NCBI GenBank assembly: GCA_934045905.1
Contig: OW203769.1
Location: forward strand, 31,437,345-31,501,344
Length of the DNA stretch: 64,000 bases
DNA from: Leuctra nigra
Lineage: Eukaryota > Arthropoda > Insecta > Plecoptera > Leuctridae
Reading direction: 5' to 3'
This document shows positions 1-64,000 of this stretch, piece by piece. Below the pieces are notes generated by a model, which worked only from the letters and a program-made list of their open reading frames with translations, was not told where the DNA came from and made no database searches. Position numbers and translations under genes: made by a program. The stretch's first letter is position 1. The number at the start of each line of letters is the position of its first letter.

Positions 1-1579
1 ATGACGATAATGATGTAATTTCTAAGGCCACAACAATGTACCATGGTGAAAATGTTGAACTACCACGACATATGAATGTCAGATTCGGACACTATAGGTA
101 TTATTTGATTTTTAATACAAGGTTATGTTTTAAAATTCAAAGATTTCTTTCATCTTTCTAAATCAATTAATCTAATTTATTAATATCACAACAAAAATAA
201 TAGCAGCATTGCTAAGTTCAGGCGCATCTCAAGTTCACCTGCCATTGTGAAATCTATCGAGAGGATTCTTCCATATTGTTGGATTGTCAACTGGAGTCTG
301 GGTACCTACTGGTTTGTCCCGGAGTGAAGTATGCAACAGTCAATCAGTAGGTATTGATGTGTGTGAAGGTAGCGCTCGCACGGCTCTACGCGTCTTGGGT
401 ACTTTTTTATTTTTACATCAGCGGGCACTTGGGTGCTCGTCATAGTATTTGAATGTTACTCTCCTCACTCAGCCTAGAAGATATTTTACTCAACAGATGT
501 TGTTGTTTGTCATAATTTAAAATCAATTTTTAAATGTTTAAATGTTCGTAATCTCAAAGTGAAGTTATCGTATTTTTACATCCACACGGTTGTAGATAAT
601 TTTTTTAAGGCTAGGCGGCTCATTTCTGGACAGATTTATTCCCTGAATTTACTTCATTCAATCTTGTTCCTAAGAAAATGTCCACATCAACGGCACTAAG
701 TTTGTGAATTTGTGATAAAATTTAGCTAGATTTGAAGTTTAAATGTGATCAGAAATGAGAGCCTGAAGATCTGTTAGAAACAAAAGAATCTCGTTGATCT
801 GATAAAAGGGTAGTAATTTTGTGAAGTTTCGATAGTATTTTTAATTTTTATAAGCTAGAAGCTACAGGTAAATATGTGGGTCTTAGACTTTAGTGAATAT
901 ATAACTTATATTAAAATACTGCATGCATTCATTTGAAACATGTAATACTATGATATTAGAGGGATCTAGCGCCGCACTTGGATGGAGATTATCCCAGCAA
1001 TTGACGTGTTGAAAAACAGCGCCGCAGAGACAAGAACTCGATGAAAACATTATCAGGGGTATTTCATCGAGTGGTGATAAAATATTACATCTGCCTGGTA
1101 TAACTTTTCTTGGATCGCTATCCACAATACACTGTCCGCTCTTTCCTCCATCGCCATATTTAATCTTATGGCGAAAGTAGGACAAGGTTTTAAGCTAACC
1201 GTTGTTACATTAGTCTTTCAAATGTACTTATGAAATGTATCAAATATTCTCATTTTTTTACTGTTTAAAATAACTTCTGTTCACACTAATCTGTAGTATG
1301 AATTAGTTACAATGTTGAATTGACTCCAAATCATTGAAAACAAACTGAACCTTTGAATTTGAAATAATGCGGCAAATACAAGTGGCCTAAAGAGCGGGAG
1401 CCACACAGACGCATCCAAGTCGCTCTCGGCAACTGCTTATGCGACACGGTCGTACACCCCCAAGGTCGTTTAGTTCCAACTGTCACCACGGCGCTGTTCT
1501 TGCAACTCTAAATTAAATTCATAGAGCAGCTGAGTTACCAAGTATTAATGTGCAACAACCGTCCTTTATGTCTCGAAAT

Positions 1580-1757
1580 TGTGTTTCGAACCTGTCTTGA
1601 ATTGTGTTTCGAACCCATGTTTGGAACTTGTGTTTCGAACCCATGTTTGGAACTTGTGTTTTGAACCCATGTTTGGAACTTGTGTTTCGAACCCATGTTT
1701 GGAGCTTGTGTTTCGAACCCATGTTTGGAACTTGTGTTTCGAACTTATGTTTGGAAT
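1580..1757. repeat. 26-bp minisatellite, about 7 copies
   Basis: Unit GTGTTTCGAACCCATGTTTG plus GAACTT, with single-base variants (TTTTGAAC, GGAGCTT, GAACTTATG) towards the ends. Short open frames on both strands result from it. Confidence 0.9.
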
Positions 1758-2714
1758 GTGACGTCCGTCCTGTAATTTAGTTCACCAGCAGAGCATGTTC
1801 TAGTTGGTTCCAACACTTGCAACTGTGTCAATTTACCCATATCATATTCCAGTACTTAGTCTCTTATACTCTTCCAACTAACGGCATGACAAGTAATGCC
1901 TGCTCGTACTCTATTAAACAATGTATTGACAAATCAAATGTCGTATCATTTCCTCTCTCCCTCTATCCTAAGTGTCGTAATTGTCTGGCATGAACTTCAT
2001 TGTAAACATGGCGCCCAACTCGACAAAACAGAAGCTGCGGAGTTAATATTGCTATACATTTACAAATGTTGATCAAAATAAAGTAGTAGAAACTACAGCC
2101 TTTCAACTGATAATGTATTGAATTTTGTAAAATTTGCATACTATTTAGGAATGTTCATTGATTACTTTTTTTACATTGATCATTGAATAATATTAAGAAA
2201 TAATAAATAATAAATTGCATAAAATCAATTACCAAATTGGATGAAATCGTACTGATACGGTTGTATTCATATTCAGAATGGTTATCTCAAATTGAGAAAG
2301 TCATCGGGGGTTGAGGCCTTGAAGGCGCCATAGCGAGCTACAACTCATTATAATGTTCGCTGTGAGAAGAAGTAGAAACGAAAATTAAACTCGAATCACA
2401 AATATTTTGCTACAATAGACTATCTTTGAATAGACAAACAAATAGATCAACTTGCACTATAAGGCCAATAATTGCTCAGGAGGGCGATTCTAAATTTCCG
2501 TGTTGTCTCGTATCAAGTGATACCAATAGACAGCACTCCATTGGGCAGTGAGCCCATTTCAAGTGAAACCAAAGAATTTAGAATATACCTTCTGGCTTAA
2601 TTCTAGTGCAAGCGTTCTGTTGAGTAATAGTATTAAGTATTAAATTGGAAGTTTTGAGCATTATTTTCTGACACTGATTTTCAAATCTATATTGTGTAAA
2701 ACGTAATTTGTTCT

Positions 2715-2840
2715 GGTGGCCTATTCTATAACGAGAACAAAATCATTCCGGCCTGGAATCATTTCAGATCAATGTTATCCTTATGAACGTGAAATGATTT
2801 TAGGCCGGAATGATTTCGTTATCGTTCTAGAATAGCCTCC
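2715..2840. mobile_element. Hairpin MITE, ATTCTATAAC family
   Basis: Near-complete palindrome: CCTATTCTATAACG, AAATCATTCCGGCC and AATCATTTC on the left pair with their complements on the right, around a loop ATGTTATCCTTATGAACG. About 126 bp. Confidence 0.72.
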
Positions 2841-4704
2841 TGATTAATTTCCATGATCGATTTGATTTAATCGTATCGCTCCACCCCTTCGAGCTGTGTG
2901 GGTTATAGGGAAGCAGCATTCAAGCCGGCTTCGTGTGAGCAGTGATTCATAGGATAAAGGAAAGTTGAAAGATTGGAACCATTTCTGTTGGTCTGTTATA
3001 TATGTTGTGAACGAGAGTGCTGATCAGCGTGTGAAGCGAGGTACAGCAGGTAATGTGGTTCATGGTTATGTATTAGGTCTGTAAAATACTAAATAGTGAT
3101 CAAGATGTCGGCTGACGGCTTGAGAGGAAAAATTAAAGCTACCTTTGTTAAAAATATTTGTTTTACGCATTTGAGTAGCACTCAAAATTGCGCTTGCCTC
3201 GTGGTTCATCTTACGTAATAGTATGTTAATTTCTATTATTTTTCTGCAATTATTTACTCCTATTTGCTGGATAACACATTTGTCTTTTAAGATAATTAGT
3301 TACATATATTTTGTACAAATTTTTCAGCACATTAACGAGAGTCATGGAAGAAATGTCAATTTATTCCATTCATATATTTTTATTTACCTATTTCACAGCT
3401 TAGGAGTACAGGAGTACAGAGTAATACAGAAATAAGAATACTTCACCTACAATAGTAACATTTGAAATCTATTTTAGAATCTTAACACTTGCCTGGGGCT
3501 CTGTGCCCCAGACCCAGACCGCACAGGTTTGGGGCTTCACCAGTCCCTCCATTGTTTTCTTACATGAAAGTCGACTGGAAAAGTAGTTCTGTTTCTCGAC
3601 TAGAGTTTAGGAGCCCTACTTTATCTATCTGTAGCTTGCAATGTCTTTCGTAGAGCCATAGTCTAATTGTAGTTCGTTAGGTATCTAGCGAGATTACATC
3701 TATAGATACCCTAACACCTTAATAATAAAAAGTTTGGAGTCTTTTAAGCAAAACTACATGTTTTAATTCTTGATTCATATTACTTTATTCATGTAGTAGA
3801 TGAATAGATAATTGTGAGTAGCTGTGAGTTTGATGCAAAATATTGATCTGCGTATTTCAGATAATAGTTCTCGACTCACATTCGCTCTAGATTCGCGTTA
3901 GCTATAGATTGGCTTTTAGCTAAATAGCTCTAGATTGGCTGTTAGGTCTAGACTCGTGCTAGTTATCTCTGACTCTCGAGCTGAAATGCCGAGAGAGATA
4001 CTACGTTACAAATCACTTGGACACAAAAGTAGATGCTCGAAACAACGTAGCTTGCCGCGTGGTTACGTCGGGAGATTCGTTGTCCCTCGGGCTTAGTGGA
4101 TGTTCGTCTCGTACGTCAGTGTATTACTTGTTTAATTTCATCAATATGTAGGCATTTTAAAGTTCATTTAAATCTCTTGTAAGATTTATTGTGAAACCAT
4201 TAATTCAGTTATATTCAAAATATGTAATTTTCTGCCCCTCCCTTGGGTCTGATATTGATAATTCAATATGTTTTTAATTTTGAGATTTTTGTAACTTTTT
4301 TTATTGGTGTCATATTTAACTAGTTAGTTATTCCAAAATCAGTTTTGTAACGTATCCATATCAATAACGTATCCACCTAATAGTTGATTCCAATGGCCGC
4401 GATATTGTAATTCCATACGCATAGACTTCAGTGTTGAGTGCTGCCTACGTCTTGGCTTGGCACCAACATTCATTCACCAGTATCAATTGTTAGTGTTCTT
4501 GTAATAAGTAGTAGATCGAGGAATTTCACATTTTTAGAAATTCATGTTAATCTGGTTTCATTTCATTTGAAGTTTTCGTTTACAGATGTTAGTTTGTAGT
4601 AGTTTTGTATTATTGTAACGTAGATTAATGTCGTGCAACAGGCGTTCGATCTTCGATGCTCATTCAATGACCGGGTCATAATGCGATTAGATGCCACTAA
4701 ATAG

Positions 4705-4764
4705 TTAGAAGAGGAATTCGTACAGAAACGGGCTTCCCATAGTATGTCCAATTCCTCGGTAGCT
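4705..4764 (+). ncRNA. Loop-E hairpin repeat, first copy
   Basis: Outer stem GAGGAATT (4711-4718) pairs with AATTCCTC (4750-4757). Inner stem GGG/CCC encloses CTT. The internal loop is CAGAAAC opposite AGTATG. It ends CTCGGTAGCTAG, like the later copies. It is presented as a candidate structured RNA on comparative grounds only; no transcript evidence exists here. Confidence 0.5.
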
Positions 4765-5111
4765 AGTAATAAAATTAGGTACTAATTACTAATTTCGTAA
4801 GATTTTGTTGACCTAAGCTCAGTTTTACAGGGTTTTACTAGCTAGAATTAAATTAGTGAGTTATTTGATTAATTGTTGATTTGGATTTATGTCATCATTC
4901 CAGGTGCCTGTTTCATTGTTTGTTTATAAGCTATTGCATTTTTTTAATTCAATGTGACCTTGGTGTAATTTTACCATTCTTTGGTATCGGTGGCTTACCA
5001 GTGAGAACATTTAGATTTTAGTTTGAATGATCGTAATAATTATGTCCGAACAGGCGACTGTCTCAGTAGGCATCACTTACTCTGTAGAAATGAAATCAAT
5101 GCGCATGCAAA

Positions 5112-5170
5112 TTAGAAGAGGAATTACTACAGAAACGGGTTTCTCCATAGTATGTAGGTTTCTCGATTGT
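5112..5170 (+). ncRNA. Loop-E hairpin repeat, second copy
   Basis: Outer stem GAGGAA/TTTCTC with one G-T wobble, internal loop AGAAAC opposite AGTATG. A preceding block, CCGAACAG followed by TGTCTCAGTAGGCAT (5046-5076), recurs before the copy at 9580, so the repeat unit extends upstream of the hairpin. Confidence 0.45.
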
Positions 5171-5762
5171 TAGGAATAAGATTTCTTCTTTATTATTTGC
5201 TATGTTGGCCCTGATAAGGTTTACGGGGCTCTGGCCCAAACAACATGTAGAACGTGTGCCGTAATATTGTCAATGGTACAGAATAGTTATAGTTTATATA
5301 GTTATAAAGTAGGTACCTAACTATATATATTTATATAAGTAACTATATTTATATAGTTACAGATAGTTATAAAGAAAATTCGATTGTTTCTCCATTTTTA
5401 TTTTTTAAAACCCGATTTTACCAACTGTGACAGAAGTAAGGATTGTAAAGTAATAAACTGAGTTCTACCTACTTCGTTGGTTATTGCCTTTGTTATAATT
5501 GGTAAATTTTTTGGAGGGGTCAATTCCTAGACCCAGTTTTACCAATCTTCGATTAGTACTAGTTAATCAATTAACGAAAAATAATCAATTTATGCCAAAA
5601 TACCTGGACAGGCGCTTAGGAACAACTTTCATCATTGCGGGAGGTGCCCCCCCCCCCCCCCCTTCCCCTCCAAACAAATTTCAAATTGTTCAAAATTGAA
5701 TTGGAATTGGAATTTGATTTAATTTTGGATTTGAATTGTTTGAATTTCTTCAAATTTTGAAC

Positions 5763-6386
5763 TCGACACTAAAAGTACCTAGAGAGTGCGCTAGTAAATA
5801 TAAGATGGACGCTCCCGCGAGTACAATCCCAGCGCGTGCGTACTTTTACATACAAGTCACTTAGATGACAATCGTAACGAGTTCAGTAAAAAGTTATAAA
5901 TACATCGCGAAATAACAGAAATTGATGCTTACCTCAGTGTCAACAATCAAATACAATTGGCATATTTCATTACAGCACACATTCATTCAAATTCTTGTGA
6001 AAACGAGTTGTCTATTCACCAAAAGCAGCATTTGACAGATTGCAGTTGTTTGAACGATGCGTCAAGAAAAATGTGTGTTCAGAAGGTCGTGAGAAAAACA
6101 ATTTGCATCTGTCAAATGGTGATTTTTGGTGAATAGACATATCGTTTTCACAAGAATTTGAATGAATGTGTGCTGTAATGAAATATGCCGATTGTATTTG
6201 ATTGTTGACACTAAGGTATTCATAAATTTCTGTTATTTCGCGATGTAATTATAACTTTTACTGAACTCGTTACGATTGACATCTAAGTGACTTGCCTGAA
6301 CGCGCCTTGTGCGCATGTGCACAAGTACTCGTGGTATAGATGCTAACTTTTTCCGCTAGGTGGCGTTTTGCAACTTTTAGTGTCGA
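5763..6386. mobile_element. Foldback MITE, 624 bp
   Basis: Termini TCGACACTAAAAGT and ACTTTTAGTGTCGA. Long inner arms match in inverse (CAAGTCACTTAGATG, TAACGAGTTCAGTAAAA, ATCGCGAAATAACAGAAATT, CACATTCATTCAAATTCTTG with their complements at 6130-6290). The unique centre is about 6020-6110. No target duplication was recognised. Confidence 0.8.
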
Positions 6387-7185
6387 CAAGGTCTATGTTG
6401 TGTTAGAACTTTAAAAATGTTCATAAAAAATATGAAAAATTGTTGTGTGTGCCTTTCATCATTGGGTCTGGGCGATTTTTTTAAGAATTCAAAAATTTAA
6501 AAGTGATTCTGGGACTCTAAAATGCACAAACAAAATTAAAGAACCCTCTTGTTGCCCCGGCAGTTTAAAAAGAAATTAAACAATGTATGAGTGGTTCTGG
6601 AATGTTTAATTCAATTTTTTCTCATCAATAGGGGACCAGACCAGGGATGTAAATGTTAAAACATGTCAATGAAATATTTCCAAACTTTTGAAAGATTTGT
6701 TTTTATGTATGAAATGAAAAGATATTCAACTCGTGTTTGAATATTCCCTCCCAATATTTATTGAAGTGAATATCTCATCTGATCTCATCTATAAGGACAG
6801 TATTGCGAGTTGACGTAGTGGTCGTCATGCAACTAAAAGTAAATTACTTTGATTATTCATAGTCCCATAATGTCAAGGTGTAGGTAAAGTTAAATTAATG
6901 TGTTGTCTAAAACAAATAAATATGAAGTTTTGCTATTTTCGTTGAGTTACTGAACAGAATTCCTAAAAACATTTTTTTTTATCAATATTTCACTTTTTTT
7001 TAGTGAAATATACTAAAATTACATTTTTTTGACTGCTTGAGCGCCGGTGCGCTCGTTCAACTTGCGAATAGTTAATCAGTACTTGAGGTTAATCACAGTA
7101 ATGCCTATTGAATTTTAGAATACTTATGTGAGATGTTACAGATGTTACAGGCTAAAAGCAACACATGGTCCAGCATTTTACAATT

Positions 7186-7245
7186 CTAGAAGAGGAATTT
7201 ACAGAAACGGGGTTCTTCTTAGTATGTACAATTCCTCGATAGTTA
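7186..7245 (+). ncRNA. Loop-E hairpin repeat, third copy
   Basis: Outer stem GAGGAATT (7192-7199) with AATTCCTC (7230-7237). Internal loop CAGAAAC opposite AGTATG, followed by GATAGTTAGGATT as in the first copy. Confidence 0.5.
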
Positions 7246-7652
7246 GGATTAAATTTGATTCTTTATTGGTACCTACATATGGTTTTATCATGAACTAATA
7301 CACCTCAAACAAAATAATATATATGGAACAACCGATAGGTATGTACTACCTAGATGAAATTAATGTATAGGTACCTAGGTTTATTTGGCTGCCGGGTAAA
7401 ATACCTTTAGTAAGTAATGATCACTCTTTACTACCTTGCTGCTCAGTAAGGCATTAAGTATAAACAGAACTAGAAATTATAATAGTAATAACAGAAACTA
7501 CAAAGAACAATCAGAATTAGAAATTGATGAACTATGACATCTTCAAAACAACCTCGTTCCTAGGTTACAAATATAATTCGAAAGCGACAACACAGCTTGT
7601 GAACAAATCTTCATTTAATTTCGCAACTTGTATTAGGATTCAATAGTAGGTA

Positions 7653-7861
7653 CACTCGACAATTCATAAAACGGTATTTGAAAGAAATGTATTGTCTGAA
7701 AAAAATGTGATAGAATCATCCGATGAAGTCTACTACTTACTCGTCATCTACCTCTAGTAGGTGAGCTCTGATTTCATTGATAATAACAAGGATTGATTGT
7801 CAATGAGTCTGACCAGAGCCAATCTGTTTCGTTCAAATACCGTTTTATGAATTGTCGAGTG
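7653..7861. mobile_element. CACTCGAC-type MITE, copy 1 (209 bp)
   Basis: Ends CACTCGACAATTCATAAAAC and its complement, flanked by TA at 7651-7652 and 7862-7863. The core contains ATTGATAATAACAAGGATTG. The TA duplication suggests mobilisation by a Tc1/mariner transposase. The copy at 42443 is the same length. Confidence 0.8.
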
Positions 7862-9174
7862 TACATATAGATTTTTTCTGCTTTTCGCCTAGTACATAAA
7901 GTTAGAATAGCGGATGATAGCATATTGATTATAAATATACCTAATTATTAATGTTTTAGCCTTGATAGTAACTATTGCAACATAGAAGTATATTTAATGT
8001 ATAATAAATAACTGAGCACATTTAGTTAGATCATTATGTAGTAGGTAGGTATGACGTAGCCATACTTTGGGGGAGCTCCTTTTTAAAAGGAACTAATCAA
8101 AAGTTTTGTATATGTATTTTTTATTATTATCCCGTCGATCCGAACATAATACAGATATGGGTATCGTCAGTAGCACATTTAAATTTACAAGTATATTATA
8201 CATATTAACAGATTGAAGTTTTTCGTTTTTCGTTTAAAAGTTTAAAAATCAAAAATAATATCTAAAAAGTTAAAGTTCACTAAAAACAAATATTTACTTT
8301 ACAATATGTTTTTCTGTTATACAACCAGCAAACGGGATATTTATGTTAATTTTCAAAACTCCCTTTCTCCCTAAGTATACATGTGTACAGGTCACAATAG
8401 TTTATTATTGTGAATATGATATTATAATTCTGAATTCAGCGCGCAGTGAGCAGTTATTTGTATTATTTTACTTATATTATTTCATTTTGGCCCAGCTTGT
8501 ACACAGGCAATCAGAAATCATGGATCAAGAGTCCAACCCCAAAGAATTGATGAGTGTAATCTGGACCTCAAAATAACTTCTTAATTCATTCGAAAATTTA
8601 ACTGTACGTTTAAAAAGATTCCTACGGAGAAAATAATCGAAGTAGGTATCTCAAAATTTTACTAAAAAGGAGTGTTGAGAAAGTTCCTTTTAAAATGCTA
8701 ACAGTGCTACAGCTACAGTTACAGGGGTTTTAAAAGTAACACCGATACAGTTACTTCTCGAACGACAAGTATCAGTGTTGTCAGTTACATTGTATTGACA
8801 GCAGTTACTTTCATAGTTACTTTCAATTTACAGGCATTTTTCCTTGAATGTTTTTACATTTGTACACGTTGGTGGTTGATAATAAGGGCTGTCAGGACAA
8901 GACAAAAGTCTAGTCCAGCGACATTTTAGACTTTTTGTGTGTTTTTATGCCTTCCAGAGGGTTGATTTTTACTTTTTCTCATGAATTGGACATTTTACAT
9001 TATTCAATGATGAATTAAATGTAACATGTTACATTTCAGTAAGATACCTACTCAAAATTGTAACGTGATAATAGTTACTGTTACAATTTTCAATAAAGAA
9101 AAAACTGAATAAAATTACAATAACTTCATTTTTACAGTAATATGGTACAGATACTTTTTATTGAAAAAAGAAAC

Positions 9175-9370
9175 ATGTTACTTTGTATCATGTTACTTTG
9201 TATCATGATACTTTGTATCATGTTACTTTGTATCATGTTACTTTGTATCATGTTACTTTGTATCATGTTACTTTGTATCATGTTACTTTGTATCATGTTA
9301 CTTTGTATCATGTTACTTTGTATCATGTTACTTTGTATCATGTTACTTTGTATCATGTTACTTTGTACCA
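9175..9370. repeat. 15-bp minisatellite, about 13 copies
   Basis: Unit ATGTTACTTTGTATC, nearly perfect (one ATGATAC variant near the start, a CCATATAAC end). The 15-bp unit keeps all frames open, giving artefactual repeat peptides such as MIQSN. Confidence 0.95.
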
Positions 9371-9579
9371 TATAACTACTCAACCCATGCTAAGAATAGG
9401 AACACGTTCTTATTAGAAAGGAGAAGTTCCTTTTCCAAGTATGGCTATAGTTACATGCAAATGCACTGACACACTGTTAGTTATTAGAACATTATCACAT
9501 GTCCGAACAGACAATATGTCTCAGTAGGCATAACCTATTTATACATGAGGTCACTATGTAGGTAATAGCAAAGCTCTGC

Positions 9580-9636
9580 AACAGACAGGTAAAGACCGAA
9601 CCGGGTTTCTCCGTAGTACGTTCACTGTCACGATAG
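9580..9636 (+). ncRNA. Loop-E hairpin repeat, diverged copy
   Basis: Outer stem GACAG (9584-9588) with CTGTC (9625-9629) replaces the usual GAG/CTC pairing, still followed by GATAG. The inner part ACCGAACCGGG...CCGTAGTACG keeps AGTACG. It is preceded by the same CCGAACAG...TCTCAGTAGGCAT block as the copy at 5112. Confidence 0.35.
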
Positions 9637-10871
9637 TTTAGTAATAGTTAGTACAATAAATATGCGTTGTCTAGGTGGAAGTTAGTTCCTAGTGTATTTT
9701 AAGACTAAATATTTAAATTAATAATAAGAAACAATTACCTAAGTAGGTATTTAAGTACATTTATTAAGACACAGAATGTGCTTGGCTGTTGTAGATTTTC
9801 CACGAGCGTAACAGGAAACCGAAATGTTTTGAAATAGGTACTCGATTGCGATAATTGGCGTAAAAGAAAAATACCCTGATTGAGAGGTCACCATATCGGA
9901 ACTATTATAGATAGGATTCTGACATTTGTACACATATTAGAAAACAACATTTAATATGTGAAAGTTTCAAACATCAAAAAGTTACATCAAAAAGTGGAAA
10001 AAGTTACAAATGATTGAAGTAGGTACAGTTGAAAAAAAGATTAAACCAGACGAAATTAACGTATTTGATTAATTGATTTGGAGTTACTTTGTGGGAATTA
10101 GGTGAATTTATGTTTATTTATGCATTTTTTAATTAACATAAATTTATGTTTAATAAATCTATGCGAATTTGACTTGGTTAGTAGATGTGTGAATTTATCG
10201 TACCTACCTATAACGACATTAAGCGGATTTAACATATTCAATTCATCATTGTTTTCAACGTCTTTATTCTTTCGCATTACTCGAATATTTCTGAAAATAA
10301 CACATATTAAATTTTCATTGTTCTATAGCACGTGAAAGTTTCAGCAATTAATCTTATATAGTTGTGATAGTTCACTCCCAGAAACCAGGCATATCCATTC
10401 TTGACAACTACTTCTACTAAAATAGTAATCGCTGACCTCGTAATCCTCGCCAAGTTTATGAAACACTCCAAATCTGGATCTTATACTTCTAATTTATACT
10501 GCAGCTTTCATATTCTGGATATATTTTGGATTAACAAATGGTTTTAAGCCGGTATAACTTTATGCCGAATTGCATTTTAACTCCAAATATCTCAATTATC
10601 ATGACAGTATCATGTGATTACGTCATACTTATAATACCATTACAAATGGGAGATTCATAAAGATAATAAGCCATTAAATCATGGTGATTACTGATAAAAT
10701 AATTAGTAATTACTAATTGATATTAGCTTTTTTCGGTCATAAAACTATACTCCTTTGTGAATCCAGTCTCTGAAATAAAATAAGTTAGTATGTAATTATT
10801 TTCCATTTCTCCATATTTTAGAATTGTAGATTATCTACAGTTTGAACATTTCCGTTTCTTCATAATATATA

Positions 10872-11606
10872 CCGGGTGGCCCAAAAACACACAATGGGCG
10901 AGACATTGCTGTGACGAAACTACTGCACAAATCGGACTGAAAATTTCACATAATATAAACAGCGTACTAAGGTTTGATGTGTGAAAGTTTCAAAATCATA
11001 ACTTATATATGAAAAAAATTACAGCTGTTCCAATTTGGTTGTTGAAAAGTCGATTATACGGAGCTCAAAGTGCGCGCCTGCAGAGAACGATGATTGGTCG
11101 GGACGATGTATATTCAAAAATAATAACGATATCAAGCTGAAAATTTCAAATTTATTCAAAATATATTGCTATCAAATGGGTGAAAATTTCAATTTCACCT
11201 TTTCAAATTATCGTGTGTAATAAAACTTGTGAAATTATCTCCCTTATATTCTGCTTTGAAGCTCAACTTCAAGATTCCACAACTTTTGCTACAATGATCA
11301 AATTGTTTTGAAATGTTTACACATTTGGCGGCAATATATTTTTAATAATATGTGAAATTTTCAACTCATTAGTAGTTTTGAAGAAACAGTGTCCCGGGCA
11401 ATGGCCGTTTTCTGAACGCGCTTTTATTATCGATTTTTCGACAAATTCTAGCAGCTGTAACTTTTTCTATACAAAAGTACCTAGTATTTTTGAAACTTTT
11501 AAACATCAAACCGTAGTATTATTATGTGAAATTTTCAACCTAATTTGTGGAGTAGTTTTGTCAGAGCGACTTTTCGCCAATTGTGCGTTTTTTTGGGGCC
11601 ACCCGG
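10872..11606. mobile_element. Mariner-type foldback element with TA duplications, copy 1
   Basis: Terminal inverted repeats CCGGGTGGCCCAAAAAC... and ...TTTGGGGCCACCCGG, flanked by TA at 10870-10871 and 11607-11608. The arms continue inward as imperfect inverted repeats (GCACAA...GGGCGAGACATTGC, and TTGGTTGTTGAAAAGTCGAT with its counterpart). No transposase is visible, so this is a non-autonomous element of 735 bp. Confidence 0.82.
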
Positions 11607-11796
11607 TAATAGTAGATATTTGCAGTTTAATTCAACCTTATTTTTATTCCGCATTATTTTGTTTCTGGGGGAAGAATGCCCCGACCCACTTGAAGTTCTT
11701 TGTCGAGCTCCAGAGGGTAGCCATTGTGTCGTCGTGATCGCGTATCTGGTCATGCTTCAGGAACACTGACGCTCAAATACAAATGTCGAACGATTA

Positions 11797-11858
11797 ATTA
11801 GAAGATAAGTTGGTCTCAGAAACGGCCAACACCCGAGTACGGGCAATTTCTCGATAAG
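11797..11858 (+). ncRNA. Loop-E hairpin repeat, diverged copy
   Basis: TTAGAAGA then CAGAAACGG and CCGAGTACGGG, closing CAATTTCTCGATA. Outer pairing is imperfect; the inner CGG/CCG stem and the AGTACG side are kept. A further hairpin, CCGAGAG...CCTCGG, follows at about 11868-11900. Confidence 0.35.
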
Positions 11859-12337
11859 TATTCCTTCCGAGAGTTCTCTCGAGCCTTGAGAGGCCTCGGA
11901 AAAAGAGATCTTTTTCAGAAACTTGTTAGCAGGAGAGATTATGTTTTCAAACCATTAATCGACAAACCCATCAAATTTCCAAACTAAAATAAGTGAAAAT
12001 GTATTTCCTTATTTTTATAATATTATGATTTAAATGTGCATTTATGTATGGGCTTATAAAATACTTTAGCATAGTTTCTATAGGTATGTTAGTGGTTTAT
12101 TTGACTAAAATGCAGGTAGTAAATTACGCACATGTGATAAGACATATTGGTCTAGTCAGAGTCAGACATACTTCTATGAGCTGTACCCGGATCGCTGGGC
12201 TGACTCCCTGCATATGATGCTTTTTATTTATTAAGGTTGAATGATTTTATTAATGGCGTTTAATTATTTAAGTAAAAGTTATGAGCTAGACCATAATTTA
12301 GTGTACTGATCGTCGATCGAGACAAACCCATCAAATT

Positions 12338-12400
12338 ACAAGAGTGATTCCAAACTGAAAAGACCGCAAAGCCCAAGTAGGTTCAATCACTCGATAGCTA
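12338..12400 (+). ncRNA. Loop-E hairpin repeat (GAGTGATT type)
   Basis: Outer stem GAGTGATT (12342-12349) with AATCACTC (12385-12392), internal loop CTGAAAA opposite AAGTAGG, ends GATAGCTA. It lies in a direct duplication: 12235-12480 is repeated at 12950-13205, including the AGGTTGAATGATTTTAT block upstream. Confidence 0.5.
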
Positions 12401-13052
12401 TCTTAATGAACTCTTCATGACCCACGAAACTTTTTTATCAATTACTTTTACAGCATTTCATGTTCAACTATATTTAAGGTAGAGCCATCGATCGATGTAC
12501 AAAAATATTTTTTCTTGAAATGAAAAGTTAAAAAAACGATTTCCTACATTTCAACTATATTTAAGAGACTCATTTAATGTCATGTAATTTGCAACTCCAG
12601 TGCAACAATGAGTTTTCAATTTTATGTCATCAGAGGATGAACAAAACTTTAGCATGGGAGGTATAGGAACATAATTTCGTATTTGGTCTCTAACTTTTAA
12701 AATAGCACACGTTGGTATTGTTTTCCTGATAGTATTACCATAAAAAAATGATTTTTGTTAAAATCTATCGACAAAAAAAGATCTTCATTTATACCCTAAT
12801 AATTACACGTTTTTTTTCCGCCATAAGATGTCATGGGGGAGACAACTCAATTGATCTAGTAGTGATTTATTTTTTCATGGATTGTGTGTGGTGTTATTAT
12901 CAATGTTACCAAAATTCGGAAAAATTGTGGTTATGGTGGTTCTACCTTAAGGTTGAATGATTTTATAAGAGTGTAGATATTACGCTTAGTTTTTTTAAGT
13001 CAAAACTACGAGCTAGAACATAATTTAGTGTAAGTGAAACAAGCCACGTCAA

Positions 13053-13116
13053 TTAGAAGAGTGATTCCAACTGAAAAGACCGCAAAGCCCAAGTAGGTTC
13101 AATTACTCGATAGCTA
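13053..13116 (+). ncRNA. Loop-E hairpin repeat (GAGTGATT type, wobble)
   Basis: Outer stem GAGTGATT (13059-13066) with AATTACTC (13101-13108). One C-to-T change relative to the copy at 12338 turns a G-C pair into G-T, so the stem is kept. Internal loop CTGAAAA opposite AAGTAGG. Confidence 0.5.
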
Positions 13117-13430
13117 TCTTAATGAACTCTTTATGACCCACTAAACATTTTTATCAATATGTATTACTTTTACAACATTTCATGTTCAACTAGGTATATT
13201 TAAATGGAAAAGTCTTGTTTAACGAATTGAGATTAAAATTCTGTGCAAGCGTTATATTTCTTAGAATTTGAGTGTTTCTTCGCCGGTAGAGATCGTCATT
13301 GTGTATAGGTTGTCTGTGGTATAGGTCACATGATTCTACAAATCGCGTAAATCTTACAGGAAAGAAAACTAATTTATTCTTACACTCGATTAGTAAAAAA
13401 AAAAAAAAAAATCAATTTATCAACCTTTAA

Positions 13431-15773
13431 GAGGCAAACGGAAGCGAACGGGAATCGCACGGTTCGTCAGAGCGTTTTTTGAAATTTTGTCTTCCCACTT
13501 AATAATTTAAAAAAATCAGATAGTAACGACCCATAACAGCCTAATAGACTAAATAATGCCGCAAACTGGAGTTCATTATGACCTCTGGTGCGACCTCAAA
13601 GTGTTAAATACGATATTTTTTATAAAATAATCGAAAATAATCGTCTTTAAGGGCAAGGATCGGCTGACTGATCCCAGAGAATCAGCCCTAATTGCTATTG
13701 TAGGCGGTGTTTTTAAAGGTAAATAAGGCGGGACCAGATTTGGGGACGAATTTGTTGGCATTACTGTGATTGGTCTAGCTGGGAACAATGTTTGATAACG
13801 TTGCCTTCCGACTGTAGTTCCCATGCAAAAAATGTAAACAGAAGTGAGATCGGAGACCCCGAGTATTAATTGTTATGATCGCTGGGCCCAGACTGGTTAC
13901 CAAGTCAAATGACATAATTAGCATCACTTTCACAACACGAACAAAATCATCGTGGATCAAGAATAATCACACACGCAATTAAGTGTTCAACTCCTTATTT
14001 AATAGATTGCAAATCCGTTTAATGATTTTTATTCCAACCATTATAACGGCGATATATGACACTGATCTTATTTCACCACCTGAGAGTAAAGGCCATTGGA
14101 CAAATTTGTTTACGAATAGGTAGGTATAGTCTCATTTCTCTCTGGGTTCTTTACTAAGAGAATATGTAGCTATCGCAATCAGAGCAAGAAAGTCATTTTA
14201 GTTTTTGTGCATGTGGTTCTTGTAGTGTAGTAGAATGTAGACACTGTCTACTGTCTACTTCTTGTAAGTAGAGAGTAGAAAATACGAAAAATAACGAAAT
14301 AAAGTAAAAAAATACACATGAATATTTCCAGCCTTTTCTCCGGACCATAAGTGGAATGTTGTGAAATTTATAAATCAATGAATTAGGTAACACGATGTTG
14401 AAATTTTTAAATAATATCATATCAATTGCTATGATACACATTGCAACCAAAAATATTTCTTTACATTTATAACATACAGTTTTCAATTATAAATTATAAA
14501 ATAGTGCATACAGTAGAGACACACATTGATGTGCTCTTAGCGAGCGTCGAAATTCATCTATTATTCTGCACTAGTAATTGTAGACGGGAAACCTGTTCGA
14601 CATTGTTGTCACAATGAGAATAAATACACATCGTGACATAACCTTGCCGAGATTGACGCAAGAATAATAGATAGCCCGAGATGCTACTATTTACAGTGAA
14701 TTATTATGGATGCTTAGCGAAGTGTTGCCAATTTTAACAATTATTATTCAATTCGCAGAAATATTTTTAAATCTTCAAAAAAAATTACATCTTCAAATTA
14801 AAATTTAAAATAGCATACAAAATAATAATAAGTAAAGTCTTTGTCAATACAGCGAATTTTGTAACGACAAATAAAATTATAAGAAAGATTTGTACTTGGC
14901 AGTTTTGAATATCAACATTCTACGTGTTTCTGAAAATTTTCATTTACATTTTATCAACTTACAATGAAAATTTAATTTAGGATATTTCCAATCATTTTAT
15001 ACGGTACTTTATAACAGGATCATGAAAGATTTTTCTAAATGAGGTAAGATGAATAAGACATCTCCGAGGTCCGTCTGTCTCCAATCGTCGTTGATTGCGT
15101 AAATGCCCGGGAAAGGGATTGTTGACATACAAACTCTCGCTATCAGTGCACTATTTATATTTCCATGCTGTCTATTAGGACCCTCCCATCATCCCCTTCC
15201 ACACAGTTACTGAAACTCCCAGATGTTTACTTGCAACTTTAGTCGATTATAGTGCCCCTGGTTTTAGGCAAATTACCCTACAATTAATGGTGTGAGAAAG
15301 CAAATTGTGCCTCTACCGATCAAGTTAGAAAAAAAGTTTTAAGCGCAAAGTTGCTTGAAATTAAATCTAGTTTGTGCGTCGTTGAGCCAATTTTTAAAAT
15401 TAAGTTTTTTATTCTCGCAATATATAACTACTTATAACTTTAAGGTGATTAAAAATTCCAAAAAAGTGGTCAACGTTGCACAATCTGCAATTCATTCTCT
15501 ACAACTTTGTCGCTTTAACATCTAGTCTATCTTCAACGAGAGGGGGCGATAACTGCTTTCCAGCCGAGGTCCTCATTCAGAGGCTCTTCCTTCCCCTTAA
15601 CACTTTGAGGTCGCACCTGAGGTCACAATGAACTCCAGTTTGTGGCATTATTTAGTCTATTAGGCTGTAATGGGTCGTTACTATCTGATTATTTAAAATT
15701 ATTGAGTGGGAAGACACAATTTCAAAAAACGCTATGACGAACCGTGCGATTCCCGTTCGCTTCCGTTTGCCTG
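13431..15773. mobile_element. Foldback element with TTAA duplications, host of the nested TTAA element
   Basis: Inverted arms of about 180 bp: 13431-13612 (starts GAGGCAAACGGAAGCGAACG) and 15598-15773 (complement, ending GCCTG). They are flanked by TTAA at 13427-13430 and 15774-15777. Without the nested element it would be a hairpin of about 390 bp. The arms differ by scattered substitutions, so it is older than the element inside it. Confidence 0.75.
13647..15600 (+). mobile_element. TTAA-flanked element, copy 1 (uninterrupted)
   Basis: 1,954 bp including TTAA at 13647-13650 and 15597-15600. The termini are TTAAGGGCAAGG and CCTTCCCCTTAA. Open stretches of 60-97 codons occur (14193-14486 minus, 13775-13960 minus) but look like chance frames; none resembles a transposase. 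It is inserted in the loop of the foldback element at 13431-15773. A third, diverged relative of its right half is at about 53951-54400 (plus). Confidence 0.75.
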
Positions 15774-16578
15774 TTAACTTAATAATCAAAATCAAATAAT
15801 ATAATCGCTTTCATATTCTAATGACCTGCCATCATTTTCTAATATTCTTGGGACATAATTTTATTTTTACATTAGGTATTAACCTTGAGTGCCATCAGTA
15901 AACATAAAATACAGAGGTCACTTGGGATTATTTTGAAAATGTGTACGAATAGATCACTTCAATCGTCGATAAACGACATTTCGAAAATATCCAACAATTA
16001 ATAGTTGTGGTTCACATGAAATAAAATGCGTTAGTATGTCTTGAATCCTTATCTTATTTTAGCTCGTTGTCATATCAACAGCCGTTTCAAAGTTACAATT
16101 TAGATTACCTAGTCGAGATTATTCTCAAGGCAAGGAAAACAATATTCCGGTCCAGGGGGGGGGGGGGGGGATGGGCGCACTTCCCAATTTTGGTTTTGGT
16201 TTTGGGACACTTCGAAGTCAGTTTTGAGAAGTTAGGAGGTGTATTTTGTTGGAACATTCAATATTTGATTGAATGGTGGTGGTGGGATCGGGGTGGGAGA
16301 CATGTTCAAACCTGTCCAGCAGGAAATTTTTTTGACACTTAGAAATTAGTATTTTTTTTTTTTTTTTGTTGTTTTTAAAATGAAACTATACGTAAAATGG
16401 TATGTTTTCTGCAAGCGCCCCCCGCCCCACACTGTGGACGCCCATGCCTATAACTGCTGCAGAAGTAGCAACACTGTATTATTGGTATTAAAGCTAGCTC
16501 ACTCATTTAAAAGTCAACGAAAACGAATATTAAGGTTTTGTATCACATTACCTATCTGTTTATGCACCATGGTTCATA

Positions 16579-16639
16579 TTAGAAGAGAATGTTGCTACAG
16601 AAACGGTCCAAACCGGAGTATGTTCAATTTCCTCGATAG
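16579..16639 (+). ncRNA. Loop-E hairpin repeat with CGGT/ACCG inner stem
   Basis: AGAAGAGAATGTTG then CAGAAA, inner stem CGGT (16604-16607) closing with ACCG (16612-16615), then GAGTATG and CAATTTCCTCGATAG. The outer stem is imperfect. It lies just outside the TTAA-flanked element at 16651. Confidence 0.45.
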
Positions 16640-17377
16640 GGTGTTCAGTTTTAAGGGGAAGGAAGAGCCTCTGAATGAGGACCTCGGCTGGAAAGCAGTT
16701 ATCGCCCCCTCTCGTTGAAGATAGACTAGATGTTAAAGCGACAAAGTTGTAGAGAATGAATTGCAGATTGTGCAACGTTGACCACTTTTTTGGAATTTTT
16801 AATCACCTTAAAGTTATAAGTAGTTATATATTGCGAGAATAAAAAACTTAATTTTAAAAATTGGCTCAACGACGCACAAACTAGATTTAATTTCAAGCAA
16901 CTTTGCGCTTAAAACTTTTTTTCTAACTTGATCGGTAGAGGCACAATTTGCTTTCTCACACCATTAATTGTAGGGTAATTTGCCTAAAACCAGGGGCACT
17001 ATAATCGACTAAAGTTGCAAGTAAACATCTGGGAGTTTCAGTAACTGTGTGGAAGGGGATGATGGGAGGGTCCTAATAGACAGCATGGAAATATAAATAG
17101 TGCACTGATAGCGAGAGTTTGTATGTCAACAATCCCTTTCCCGGGCATTTACGCAATCAACGACGATTGGAGACAGACGGACCTCGGAGATGTCTTATTC
17201 ATCTTACCTCATTTAGAAAAATCTTTCATGATCCTGTTATAAAGTACCGTATAAAATGATTGGAAATATCCTAAATTAAATTTTCATTGTAAGTTGATAA
17301 AATGTAAATGAAAATTTTCAGAAACACGTAGAATGTTGATATTCAAAACTGCCAAGTACAAATCTTTCTTATAATTT

Positions 17378-19454
17378 TTGAGCGAGCGAAGCGAGCGACT
17401 CCATTTGGCCCTTTTAGCACGGACCTCTGTTTTTTTTTTGTTTTTTTTTTTGTTTTTGTTTTTGTATGCTAAAGGAAGCAATAGAAGTCGCACCGTTTCA
17501 CCGATCGACCTGAAATTTTGCACACATGTAAAGACAACCTTCTCTGTTTGCAGACCCAATTTTTTTTTGAAATCCATCCATTGGTTCATTGTTAAAATAA
17601 GTATCTCCTGATAGCCTAAAAAATGAAAATGGCCTTCGAGAAATGTGATCAAACTCATATTTAGCATGGTCAGTAAGACCAACAAAGTCACTTATTTTAC
17701 AAATTTTCAGCCGAATCTGTCAAGAAAGTATGCACTTATTGACATTTTTAATAGCTGTCAGAAATGAAACATTGAAAATGAATGTCTTTCCAATGCAACT
17801 GAATCTGATTTGCTTTAGGTACAAGAGTGTTTTGATGGTATGTACACTTTTTTAGTGAAAAGCAGATATTTTTATGTTTATTGAGTTGATCAAATTTGAA
17901 TAATTCAATTTGGATCATAGTTTCCAACAAATCATTTCGAGTTTTTAAGGACCTTGATTGTCTTTTCTTCAATTCGTAGTTCTGATGGCCGTGCCTCCCG
18001 TGTTTCTACTTGGCTGATTTTGCATCCAGGAGGGATTAGAAACATAAGCTCACATTTCAATAATATCATTGAGTGGCGTTTGTTCTCTTCTAGCGTTCAC
18101 ACGTCATTCCAAATCTCTCCTGCATTTTGCTTCTTTTCGTTGATAATTTTGGCAATTTGGTGTACTTTGTGAAGGTATTAGTAAAATTGAATCGCTTTTA
18201 AAGCATAGATATTAGGTATCTACAGTTTTTGTCCAGGGGATTGATTATTTCAAATTATTTTCTTCTTGGAAACGTTGGATTTATTCCGTTTCTGAGCTTC
18301 TGTCTAGCCTGACATTTCCTTGAAGGTTGCTATTTTTTTTTGAAAGTTTTGATTCATTCAGTTCAAAACATTACGTTGTCTTATTTTAATTGTGGAACGT
18401 TGGATTCATTCCGTTTCTAAACTAGGTAGTTACTATTTTACATGATCCGTTTTTTTGTGTGGAACTTTGATTCCTTTCGCTTATTAGTTGAAAGGTGTTT
18501 ACTTTATTTTCATATTTGCGAAGTTTTGTTCAAGATTCATTTCGTAACATTACGACATTGAATACATTACGTCTTTGAGCACACATTTCGTGCATTTCAA
18601 ACATTGATCACACAAATATTATTGTACTTTAATTAGGTAGGTACTCTACTTCTTACTTTTTCATTACCTATCTTATCCCTATTTAAACATGCCGAAAAAT
18701 GGAAAGACTTCTGCTAGAATGAAAGCCATAAAGGCGAAAAAGCGTCTGCGTGAAATTGAAGATCAAGAAACTGACGAAGCTAAATCTAAAAGGTTGAAAC
18801 AAAATGTCGTTAATAATAAAGCATCAAGGAGCAAAGAGACCCCCGACCAGACTGCTGCAAGGAGATACTCAAACAATCAACGCAATACCCGCTCTCGTGC
18901 AGCGGGTATTGCCGATGGACCGACCAACTAAAAACTTCGCATGGTAATTGGTAGCAACATTTAAGGTATTTTTGCCAATTTTCAGTCTTATCTGTCGTTA
19001 TTTTCAAAAGTTTTTGTAATTCTAGCGACATTTTGTGTGTTGGCTGTCAAATTCACGGCGACTTCGAATCTTCAGTTCAAGGCAGGGTAGTTAGAGCAGA
19101 AAGTTTCAAACAAAATGAAACTAATAATGACCGTTTAACAGATTGATCTGATATTGTGTACACAGTAATATCATATCATATGAGTGGTCCCAGGTATATT
19201 GTTTGAAGGATATCATGTGATTTTTGAAACTTAACAAGGAACCGTTCAATCAAAGGTTTAATCGAACAACTTAAAACTTAGCAAGGTTATTGGGACCAAT
19301 ATTTTTGGAAATTTTGGAGATATTTATACAAGTCTGTGACGAAATTCAAGAATTATTGGCTTTTAATGACATTTTCGATAGACATAATTTCGGTTCGAGG
19401 TGTTGCGTGTATCCGTGCTCGCTCATCAACGCGTTACTCAGAGCGTTTTCCTAG
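17378..19454 (+). mobile_element. Helitron-like element, 2,077 bp, inserted without target duplication
   Basis: Starts TTGAGCGAGCGAAGCGAGCG and ends in a hairpin region (CGCTC...AACGCGTT...GAGCG) followed by TTTTCCTAG. The insertion is proved inside the window. The 1,954-bp TTAA-flanked element at 13647-15600 is an uninterrupted inverted copy of 16651-20681. The latter is 4,031 bp, and 4,031 minus 2,077 is exactly 1,954. The junction sequences (ataattt before, tatttg after) are continuous in the empty copy. Known: Helitrons end in CTRR preceded by a short hairpin and make no target duplication. The 5' end here is TT, not the textbook TC, although another copy (23294) begins TC. Copies of the same ends occur at 23294, 25512, 33691 and 47134. 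Confidence 0.72.
18689..18931 (+). pseudogene. Short basic ORF inside the Helitron-like element; possible remnant of its gene
   Basis: Eighty codons beginning MPKNGKTSARMKAIKAKKRL and containing ASRSKETPDQTAARRYSNNQ. The protein is Lys/Arg-rich with no membrane segment. Repeating ...N..A.R..ETP.Q.A.R motifs are often seen at the N-terminus of proteins from arthropod Helitrons, so a truncated replicase/helicase N-terminus is possible. No Rep or helicase motif is visible downstream within the element. Function is not claimed. Its place about 520 bp before the CTAG end, in an element too short to be autonomous, favours a remnant. Confidence 0.4.
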
Positions 19455-21455
19455 TATTTGTCGTTACAAAATTCGCTGTATTGACAAAGACTTTACTTAT
19501 TATTATTTTGTATGCTATTTTAAATTTTAATTTGAAGATGTAATTTTTTTTGAAGATTTAAAAATATTTCTGCGAATTGAATAATAATTGTTAAAATTGG
19601 CAACACTTCGCTAAGCATCCATAATAATTCACTGTAAATAGTAGCATCTCGGGCTATCTATTATTCTTGCGTCAATCTCGGCAAGGTTATGTCACGATGT
19701 GTATTTATTCTCATTGTGACAACAATGTCGAACAGGTTTCCCGTCTACAATTGCTAGTGCAGAATAATAGATGAATTTCGACGCTCGCTAAGAGCACATC
19801 AATGTGTGTCTCTACTGTATGCACTATTTTATAATTTATAATTGAAAACTGTATGTTATAAATGTAAAGAAATATTTTTGGTTGCAATGTGTATCATAGC
19901 AATTGATATGATATTATTTAAAAATTTCAACATCGTGTTACCTAATTCATTGATTTATAAATTTCACAACATTCCACTTATGGTCCGGAGAAAAGGCTGG
20001 AAATATTCATGTGTATTTTTTTACTTTATTTCGTTATTTTTCGTATTTTCTACTCTCTACTTACAAGAAGTAGACAGTAGACAGTGTCTACATTCTACTA
20101 CACTACAAGAACCACATGCACATAAACTAAAATGACTTTCTTGCTCTGATTGCGATAGCTACATATTCTCTTAGTAAAGAACCCAGAGAGAAATGAGACT
20201 ATACCTACCTATTCGTAAACAAATTTGTCCAATGGCCTTTACTCTCAGGTGGTGAAATAAGATCAGTGTCATATATCGCCGTTATAATGGTTGGAATAAA
20301 AATCATTAAACGGATTTGCAATCTATTAAATAAGGAGTTGAACACTTAATTGCGTGTGTGATTATTCTTGATCCACGATGATTTTGTTCGTGTTGTGAAA
20401 GTGATGCTAATTATGTCATTTGACTTGGTAACCAGTCTGGGCCCAGCGATCATAACAATTAATACTCGGGGTCTCCGATCTCACTTCTGTTTACATTTTT
20501 TGCATGGGAACTACAGTCGGAAGGCAACGTTATCAAACATTGTTCCCAGCTAGACCAATCACAGTAATGCCAACAAATTCGTCCCCAAATCTGGTCCCGC
20601 CTTATTTACCTTTAAAAACACCGCCTACAATAGCAATTAGGGCTGATTCTCTGGGATCAGTCAGCCGATCCTTGCCCTTAAGGTCAATTCGTTATTTCCG
20701 CTTCTTCTGTTCTTTGGCTTCACAACTTCCCATTTCCTTCTTCTCAGTTTTCCCTTCACTTTTCTCGCAGCCTTTCTCTGTACACCCTAACAGCATTGAC
20801 TTGCTGAATGTTGTACGGATCCCACGTCATAGGTACTTAAGTCTAGATTACATGCGCATACTGTACTGGAATTCAAATCCAACACCAACTCGCATAGTTA
20901 TTATTATAGTTATTATTCATTCAAGCAAAATACTTGAAGATTTCAGAAGTTGGATGAAGTTTGCGAATTAAAAGAGAAATTCAGTACAGAAAAGGGAAAG
21001 CCTTAGCTAAGTATGCCCACTTTCTCGATAGCTAGGTTTAAGTATTATGAATTATTTAGAATTAAGTATGTTATACTTGTATGTTACAAGGATGACTTCT
21101 CAATACCTGTAAGAATGGGATCATTAGAAGAGTAACGCAACAGAAACGCTCTGAAGTACGTTCCGTTTCTCGATAGCTAGTTAAAGTATTATTAATTAAG
21201 TATGTTATACTTACTAGTTAAATACTTACTTAGGTAATTTGATAGAATATAATAAATCCAACTGCATATTACCAATATGTATACGTAGTACTAATTTATT
21301 AGAAGAGTAAAATAGCTGAAAGGCAAGCGGCCGAGTACGTTTGATTACTCGATAGATAAACTAACATCAGAACTTGAAGACGTCTCCACGTCACTTTCAA
21401 GTAGAGAAGTTGCCGAACAATGGCGACGTCTTAAGACATGTTTGTATCGATGACC

Positions 21456-21926
21456 ATTAGAAGAGTAACGCAACAGAAACGATCCGAAGTATGTCCGTTA
21501 CTCGATAGCTAGTTTAAGTCTGATTACATGCGCATGCCGGAATTCAAATCTAATATCACTAGAGGGAGCCGTCATGTAAAACATGCCGCGCACCAGTGGA
21601 TGCGCGCGACGGCGTTCCCCACAGACAGACAGAACGGGGTAGAAAGTATAAGTATAATGATTTCAACTCGGAGTTATTTTTTATTCATTTATAGCAAAAT
21701 ACCTGAAAATTACAGAAGTAAGGTCAAATTGCCAAACTGGCCAAATCGATCTTTAAGACTCACGAGTCACTATTTAAAAGAGAAATTCAGTACAGAAAAG
21801 GAAAAAACCTAAGTATGCTCAATTTCTCGATAGCTAGATTTAAGTATTATGAATTAAGTAAGTTATACTTAAAGTTTAGTACCCACTTAGGTAATTTGAT
21901 AGAATATAATTAATCCGTATTGCATG
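21456..21926 (+). repeat. Direct duplication shared with 26164-26640
   Basis: About 470 bp repeated in the same order and strand at 26164-26640: hairpin, then GATTACATGCGCATGCCGG, a GC-rich block (CATGCCGCGCACCAGTGGAT, GACAGACAGAACGGGGTAG), a second hairpin of GAGAAATT type, then the TTAGGTAATTTGATAGAATA tail. Differences are few, chiefly a short deletion near 26430. It indicates segmental duplication within the structured-repeat region. Confidence 0.8.
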
Positions 21927-21927
21927 G

Positions 21928-22736
21928 GGCGCCGACTTTTGTAAAATCCTGTGGGTGCTCGACAGGCGCGTAGGAACCGTTTTCCATCATGATCATGGGG
22001 GGGGGGGGGGGGGGGGGGCTGTCATATCCGGATGATGGTCGTAGAGACAAAGCCCAGTTTTAGCCCCGCAGGACGTTTTTAGAATTTGAACAAACTATGT
22101 GTTTATGGGACTCTAAACTACACCAATGCACAATCTGAAATAAACAAACCCTCCAGTGATGCCCTGCAGGGTGTTTTTTAATTTTAACTATTTACCTAGA
22201 AGTGATTCTGGGACGCTAAATTAATTTTTTTAATGTAATAGTCTGCTTGAGTGGCCTTCATATGAACCTAGTGCCCGACAAATAATGTATTACAACCATT
22301 ACAACTAATTGTTTGGGACTGAAGGAAGGAAGATGACACTACTTTTAGTATGCTTTTATGCGTTTTGAGTGCAGTTTCAACAATGTTATCAATAGTTATC
22401 ATTTTGAAATTACAACAATAGTCAATATTTCAACATTTAATAACAATACCTATATTAAAATAATTATATGAAAAAGAGATAATATTAAAATTATTAGGTA
22501 TAAATGTATTAGGTATCAAGTATAAACAATGATATTCTCTCAGAATTATAAATTTTTTAATAAATCGATTCATTAATTTAGCAGGTATATTTTTAATACA
22601 TATTTTAAGTGAGAAATAAATAATTTAATTTGATGATTTGATTTGATTTCTTAAAATTATTTCAATGTGTAATCAGCACCCATCGAAAACTTCCAATGGG
22701 TGCTCGAGCCCCGGGCACCCACGTAGTCGGCGCCAC
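21928..22736. mobile_element. Unclassified repeat with GGCGCCGACT-type ends inserted in the structured array
   Basis: Begins GGGGCGCCGACTTTTGT and ends ACGTAGTCGGCGCC, with a second inverted block just inside (TGGGTGCTCGA at 21953 and 22694). It interrupts a repeat unit whose halves (TAATCCGTATTGCAT and GTACCAAATGAAG) are contiguous-like in other units. It contains a module GGCGCGTAGGAAC followed by a G homopolymer near 21998-22018, and TAGCCCCGCAGGACG, both shared with the end of the window (63.9 kb). Confidence 0.45.
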
Positions 22737-23830
22737 TGAAGTACCAAATGAAGAAAATAATTATTAGAAGAGTAAAATAACTGAAAGGCAAACGGCCGAG
22801 TACGTTCCTCAATACATACATGAACCAATGTAATTTAGAAGAGTAACGCAACAGAAACGATCCGAAGTATGTTCCGTTACTCGATAGCTAGTTTAAGTAT
22901 TATTAATTAAGTATAGCCGCTTTCACATAAAACGAGTTTTGCGTTTCCGTCTTTTTCTTTTTTTATATAGCCTAGAAGAGGCCGTCGAAAACAGAATGTT
23001 GATATACATTTATTATTAATGTTAGTAACAATGTGGGTGTTATTAGAGTGACGTCATTTTCGCCACGAGCGGTACTGAAAAAACCTCCCTACAATCGTGA
23101 TGGGGCGGTTTAAAAATAAAACGCGTGCAGCAAAATTTTCGGTGGTTTTGATGAGTCAATAAAAAAAACGCGAAACGCGTGTTTTGTAAAACGGCCTTAT
23201 GTTATACTTACAAACAAGTTAAGTACCTACTTAGGTAATTTGATACTTATCCAAATTCCATGTGTACCAATCATGTACCAATGCAGAAAATAATCAAGCG
23301 AGCGGAGCGAGCGTCTCCACTTGAAACTTATGGCTCGAATTTCTTTTTTTGGACTGTGTGTGTTTTATTCGTTGCTGCCAAACAAAGTAACAGATCAGGC
23401 CAATATTTTCACAAACTTATAGTAAAAACAAAGTAACAGATCAGGCCAATAATTTCACAAACTTATGTTACTATGCTGGTTGTGGACTTCATGATTTCCA
23501 GCAAGATCGGTCCATTGGTTTCATTGGAAATTGGGTTTATGTTGTTTAGGTATCATTAGTATAGCAACGAAATGTTTTACGAAAGTTTATAAAATACCTA
23601 TTGGACCATGATCACTGCAAATGTCTGTATTACTTCCTGGAGACTGTGACAATTGTTTTTAAAATTGACATATCGTCTTTGACAGTGAATGTATTGAATG
23701 TAATGTTTTGTGGCAATCTTTCCAGTTTCTGAGGAAAATCTGAACTCTTCTGAGATCCTGCAAGTGATTATTTAGGGTCTATTTACGGAATTTCGGTAAG
23801 ATCATGGTTAGGTGTGCTGTACTGTACATA

Positions 23831-25413
23831 GGGGAGACCGGGGCTAGTTGGCACACTTTTTACATTTTATGTTTTTCTGAATAAACCTTGAGAGTTATCG
23901 TATATGTCTTGATTGTTAATTGTACCCTCATGTTTTGGGATCGTAAAAACAGTGGAAATGATGGTTTTTAACTTACCAATAAATTTAAAATAAACATTTA
24001 GTCACGTGAAATCGGTGTGCCACCTTGCCCCAATTTCGGGGTAAGTTGGCACAGTACTTGGGGTATGTTGGCCCTGGTTAAGTTATATGGAAAAATGCTT
24101 AAAAGCACATACTTTTTTATTTTAATTATATTTGATATTGAATAAGTATAGATACACTTGTAATAAGTATGAAATGAAAGCATATCTTTTGTATAGATAA
24201 TTTTAAAATTATATGTTATTAAAGTGGATACAGTATAAGTGACAATATCACTTGCAAGGTTGTAGGTACACCATAACCTCAATGTATATCTGCAATTTAT
24301 AAAAGAAAATACCTACCTACCTGTTATTTCCTAGATGATGTATCATTTAATGTCATTTAATCATTTAATGTTTCATCTACGTTCCAGATATCACCTGGCC
24401 TGAATTTATGGCGATTCATTACCGTTAAAAGGTTGTCGAAGAATGCGTTCACGTTCGTTCTGTTAAAGCTCGACGCTCGAGCTAAGCTGGTGGCTTCGGG
24501 CGTTCTTATTGACAGCGTTTTATTTCTTTTGATAAAGGAAGTGAACCAGTCTGCACCAGCCATTTGCATTTCAGACCAATTTTGTGGTATTTTTACCTCA
24601 TTTGCAGAAGCATATTGAAAAGCGAGCTTTCGAACTTCTTTGGGAGACAAACCGTAGTATATATTGGATGCATTAATTATATACTTAACAAGAGCTTTCT
24701 CATCACTGTCACTAAAGACTTGTCTTGCCTTTGAATATCCAAATTTGCCAGCGCCTTGATCCAACTCTTCAGCTGTTATTTTAGAACAATACCGTGCAAG
24801 AGTTCTGAAAGGTATTTCGAAGCCCTTCGCAACGCTTCTTATTGACTTTCCTGTCTTCACGCTCCTTACAGCCTGAAGTATGATATGATGTGGAGTCTTC
24901 CCATGGTCTGTCTTTCTCTTGTAGACTCTCATGATCTATAAAAAATAATAATATTGTAAAAATTCAATTAGGCTGGCCATCTGTCAAACACATTCTAACC
25001 TTACAAACCAAAGGGGCAAGTTGGCACATATTTTGTGCCAACTAGCCCCGATATGAAATTTTGTGTTTGAGTGAGGTTATAAAATTCATTTCTGTGCGTA
25101 GGAACTAAAACTCTATGTCATTTGAAACCTTGAATCATTCTGCTGAAAGTAAATTCTTGGATTTTCGATAAAATTAATACTTCAAGAGTAAACAGGAAAG
25201 TTTCATTAGAAAAAATAGTTGGTTCTTACCCTCGAAAACTTCAAACTGCTGTAGAATCGCGAGGTGGTGACCGATCGTCGTGAACTAAGGACTGGCAGGT
25301 GCGGGGAGCGGCTAGTAATTATGTCACACAATCTTGAGATCCTAAGTCACTAATATCGCGAGTTATAGGCTCTGAGTCAACTTACCCCTGTGCCAACTAG
25401 CCCCGGTCTCCCC
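23831..25413 (-). mobile_element. Internally deleted pogo/Tigger (Tc1/mariner superfamily) element with TA duplications
   Basis: The ends are inverted repeats beginning GGGGAGACCGGGGCTAGTTG at 23831, with the matching complement ending CCCC at 25413. TA dinucleotides flank both sides (23829-23830 and 25414-25415), the hallmark target duplication of this superfamily. At 1,583 bp it is shorter than an autonomous element, which agrees with the cut transposase it contains. Internal copies of the terminal motif (AGTTGGCACA and its complement) recur at about 24050 and 25015-25045. It is inserted close to the 3' end of a Helitron-like element (23294-25452), splitting it. Confidence 0.88.
24357..24932 (-). 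pseudogene. Truncated pogo/Tigger-type transposase inside a deleted element
   Basis: Seen: 191 codons starting MRVYKRKTDHGKTPHHI. Residues about 15-50 (AVRSVKTGKSIRSVAKGFEI and following RTLARYC) form a Psq/pipsqueak-type helix-turn-helix. Residues about 90-145 resemble the CENP-B-type second DNA-binding domain (LSPKEVRKLAFQYA, then WFTSFIKRNKTLSIR). Near the end is DIWNVDET. Known: IWNVDET carries the first catalytic Asp of the DDE domain in pogo/Tigger transposases. The frame ends three codons later (LND stop), so the rest of the DDE domain is missing and the protein should be catalytically dead. It is reading-frame intact up to that point, which suggests a fairly recent internal deletion. 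It sits inside terminal inverted repeats at 23831 and 25413. Confidence 0.85.
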
Positions 25414-25459
25414 TACCGGTGCTTGCTTATCAACGCGTTTCACCGAGCGTTTTCCCTGT

Positions 25460-25518
25460 TATTAGAAGAGTAAAATTGCTGAAAAGCAAACGGCCAAGTT
25501 CGTTGATTACTCTATAGA
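25460..25518 (+). ncRNA. Loop-E hairpin repeat trapped between two Helitron-like copies
   Basis: TTAGAAGAGTAAAATTGC then TGAAAAGCAAACGGCC, AAGTTCG and GATTACTCTATAGACTAG. The conserved AGTA is mutated to AGTT and the following GATAG to TATAG, which suggests loss of constraint in this isolated copy. Confidence 0.45.
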
Positions 25519-26042
25519 CTAGGAAAACGCTCAGTGTAACGCGTTGATTGATAAACGAGCACCGATACGCGCTATACCTCTAATACCAATGCGTCACTTG
25601 AAATAAATTGTAATATTTTTAACGAATTTATTTTACTCTGGCAAAGATTTACTGAAGTTCAATAATATTTAAATTGATTCCCATCAATTTTTTATATGAC
25701 ATCCATTTATGGCGTCAAAAATATCAAAATCGTATTACTTTCATTTTTCTTTTAATTTACCTATCACTCATTAGAATCTAAGGTCATTTAGTGGAGAGTT
25801 GGGGTGGACAGGAAGTGACTTGGTTGAACTCAGCAGGGTGTCACGCGGTAATGTGTCATAAATAAAATAATCAACTTTTTGACTTGAATATTGCTGAAAA
25901 ACATTACAGGTCGAAATTAGAATGATATTAGTGTATGTTCAAAATTTCAGCTCGATTGGTCAGTCGGTGCGGCCAATATGGTGCGAACAAAATAAAACAG
26001 AAAGAGGCATAAGAGTCCCGTAGAAACGCTCGCTTCGCTAAC
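25512..26042 (-). mobile_element. Helitron-like element copy (short)
   Basis: On the plus strand it opens CTAGGAAAACGCTCAGTGTA and closes with ACGCTCGCTTCGCTAACTTA. It is thus the reverse orientation of the copy at 17378, reduced to about 530 bp. It contains AAAATTTCAGCTCGATTGG, a block shared with the copies at 33.7 and 47.1 kb. A structured hairpin (25460-25518) lies between it and the neighbouring opposite-strand copy. Confidence 0.5.
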
Positions 26043-26939
26043 TTAATAAACTAATGTCAGAACTTGAAGACGTATCAGCTCTTGTCTGAGTTGTCCACGT
26101 CACTTTCAAGTAGAGAAGTTGCCGAACAAGGATGACTTCTCAATACTGGATTGAATGCTTGACCATAGAAGAGTAACGCAACAGAAACGATCCGAAGTAT
26201 GTCCGTTACTCGATAGCTAGTTTAAGTATGATTACATGCGCATGCCGGAATTCAAATCTAATATCACTAGAGGGAGCCGTCATGTAAAACATGCCGCGCA
26301 CCAGTGGATGCGCGCGACGGCGTTCCCCACAGACAGACAGAACGGGGTAGAAAGTATAAGTATAATGATTTCAACTCGCAGATATTTTTTATTCATTTAG
26401 AGCAAAATACCTGAAAATTACAGAAGTTAGACACCGGCTAAAGACTCACGAGTCACTATTTAGAAGAGAAATTCAGTACAGAAAAGGGAAAACCTAAGTA
26501 TGCTCAATTTCTCGATAGCTAGGTTTAAGTATTATGAATTAAGTATGTTATACGTAAAGTTTAGTACCCACTTAGGTAATTTGATAGAATATAATTAATC
26601 CTAATTGCATGTCCCAATATGTAATTGTACCAATGCAGAAAATAATTATTAGAAGAGTAAAATAGCTGAAAGGCAAACGGCCAAGTATACGTTCATTACT
26701 CGATAGATAAACTAACATCAGAACTTGAAGACGTCTCCACGTCACTTTCAAGTAGAGAAGTTGCCGAACAATGGCGACTTCTCAATGCCGGCTGGAATGC
26801 AGCTCTATTACTTAGAAGAGTAACGCAACAGAAACGATCCGGAGTACGTTCCGTTACTCGATAGCTAGTTTAAGTATTATGAATTAAGTATGTTATACCT
26901 ACAAGTTAAGTACCTACTTAAGTAATTTAATAGAATGTA

Positions 26940-27765
26940 CCGGGTGGCCAAAAAAAACGCACATAGGGCGAGACAATGCTGTGACGACTCTACATCACAT
27001 ATCAGGCTGAAAATATCAGATAATATAAAAATCATACTATGGTTTGATGTTGGAAAGTTTCAAAAGTATCACGTTTGTAGGAAAAAGTTATAGCTGTTCT
27101 AATTTGGTTGTTGAAAGATCGATTATACGAGGCGCAAATAGCGCTTCTTCAGAAAACGTCAATTGGCCAGGACGTTGTTTATTAAAAAATACTAACGATA
27201 TCAAGCTGAAAGTTTCAAATTTTCTTCACAATATATTGTTTTCATAATTGTGTAAAAATTTCAATACCTTTGGATTAATGGAACGAAAGTTATGTTATAT
27301 TGAAGTTAATCTTAAAAGCAGAATATGCGAAAGATAATTTAACTTTTTCAAATTAAGGTGTGTAAGAAAACTTATGAAATCATCTCACGTATATTCTGCT
27401 TTTAAGCTCAACTTCAAGATACAACTTCTGTTACAATGATATAAATGTATTGAAACTTTTACCAACTTGATAAACAATATATTTTGAATAATATTTGAAA
27501 TTTTTCGCTTGATATCGTTAGTAGTTTTGAAGAAACAGTGTCATGGCCAATGGCTGTTTTCTGAACGTCGCTCCGTATAATCAATTTTGACAACCAAATT
27601 CTAGCAGCTGTAACTTTTTTCCTACGAAAGTAGTGTTTTTGAAACTTTCACACCTCAAACCTTAGTATGTTGTATATATTATGTGAAATTTTCAGCCTAA
27701 TTTGTGGAGTAGTATCGTCAGAGCGATGTCTCGCTCATTGTGCGTTCTTTTTTTGGGCCACCCGG
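26940..27765. mobile_element. Mariner-type foldback element with TA duplications, copy 2
   Basis: Same terminal motif as 10872 (CCGGGTGGCC), 826 bp, flanked by TA at 26938-26939 and 27766-27767. It is inserted in the linker of a structured-repeat unit: the text before (AATAGAATG) and after (TTTACTTATCCAAATTGCAT) is contiguous in sister units. Confidence 0.85.
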
Positions 27766-28149
27766 TATTTACTTATCCAAATTGCATGTTTACCCATGTA
27801 GGTACTACCAAATGAAGAACATACTAAGTATTAGAAGAGTAAAATATCTGAAAGGCAAACGGCCAAGTACGTTTGATTACTCGATAGATAAACTACTAAT
27901 AGAACTTGAAGACGGCTCAGTTCTTACTGAGTTGTCACTCTCAAGTAGAGAAGTTGCCGACCAATGGTGACGTCTCAATACCGACATGAATGGGCTCTGT
28001 ATTAGAAGAGTAACGCAACAGAAACGATCCGAAGTACGTTCCGTTACTCGATAGCTAGTTTAATAAGCTTTTTATAACTACAAGTTAAGTACCTATTTAG
28101 GTAATTTGAGAGAATATAATACATTTAAGTGCATATTTACCAATATGTA

Positions 28150-28355
28150 CACTTGGCACAACAAAAATCGATCATTCAATAAATCTGATTGACTGAATGT
28201 TCGATCGCACCATCAGAAGTGAGTCCAAGCGATCTCCTCGGCTCAATCTAGTAGGTGCCTCATATTTCAATGATAATAACAAGCTTTGATTGGTTGGAAC
28301 ATGACCAGCAGTCATTCACTTTTGTTCACCGATCAATTGCCGTTGTGCCGAGTTG
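28150..28355. mobile_element. CACTC-type MITE, diverged copy in structured array
   Basis: Inverted ends CACTTGGCACAAC and GTTGTGCCGAGTTG, TA at 28148-28149. The central CAATGATAATAACAAGCTTTG is the family core. It sits in the linker after ACCAATATG, between two structured-repeat units. Confidence 0.65.
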
Positions 28356-28719
28356 ACCTACCAAAAGCAGAACGTACTCATTCATTAGAAGAGTAAATTT
28401 TATGAAAGGCAAACGGCCGAGTACGTTTATTACTCGATAGATAAACTAATAGAACTTGAAGACGTATCAGCTCTTACTGAGTTGTCACTTTCAAGTAGAG
28501 AAGTTGCCGACCAATGGCGACTTCTCAAGAAGTCAAGACCTATTTGAATGCTACTCTATTAGAAGAGTAACGCAACAGAAACGATCCGAAGTACGTTCCG
28601 TTACTCGATAGCTAGTTTAAGTATTATTAATGAAGTATTTTATACCTACAAGTTAAGTACCTACTTAGGTAATTTGATAGAATATAATTACTTATACAAA
28701 TTCCATGTTTACCAATGTA

Positions 28720-28932
28720 CACTCAAACCAATAAAAATATGGTCTACTCGAAAAGAAAAGGCTTGGCTGCTGGTAAGGATCCTTGACAATCAATCCTTGT
28801 TATTATCAATGAAATTAGAGCTCACCTACTGGAGGTAAATACTGCGTTAACACAGCTTTCATGGGATGATGCCATCAAACCTTAATCAGCCAATCAATTT
28901 TTTTCGAGTGCCGATTTTTATTGGTTTGAGTG
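28720..28932. mobile_element. CACTC-type MITE in structured array
   Basis: Ends CACTCAAACCAATAAAAAT and ATTTTTATTGGTTTGAGTG, flanked by TA at 28718-28719 and 28933-28934. The core is shared with 42443 and 61368 (GATCCTTGACAATCAATCCT). The host linker text ACCAATG...CCAAATGAAGAAC resumes after it. Confidence 0.82.
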
Positions 28933-29270
28933 TACCAAATGAAGAACACAGTCATTATTAGAAGAGTAAAATAGCTGAAAGGCAAGTGGCCAAGTACGTT
29001 TGATTACTCGATAGATAAACTAATGTTAGAACTTGAAGACGTCTCCACGTCACTTTCAAGTAGAGAAGTTGCCGAACAATGGCGACGTCTCAAGACATGT
29101 TTGTATCGGTGACCATTAGAAGAGTAACGCAACAGAAACGATCCGAAGTATGTCCGTTACTCGATAGCTAGTTTAAGTATTATTAATTAAGTATGTTATA
29201 CTTACAAGTTAAGGACCTATTTAGGTAATTTGATATAATATAATTACTTAACCAAATTACTTGTTTACCA

Positions 29271-31341
29271 ATTCGCGTTTTCGAGCAAAGGGGGCACACT
29301 CTAGTGTGAGAAAGTATAAGTGCTATAGATGCAATCGTTTTCGTTTCGGCCGCCAATTTATTGATGTTATCAATGTAATTTTGATCAAAAAGGCAGTATT
29401 TAATATCTTCAGAAATGAACCACAATTATGGTAAGGAATCTGGTGAAAATGATAAAATTAAGTAATAGTGGAGTCAAGATGTCCTATATAATGGCAAATT
29501 AGTGCATTTGTGATACCTTTCGTAGAAATGGGTACCCTTACTAATTCGAGTATGAGGAATCCAAAAATCAATGGCACCAACCTGAGAAATTAATACTTTC
29601 TGCGTAATTAGCATAATTAGCATAATTAATAAACATAGATAAAAAATATATACAATTTTAAAATATGGTCTTTATGAGTATCCATCGAAAGCTCGTCATG
29701 TCTACAATCCATATAAATCATAAAAAGTTAATTTTTTTCATTCACATAATAATTAAGCGCATTATTATTTATTTTATAAAAATCGCCATTCAACAAAAAA
29801 TTTTAAATGACCCTCTCAGATTTTGATAAAACTTGGTAGCATTAGTCACAAGCCCAAAGTAAAACATAAGTATTTTTTGGTTTGTCCATTTATTGATAAT
29901 TTTTGGATTTCCAGGCCCTCAAATAATCAAAATTTTGGTTTCCAAATTCCTTCACTTGAACTGTTCTGACTTTTACACCGTTTAAGTCAGAAGATTCGTC
30001 TTTTTTAAATTTGGTTAAACTAATTATTGGGTACTTATTATAGTATGGTCATTTAGGGGGGGAAAAGTCAAAATTTTGGCTTCCAAAATGCCTATTCACA
30101 AAAACGTATTTTGTGTTGTCATATGTGTGTTGTACATTTATAGCTTTCCCCTACTCCTTTCTTTCATAAACTAATATTTCTCTCCATATATGCGCTCCGT
30201 GCAAACCGTGCGCCGTGTACCCACATGGAGCGGGGGGGGTCATCATTTTGTTTCTCTCGATCGTAATTTCTAGGATACAAATAATTGATATTTGGTCACC
30301 CTACAAATAACCCTGAATATTGGGAAATTCGTCCTCACCCCCCTTAAGAAATGAGTCTGAATTTATCATGCCCCCCCCCCCCCCCCTTCCTTAACACAGA
30401 AAAGTGTTTTGACATTAAGTACCCATTGGCCATTGATTTGATAACAAAATTCCTTTCTTGTGTACATTTAACCCATATTTCATCATAATGCATTGAAAAT
30501 TAGAAGAAATCCGTTTTTGTGAATAGGCATTTTGGAAGCCAAAATTTTGACTTTTCAAATGACCTTAAATGACCATACTATAATAAGTACCAAATAATTA
30601 GTTTAACCAAATTTAAAAAAGACGAATCTTCTGACTTGAACGGCGTAAAAGTCAGAACAGTTCAAGTGAAGGAATTTGGAAACCAAAATTTTGATTATTT
30701 GATGGCCTGGAAATCCAAAAATACTCAATAAATGGACAAACCAAAAAATACGTATGTTTTACTTTGGGCTTGTGACTAATGCTACCAAGTTTTATCAAAA
30801 TCTGAGAGGATCATTTTAAGCTTTTTGTTGAATGGCGATTTTTATAAAATATTTAATTATACGGTTAATTATTATGTGAATGAAAAAATTTAACTTTTTA
30901 TGATTTATATGGATTGTAGACATGACGTGCTTTCGATGGATACTCATAAAGACCATATTATAAAATTATATATATTTTTTATCTATGTTTATTAATTATG
31001 CTAATTATGCTAATAACGCAGAAAGTATTAATTTCTTAGGTTGGTGCCATTGATTTTTGGATTCCTCATACTCGAATTAGTAAGGGTACCAATTTTCACG
31101 AAAGGTATCACAAATGCACTAATTTTAGACATCTTTACTCCACTATAATAACAAAGTAATAACGTAAATCACACAACTCACAAGTTATTACCCCTTCACT
31201 GACATTTCGATTCCGTTATGACGCCATGACACCAAACAACGTCAACAAACCAATGCGCGTCACTGCGCATGACACTTAAGTGTCATGGTGGTTATAGCGG
31301 CCTGGAAAGTGCTGCCATCTGGTCAGCCCGAAAACGCGAAT
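29271..31341. mobile_element. ATTCGCGTTTTCG-ended element carrying a nested foldback
   Basis: Ends ATTCGCGTTTTCG and AAAACGCGAAT. A 379-bp relative lacking the insert is at 63415-63793 in reverse orientation. The insert (29467-31145) interrupts the text GTAAT|AACAAAGTAATAACG, which is continuous in that relative. It lies in the linker of a structured-repeat unit, after TTGTTTACCA. Confidence 0.75.
29467..31145. mobile_element. Long foldback element, about 0.63-kb arms
   Basis: Starts AGTGGAGTCAAGATGTC; the matching end is GACATCTTTACTCCACT. The arms (about 29467-30100 and 30520-31145) are inverted copies with scattered differences, separated by about 420 bp holding a C homopolymer near 30370-30386 and a GGAGCGGGGGGGG run. 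No coding frame is supported. Confidence 0.75.
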
Positions 31342-31858
31342 ACTTACGTACCCAATTAAGAACACACTTATTATTAGAAGAGTAAAATAGCTGAAAGGCA
31401 AGCGGTGAAGTACATTTAATTACTCGATAGATAAACTAACATCAGAACTTGAAGACGTCTCCACATCACTTTCAAGCAGAGAAGTTGCCGAACAATGGCG
31501 ACTTCTCAATGGCGGTATGAATCGGTGATCATTAGAAGAGTAACGCAACAGAAACGATCCGGAGTATGTCCGTTCTCGATACTCGATAGCTAGTTTAAGT
31601 CTACGCATTTATTATTATTTTCAAGCAAAATACTTGAAGATTTCAGAAGTACAGATCACAATATAATAGAGAAATTCAGTACAGAAAAGGAAACCCCTAA
31701 GTATGCTTAATTTCTCGATAGCTTGATTTAAGTATTATGAATTGAGTATGTTATACTTACAAGTTAAGAACCTACTTAGGTAATTTGATAGAATATAATT
31801 ACTTATAAATTGCATGTTTATCGATAATGTACAATATGTCGAAAAAAATTATTAGTAG

Positions 31859-32013
31859 CAGCCTCATGCTCAAAAGAATGACCAGATGTATCGACGCAAG
31901 TGTCCAGAGTCTTCTGGATTCCGTCCATAAGATTGGCTTACGGTCTTGTGGTGTTGAGGACTGACATCCGCAAATATCTACTTGCAGACGCAACTTGATT
32001 TGAGCATGAGGCT
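31859..32013. mobile_element. Hairpin MITE abutting a structured-repeat hairpin
   Basis: Ends CAGCCTCATGCTCAAA and TTTGAGCATGAGGCTG, 155 bp, with CGGTCTTGTGG/CCATAAGATTGG in the centre. The right end touches AAAAGAGTAAAATAGC, the start of the next loop-E hairpin, which has lost its TTAG leader. Confidence 0.7.
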
Positions 32014-32339
32014 GTAAAAGAGTAAAATAGCTGAAAGGCAAACGGCCAAGCACGTTGATCACTCTAGAGATAAACTAAGACATATCAGCTCTTGTCCGAG
32101 TTGTCCACGTCACTTTCAAGTGGAGAAGTTGCCGAACAAGGCGACTTCTCAATTACGGTAAGAATGCGATGTCATTAAAAGAGTAACGCAACAGAAACGA
32201 TCCGGAGTACGTTCCGTTACTCGATAGCTAGTTTAAGTCTACATTCGCTTATCAACTCGCATAGCTATTATTCATTTCAAGCAAATTACGTTAAGATTTC
32301 GTGGACTCAATAATTTGTTATTTTACGACGTACGAGCTA

Positions 32340-33005
32340 AGTTAAAAACTGTGTAATAATAATCGACCAATATCAATTTTCCCCATCCAACCAATGTCGG
32401 GTTGGGGGGTGGAGGTAGCTCCACCGTCCTCTAGGGCCTCCTGGGATGCCGAAACCGGCCGGCCATTCCGACTTCTTCCCCGTTGTCTTCTTCTCAATCG
32501 TCTTCACTATCCTCTGATTCCATAATCAATTCCTTCCATCTTTCTCTATATTCCCACCATGTCTCTCTTCTTACTCACCCCAATATCCGCTTCTCCGCAA
32601 CATCCTCTTCAATAATAACATTACATATTTTGCTTCATTTAGTTTCTTAAAAGTTAAACTATTCATATTTTTTTGACAAGGTATAATCGGTGTGAAGATT
32701 TGGTTTTCAAGGTTGTATCGTATTATTTTCAATTGTTGTTTCCTTGAAATCATCGCGGCGTTACGTTATTTGCATTAATTGATCGCCGTCATCGCAGTCA
32801 TAATCGTGTAAGCATGTGTAAGATTAGAATTAAGTATTGTAAGTTGACAAACGGTCAACCGGTCCGGCTAGCCGATTGAGAAATTTATAGCCTTAGTATG
32901 TCTGGTTAGGCAGTGAATGAAATTATGTAATTTAATTTATGAATTGTCTTACCCCCTGACCCAAATAATATTTGGAACCAGGGTTTGGAAATAGAAATAA
33001 AAAAA
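32340..33005 (+). mobile_element. Possible 3' end of a 5'-truncated non-LTR retrotransposon
   Basis: A GC-rich block (GGGTTGGGGGGTGGAGGTAG, GAAACCGGCCGGCCATTCCG) is followed by 3'-UTR-like sequence ending CCCCTGACCCAAATAATATT, AGGGTTTGGAAATAG and AAATAAAAAAAA at 33004. The A-rich end and sudden change in composition fit a LINE tail. No reverse-transcriptase frame is visible. Confidence 0.35.
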
Positions 33006-33118
33006 AGTTGACATTCCGGTTGATATTCTCATTTTGAGCTTTATCAGTAAAATAACAAATCTACAAAATATCCCATTGCATGCGTTTCACTTTACTTTAT
33101 TATCTCATTCCAAACGGA

Positions 33119-33241
33119 ACTCTATTCCATAACTCCACAAAATACGATTCTGCTGGAAACCGATTCAAGGCCGTATAGATTAGCATTGCCCCGAATCGGA
33201 TTCCATCTGAATCGGGAACATTAAAGTTATAGAATAGGGCC
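33119..33241. mobile_element. Hairpin MITE, ATTCTATAAC family, diverged
   Basis: Ends ACTCTATTCCATAACT and AGTTATAGAATAGGGC, inner CCGATTC with GAATCGG. Arms are less perfect than at 2715. Confidence 0.5.
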
Positions 33242-33690
33242 TTTTAAGACGACTGGGTAGTGAGTTTGACCTTGAAGAGTTTTTAATCGATTTTTATCAA
33301 TATCTTTCACCAATGTAATTGTTATCAAAATAAGACTTTGTACGCGTCTTCAGAACTGTCAATGAAAATTATTTCAGAGCTTGTAATGGTTTATTTGATA
33401 TACTTTGCCCTACAGGATGTTTAGTGCCCGAAATTAGTAAAATTATGGTACTAAACATCTGTTGGACAAAATAAAACTAATAACTTATTTCAAGCTTTGA
33501 AATTATTTTCATCGAACTGTTCTGAATACTCGTACAAAGCCTAATTTTTGTTTTTAACAATTACATTGGTAAAAGATATTGATAAAAATCGATTAAAAAA
33601 CTCTTTAAGGCCACGCTCACTACTAAGCCCTCTTAATCGGGAGAGAAGCGTGGTTTTTCCTAAATATTCATTTTCCCTGTAGGTAGTTAC

Positions 33691-35015
33691 TAGGAAAACG
33701 CTCAGTGTAACGCGTTGATGAGCGAGCACGGGTACGTGCAAATTCTCGAACCGGAAATGCGTACACAACGCACAGAAAACATATACATCCATATGGAATT
33801 GATTATGATATCAACTTAAAAGTGTATGCTTTTCATCGAAACTTTAAAATAGCATCTAAGCACCTGGTTCATAAAGCAAATCAGAATCAATTTTCAATTG
33901 GCACTGGAAAACATTCATTTCGATACTTCATTACTGACAGATATTAAAAATGTAAATAACTTCATACGTTCTTAACTGATTGGGATGAAATTTTGTAAAA
34001 TAAGAGACAATATTGGTCTTAATGATCATGCAAAATATGAGTTTGATCAGAATTATCGAAGACCGTTTTCATTTTTCAGCCTATCAGGAGATATTTATTT
34101 AAATTTTAACCAATGAATCTGAGTAACGCGTTGATGAGCGAGCACGGATACGCGCAACACCTCGAACCGAAATTCTGTCTATCGAAAATGTCATTAAAAG
34201 CCAATAATTCTAAAATTTCGCCACAGATTTGTATAGAAATCTCAAAACATTCCTAAAATATTGGTCCAAATAACCATGCAAAGCTTTAAGTTGATCAATT
34301 GAACCTTTATGATTGAACTGTTCCGTGTTAATTTTCAAAAATCACAGGATCTCCTTCAAAAAATATACCTGAGACCACTCATATGATATAAGTGTGTCTA
34401 CACAATATCAGATCGACTGTTGAACGGTCATTATCAGTTTCATTTGCGTTTGAAAGTTTCTGCTCTAACTACCTTGCCTTGAACTGAAGAGTCGAAGTCG
34501 CCGTGAATTTGACAGCCAACACGCTAATAGTCCGTAAAATGTCAATAACGTTTGGATTTAAACACAGATTAGTATGAAAATTGTCAAAAATGCAGATAAT
34601 GTTGGACCCAACCATCATGCGAAGTTATAAGTTGATCGTTCAATCGGTTATAGTTTAAATTTCTAAAAACACAGGAAAGATGGTTTTAAATTTTAACCAA
34701 TGGGAGGATTTGGCTGAAACTTTGTTTGATTGGGTACAATGTTGGGGGTAATGACTTGTCAAAATTTCAATTTGATCAAAACAACCAATCGAAAGTTAAT
34801 TTTTTTTAAATTTGAACCAATCAATGGATTTCAAAAAAATTAGGGTCTGCAACAATCAGAAATGTTACGTACATGTGTGCAAAATTTCAGCTCGATCGAA
34901 GAAAAACTCTGACCTGTATATCGTCAGTAACAGAAAAAAAAAAAACAAAAAAAAAAAAAAAACAGAGGTCCGTGCCAAAAGAGCCAAATGGAGACGCTCG
35001 CTTCGCTCGCTCAAT
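33691..35015 (-). mobile_element. Helitron-like element copy, probably composite
   Basis: Plus-strand start CTAGGAAAACGCTCAGTGTA, end CGCTCGCTTCGCTCGCTCAA. A second internal start-like block (GAGTAACGCGTTGATGAGCG) occurs near 34122, so two partial copies seem joined. Reading on the minus strand, the insertion lies between A and T, as known for Helitrons. Body blocks match 17378-19454 in inverse order. A poly-A stretch interrupted by C (34937-34962) precedes the terminal palindrome. Confidence 0.55.
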
Positions 35016-36057
35016 AATCTGTCGTCAATATATATCAATATTCAAATTTTACAAATGGTGTCAGAAACAGGATTTCCACAATTATTGTCAGCAGTGGGAT
35101 AAATCTGCACAGGTGGTGAAATACACAAGATCTCAGTAACAAACAGCTCTCGGGATGCAGAATATCTTCAAACTGTATTATCCAAGCAGCGTAGGTATTA
35201 ATGTTTCGATGTGATCTCTGTTGTGCGTAATATCTTTGTTGTCATAGCAACTTGAGATGTCTTGAGCTTGATAATGCTATATAGTGCCGTACCGACCACG
35301 ACGAAACCAGTTGTGTAATTATTGAGTTATTTGTATTCTTGCAATCAGCATCATTCATTTGTCTTATCAAGAAGGCGCAAAGACCCCGTGAACACTATTC
35401 GAGAAAATAAGGAACACAACTGACCTCTGGTGGATTTTGTGGTACTAGGTAAATGGCGGCTATCAAGGGCGCATTTGTATAAATATAAATACAAATATTT
35501 GATATAGTTGTTTGTTATGGCCAAGAAAGTAAATTTATAGCTAAATATCAATTTCATTTGTTTTTGTTTTTTTCACTGCTTTATGGAAACACAAAATGTA
35601 AAAACAAATAAATTAATATGTGGACCTGATAGTAGCCATCTTGCCAGAAGTGACTTCATCACGTATCACTTATTTGTGGGAATTGAACTTGACTTTTGAC
35701 GAATTCCTCGAAACAGGTTGTAAGTTGATGCTTTTTGCTTCGGTGCGGCAGAGTTCTTGTCACATTTTGTTGCATATTCCACTATGTTGTGCATGTACCT
35801 AGATGTTCGCTCGATATGTTAGATATTCTCTGTATAATCTACGTTGTGCCATTGTTATTTATGTACCTTACATTTTACCCAACATCATACCTTTTATATT
35901 TAGCATTCGTTTCTCCAAATATGTGAGTTTCTAGGATCAGTGGGTTATCATTTTTATGTGAAAACCGCTTAAATCTGGTATTTGAAAACATATCTTGAGA
36001 CTCTGTCTTCCATTCATCTTCCATCTTAGAATAGATCCAATGTTCGGTTTTCTTATT
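34100..36057. other. Intergenic or intronic stretch
   Basis: After the Helitron-like copy ends at 35015 I see only AT-rich DNA to 36057. If the kinase gene continues to lower coordinates this could be intron. No exon with a FEPTD-like motif was found. Confidence 0.4.
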
Positions 36058-36270
36058 TTACACCGCAAAATTTCCTATAAAATCTTTTATACAATCATTT
36101 ATAAAAGCTTTTATAAAATTAATTTTATGGAATCCTTTGAATCAAATTTGAAGGCCGTTTACACGATAACATTTTATTTTATGAAAGTCAACCAGGGCCC
36201 TGATTCTATAACTCCATTGCGACCGCTTAGCAATTATTTCAATGTTAATCCTTATGGAAGAAATTGCTAA

Positions 36271-36688
36271 AGTGGGTATTACACTATGCAATTCAAGTTG
36301 GCCAACTCAAATCTTCCAGATTCAAATTGTCCCAATTCAAATCTTGCTTTTGTTTCTCAATTGCATGGTTTGAGGTTAGGTTAGTTTTATGTTTTTTCAT
36401 AACAATCGACCTAAACAGCAATTAGCATTCAATTGTTCTGTTAATATGTGATCTTTATACATAATCATGATTAAACATTACGAAGTTGTGTTCTCTGTTT
36501 CGATATTTGTTTCAATACTAGTGTCTATTCATCTCAAATTGTCCAATTGCAGTTGGGAAAATAGAACCGGTTCTAAATCAAGAATTTTCAAGATTTGGAT
36601 TTTTCTTGTCTATCACACTAGCCAAATTGGCCAATTCTAATCGGCAGATTTGAATTGCCCAACTGAATTGTGTAGTGTAATACCCACT
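36271..36688. mobile_element. Harbinger-type MITE flanked by TAA (418 bp)
   Basis: Ends AGTGGGTATTACAC and GTGTAATACCCACT, flanked by TAA at 36268-36270 and 36689-36691. Three-base TAA/TTA duplications are typical of PIF/Harbinger elements. Inner inverted blocks include AATTCAAGTTGGCCAA and its partner TTGGCCAATTCTAATC. Confidence 0.78.
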
Positions 36689-36691
36689 TAA

Positions 36692-37160
36692 AGCCTGATG
36701 CACAATTGAATTAAGTAGTGTTTAGTGTTTAGTGTTTAAGAGAAATGAAAGGTGCTGTTATAACGTTACCATGCACAACTGTCATAAGCGTTATAAGGTT
36801 TAGTGTTTAAGGTTTAAGCTGAAATAAGAAATCAACAAAATCCATTTCTTATTGCAAAACACTATTTCACCTTATGACGAACCAATCAGAAATGAGCAGA
36901 AAAATGTCAATGTCAAATTCGTACGGGAAAATGAAAAGTCGTCTGAATTAATGTCATTGGAAGCATTTTAATTTGATATTTGTGCCTAGTCTTGCTCATA
37001 TATTTGTTTCCATATCATTTTTCGATCAATTATTTAATTTTATCACGTGGTGAAATAACCTCGTGAAATAAGCAATTGTGCACTGGTCTCTGTTATAACA
37101 TCTTAAACACTAAACACTAAACACTAAACCATAAACCTTAATTCAATTGTGCATCAGCCT
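36692..37160. mobile_element. Harbinger-type MITE flanked by TAA (469 bp)
   Basis: Ends AGCCTGATGCACAATTGAAT and ATTCAATTGTGCATCAGCCT, flanked by TAA at 36689-36691 and 37161-37163. GTTTAGTGTTTAGTGTTTA short repeats lie just inside both ends. It shares one TAA with the element on its left. Confidence 0.78.
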
Positions 37161-38163
37161 TAAGCGGTCGCAATGGAGATATAGAATCCCACCTCAGTCA
37201 CGTGACATTTGTTTTGTCAATAACAATGCTTTCAGAAGTCAATTTTTCTAACTTTCTTGAAGCAAAGAGGGCCGTGCTTTCAGAACTGTGTTTTGTTTCG
37301 TTTTTATTTTATTTCATTTATATTCGTTGTAGTTTTGGCATGTTTAAGCGTTACCCAGTGTACCCATGAATATGGACTAGTATTATCGTAGGTATGTACT
37401 TAAAATGCATTATTACGTGTCCAGTATAATATACTGTACTTCTTTAACCATTATTCATAGTATTTTGAAGTATTGAACTTGTCCTTGAATTCTAGTTCTT
37501 TGATTGACTGATTCCAGAAATAGAACGTGTTTTATATGATAAAAAGTTTACACAACCCTTCAAAAAAAAACATTTTACGTAGATTTTACCATCAAATTGG
37601 CTTGTTTACACGGTAAACTTTCTTTTATAAAAGATTTTACAGGAAATTTTAATGTGTTGGAGCTAAAACGAGCCAAATTGATGGTAAAATCTACGTAAAA
37701 TGCTTTGTAAAAGGGTTGTGTAAAACCTTTTATCGTAATATAAAGCACGTTCTATTTCTGTAAATGATTTTATGGAATCAGCCAATCAAAGAACTAGAAT
37801 TCAAGGACAAGTTCAATTCTTCAAAATACAATGAATAATGGCGTTAATGAAGTATGTTACTATATACAGTATATTATACTTAGCACGTAATAATGCATTG
37901 TAAGTACATACCTACGAGTACACTGGGTAACGCTTAAACATGCCAAAACTAAAACGAACATTACATTATAAAACAAAACACAGTACTGAAAGCACGGCCC
38001 TCTTTACTTCAATAAAGTAAGAAAAATTGGCTTCTTAAATAAAATTTTATCGTGTAAACAGTCCTCAAATTTGCTTCAAAGGATTCCATTAAATTATTTT
38101 TTTATAAATGCTTTCATAAGAGATTGTATAAAAGACTGGTATAGGAAATTTTACCGTGTAACT

Positions 38164-39701
38164 GGGGCTTTAGATCTCTCCAATCCTTCCATCTCCTTAA
38201 TATGTCTCATGCCAGTTTGAAACAGAAATAATCCTGTTAATCCCATTCATCTGCAATCAAATTCCATGCTACATTCCATCATTTGCATTTAATTTAAGAA
38301 TGAAATGAAATTGTGTTCGCTTCTGTAACCGTTAAGGCCCCTGTAGCGTGCGCAGTCTGTTGTCATAATAATCAATTCCAAGATGTTATTGTCTATTAAT
38401 TATTCTCACCCATCCAAGTGCTTGCGATCGCTAATTAGGCGCCGATGTGCACCCACGGTCATAATCCTTGGCTAAGAGTTACTTGGATTTCTCACTCGAA
38501 GCATCGCCGGACGCGAATATTTGTCACTTCTCAAATGAGAGAAGACAAATGTTCGTGCTAAAATGAAGAGCTACATTTCAAATTGCAGCTTGTACATTTG
38601 CGTTGTCTTCTGTTAGAGCTAAAGAACATGAAGTGCAACAATGTTCACGCAGCCTGATACTCGAACTTGTAAAAATCACTTTAAAAACGTAAATAATTAT
38701 GTACACATGATTTCGTATCTCTTCCATGCAAATACCAATAGAAAATCGCGTTTATCTCTGTTCAAATTTTTGGATAAGTTGCATTTTGAAATATAACTCC
38801 TCATATGTGAGTGTTTACAATTTTAGAGTCAAAATAAAGTTGGAGTAACAGATTTCGTCCTCTTATATTATCTCCTTCACCCTTAAAAGAAAATGAAATC
38901 TAAAAAGTAATTTCTTCAAACGCAAATTAATTTTAAAAATGCCATTGTGAATGGACCGATTTAACCATTTATCTTATTTGCGTAATTAAGTGTCTGAATA
39001 CAATGTTTTAATTCATTATCATAGTTCTTACTTCTGATTGTTTAATGAGTATTATAATATTATGACCCCCCCCCCCCTCCTTCTTGTACTGTTGACCGTG
39101 GTGTGTACTGATATCGGTGAAAGTGTATTTATTGTTTGCCTAGGTATGCTGTTTACTTGATATTTCCATTGATTTATTGCGTCCCTCATTCTTTGTAAAG
39201 CGTAGATTCATTAAAATACGATATTTAATGTAATGTTATGTAATGTATAATGTATGAAATTTGTATTTTTCACAAAATGAAAATATATATGAAGAACAGA
39301 AATACACATAGCAGTGTTGTCATATCGCATGTCCAAAACATTGCTCCTGTTTCCTCAGTCTTCAGCTTTTCATGTCTTCTTGATTCTTCACTCAGCTCAA
39401 ATCACTGAGTTTACACAATAAGTAATTTCAATAGACAAATCGAATCCATTTAGTCACTCAGCATGTTTGCCATGATTTTCTCCAGTCCGAAAAAATCGTG
39501 CAAATTTCAGCTCGATCGGAGAAACGGAGTGACCTGTTTAGCGGACGGTCGAACAAACCATCAAAAAGAAAAAAAAACATTTCATCCAAAAGACGAAATT
39601 AAACCAGCACCTTAAACCATGTATTTGATGATGTTACATTGCAAGAAGGTTGCACCCTCCACATCGGCACAGAGCTGTGCAACAGGTTGCTCCTATCCTA
39701 C
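38164..39701. other. Probable kinase intron, no feature resolved
   Basis: AT-rich, with a C homopolymer at 39066-39076 and, near 39500, GTGCAAATTTCAGCTCGATC, a block shared with the Helitron-like copies. No exon was recognised. Confidence 0.4.
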
Positions 39702-39816
39702 CTGGCACTGCGGATGCTGCGCACAGGTCCAGCACGGTTGCCATGGTGATCTCGGGGATGTTGCCGTCCATCACCACCAGGGGGCTCGCACGCAGTCGGC
39801 CGGCGAACTGTGACAC
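39702..39816 (-). CDS. Exon of the same PfkB-family kinase, central part of kinase domain
   Basis: Seen: 115 nt on the minus strand (38 codons plus one base). The acceptor ends CTTCAG at 39817 and the donor GTAGGA begins at 39701. It reads VSQFAGRLRASPLVVMDGNI, continues PEITMATVLDLCAASAVP, and ends in phase 1. Known: PLVVMDGNIP followed by a helix ending in LC and VP is the strand-helix unit in which related kinases list DGNI and then go on to VWFEPTD. The leftover G base fits a Val codon completed by the next exon. Inferred: it follows 44057-44185 (ISPAY|VSQF). The next exon, expected to encode a FEPTD-like motif and later the catalytic GAGD motif, was not recognised below 39.7 kb; it may lie beyond a long repeat-filled intron. 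High GC compared with the surrounding AT-rich DNA supports coding status. Confidence 0.8.
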
Positions 39817-40332
39817 CTGAAGCACACATGTTGCGGTACAATACTAGCACCAAACTGTCGCCGGATGCGAATATTTTTCTGGTAAAGACTTCGTAAATGG
39901 GAGAAAAAATAATTTTTTATAAAACTCCAGTTTTAACATTTTTGAAGTGAAATAAATGGTTGATCCAACTGATTATGTTTTCAAATGTCATTCACGATAG
40001 TTCTGGGATGAAATTAGGGTCGCAAAAACCCTCAAGAGTAAAAAAATGTTCGATTTTTTAATTCGAAATCGAGTATATTTACATTGTTGCTTCATTGTAT
40101 ATCCTTCATTTTACTGATGTAATAGCTGTCAGAACACAGTATGTATACTACATTCTGAATCAGAGTTCTATTTGTATAAATTAGTAAGTTATTAGAGGTA
40201 TTGTCACAGTCAATTTACGCGCCCATTTACGAAGTCTTTGCCAAAAACATTAACGCCCACCGCGAATGTTAAATACTACTAATAATGTCCAAAAATCGCA
40301 ACAAAACGTAGTTTACAGAAGAATAAATCCCC

Positions 40333-42139
40333 TTAAAAAACACTCCGTGTAAAAATACCAGCCAAGTCTCTTCAACTTAAAAAAAAATAATGAAATCTAA
40401 AAATTCTGCACTGAAAAGTAGTGATATCAAAAAATTAGCCAAGTCAAAACTTTATTTGAAAATCAAAAAATACTTGGCGCATCGTGTACATAAATAGCTT
40501 GGAAGTATAAGCCAATTATAAATTATACATGAAATATACATATACATAGTATACCTATAATGCCCTAAAAAAACGATGCGCCAAGTATTTTTTGATTTTC
40601 AAATAAAGTTTTGACTTGGCTAATTTTTTGATATCACTACTTTTCAGTGCAGAATTTTTAGATTTCATTATTTTTTTTTAAGTTGAAGAGACTTGGCTGG
40701 TATTTTTACACGGAGTGTTTTTTATGGGGATATCACTACTTTTTTTAGTTTATTCTTACAACTTACGTGTGACACATATCACATGAACAATTACTAAATC
40801 CTTTAAAAAAAATTACCCTTTACAATTTGGTTATTCTCATGAAAAAAACAAAGGTTTCATTCCAATCGGTCAACCCAGTTCCGAGATATGGCAACACGTC
40901 GGTTTTCAAAATGGCCGCTGAACTTTCTGCACTGCCACATAGAATTTATAACTATAAATGATGTGTATCATTTTTAGCTTTCTGAATATGTATTTATTGT
41001 ATAGGAGGGGATTATAATGATTTATAAATTTGAATGACGTCATTTCCGGCCTCATAAATAGGAAAATTCTAGTTTGACTGTTCCTATTCCATAGAGATGT
41101 CCTTCCGAATCGTTTGGCACTAGTTTCATACCGATCTGTCAACCAGTTTTCGAGATATTACGTCGTTTCTTCCGATTTCAAAATGGCTGCTGAAATCACT
41201 GACCTCTTGAATTATAATTTAAACATGATTTCATTTTATTATAAGCAGTCTCAAATAGTATATTTATTGCATCAAAATGTAAATTTGTGCGATTTTTAAA
41301 ATGTGTGACGTCATTTCCGGTTTCAGTATGGGAAACTGCAAATATTATTGATGATAATACATAAAGTTGACCGTCTAAATTGTTTAGCGTTGGTTTCGTT
41401 TAAATCTATTAAGACGTTATTAAGATATGATGTCATTTCTGGTTTCAAAATGGCGGCTTCCGGTTGGTTTTATATCAAGTCAAATAATATCACAAAAGAA
41501 CATACGTTACATAAATATCAAAATAATTGGATCAAATTTGTTGCCGAAATGCCAATCGATGAATTAAATTTCATGACGTCATTTCCGGTTTCGTTAACAT
41601 AAATTTTAGTCTGTTGCTATTGATTATCCATATAGATGACCGTCCGAATCGTTTGGCGCTATTTTCGTTCCAATCGGTCTAGCCGTTGTTGGGATATGAC
41701 GTCACTTCCGGTTTCAAAATGGCGGCACAAAAAATTCATGGGGTGAAGGTTAAATCAGACGCCAAAAGTGCACACGTGGTAAAAATGTGAGATCAATCGG
41801 TTCAGCCGTTTTGGCTGTGGCCATGTTACCGGATTTGAATTCCAGGAGACTACTACTACTGAGATTATTATTATGAAAACCGCCCTAAAACACTGTTTTC
41901 ACGGCCCTCTAGCGTGCAAAGGGCGTAACCTATTGTTCCCAAATTTGGTATATGTTGTAGGGTGGGCCATAGCTCGAAATTAAGATATATCGCAACAATG
42001 TGAGATTTCCCAATTTTAAGATCCAGTAGGCCGAAAATGCCACTTTGATGCTTACAGTAAAAGTGGGTTTGCTCCAGCCTTTATTTGAGAGTGTGCGCGC
42101 CGTACGACTTGGCTGGCGTGGAGCGACCGCTCCACTAGA
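40333..42139 (+). mobile_element. Repeat with foldback head and GTCA/ETS/YY1-like modules, copy 1 (kinase intron)
   Basis: Head 40333-40730: a palindrome of about 190-bp arms (AACACTCCGTGTAAAAATAC and complement; TTGACTTGGCTAATTTTTTG). Body 40740-42060: four to five diverged modules of about 200-250 bp, each with (A/T)TGACGTCA(C/T)TTCCGG, often followed by TTTCAAAATGGCGGC. Tail: TGGAGCGACCGCTCCACTAG at 42117-42136, a hairpin followed by CTAG as at Helitron 3' ends. The same head-body-tail order recurs at 50391-51726, so it is treated as one element, but the classification is tentative. Confidence 0.55.
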
Positions 42140-42442
42140 TATATGATTCGGTCTGAAAAAACAGTTCCTATAGGAACTGTTTTTTTGTTCCTATAGGAAC
42201 TGTTTTTTTAATTCATTTACTTTTTGTAACTGTAATCTTTGTTATATATTTGTTTTTGTAAAACAAAAATCCACGGTTAAAAGCAGTGAAATCCACGAGC
42301 AATTTATTTAGTTTTTCTCATAACAATCGTGTTCAATGTAACATTTTTAAATATTGTATGTTGTTGATACAGTCGTGATTTTGGTGTGAAATGACGAGGA
42401 AAATATTCTCTATAGAAATAACTCGTTTTGCATCATAAGGTA

Positions 42443-42651
42443 CACCCAACAAATCATAAAACAGTATTTGAACTAAACAGATTGGCTGCTGATCAGGTTC
42501 CTTGACAATCAATCCTTGTTATTATCAATGAAATCAGAGCTCATCTACTAGAGGTAGATGACGAGTTAGCTTTGACTTCATCGGATGATGCTATCACATC
42601 TTTATCAGCCAATCCATTTCTTTCAAATACCGTTTTATGATTTGTCGAGTG
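42443..42651. mobile_element. CACTCGAC-type MITE, copy of 209 bp in a kinase intron
   Basis: Ends CACCCAACAAATCATAAAAC and GTTTTATGATTTGTCGAGTG, TA at 42441-42442 and 42652-42653. It lies between kinase exons 39816 and 44057. Confidence 0.82.
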
Positions 42652-43107
42652 TACCTTATCTCAGTAGTGAGAGAGAGAGAAAACTTTTATTAATAATAAT
42701 AAAACACTGTCATTATAAAATGATTGCCACTTGGACACAGTATAGCAATAATATCAAATAAGAATCACCATTTAAAATTATGAACATGAAGTGAAACTAA
42801 CATGAAACAACCCTTTACAATAAAACAATTGGTAAATACACAAATAACCTTGAAATTACTAAAGATTATGAAGCCAATGACGTTGATGAAAATGATGAGG
42901 ATGATGATGATGATAATTTATTAGAAGTAAAAAGCTAATATGGACTATAAAGATGATTACGTAAAATCGAAATGGAGCCCTTGAGTGATAATATACTAAT
43001 GTGTAATTATAATGTGTAATGTGTAATGTGTAATTGAATAACATATTCAAGAAAGAGCATCAGTCTATTTGTTGTTGGGATTCAGAGAACACAGTGATAA
43101 ACTGTCC

Positions 43108-43236
43108 TGGGGTGGGATTACATAAAATGATAACTTTCTTATCACGGTGACAAGCTTCTTACTCAATGCTATTCACGGCCTTCTAGGGACTTGTCACCGT
43201 GACAAGGAAGTTATCATTTTATGTGATCGCACCCCT
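43108..43236. mobile_element. Hairpin MITE
   Basis: Ends GGGGTGGGATTACATAAAAT and ATTTTATGTGATCGCACCCC; inner CACGGTGACAAG with CTTGTCACCGTG. About 129 bp in the intron between kinase exons 39816 and 44057. Confidence 0.75.
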
Positions 43237-44056
43237 GGACTCACGCCCTTTCTTGCTAAATGTGTGTCTACATGCCAAGAGACACTATTTCACTACTTTT
43301 GGACTAATGCCATTAGGGTTGATACTAGCGCTCGGCCGTTTTAGAAAATTGAGAGAGAAAAATTGTTTCATAAATGGGTGTTACTTTTACAGGATGTTCA
43401 CATGATCAGTCTGATTGTATATTAGTAGCACTTTTTCATTTTTGCTTATTGCATCGTTTATTAGGCGCCTGTTATTCAACAAAAACGCGCAAAACTCTGA
43501 AATTTTCGATGCGATTGGAGACCAAACCCGTCAACCAATTGATCTCAAATTTGAATCATGATTAGATAAAAGACAAACTTAGGGTTATCACTTGGCACAT
43601 TTTTGAAATTAAATTTCATACGGCACCCAGGAAGACGAGAAAATATACAATGATTCACCAAAAATCAACTAATTATTACTAATTAACAAATCAAAAAATT
43701 AAAAATGTACCATTAGAGAACACTAAGTTTGTCTTTTATCAAATCAAGATTAAAATTTTAAATCATTTGGTCAACCCATTTTGGCTCCAATCGTATCCAA
43801 AAGAGTGTCTACAAAAAACAGGGAATCGCTCGCGCTACTTCAATAAGATGATTCAATTCTTCTATTAACTATTGACTGATATTTTTATACGTTTGATAAT
43901 TTTACTTTTCTGTTGACGTATTTCCGGCCCTCTTTTAACAATATCAGTAAAAATCAACAAAATATGAAAAAATCAGTCCACATCAAAACATGAAATAATA
44001 AAACAATCATGTGATGACTACAATGGCTAGTATTGAACTAGTCGCGTTGTACTCAC

Positions 44057-44185
44057 GTATGCTGGTGATATCTGCGTGTGAATAGCCATGTCTCCAACAC
44101 CCAGCTTGCACTCTCCATCTCTGTCCAACAGCAGGCTGTAGCAGGCGGTTCTCTCTCGCGCTGACTGCTGCACCCCGACACAATC
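44057..44185 (-). CDS. Exon of the same PfkB-family kinase, terminal member of an 18-copy exon array
   Basis: Seen: 129 nt, 43 codons, phase 0 at both ends. The acceptor is a short pyrimidine-rich tract ending CCTCAG and the donor is GTGAGT (44051-44056). It begins DCVGVQQSARERTACYSLLL and ends THTQ-like IHTQISPAY. The stretch RERTACYSLLLDRDGE followed by LGVGDMAIH resembles the substrate-lid and core strand region of pseudouridine-type PfkB kinases. It joins in phase to the exons on either side. Odd: 17 further near-identical copies of this exon and its acceptor lie directly upstream in gene order (44211-46828), none with its own donor. The terminal copy keeps Met in GDMAIH and Arg in LDRDGE, while some internal copies have Ile or Gly there. 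The introns on either side are 4,239 and 4,240 nt. Confidence 0.82.
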
Positions 44186-46828
44186 CTGAGGACCAAGAAC
44201 AAGCTCAGTGGTATGCTGGTGATATCTGCGTGTGGATAGCCATGTCTCCAACACCCAGCTTGCACTCTCCATCTCTGTCCAACAGCAGGCTGTAGCAGGC
44301 GGTTCTCTCTCGCGCTGACTGCTGCACCCCGACACAATCCTGAGGACCAAGAACAAGCTCAGTGGTATGCTGGTGATATCTGCGTGTGGATAGCCATGTC
44401 TCCAACACCCAGCTTGCACTCTCCATCTCTGTCCAACAGCAGGCTGTAGCAGGCGGTTCTCTCTCGCGCTGACTGCTGCACCCCGACACAATCCTGAGGA
44501 CCAAGAACAAGCTCAGTGGTATGCTGGTGATATCTGCGTGTGGATAGCCATGTCTCCAACACCCAGCTTGCACTCTCCATCTCTGTCCAACAGCAGGCTG
44601 TAGCAGGCGGTTCTCTCTCGCGCTGACTGCTGCACCCCGACACAATCCTGAGGACCAAGAACAAGCTCAGTGGTATGCTGGTGATATCTGCGTGTGGATA
44701 GCCATGTCTCCAACACCCAGCTTGCACTCTCCATCTCTGTCCAACAGCAGGCTGTAGCAGGCGGTTCTCTCTCGCGCTGACTGCTGCACCCCGACACAAT
44801 CCTGAGGACCAAGAACAAGCTCAGTGGTATGCTGGTGATATCTGCGTGTGAATAGCCATGTCTCCAACACCCAGCTTGCACTCTCCATCTCTGTCCAACA
44901 GCAGGCTGTAGCAGGCGGTTCTCTCTCGCGCTGACTGCTGCACCCCGACACAATCCTGAGGACCAAGAACAAGCTCAGTGGTATGCTGGTGATATCTGCG
45001 TGTGGATAGCCATGTCTCCAACACCCAGCTTGCACTCTCCATCTCTGTCCAACAGCAGGCTGTAGCAGGCGGTTCTCTCTCGCGCTGACTGCTGCACCCC
45101 GACACAATCCTGAGGACCAAGAACAAGCTCAGTGGTATGCTGGTGATATCTGCGTGTGGATAGCCATGTCTCCAACACCCAGCTTGCACTCTCCATCTCT
45201 GTCCAACAGCAGGCTGTAGCAGGCGGTTCTCTCTCGCGCTGACTGCTGCACCCCGACACAATCCTGAGGACCAAGAACAAGCTCAGTGGTATGCTGGTGA
45301 TATCTGCGTGTGAATAGCCATGTCTCCAACACCCAGCTTGCACTCTCCATCTCCGTCCAACAGCAGGCTGTAGCAGGCGGTTCTCTCTCGCGCTGACTGC
45401 TGCACCCCGACACAATCCTGAGGACCAAGAACAAGCTCAGTGGTATGCTGGTGATATCTGCGTGTGGATAGCTATGTCTCCAACACCCAGCTTGCACTCT
45501 CCATCTCCGTCCAACAGCAGGCTGTAGCAGGCGGTTCTCTCTCGCGCTGACTGCTGCACCCCGACACAATCCTGAGGACCAAGAACAAGCTCAGTGGTAT
45601 GCTGGTGATATCTGCGTGTGAATAGCCATGTCTCCAACACCCAGCTTGCACTCTCCATCTCCGTCCAACAGCAGGCTGTAGCAGGCGGTTCTCTCTCGCG
45701 CTGACTGCTGCACCCCGACACAATCCTGAGGACCAAGAACAAGCTCAGTGGTATGCTGGTGATATCTGCGTGTGGATAGCCATGTCTCCAACACCCAGCT
45801 TGCACTCTCCATCTCTGTCCAACAGCAGGCTGTAGCAGGCGGTTCTCTCTCGCGCTGACTGCTGCACCCCGACACAATCCTGAGGACCAAGAACAAGCTC
45901 AGTGGTATGCTGGTGATATCTGCGTGTGGATAGCTATGTCTCCAACACCCAGCTTGCACTCTCCATCTCTGTCCAACAGCAGGCTGTAGCAGGCGGTTCT
46001 CTCTCGCGCTGACTGCTGCACCCCGACACAATCCTGAGGACCAAGAACAAGCTCAGTGGTATGCTGGTGATATCTGCGTGTGGATAGCCATGTCTCCAAC
46101 ACCCAGCTTGCACTCTCCATCTCTGTCCAACAGCAGGCTGTAGCAGGCGGTTCTCTCTCGCGCTGACTGCTGCACCCCGACACAATCCTGAGGACCAAGA
46201 ACAAGCTCAGTGGTATGCTGGTGATATCTGCGTGTGAATAGCCATGTCTCCAACACCCAGCTTGCACTCTCCATCTCCGTCCAACAGCAGGCTGTAGCAG
46301 GCGGTTCTCTCTCGCGCTGACTGCTGCACCCCGACACAATCCTGAGGACCAAGAACAAGCTCAGTGGTATGCTGGTGATATCTGCGTGTGAATAGCCATG
46401 TCTCCAACACCCAGCTTGCACTCTCCATCTCTGTCCAACAGCAGGCTGTAGCAGGCGGTTCTCTCTCGCGCTGACTGCTGCACCCCGACACAATCCTGAG
46501 GACCAAGAACAAGCTCAGTGGTATGCTGGTGATATCTGCGTGTGAATAGCCATGTCTCCAACACCCAGCTTGCACTCTCCATCTCTGTCCAACAGCAGGC
46601 TGTAGCAGGCGGTTCTCTCTCGCGCTGACTGCTGCACCCCGACACAATCCTGAGGACCAAGAACAAGCTCAGTGGTATGCTGGTGATATCTGCGTGTGGA
46701 TAGCCATGTCTCCAACACCCAGCTTGCACTCTCCATCTCTGTCCAACAGCAGGCTGTAGCAGGCGGTTCTCTCTCGCGCTGACTGCTGCACCCCGACACA
46801 ATCCTGAGGACCAAGAACAAGCTCAGTG
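44057..46828 (-). repeat. Exact 154-bp tandem array, 18 copies, each an acceptor plus a full kinase exon
   Basis: Unit starts are at 44057 + 154n for n = 0 to 17, with no length variation, giving 2,772 bp. Read on the minus strand each unit is a 25-nt intron tail (a CACTGAG possible branch site, a pyrimidine-rich stretch, CCTCAG) followed by the complete 129-nt exon. The unit boundary falls exactly at the exon's last base. Internal copies therefore run from TAC straight into CAC TGA of the next unit, a stop in the exon's own frame, and have no donor. Three sites vary among copies: Ile ATC/ATT (silent), Met/Ile and Arg/Gly. The array is bounded upstream in gene order by GGCGCC and a G homopolymer of about 23 nt (46836-46858). 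Confidence 0.95.
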
Positions 46829-47133
46829 ACGGCGCCGGGGGGGGGGGGGGGGGGGGGGAGCAGGAGGGCGGGCACCCATACACCACCCTCTGCCCACCCA
46901 AAAATAATCGAAGTTCTTTTAAGTTTAATTTTTGGTTATAATTTTGAAATTAGTCAAATCGCGCAGATTGAATAATTTTTTAAAATCACACCGCATTCAA
47001 GTTGTAGCCTGTATGTCCTATAGATCAAACGCTTATTTGGTAAGTTACAATCCACCCCTTTTTATATAATATTCCAATCATATTTTACCAGAAAAGTAGA
47101 TTTCAGCGTCCCAAATTCATTTCTATTGTTTAA

Positions 47134-48037
47134 CTAGGAAAACGCTCTGTGTAACGCGTTGATGAGCGAGCACGGATACACGCAACACCTCGAACCGAAA
47201 TTATGTCTATCGAAAATGTCATTAAAAGCCAATTCTTGAATTTCGTCACAGACTTGTGTAAAAATCTCCAAAACCTCCAAAAATTTGGTCCCAATATCCT
47301 TGCTAAGTTTTAGGTTGATCGATTAAACCTTTATGATTGAACGGTTCCTTGTTAATTTTCAAAAATCACAGGATCTCGTTCAAAAAATATACCTGGGACC
47401 ACCCATATGATATGATATGTAGTGTGTGTACACAATATCAGATCAATCTGTTGAACGGTCAATTTTAGTTTCATTTCGTTTGAAACTTTCTGCTCTAACT
47501 ACCTTGCCTTGAACTGAAGATTCGAAGTCGCCGTGAATTTGACAGCCAACATGCAAAATGTCCATAAAATGACAAACTTTTGAAAAAAACGACAGATTAA
47601 ACTGAAAATTGGCAAAAATATCTTAAATGTTGGTACCAATGACCATGCGAAGTTTTTAGTTGGTCGGTCAATCGGTTCTAGTTTAAATTTCAAAAATCAC
47701 AGGAAAAATGGTTTCAAATTTGAACCAATGAGAGGATTTGGCTGAAAATTTTTATGATTGGGTACAATGTTGGTTGCAAAGACTTTGCTAAATTTCAAAT
47801 TGATCGAACCAACCAATCGAAAGATAATTTTTATAAAATTTGAACCAATCACATGATCCCGTTCAGAAAAGATCCCAGGGACCGCATAGATTACGTTAGT
47901 ATGTTTGCAAAATTTCAGATCGATTGGTTGTGCGGTTTGACCTGGGCAGTGCAGGCAAAAAAAAAAAAAAAAAATTAAAACACACAGAGAAAGTACCATA
48001 AGAGTACCGTGGTGACGCTCGCTACGCTCGCTCAATA
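47134..48037 (-). mobile_element. Helitron-like element copy in a kinase intron
   Basis: Plus-strand start CTAGGAAAACGCTCTGTGTA, end CGCTCGCTACGCTCGCTCAA, 904 bp, flanked by T and A so that on its own strand it sits between A and T. It lies in the intron between the kinase exons at 44185 and 48425. It shares repeated blocks of the type AACCAATGAGAGGATTTGGC with the copy at 33.7-35.0 kb. Confidence 0.6.
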
Positions 48038-48424
48038 ATCCGAAAAACGCCCTGCGCGGCATGGCGTTCTTTTAACTGAACACCTCTAAACTTCCAGAGG
48101 AAAAATTAAAAAGTGATATGCCCACCCTAAATAACTGTGCTCACTGCCCACCAGTTCTAGTGAGTTTACATAGAGTTTATCACATGCAGCCAAAAGTAAA
48201 TTACTATCACAGTCCCAATGTAAAGGTTTCTAGGTAGGTACCAATTTATTAGGTTCTCTGTTGAAAATCAGTGATGCAGTGATCGTGGTCTCCATAGGTA
48301 GCTATTTTATAAACATTTCATAGATTTCGTTGCTATGATACATGCTTCTAAACAGAATAAAACATTTTCGCATGAAACCAATGGATCTTGCTAGAAATCA
48401 GTAGGTCGAGATGGAATGACGTAC

Positions 48425-48589
48425 CACGTGACCGAGGGTGTGTTGAAGCAGGAACTCTCCGAACTGATCTCTCCCGACAGCAGAGAGCAGCAGCGGACTT
48501 ACACCGAGCTTGCCCAGCGCGTCCGCCAGGTTGCGCCCCACGCCGCCGCCCGACTGTCCGATAGCGCCCACGTGTGTGCTGCCGTCCAG
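48425..48589 (-). CDS. Exon of a PfkB-family carbohydrate kinase (pseudouridine-kinase-like), N-terminal part of kinase domain
   Basis: Seen: a 165-nt GC-rich open segment (55 codons, phase 0 at both ends) on the minus strand. It is preceded by an acceptor (tgttacag) and followed by a donor (GTACGT just below 48425). It encodes LDGSTHVGAIGQSGGGVGRN at its start, then LADALGKLG and SAVGRDQFGEFLLQH. Known: the glycine-rich GGVGRN...LxxLG stretch is the first PfkB/ribokinase signature, and the DGST...GGVGRN spacing is typical of the pseudouridine-kinase branch, which phosphorylates pseudouridine and in many animals is fused to pseudouridine-5'-phosphate glycosidase. Inferred: it splices to 44057-44185, giving ...GHV|DCVGVQ.... 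A donor two codons' worth of ambiguity exists (GTGGTA overlaps just upstream), so the last codon is less certain. The exon before it, which should carry the first beta strand of the fold, was not found. Confidence 0.82.
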
Positions 48590-48672
48590 CTGTAACATAC
48601 GTCACACTGTACATATTGACACTTTCACTCCAACACGCCTTATATGCACTAATCTTTCCATTTTTGACCTTT

Positions 48673-49118
48673 TAAGGGCGGTCATATATTTTTTCCCGCC
48701 AAAAGCGATTTGGAGCGGTTTTCGAGCGAAATACAAAATATAAATGACTATATTTAACAAACGGTTATGAATATCGAAAAAGCATGACCGAGGTGACATG
48801 TATTGAACCTTTATCTACATTTTCATCGCTTACTGTCATAACTTTGCTCCTACTATGTGGTCAGTATGTGTCGGGCACGAAAACACTATAAGTAAATATA
48901 CGGAGTGTTTTCGTGCCCGACACATACTGACCACATAGTAGGAGCAAAGTTATGACAGTAAGCGATGAAAATGTAGATAAAGGTTCAAAACATGTCATCT
49001 CGGTCTTGCTTTTTCGATTCATAACCGTTTGTTAAATATAGTCGTTTATATTTTGTATTTCGCTCGAAAACCGCTCCAAATCGCTTTTGGCGGGAAAAAA
49101 TATATGACCGCCCTTAAC
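48673..49118. mobile_element. Near-perfect foldback element in a kinase-gene flank or intron
   Basis: Arms of about 215 bp (48673-48890 and 48898-49118) with only a handful of mismatches, for example TTAAGGGCGGTCATATATTT, GGTTATGAATATCGAAAAAG and CGGGCACGAAAACACT with their complements. The centre is about 10 bp. It lies just upstream of exon 48425-48589 on the gene strand, so it would form a very strong hairpin if in pre-mRNA. Confidence 0.85.
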
Positions 49119-50154
49119 ACTAAAAAATTAAAATAGATCATTTCATATTGTTACAAAAACTTGTGTTTTGTAGACAAAATACATTTTCTCTAAATAACTT
49201 TCTCCAAAATCTCGTAAATATTTGACAAAAGTAAAAACATGCGAAAACCATGACATTGATCTACGACAGATGAGCTTCAGTAATTGAAGAAATCAAAGAA
49301 ATATGATCAACCTATTCGTTATTGTTTTGAAAAGGTTCGAGTAAATCTTTTTATGCGATTAACAGACTCGAAAGGGTTTTTCGTACCTCGTAAACAATTT
49401 AGAAAAGTGTAGGTTATATTTGAAAGTCTAAGATTGATTTCAGAAATTGGAACGAATCGCTACGTAAACTAAAAAGTTATAAAGACGACAAGCATGGATT
49501 TGGTACTGCATTGTGGTTCATGATCAGGCTCGCAGGAGAGAGTTATCAGGCTCGCAGGCTCTCATTGGTCAGAATCGCATGGAAAGTGGAACATTTTCAC
49601 CCGATGAAACAAAGCGTTGATTGATCCGAAACTGTTTTACAAGCGATTGCAAAACATCGCCACGCATGAACTAATGGCTGGTTTGTTTTACAGCGATATG
49701 CATGGATTGGCCAGTGAAGTGCATCCAATTTCAAGCTCAGATGATTAACATCGATCATCCCGGCCCAATGGAGCCGTGTGTTGTTCACAATGTCCAGTTA
49801 ATATTTCCATTTTCAAAAAGAGTAATAGAAACACAACAAACTGTTTGCGTCACTACTGAGTTCAAGGTTATGGAGTCCAGCAGGACCTACATTCAGTTGA
49901 TCAGGAATGTGCGAAGTGAAAAATATCCGGGCGAACCGGGGCTCGAACCATGGACAACAGTGAGCTACTTGGGCCGGATATGTTTCACTTTGTACATAAT
50001 TTCCTCACTGGATCTTTTCCATATCCCAGTTTCTCAGAATGTATCACTTTAAGATGAATTCCGAACACTGAACTATAGCAATACTCACACAGGCGGGTGA
50101 ACAACGCACAATGCAACCGATTGTTATCAACATTTTGATTTTGAAATGAATGTT

Positions 50155-50371
50155 CACTCCTGGACACTGAAATTGGCCCGCGGTCAATTTTCCAGTGGCA
50201 CTACGGCTAGTATTTAACATTTATTTTAGTGTAATTTTTTGGCACAAAGACCGGACGGCTAGTGTGAGTTTAGGGCCGAAAAGTTACTTTAAATAAATAA
50301 ATACATAAATAAATACTAGCCGTAGGGCCACTTGAACATTGACTGCGGGCCAATTTCAGTGTCCAGGAGTG
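50155..50371. mobile_element. MITE with CACTCCTGG ends
   Basis: Inverted ends CACTCCTGGACACTGAAATT and AATTTCAGTGTCCAGGAGTG, plus inner inverted blocks (GGCCCGCGGTCAA, CACTACGGCTAGTATTTA). It is 217 bp long. The ends resemble the CACTCGAC family, but the body differs. Confidence 0.75.
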
Positions 50372-50390
50372 TACATTAAATACTACCCCA

Positions 50391-51726
50391 TAAAAAAACA
50401 CTCCGTGTAAAAATACCAGCCAAGTCTCTTCAACTATAAAAAAAATAGAATAAATCTAAAAATTCAGCACTGAAAAGTAGTGATATCAAAAAATGAGCCA
50501 AGTCAAAACTTAATTTTAAAAACCAAAATATACTTGGCGCATCGTGTATATAAATAGTATAGAAACATATGCCAAAAATCAAATGTACCTACCTAATTAT
50601 ATATAATATACCTATAATGCCCTTAAAAACGATGCGCCAAGTATATTTTGGTTTTTAAAATTAAGTTTTGACTTGGCTCATTTTTTGATATCACTACTTT
50701 TCAGTGCTGAATTTTTAGATTTATTCTATTTTTTTTATAGTTGAAGAGACTTGGCTGGTATTTTTACACGGAGTGTTTTTTTATGGGGATATCACTTATT
50801 TTTTTAGTTTATTTACACAACTTGTAACACACATCGGAGCAACAATGACTAAATACTTTTAAAAAATACGTCATTTCCGAATTGGTTAATACGAAAAATT
50901 GTGTTTGGTGCTCAATATACCTAAGCTTAAAGTGATATTCCATGAAGAATTGCGAAAGCTTCGTTCTAATCAGTCCAGCCGTTTTCGAGATATGGTATCA
51001 CTTCCGGTTTTCAAAATGGCGACTGAAATAACTGCCACCTATAATTTATTTCTATAAATGTTATGTATCATTATAAGCCTTCTGAATATGTAGTTATTGT
51101 AGTAAGAGGTCATTAAAATCTAGATCTTCATTTTCATGACGTCATTTCCGGTTTCGGTAATAGTACATCTCTACTTTAACTACTGATATTCCATATAGAC
51201 GACCGTCTAAATCATTTGGCGCTAGTTTCATTCCGATCGGTTTAGCCGTTTTCGAGATATGACGCCACATCCGGTTTCAAAATGGCGACTACCGGTTGGT
51301 TTTATAAAAAGGCACCTCAGACGCCAAAAGTGCACATGTGGTAAACATTTCAGATCGATCGGCTAAGCCGTTTAGGTTGTGGCGGTGATTGCGGTATTTC
51401 CTGACCCTCTGAATCATCATCATCATCATCTAAAGAAGATGAAAGTGATGTAATTTCACTGTTTTCACGGCCCTCTAGCTCGCAAATGGTATAGCCTATT
51501 GTTCCCAAATTTGGTATATGTGGTAAGGTGGGCCATAGCTCAAAATTAAGATATTTCACAACAATGTGAGATTTTCCAATTTTATGATCCAGTAGGCCGA
51601 AAATGCCATGTTGTTGCTTACAGTAAAAGTAGTTGGTCTGCTCCTCATTTTATTAGGCATTTACGGTATGTTGAGTGAGTGTGAGTGTACAGTACGACTT
51701 GGCTGGGTGGAGCGACCGCTCCACTA
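50391..51726 (+). mobile_element. Repeat with foldback head and GTCA/ETS/YY1-like modules, copy 2
   Basis: Head palindrome 50391-50790 closely matching the 40.3-kb copy, about two to three modules (TGACGTCATTTCCGG at 51137; CACTTCCGGTTTTCAAAATG near 51000; CATCCGGTTTCAAAATGGCG near 51268), and tail GGAGCGACCGCTCCACTAG ending 51726. It has fewer modules than copy 1, as expected from gain or loss of repeats. Confidence 0.55.
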
Positions 51727-51979
51727 GATTGCTTGATTATGCAAGGTTGTTGAACGTATTTATCTTGGAATAATCAGAAGAGAGGGGTTCTGGTGCAAAG
51801 CCCCCGAGAACTTTTTCTATCATAGACATAAGTTTTGGTGCAATTTGGGACACTTAACGACCAGTATTTAAGAAATCCTTCAATCCCAATTAAAAACAAA
51901 TTAAAAATAAGTTAAAACTATGATATCCCACATATGCCACCATTTGTAAAAAAAATACAAAATTTCTCATTTCTCTTCC

Positions 51980-52754
51980 AAAGCTTGCTACTTATTCCCA
52001 ATAGTGTATGTATGTGTAGTGTATGTGTAGAAATAAGTAGAACATGAATTTCCAGCTAGCTGTCTGCTTCATCGGGCTCTTTTTTATTGTAACCGTGCCT
52101 ATTTACACACAAAGCGGTCGGCAACCTTTTTTGGTCAAGGAGATAATTTCCCAAAAATTAAGAAATCAGATAATAATGCTAGCCGCAGTAGAGGCAATCA
52201 TTTTCATCGTGCTTTGTCTGTAAAGCACAAGCACAATGATGATTTGTCTGTAAAGCACAAGCACAATGATGCTTTGTCTGTAAAGCACAAGCACAATGAT
52301 GCTTTGTCTGTAAAGCACAAGCACAATGATGATTTGTCTGTAAAGCACAAGCACAATGATGATTTGTCTGTAAAGCACAAGCACAATGATGATTTGTCTG
52401 TAAAGCACAAGCACAATGATGCTTTGTCTGTAAAGCACAAGCACAATGATGAATTGTCTGTAAAGCACAAGCACAATGATGCTTTGTCTGTAAAGCACAA
52501 GCACAATGATGAATTGTCTGTAAAGCACAAGCACAATGATGATTTGTCTGTAAAGCACAAGCACAATGATGATTTGTCTGTAAAGCACAAGCACAATGAT
52601 GCTTTGTCTGTAAAGCACAAGCACAATGATGATTTGTCTGTAAATAGGCACGGTTACAATAGAAAAGAGCCCGATGAAGCGGAAATTCATTTTCTACTTA
52701 TTTCTACACATACACTACACATACATACACTATTGGGAATAAGTAGCAAGCTTT
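51980..52754. mobile_element. Foldback element with a 30-bp minisatellite between its arms
   Basis: Arms of about 115-135 bp: 51980-52117 and 52640-52754 (AAGCTTGCTACTTATTCCCA, TGAATTTCC, CATCGGGCTCTTTT, GTAACCGTGCCTATTTA and complements). Between them lie about 90 bp of unique DNA and the tandem repeat 52210-52645. No transposase. Confidence 0.78.
52210..52645. repeat. 30-bp minisatellite, 14-15 copies
   Basis: Unit CTGTAAAGCACAAGCACAAT plus GATG(A/C)(T/A)TTGT, varying mainly at two adjacent positions (GATT, GCTT, GAAT). Because 30 is a multiple of three and the unit lacks stops in several frames, long open frames appear on both strands (VKHKHNDDLS, FTDKSSLCLC and YRQIIIVLVL repeats). These are treated as by-products. 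Confidence 0.95.
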
Positions 52755-53202
52755 ATAAAAAACTGTAAATAATAAATTGCATTACTGCTTTATTTCGAAT
52801 ATTTAGTTTATTTTGATATTTTGACGGTGTCACCAGTTGTGCTCCTCAGGGCGCATTTTAGAATTTCAACAATTAAAAGTGATTCTGGGACTCTATAATG
52901 AATAAACTGAATCAAACAGCCTTCCAATTGTTGTCCCGCAGAACGATTTTTTAAGAATTTTCGAATTTTTCGATTAAATTATAAAGAGCTATTGAGAACC
53001 ACCAAAGGAGCCGCAGGTATGCCAACCCCTTCTCTATGGCTGTAGGTTATATACATTAAAATGTAACGATATTACTGGGTTAGATCCATGGTAGGGGAAA
53101 ACTTTTGAATTGTCACGTAACAATTTTGTTTAATCTTACAACAACATTATCACGTACTATTAACATATAAAACAAAAGAGATTGTGAACGTTTGAAAACA
53201 TG

Positions 53203-55560
53203 TTACCCTGCGGATGAGAACGATTTACCTCGCGCCGACCGAGCCACCGAGCAGAGACTAATCAACAGGCCGCCAGGGGCGCTTATGTAGCTATCGGACA
53301 CTTTACGACGGCAGTTAAAAATAACGAGGAAATTTGGTTGAAAAATTAACGCGTTTAATAAGGCATGTAGCGTGCGCGCGCAGCATGTTCGAAGGCGGTC
53401 GCGGAGGCATTTATAATACATCTGTGAAGAACGATTAGGTGAGGGCAGGCACGCAGCTCCCGTGGTCAGCGCGTAGGGGAGGGGGGGGGGGATTATCCCA
53501 CCCCACTTAACCTCAACTTGAGACTTGTCGAGTGTTTGAAGAAAGACAAATCATTTTGGAGTCCATTTCAGGCATTCTCATGCTAGGCGAGAGAAGGGTT
53601 CCAGATTAACTTCAAAGTGTTGGACATCTAATTACAATAGACCTAACTACCAGATACCACCCCCTTCCCCTGATGAAAGACGTTTTCCCCCTCCCCCTCC
53701 TATTAGCGCACGCCATGTTGTAAATTTAAAGTATTTTACAGTTGCGTGTTTTATTCAGTCATATTGCCTTGCGACCTACTTTACCGGCAAGTAAAGTCCC
53801 ATCAGAGCGCTTTTTTGTGCAAAGAATCAATGGCTTAATAGGCAAATACTACTCTATTTCGATTGGAATTTTCGAACTTTTATAAATTTGAATCGGACAC
53901 GCGTAGTTCGTCGAATTCCCCGTGAATTCATCCTACACATGTATAGGATCCGAATGAGGACCTCGTCAAGAATCAAGAAAGTGACCGTCTCGTTGAAGAT
54001 AAGATGTTAAAGCGACAAAGTTAGAATGAATTGCAGATTATGCAATGTAGCCCACATTTTGAAAAAAATTGATCAGCTTAAAGTTATCAGTAGTTATATT
54101 TTGCGTAAATATTGCGTTATTGTTGGTGAAAAAAAAATTGGCTTCTAACTTGATCGGTAGAGACAAAACATTTTTCTTACCCCATTTATGAACATTGCCT
54201 GAAACCATGGGCACTAAAATCGAATATTATCATATGTAAGCATCTGGGAGTTCCAGTAACGGTGTGGAAGGGGATGATGGGAGGGTCCTAAGAGACTGCA
54301 TGGAATTATAAATAGTGCACTGATAGCGAGAGTTTGTATATTCCAACAATAATCATTCGTTCCCCTTCATTTACGCAATCAACAACGACTGTTCAGACGG
54401 ACCTCAGAGTTTTCTTGGTCATATCTTACCTAATTTACGTAGAATATTCTATGATGATTATATTTAAAAGAGTATACCAGATCACCAGATACCAGATATA
54501 CCTGGATCCTGATAATATTAGATGCATTCATGATGTTTTACTGAAACACGATAAATAACCGGTTCAGGGCATACTACTATCACATGACAGCGCTGATATT
54601 TTCTTGGTCAAGCTGGTGAAATGTTAGGGCCGCGCGTCTACTAATAGTATCTGTATTCTGTACCAAATGTCCAACATATTTACCTGGCTGTATTGAGAGA
54701 TCGTGTTGGATCATGCTTGCTGATACCCGATTTATATCGGAGAAATTTTTTACTGTTTATCCCAAGGCCATAGGCATAAATATTCATATTCAAACTTGAC
54801 TGTTTGTTCTTGGAGGTTTCTATAAAGTGGGCCATATCTGCACGCTGTCCTTATTACCCTACTTCACCTTATTTATGAAGTCGACTCATCTGAGATGCCA
54901 GCTGTTAGCACTCCTTCTGTGTCAGTGGACATTGCGATATGAAATGATAATGTGATGAGAAGAGAAGACACAGAGAAGTTGATTGCACTGGATATGAAAT
55001 ATTTAATGCAATTTCACAAGGAGCTGCAGATTACATGGAGTTACGTCACGAACAATGCAACCTAAAAGATGTTCGGGCGTTTGTTAACCCACTCTCGTCG
55101 TGTTATAGACGCATGCGGCATGAGAGACTGATTCTGTGCGTTTAGGAACGCGCTCTGTGTGACGCGTGATATATTAGTGTGTAAGTTGCTGCTCCACATG
55201 CCTTGGAAACAGCTGGGAAGATTAACTAATCAAATGCGTCTTATGACATTAGTGTGTGTGCTACATTTCAGATCGATGGGTTGAACAGTTTGACCTGGGC
55301 AGTGAACGTTGTAAAATGTAGGTACAAAAGCTATTTAGAATCCACATGAAACTGTAAAATTTAAATCGGTTTCTAATGATCAACTTTTCAATGAATGTCT
55401 GATTTCTTACATAGCACCAGATGGAATTTGATACTTTGACGTTTGGATTTTAAATACTCCATGCTAGCCGGTTTAAAATTTATTTTATTTTATATGTTTT
55501 ACCTATTCTATTTCTCATTTCAATTTAATTTTTATTAACTAAACACAACTTTAGATACCA
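53203..55560. other. Unassigned stretch upstream of the kinase exons
   Basis: A GC-richer patch at 53210-53420 (GCGCCGACCGAGCCACCGAG, GCATGTAGCGTGCGCGCGCA), a G homopolymer near 53477 and the diverged TTAA-element copy at 53951-54400. The 72-codon minus frame at 53203-53421 shows no recognised motif. Confidence 0.35.
53951..54400 (+). repeat. Diverged third copy of the right half of the TTAA-flanked element
   Basis: The order of matching blocks follows 16672-17200: the segment beginning GAATGAGGACCTCG, then GATGTTAAAGCGACAAAG, AATTGCAGATT, AACTTGATCGGTAGAG, GTGTGGAAGGGGATGATGGG and AATAGTGCACTGATAGCGAG. Small indels and substitutions separate it from the two copies near 15 and 17 kb. No TTAA terminus is preserved. 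Confidence 0.6.
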
Positions 55561-55710
55561 GGGGGGTGATTCCTGTACGTATTTTCACTCTCTTATCTTA
55601 AAATTTAAGACAGTAGCAACCGTTGTTATGGACGTTAACATTGGAGTAAACAAATTTTAAGATAAGATAGCTAACTTAAGAGACTAAAAACGTACAGGAA
55701 TGACACCCCA
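55561..55710. mobile_element. Hairpin MITE
   Basis: Ends GGGGTGATTCCTGTACGT and ACGTACAGGAATGACACCCC; inner CTTATCTTAAAATTT with AAATTTTAAGATAAG. About 150 bp. Confidence 0.75.
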
Positions 55711-55979
55711 GGTTACTATGGCAACCTTTTCTCACGTAAGAATCCTACATTGCCATTTGACTGATGTCAACAAAACAGTTATTGAAGTATTCTCTTACCC
55801 AATGAGTCATGGCACAATTAGAAATATTATTGGATGAAGACAGAAATACTGGTGTACCGTTTTGTTTGAGCTCACCTCATAGAATCATTGAAATGGTCTT
55901 TCGCCATTTTACCTCTGAGGTACAGATGTGTATTGCTTTACATAGAATTACATTCTGCACCCATAGACTTGCTATTTCA

Positions 55980-56427
55980 CGTAAACGTGGTGCGCGCCTC
56001 AGCACCTTGACAGGGCGACTCTGCTGTTGACTCGACTGGACTATAGAGGCGTGGTTGTGATGCGGGTTGCCTACTCGCGCAGTCAGTAGGCGCTGTCGAG
56101 TCGAGCTGGACGGACGTGTTTTCCCGCCGTCGCAAGCCGATCGAACAGTCGACCTTTTTACCGCGTACTTTCAGTGACATCAGAGGTCACACGAAACTAA
56201 TCTCTGTGACTGTTTTCAATTAAAATCGAATTTTGAATCGTAACTTTTTAAATTTTGTTCGTATGGGAGTGGTTTTTAATTACTTCTTGATTAATGGTTT
56301 AAATCGGTTATAGAATGTAATTTAGATTGGCGTGTATTTGCTTTTTGGCCGCTTGTTTTGTTTATACACTGATTTTCGGCGTGAAGTTTGTTGAAGATAG
56401 AAGGCCGTGACTTGGCGAGAGGTGAGT
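55980..56427 (+). promoter_or_regulatory. CpG-rich island with a possible 5' splice site
   Basis: CpG density rises sharply at 55980-56170 (GGTGCGCGCC, CTACTCGCGCAG, CCCGCCGTCGCAAGCCGATC) in otherwise AT-rich DNA. GAG|GTGAGTAAC at 56422 would be a strong donor for a plus-strand 5' exon. No coding frame follows in the window. It could equally be a repeat fragment. Confidence 0.25.
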
Positions 56428-57383
56428 AACTGAACTTCTTTTCGTCGCAACTCTCACTTCGCTAAGCCGATGAAGAACATGATTAAAACATCAAGTCGGG
56501 GACTCTTTCAATGAGAGAAGAGATTCCATAAACACGGCCTTCTTGACTTTTACACACATTTGCAAGGATTTGTGAATTTCCAGAAGACCGTTTTCTCTTA
56601 GCTTTTCCCATGGCAACACTATTTTACATGCAAAAACACATTCATGAAAGTGAACAATAAAAGAATTTATAAAATAAAATATTGAACTTATACACAATTT
56701 AATAGTTTTTCAAAGAAATTTATTAGCAGGAAAACCAGCTTAATACACTTTTAAAAATATCAGTTGATATCAGCATATCTTTTTTCTGTGGTCGCAATGT
56801 TTGAAAGAAGAGCTGTAACTGAAGTGATATCTTAAAAATTAGTTCATTACTACTTTTTCTTGACATATTATGGACCAGAAAACAAACAAATTAGCACAAT
56901 TTCTTATAAAGAGTGGGTTTCAAGATACCTGTCACAATATTTGAAACTTATTTAAAATGTACATGTTCGACTTCATAGATTTGCGTTTTATTTGTATAAA
57001 CCAATCAAGTCTACCGTGAACGGTTTCTATGGACTTCGTGATTGGTTGTAAGAAAAACAACGCAAACAGGAATATTGGTTCGGGAAAAAACAGTTCGGTT
57101 TCGAAACGAATTACTTATTTTCTGTTTTAATTGTAACATCTACAGAACGTCTATATTTTTATTATTGTAAAATCAAATCAATCAAAGTCGAAAATAAAAA
57201 TTAGTGTCGAAATTATAGAAAATAAAAAATTGTTCCAAGAGTGTACCTATAATTTATTTATTTTATTTATTTATTTATTTGACCGGATTGGTTATATACA
57301 TAACATTAGTCACGTCAAAAACACAAAATCCATTAACATTCTAGCCGAGCAGTAACAAACCTCTATCTCGTCAAATAAAGAAG

Positions 57384-60300
57384 TTTGTCACATCGGTCTT
57401 ATAATAAGCTGAAAATTTGCACAAATGTTCTTCGCACCCTAACACATCCACCATTCAAAAAAAAACAAAAAAAAAACACCGGAAGCCACCCCAAAAAAAT
57501 AAAAACAAAAAATTATGGACGGCCAGAGGACCCGGCCATTTCAAACATACAATGCGTTATCCTCGAAAGTAATTGGAATAAAATTATGAAAAAAATACAG
57601 TACACAAAAAACATATTGGTGAAGACATTGGTGCAGATGTCATTGGCCAAAATCTTTTTGTTTTGATTGTATGCATTTTTGAACACATTTTTGAACTGCA
57701 ATTTTTTTGACCGCACTTATTTTGTATTTTAATCGTTTGAGAAACATTTCTCGCGATGACCTATTATTTATTTGGGTGGGAAATGAAGAGTATATATCCA
57801 TGAAGTTTTGTGATTTTTTTGAGATTTATTGGACGCGATCTTATTAGTGATATGGTATTTTTAGTTCGCGGAAGTTTTTTCTTGTCCCGCTGCGCCTGAC
57901 CTGGCAACACGCGCTAGTATAGTACCAAGTAGTACGTACGCGTTAGGTTTGGAAGGTTCGAAGCCATAACCACTCGACACATTTTATAGTCTGTCATAAT
58001 AAACTTAACGATTCAGCTTTTAGAATAAACAGTTGCATCATTAAAAATAAATCGGTCTCCGATGTTACCCGAACTTTCATTGTATCATCTGATCGTTGTT
58101 GTGCAGCGTCTATAATGCGTTGTTTAAGTGAAGTTGGATTCATATTTACAAGTGAAAATTTGCGGTCAGTCTTCTGCTTGTCCTGAATTTAATTGCAGAT
58201 AAAACAATGCATGTTCCATTTAAAGGGTGTTGTGTCTGTCCTCGACAATCGTTTGAGGGGAGGTGGTGTTGGTGTTTCTCTGTCTGCACTTTCTTCAAGC
58301 TTTCTTTTGGTGGCGTATTCGAGTTGTCTTTTGTTTGAGTATAACAATTTACATGTTCCATGAAATTTAAATGGAAAATCTTCTGGTTTTATCTTTCTGT
58401 ATTGTAAAAGTTTGGCGACCACATCATCATCCCGGACCGTACAAGCTTTGATAAGAGACAGCAGTCCCTTTTTGTGATTTTAACTATCGTGTCATTTTTA
58501 GTCAATTTAATATTACAATATACACATGAATTGTGGTCGGTGGTTTGTTCCTCGATTAGTTCTAAACAAATATCTCTGATTTATATGATGATGTTGATAG
58601 TTTATTCAGATGTGTGACTTTACCATCTTCTTTCTCTATATTTGAGAAAAGATTCAATCAGTCACGTATGATAGTAGTACAATTGAACAGCTTATAAAAA
58701 TGTGTAGGTATTTTAACTTACCCATTATTGTTCACGAATGTGACTGTGATTCTCACCCACACATTTAATATTAAATATAATAAAATATAGAATTGTAAGA
58801 TGATAGGAAACAAATTATAAGCAAATAGCTATGCACTATAGCACACTATAGATATACACTATACGCAAAACACTTTCACTGCACTTTGAAAACTGAGCAA
58901 ACGGAAATGCACATCATTCCTCCAGGAGTTCTGAACTGAATGCATTATCCTGTAACACAACGTACCGCAGGACAGTGGGATCTTGATATTTAATGTCTTT
59001 TTCCAAATGTATCAACTTGTCAATTTTAATCACTACACGTGTTTAACTTCAGTTTTGGGTTTTTGAAATAAAAGTGAAGTTTAAAAGCCATGTCCTGCGG
59101 CAATGAAGAGTCAAATAAATGAGATTCGGGGCTTGTTAGTTCTAAACCTATAAAATGTAATGTCTTTCTTGGGGGTCAGATCTAAGGGTAGACCATCTGG
59201 TCAATGTCAAAGGTCAAGAGTTGAGGGTGGAATGTAAAAATCTTTATATTTGAGGGTGGTTTCAAGTTAACTTGAAGCCAAACACTGCATCTGATTCTGG
59301 AAGAGCTCATACCATTGGCCTGTGTCAACCAATCATAAATAGTTTTTATTTTTAAGAATTGTGAGAAACATGGTAGGTTTTTAGAGAGTAAAGAGAACAT
59401 AAGAAATCGGACTGTGGAAATAAGTAACAACTGTAGTCAAGTGTGACTGTGAGTGCTATACGCTAACTGAATATTTCATAGTTAGTTGTTGAGTGTAATT
59501 GTGAAAGAAGATAGTGAAAAGTTGGCCCTATTGTTGTCCTAAGTGAAACCGCCCTCCCCTGCAGTTGACAACAAACATTGGATTACACAACTGACAATAT
59601 CAACATCAGCAACATATACCGGTATCGTTATACAATAATAAATGAGTGTCATTGCCTCGAAAACCTCTTAAACGAATCATAAAAATTATTTACGCAGCGC
59701 TTTATGAGCTCACATCTCACATTTCATACATAAATAGTTTCTTATTTTACATCTCTAAAAATAATTGAAAACGAAACACGAAGTTTGTTGTTTACAGTGT
59801 GAATGTTTTCGAACATAATGTTACCGATGTTATACTACACCAGAGTAAAAGTTATCAGTTATGATGTAATTTGTATTGCGAACCTTCCAAACCTAACGCA
59901 TACGTACTACTAGCGCAGTGTGTTGCCAGGTCAGGCGCAGCGGGACAAGAAAAAACTTCCGCGAACTAAAAATACCATTTCACTAATAAGATCGCGTCCA
60001 ATAAATCTCAAAAAATTCACAAAACTTCATGGATATATACTCTTCATTTTCCACCCAAATAAATATTAAGTCATCGCGAGAAATGTTACTCAAACGATTA
60101 AAATACAAAATAAGCGCGGTCAAAAAAATTGCAGTTCAAAAATGTGTTCAAAAATGCATACAATCAAAACAAAAAGATTTTGGCCAATGACATCTGCACC
60201 AATGTCTTCGCCAATATGTTTTTGGTGTATTGTATTTTTTTCATAATTTTATTCCAATTACTTTCGAGGATAACGCATTGTATGTTTGAAATGGCCGGGT

Positions 60301-60446
60301 TCCCTGGACGTCCATAATTTTTTGTTTATATTTTTTGGGGGTGGCTTCCGGTGAAGTTTTTTTGTTTTTTTTTAAATGGTGGATGTGTTAGGGTGCGAAG
60401 AACATTTGTGCAAATTTTCAGCTTATTATAAGACCGATGTGACAAA
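57384..60446. mobile_element. 3-kb element with inverted arms of about 0.57-0.6 kb
   Basis: Left arm 57384-57975 starts TTTGTCACATCGGTCTTATA; right arm about 59880-60446 is its complement. Matched blocks include AACATTTGTGCAAATTTTCA-type, CCTAACACATCCACCATT, GGCCATTTCAAACATACAAT and CTGCGCCTGACCTGGCAACA with their partners. A few small indels separate the arms. No target duplication was found. The interior holds a broken gene at 57998-58479. Confidence 0.82.
57998..58479 (-). pseudogene. Broken ORF of the 3-kb inverted-arm element
   Basis: One frame reads HKKGLLSLIKACTVRDDDVV, then AKLLQYRKIKPEDFPFKFHG and, past a Pro-rich stretch, FKWNMHCFICN, then an in-frame TAA (58189-58191). Beyond it the same frame continues RKFSLVNMNPTSLKQRIIDA and SDDTMKVRVTSETDLFLMM. 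A Cys-x-x-Cys-like CFIC followed by KxxR...D and a polar helix resembles N-terminal segments of unassigned proteins common in repeat-rich insect genomes. The function is unknown. The stop codon and the lack of further domains make it a remnant. Confidence 0.5.
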
Positions 60447-60749
60447 TGTCTAATTTTAATTCTATTACTGCACGGCTATTCATTATTACAAAAATCAACA
60501 AAACTACAAACAGAATAAAAACATTTTTATTTACAAATTTGGTTACAAAGTAGCCAAATAAGGAAATAAATCCGTTCGTATAGAATTACATCCACTAAAG
60601 TATTTTCAGCAGCTCGATAAAGCGTGGCTGAATTCTCGGTAAATAATATTGTAACACCGGCCGGGTATTTTAGAACCAATCGTACCGAATCAATACATAC
60701 AACTGTAGTCTACTTATTTTATTCCACGCAATGAGTTCTATTGTAAAAC

Positions 60750-60930
60750 CTCAGCGAAACATCAGCGAAACATCAGCGAAACCTCAGCGAAACATCAGCG
60801 AAACATCAGCGAAACATCAGCGAAACCTCAGCGAAACCTCAGCGAAACATCAGCGAAACCTCAGCGAAACATCAGCGAAACCTCAGCGAAACATCAGCGA
60901 AACATCAGCGAAACCTCAGCGAAACATCAG
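60750..60930. repeat. 11-bp minisatellite, about 17 copies
   Basis: Unit (A/C)TCAGCGAAAC. The only variation is a C/A choice at one position, in the order C A A C A A A C C A C A C A A C A. It ends abruptly at TCAGGAAAG. Confidence 0.95.
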
Positions 60931-61367
60931 GAAAGTGACCCCTCATTCGTGCTTTGCAGCCAGATTATATTTTAGACTTTTATGAAAGGCTGTAAAATTT
61001 AAATAATAACTTTCCTAAAAATAATCTGAAAGCGAATATTTAAAAAAAAAAAAAATTGCCCCGTTTTTGTATTCCCGTTAGGTTTTTCCTCGATGACATG
61101 TTTGATTTTGAAAAGTTCAATTACAAGTTTAGAAACAAATAACAGAACTAATTTTTTACACTTTAACAATAAGTGGCATAATTATTGTCGGTATGTAGGA
61201 TCTCCTGTTTTTAAGTTATTGTTGATGATTATTCTGATTGTTACTTTCAAACCTTGTTACAGGAGGGACTTTTTGAAAATAAAATTCTCTATGCATTTAT
61301 TTCGCAAATACGGCTAATCTACAATGTACACAATTATTACACTATTTTCTTTGCTTCGATAGACGTA

Positions 61368-61581
61368 CACTCGAACCAATTAAAAACGGTAGTTTGCACA
61401 AAACCTATTGGCTGCTGGTAAGGTTCCTTGACAATCAATCCTTGTTATTATCAATGAAATCAGCGCTCACCTACTAGAGTTAGATGATGAGTTAGCACTG
61501 ACTTCATGGGATGATGCCATCAAACCTTAATCAGACAATCATCCTTTTCTTTCGAGGTACCGTTTATTATTTGTTCGAGTG
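61368..61581. mobile_element. CACTCGAA-type MITE copy
   Basis: Ends CACTCGAACCAATTAAAAAC and TATTTGTTCGAGTG, flanked by TA (61366-61367 and 61582-61583). Core GGTTCCTTGACAATCAATCC matches the 42.4-kb copy. Confidence 0.8.
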
Positions 61582-61969
61582 TACGTTATTTAGTTTCAAT
61601 TTGAATTGTAAAATGAGCATGTTTTTGTACTAACGAGGACCAAAAGAATCGTGTGTACAAGTTAGCCGCTAACGCTCGCTTGGCTCATGTGAATGCTTGA
61701 AGCAGCTAATGCAAGATTCAGTTCAGCCATGCCGTGTGATGTCACTGCCTCCTAGATCGCGTTTGTTTATTTATGACGTCCCAATCTCCACGGACTTGTT
61801 TATACTTGTTTGAAACATTGTTGGCGCAACTCTCAAATAGAATCATGCAAACTTGAATAATTCCATTCGAGGGAGATCGATTTTTGTCACAACTGCGAGC
61901 AATGTGACGTCTGGATGTTTGAAGTCTGGCAACACAGCTCTTCAGTCACGACATATACATCTGGCAACA

Positions 61970-62230
61970 CGGCTGGGAGCAAGCTGGCTCAGGCAGCCGG
62001 AGGCCCCGGGTTCGAATCCCGCGCCGTCGTTCCTGACCGATGATTTGCCAGGACTCCTCAATCGAGAGCCAAATGCTGGGAAGGTTCCCTACTAATAGTC
62101 CACGACCATTTCCTTCCCACCGTCCATCCTCACCTACTCTCTCATCATCTCCCTGTCATCATTCATCCGTCGCCATTAGCTTAGTTGCAGAACAGTGCGA
62201 CGTTAAAACACCACTAAAATACAAAACAAT
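61970..62230 (+). mobile_element. tRNA-derived SINE
   Basis: Perfect RNA polymerase III B box GGTTCGAATCC (62009-62019) and an A-box-like TGGCTCAGGCAGCCGG about 25 nt upstream (61985). The head is followed by a non-tRNA body (CCCTACTAATAGTCCACGAC) and a tail, GTGCGACGTTAAAACACC, of the kind seen in arthropod SINEs. It is not a tRNA: no acceptor stem can be formed around the boxes. Confidence 0.6.
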
Positions 62231-63414
62231 TGAATACTGTGGAAGAACCGTGTAACTAACAACGAATTGTTCTTGGCAAATGTCCTAAGCTATTTCAAAG
62301 CCTCATGACAATGATGTAGACAACATTCATGATAAACTGTATGACGCAACATTGAAGCAGAGTCGACAACACTAAAAGATAGTTGAAAGTCATCTCCAAC
62401 ACTCCAGTATGCCCGATGCTTTGAACGATCAAGGTTCAGGCAGCGCCGGGACGTGAAAGAATCCGGGCGGGTTGTCGGCACGCTACTGCTGGTCAAAGCC
62501 TCAGCTCAGCGTTCTCTTTCACATCATGTAGGCCGTGTCCAGACCATGTAACTTGATTCATGTAGGCCGTGTCCAGACCAACCATTTACCTTTGACCTGT
62601 GCATTCTCCTAATAATAAAACGAGAAGATCAATACCAGGAATAATAATATGTTAAGTTGGTGCAAGCGCTCGGCCGTTTTAGCAAATTGGGAGTCGTCCG
62701 TCAACCCATTTTGTCTCCAATGGTATCCAAACAAGTGCCTGCAACAATCGGCAAAATCGCTCGCGCTTGCACAGTGGTACCACGTGACTAAACTTATAAA
62801 ACACGAAATTGGCCAAACTATTGCTCATAAGAGGAAGATAATGTATTTTCCTCATTCTATTAGTGATTCTACAACCCACTTGACCTTCTTCGACACCAAT
62901 ATTTTGGTCCCGATTTTTTATTTACGAAATATTGCTGTTTCATTAAAAAAATCGCACAGACCGCAATTTTCACTCAACAGACTTGCAAGTGGGCTCGTTG
63001 TCTTCGTTATGAAAATGCGAAGAGAACGTCGACGCTCTTTTTGTTAATAACTTGATATCTTACCTGGCCACAGACACCAATAAATAAGCGAAATTTCCGG
63101 TACATACCGACTTTATTTTAGAAAAATTGCAATTAAAATACCGAAAAAGGACGTCGACATTGCATAGGTATATGTATTATGATTATACATGCCAAGTTTC
63201 AGGTCGCTATGTTCAACGGTTATTTAGTTCCGATTTTTCTGTGAATCGTCTTTGACCAGTTTGGATCGTCCCGGATATTTTTTTGACTTTCCAAAATGGG
63301 TTGATTTCGCTAAATATCGATCTCAGATGACATCTTCTTACAATATTTGCCCTGAAATTAAAATCTCATATCCCCCTAGAATCCCCTTAAAATGTACACC
63401 AATCTAGTGTACGT
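62231..63414. other. Unassigned stretch with a short direct repeat
   Basis: CATGTAGGCCGTGTCCAGAC occurs twice 36-40 nt apart near 62525 and 62560. The segment from 62655 (GCGCTCGGCCGTTTTAG, CCGTCAACCCATTTTG, TCGCTCGCGCTTGCAC) resembles 43320-43850, so another repeat family is likely. Frames of 60-132 codons there are not supported as genes. Confidence 0.4.
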
Positions 63415-63793
63415 ATTCGCGTTTTCGGGCTGACCAGATGGCAGCACTTTCCAGGCCGCTATAACCACCATGACACTGCGCAGTAACGCGCATTGGTTTG
63501 TTGACGTTGTTTGGCGTCATGGCGTCATAACGAAATCGAAATGTCAGTGAAGGTGGAATAACTTGTGAGTTGTGTTGTTTACGTTATTACTTTGTTATTA
63601 CTTCATTTTATCATTTCCACCAGATTCCTTACCATAATTGTGGTTCATTTCCGAAGATAATTAATACTGCCTTTTTGATCAAAATGACATTGATAACATC
63701 AATAAAATTGGCGGCCGAAACGAAAACGATTGCATCTATAGGACTTATACTTTCTCACACTAGAGTGTGTCCCCTTTGCTCGAAAACGCGAAT
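63415..63793. mobile_element. ATTCGCGTTTTCG-ended element, 379-bp copy
   Basis: Ends ATTCGCGTTTTCG and CGAAAACGCGAAT. The interior includes GACGTTGTTTGGCGTCATGG and CACACTAGAGTGTG. It is collinear in reverse with the outer parts of 29271-31341 and serves as that element's empty form. Confidence 0.75.
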
Positions 63794-64000
63794 TCGCAGT
63801 CCATTCCATATGACTTTTAATTAACACCAGTGTTTTATCCTAGATTAGTGTACATTTTAACTTGATACATCGTGTTATGTAGCATAACCAGGCGCGTAGG
63901 AACTCTTTTCATCACAAGGTGGAACTGTCACCCCCCCCCCCCCCGGGGGTGGGGGGGGGGGGAGGGGGTGGTCCCAGTTCTAGCCCCGCGTGGCGTTTAT

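Follow-up and report, generated by a model that had tools for sequence, protein, structure and literature searches.

A gene-poor stretch of the Leuctra nigra window (64,000 nucleotides, the whole of the DNA analysed) contains about 31 copies of a hairpin module of approximately 65 nt, all in the same direction on the plus strand between positions 4703 and 32234 (Table 1). The alignment of these copies supports a structured RNA family, without a known family, whose outer stems appear to covary around a nearly invariant loop-E-like core. The best explanation, to which we assign a probability of about 0.5, is that they are repeated protein-binding hairpins which would be carried by one long non-coding plus-strand transcript.

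Detection and extent of the array

The pattern GAAA-N0-30-AGTAYG was found 44 times in the window against an expectation of 10.6, a count reached by none of 100 shuffles; 40 of the matches are on the plus strand, and some are nested or unrelated to the module family. A covariance model (R1), whose training set included 30 of the 31 module copies, was run without filters on both strands. It returned 31 matches at E≤1e-5, all on the plus strand, with scores of 30.7 to 80.9 bits. Below these were four matches at chance level, two per strand, starting at E 1.2, and the minus strand gave nothing better than E 1.4. An independent-test model (R2), trained solely on 21 downstream copies, gave 30 plus-strand matches (E≤4.5e-4), nine of them outside its training set: seven of the eight diverged upstream copies, the truncated copy at 22762 and the copy at 31530. 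The remaining upstream copy, at 9576 (GACAG/CTGTC), was missed by R2. The description in the earlier note of at least 31 hairpins at 4705–32228, every one on the plus strand, agrees with the R1 result, with the reservation that R1 had 30 of these 31 in its training set. Since tandem duplication leads one to expect a single orientation, the common strand is not independent evidence.

Table 1. Module copies and associated features, with scores in bits; "untrained" marks copies outside the R2 training set
Feature	Position	Strand	R1	R2	Remarks
e1	4703–4769	+	66.4	40.6, untrained	GAGGAATT/AATTCCTC
e2	5110–5176	+	58.7	31.2, untrained	GAGGAATT/GGTTTCTC, G-U pairs included
e3	7184–7249	+	65.6	45.4, untrained	
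e4	9576–9643	+	30.7	none	GACAG/CTGTC; weakest; R1 training member; companion motif common to e2
e5	11796–11864	+	52.5	26.6, untrained	
e6	12334–12404	+	65.5	53.8, untrained	GAGTGATT/AATCACTC
e7	13051–13120	+	69.1	58.8, untrained	GAGTGATT/AATTACTC
e8	16577–16646	+	54.3	30.5, untrained	
Family C	20966–21038	+	61.9		
Family B	21122–21183	+	71.0		
Family A	21297–21362	+	73.4		
Family B	21455–21515	+	76.5		
Family C	21772–21840	+	73.8		
Family A	22762–22822	+	41.6	43.4	3' arm lost; outside both training sets
Family B	22833–22894	+	79.6		
Family A	25460–25524	+	56.6		
Family B	26163–26223	+	71.7		
Family C	26458–26525	+	75.6		
Family A	26647–26713	+	63.2		
Family B	26810–26871	+	77.6		
Family A	27829–27894	+	75.8		
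Family B	28000–28061	+	80.9		
Family A	28383–28447	+	62.6		
Family B	28557–28618	+	80.9		
Family A	28956–29021	+	73.4		
Family B	29114–29174	+	76.5		
Family A	31372–31437	+	63.7		
Family B	31530–31596	+	63.4	58.2, untrained	3' arm with insertion
Family C	31661–31728	+	66.1		
Family A	32012–32076	+	51.5		
Family B	32173–32234	+	77.6		last confirmed copy
t1	32868–32912	+	none	none	possible diverged copy (CTAGCC/GGTTAG), by eye; unconfirmed
A-to-B linker (example)	28448–28556	+			two further predicted hairpins (ACTTGAAG..CTTTCAAGT; GAGAAGTTGCC..GGCGACTTCTC); fold, alignment
Companion motif, upstream of e2	5042–5079	+			84.6% over 39 columns to 9499–9537, E 6e-4
Companion motif, upstream of e4	9499–9537	+			similar to the 5042–5079 motif

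Core, stems and module boundaries

The core was compared position by position in 27 of the 31 copies. Each position of GAA was the same in 27 of 27, as were the A and G of AGUA, while its U and final A were each present in 26; these parts of the core reported as invariant are nearly so. GAA on one strand opposite AGUA on the other is also the consensus of the sarcin-ricin and 5S loop E (bulged-G) motifs, and the module shares with these an adjoining C-G pair. It differs in being one element of an unassigned hairpin, where GAA belongs to the 5' strand and AGUA to the 3' strand, and in having no rRNA match. Of the helices predicted to flank the loop E, the outer one (P1) is supported and the cap helix is visible only in folds and by eye. 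The outer stems quoted in the earlier note are present in the sequence.

Canonical pairing in P1 reached 0.875 (p 0.0005), where a tree-based null gave 0.667. Against 62 covarying comparisons under that null, 328 were counted, a value attained in none of its 2000 replicates. P1 covariation was above shuffles on three of five measures; on the other two, pairs changed on both sides (4 against 3.8) and additional types of pair (13 against 12.0), there was no excess. An R-scape-like test confined to the proposed set passed two of 13 pairs, 13–65 (E 0.006) and 17–61 (E 0.023); over all column pairs none of the proposed pairs was significant, and the single top-scoring pair was not a proposed one. 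The covariation previously claimed for the outer stems holds beyond the tree-based null but, pair by pair, in only those two cases. Paired changes on the same branch number 0–2 per P1 pair, independent ones being few because many of the copies are recent tandem duplicates. At P1 position 7 the pair is missing from 11 of 28 rows of the alignment, and at position 8 from 9 of 28. The RNAalifold consensus kept six P1 pairs at only −2.6 kcal/mol, and support for the middle stem P2 was weak (p 0.015 and 0.127). Mean folding z over 32 sites was −1.30 on the plus and −1.21 on the minus strand, so that energy does not pick the strand.

The module edges are sharp. Identity between seven family representatives was 0.69 within the module and 0.49–0.51 in four 70-nt flank blocks, where the baseline for random pairs is 0.478; flanks on both sides are near random identity, and no flank sequence common to different families was found within 140 nt of the module. 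The fixed flanks, mostly TTAGAA before and GATAG after, belong to the module itself. A flank helix, TTAG/CTAG, was tried and showed no paired changes.

Comparison with known RNA families

No Rfam 15 model matched the window at its gathering threshold, and the six sub-threshold matches at E≤5 over 4500–33500 overlapped none of the 31 modules, in agreement with the earlier statement that the family was not recognised. ARAGORN found no tRNA or tmRNA genes. The array resembles H/ACA snoRNA clusters in having clustered hairpins in non-coding sequence; it differs from them in the short cap stem, the lack of an Rfam match and the absence of ACA within 5 nt of P1 in all 30 copies with a 3' arm. ACA occurs anywhere within 25 nt in 7 of these 30, and a hinge-like ANANNA within 12 nt upstream in 5. 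MicroRNA precursors, with a near-continuous stem of about 22 bp, were rejected, the modules having an 8-bp P1, a short P2 and a cap. In the hairpin ribozyme consensus a GUC-type cleavage strand faces AGAA in loop A, and there is also a loop B; on inspection AGAA in the modules faces GATAG, not an NGUC strand. SECIS elements and hammerhead ribozymes were set aside by inspection against their consensus.

Proposed function and alternatives

We propose that a single long non-coding RNA is transcribed from the plus strand of the locus, with a primary RNA of at least 27.5 kb, one common transcript being suggested because the flanks give no shared promoter for each copy. This RNA would carry about 31 copies of the roughly 65-nt hairpin, each built in the order TTAGAA flank, 8-bp P1, short P2, loop-E (bulged-G) core GAA/AGUA, short cap and GATAG flank. 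One RNA-binding protein would meet the same three-dimensional surface at every copy, and the RNA could for that reason serve as a multivalent scaffold or sponge.

Alternatively, each copy could be a gene of its own, transcribed or excised separately as a small structured RNA of about 65–160 nt, as in snRNA or snoRNA clusters; this is unlikely. Small RNA genes commonly duplicate in tandem, and the start-to-start distance between neighbouring copies is 131–189 nt in 11 of the 30 gaps, as for a compact native unit. Against this, the near-random flanks between families, out to 140 nt on both sides, leave no shared external promoter or terminator, and neither the Rfam and tRNA searches nor the ACA count connects the modules with such genes.

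It is rather improbable that the copies act as DNA, either as palindrome-like sites for a DNA-binding protein or as an insulator cluster. Inverted repeats do form the arms, and folding is about as good for the reverse complement; however, the arms vary pairwise while an asymmetric core stays fixed, and P1 cells contain six G-U pairs against two A-C mismatches, although the events are few. We consider still less probable an unselected remnant of an old satellite, in which the stems would look paired by common descent. Families A, B and C are indeed tandem duplicates with homologous linkers, repeats and transposons have entered the array, tandem arrays lie on a single strand by default, and pairwise covariation reaches significance at so few of the proposed pairs. 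Yet identity between families is kept only in the module, and P1 changes pairwise, beyond the tree-based null, around a nearly invariant core. Very unlikely is a role as hairpin-sequestered 5' splice sites, with AGTAYG read as A|GTAYG and each hairpin regulating an alternative site: GTAYGT is like a 5' splice site and G is present at +5 in 25 of 27 copies, but it is atypical for A to be invariant at −1, this reading leaves the invariant GAA of the opposite strand unexplained, and near 24 of the 31 modules the best 5' and 3' scores were for the most part no higher than at random positions (lowest p 0.04).

Returning to the long transcript with protein-binding hairpins, two known systems may be compared. 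Xist, with its A-repeat, and Rsx are long RNAs in which a short stem-loop recurs many times between spacers. The likeness is one of layout and of proposed multivalent protein binding, here predicted, with no apparent relation in sequence or motif; the core is different, here a loop E. In Drosophila, roX1 and roX2 are long RNAs whose structured stem-loops are repeated and are bound by a protein complex, and the proposed insect RNA would share such repetition; the present array has many more copies and no Rfam match at threshold. There is only a slim chance that it specifies a chromosome-regulating RNA of the Xist/roX type, for example in Z-chromosome dosage control, with the 31 loop-E hairpins docking a single RNA-binding protein. 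Covariation-backed structure in long non-coding RNA is rare and disputed; here paralogous copies within one locus supply the evidence. The 31-copy array of a single motif is a direct handle, as RNA bait, in a search for protein partners, and offers a test of multivalent RNA scaffolding in an insect.

Coding content and searches elsewhere

The differences in length between modules are not multiples of three, and in 25 of the 31 every plus-strand frame is interrupted by a stop. Five ORFs of at least 100 aa lie in the array, the sole Pfam match among them being to a transposase, below threshold; one ORF (16380–16718) passes through e8. Outside 44.0–46.95 kb there are 447 stop-to-stop segments of at least 45 aa. 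Pfam analysis of 14 ORFs or stop-to-stop segments gave sub-threshold transposase matches for one and nothing else. Of the proteins searched, a transposase of Tigger/pogo type, with relatives in animals, had 151 matches, another query one and another none.

Pattern scans of viral contigs gave no matches. A scan of GTDB genomes gave 107 stretches, of which the 80 listed come from bacteria or archaea and hold a single match each. R1 scored at most 26.3 bits (E 0.0017) on these 80 loci, below the range of the window copies, and the matches are taken as chance since the loci had been preselected by flanking words. No description of such an array was found in the literature searched, largely outside the subscription journals, or in passages of PMC9917219.

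Linkers and neighbouring motifs

Downstream of the last confirmed copy, t1 was matched by neither R1 nor R2. In the alignment of A-B units (seven full and one partial) the linker hairpin GAGAAGTTGCC/GGCGACTTCTC loses a pair to a GACGTC change in three of eight rows and is not regarded as conserved. The fold of 28361–28660 has a z of −4.34, a value for the whole 300 nt with two modules included. Among the upstream copies, e2 and e4 are each preceded by a companion motif (Table 1).

Copy number and orientation

The motif described in the earlier note is strongly enriched over chance, with 44 matches in the window against 10.6 expected. A covariance model of the module, a candidate RNA hairpin of about 65 nt, was built from an alignment of 30 copies (R1) and searched unfiltered against both strands. 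It gave 31 matches at E≤1e-5 between 4703 and 32234 (the array), all on the plus strand, and otherwise chance-level matches only (E 1.2 upward, two per strand). Since the R1 training set covers nearly all of these matches, a second model (R2) was trained on 21 downstream copies alone. R2 returned 30 plus-strand matches (E≤4.5e-4), nine of which it had not been trained on. These are the truncated copy at 22762, that at 31530 and seven of the eight diverged copies upstream (e1–e8), of which only that at 9576 (e4) was missed. The claim of at least 31 same-strand copies holds. Tandem duplication yields a single orientation, and the strand bias therefore carries no weight as evidence for RNA.

Families and extent of the module

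Copies e1–e8 are mutually diverged, except for the close pair e6/e7, and show 0.655 identity in the module versus 0.49–0.52 in the flanks. The downstream copies belong to three interspersed families, A (n=9), B (n=10) and C (n=4). Among seven family representatives identity is 0.69 in the module, 0.49–0.51 in four 70-nt flank blocks and 0.478 in random pairs. Because module identity is high and flank identity near random, selection appears to act on a unit of about 65 nt, with a TTAGAA-like sequence 5' and GATAG 3' of the hairpin. Inside families A, B and C flank identity is 0.49–0.77, the partial likeness expected of duplicates. Start-to-start gaps are 131–189 nt in 11 of 30 cases, 71 nt in one and longer in the remainder.

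The linkers between neighbouring A and B copies, aligned as A-B units (seven full, one partial), contain two additional predicted hairpins. A second conserved motif, 39 nt long, precedes e2 and e4 (84.6% identity between the two, E 6e-4), and linkers carry a string similar to it. Near-identical inverted copies flank e8 on both sides, which suggests a recent insertion or rearrangement within the array.

Features of the window
Feature	Position	Strand	Remark
Companion motif	5042-5079		upstream of e2
Companion motif	9499-9537		upstream of e4
Similar motif, CCGAACA..GGCGAC/GTCTCA	linkers, e.g. 28507-28527		upstream of several modules
Tigger/pogo-type (CENP-B/psq) transposase fragment	24360-24935	-	sub-threshold Pfam match, protein-search relatives
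Inverted pair	13639-14873 with 19455-20689		99.6-99.9% identical
Inverted pair	14873-15604 with 16647-17378		99.6-99.9% identical
Minisatellite CATGTTACTTTGTAT	9174-9371		15 bp, 13 copies, directly upstream of e4
Tandem array	44057-46828		154-bp unit, 18 copies, 99% matches
Tandem repeat	52213-52644		30-bp unit, 14.4 copies, several frames open

Core and stems

The loop-E letters said to be invariant were found to be nearly so, G-A-A in 27 of 27 at each position and A-G-U-A in 27, 27, 26 and 26 of 27. The outer stem, P1, has eight pairs, of which the outer three (GAG/CTC) are almost invariant. Pair 4 is U-A (17), A-U (7), G-C (2) or G-U (1); pair 7 is C-G (8) or U-A (8) and unpaired in 11 of 28 rows, and pair 8 U-A (10) or G-C (8) and unpaired in nine of 28.

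Across 28 distinct rows 84.2% of P1 cells were paired, compared with 77.6% in shuffles (0/500 reach this), and strands slid out of register gave 21–52% pairing. In these rows the number of cells with both partners changed, like the covariation score, exceeded all shuffles; P1 pairs with a double change (4 vs 3.8) and pair types (13 vs 12.0) showed no excess. Under a tree null, which redistributed the substitutions on a FastTree tree (manually set alignment of 27 of the 31 copies), P1 pairing was 0.875 versus 0.667 (p 0.0005) and covarying comparisons numbered 328 versus 62 (0/2000 reach this). The covarying stems of the earlier note are upheld for P1 as a whole, with few single pairs passing: an R-scape-like test of 13 proposed pairs gave two significant ones (E 0.006 and 0.023), a third at 0.14 and nothing for the rest, and over all column pairs none was significant, the top scorer being a non-proposed pair. 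P2 is a plausible middle helix (tree null on the same 27 copies: pairing p 0.015, covariation p 0.127).

Counting against a structured RNA, the modules folded no more stably than their reverse complements (mean z -1.30 vs -1.21, 32 sites), and RNAalifold unaided gave a weak consensus of six pairs.

Proposed transcript

Although one ORF passes through e8, the modules do not look coding: their length differences are not multiples of three, and in 25 of 31 every plus-strand frame contains a stop. Flank comparison revealed no per-copy promoter or terminator common to the families, and around the 24 of 31 modules examined the scores for splice sites were mostly ordinary. The modules are best viewed as segments of what would be one longer non-coding transcript. 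Within a tolerant stem, a non-Watson-Crick core that does not vary has the look of a protein (or RNA) docking site, and the 31 copies suggest multivalent binding of a putative partner. The layout resembles those of the Xist A-repeats and roX. No publication describing such an array was found in a literature search thin on subscription journals; there is no Rfam match in the window, in line with the earlier note, which did not recognise the family.

TTTTTT words number 101 on the plus and 59 on the minus strand of the array (4.7–32.9 kb), and the reverse, 59 and 121, at 33–64 kb; the skew may reflect the direction of transcription or the way the repeats are oriented.

Surrounding sequence

Most of the window is A+T-rich, with abundant dispersed and inverted repeats; a tRNA scan of it found none. 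It holds 27 ORFs of at least 100 aa, many of them from tandem repeats that are open in overlapping frames. Of the five within the array, one gave the single, sub-threshold Pfam match, to a transposase; the protein search placed relatives of this fragment in fish, insects, molluscs and Hydra. One ORF from the tandem array of the 154-bp unit had no Pfam match. The segment containing that array has a G+C content of 0.55, compared with about 0.35 in its surroundings.
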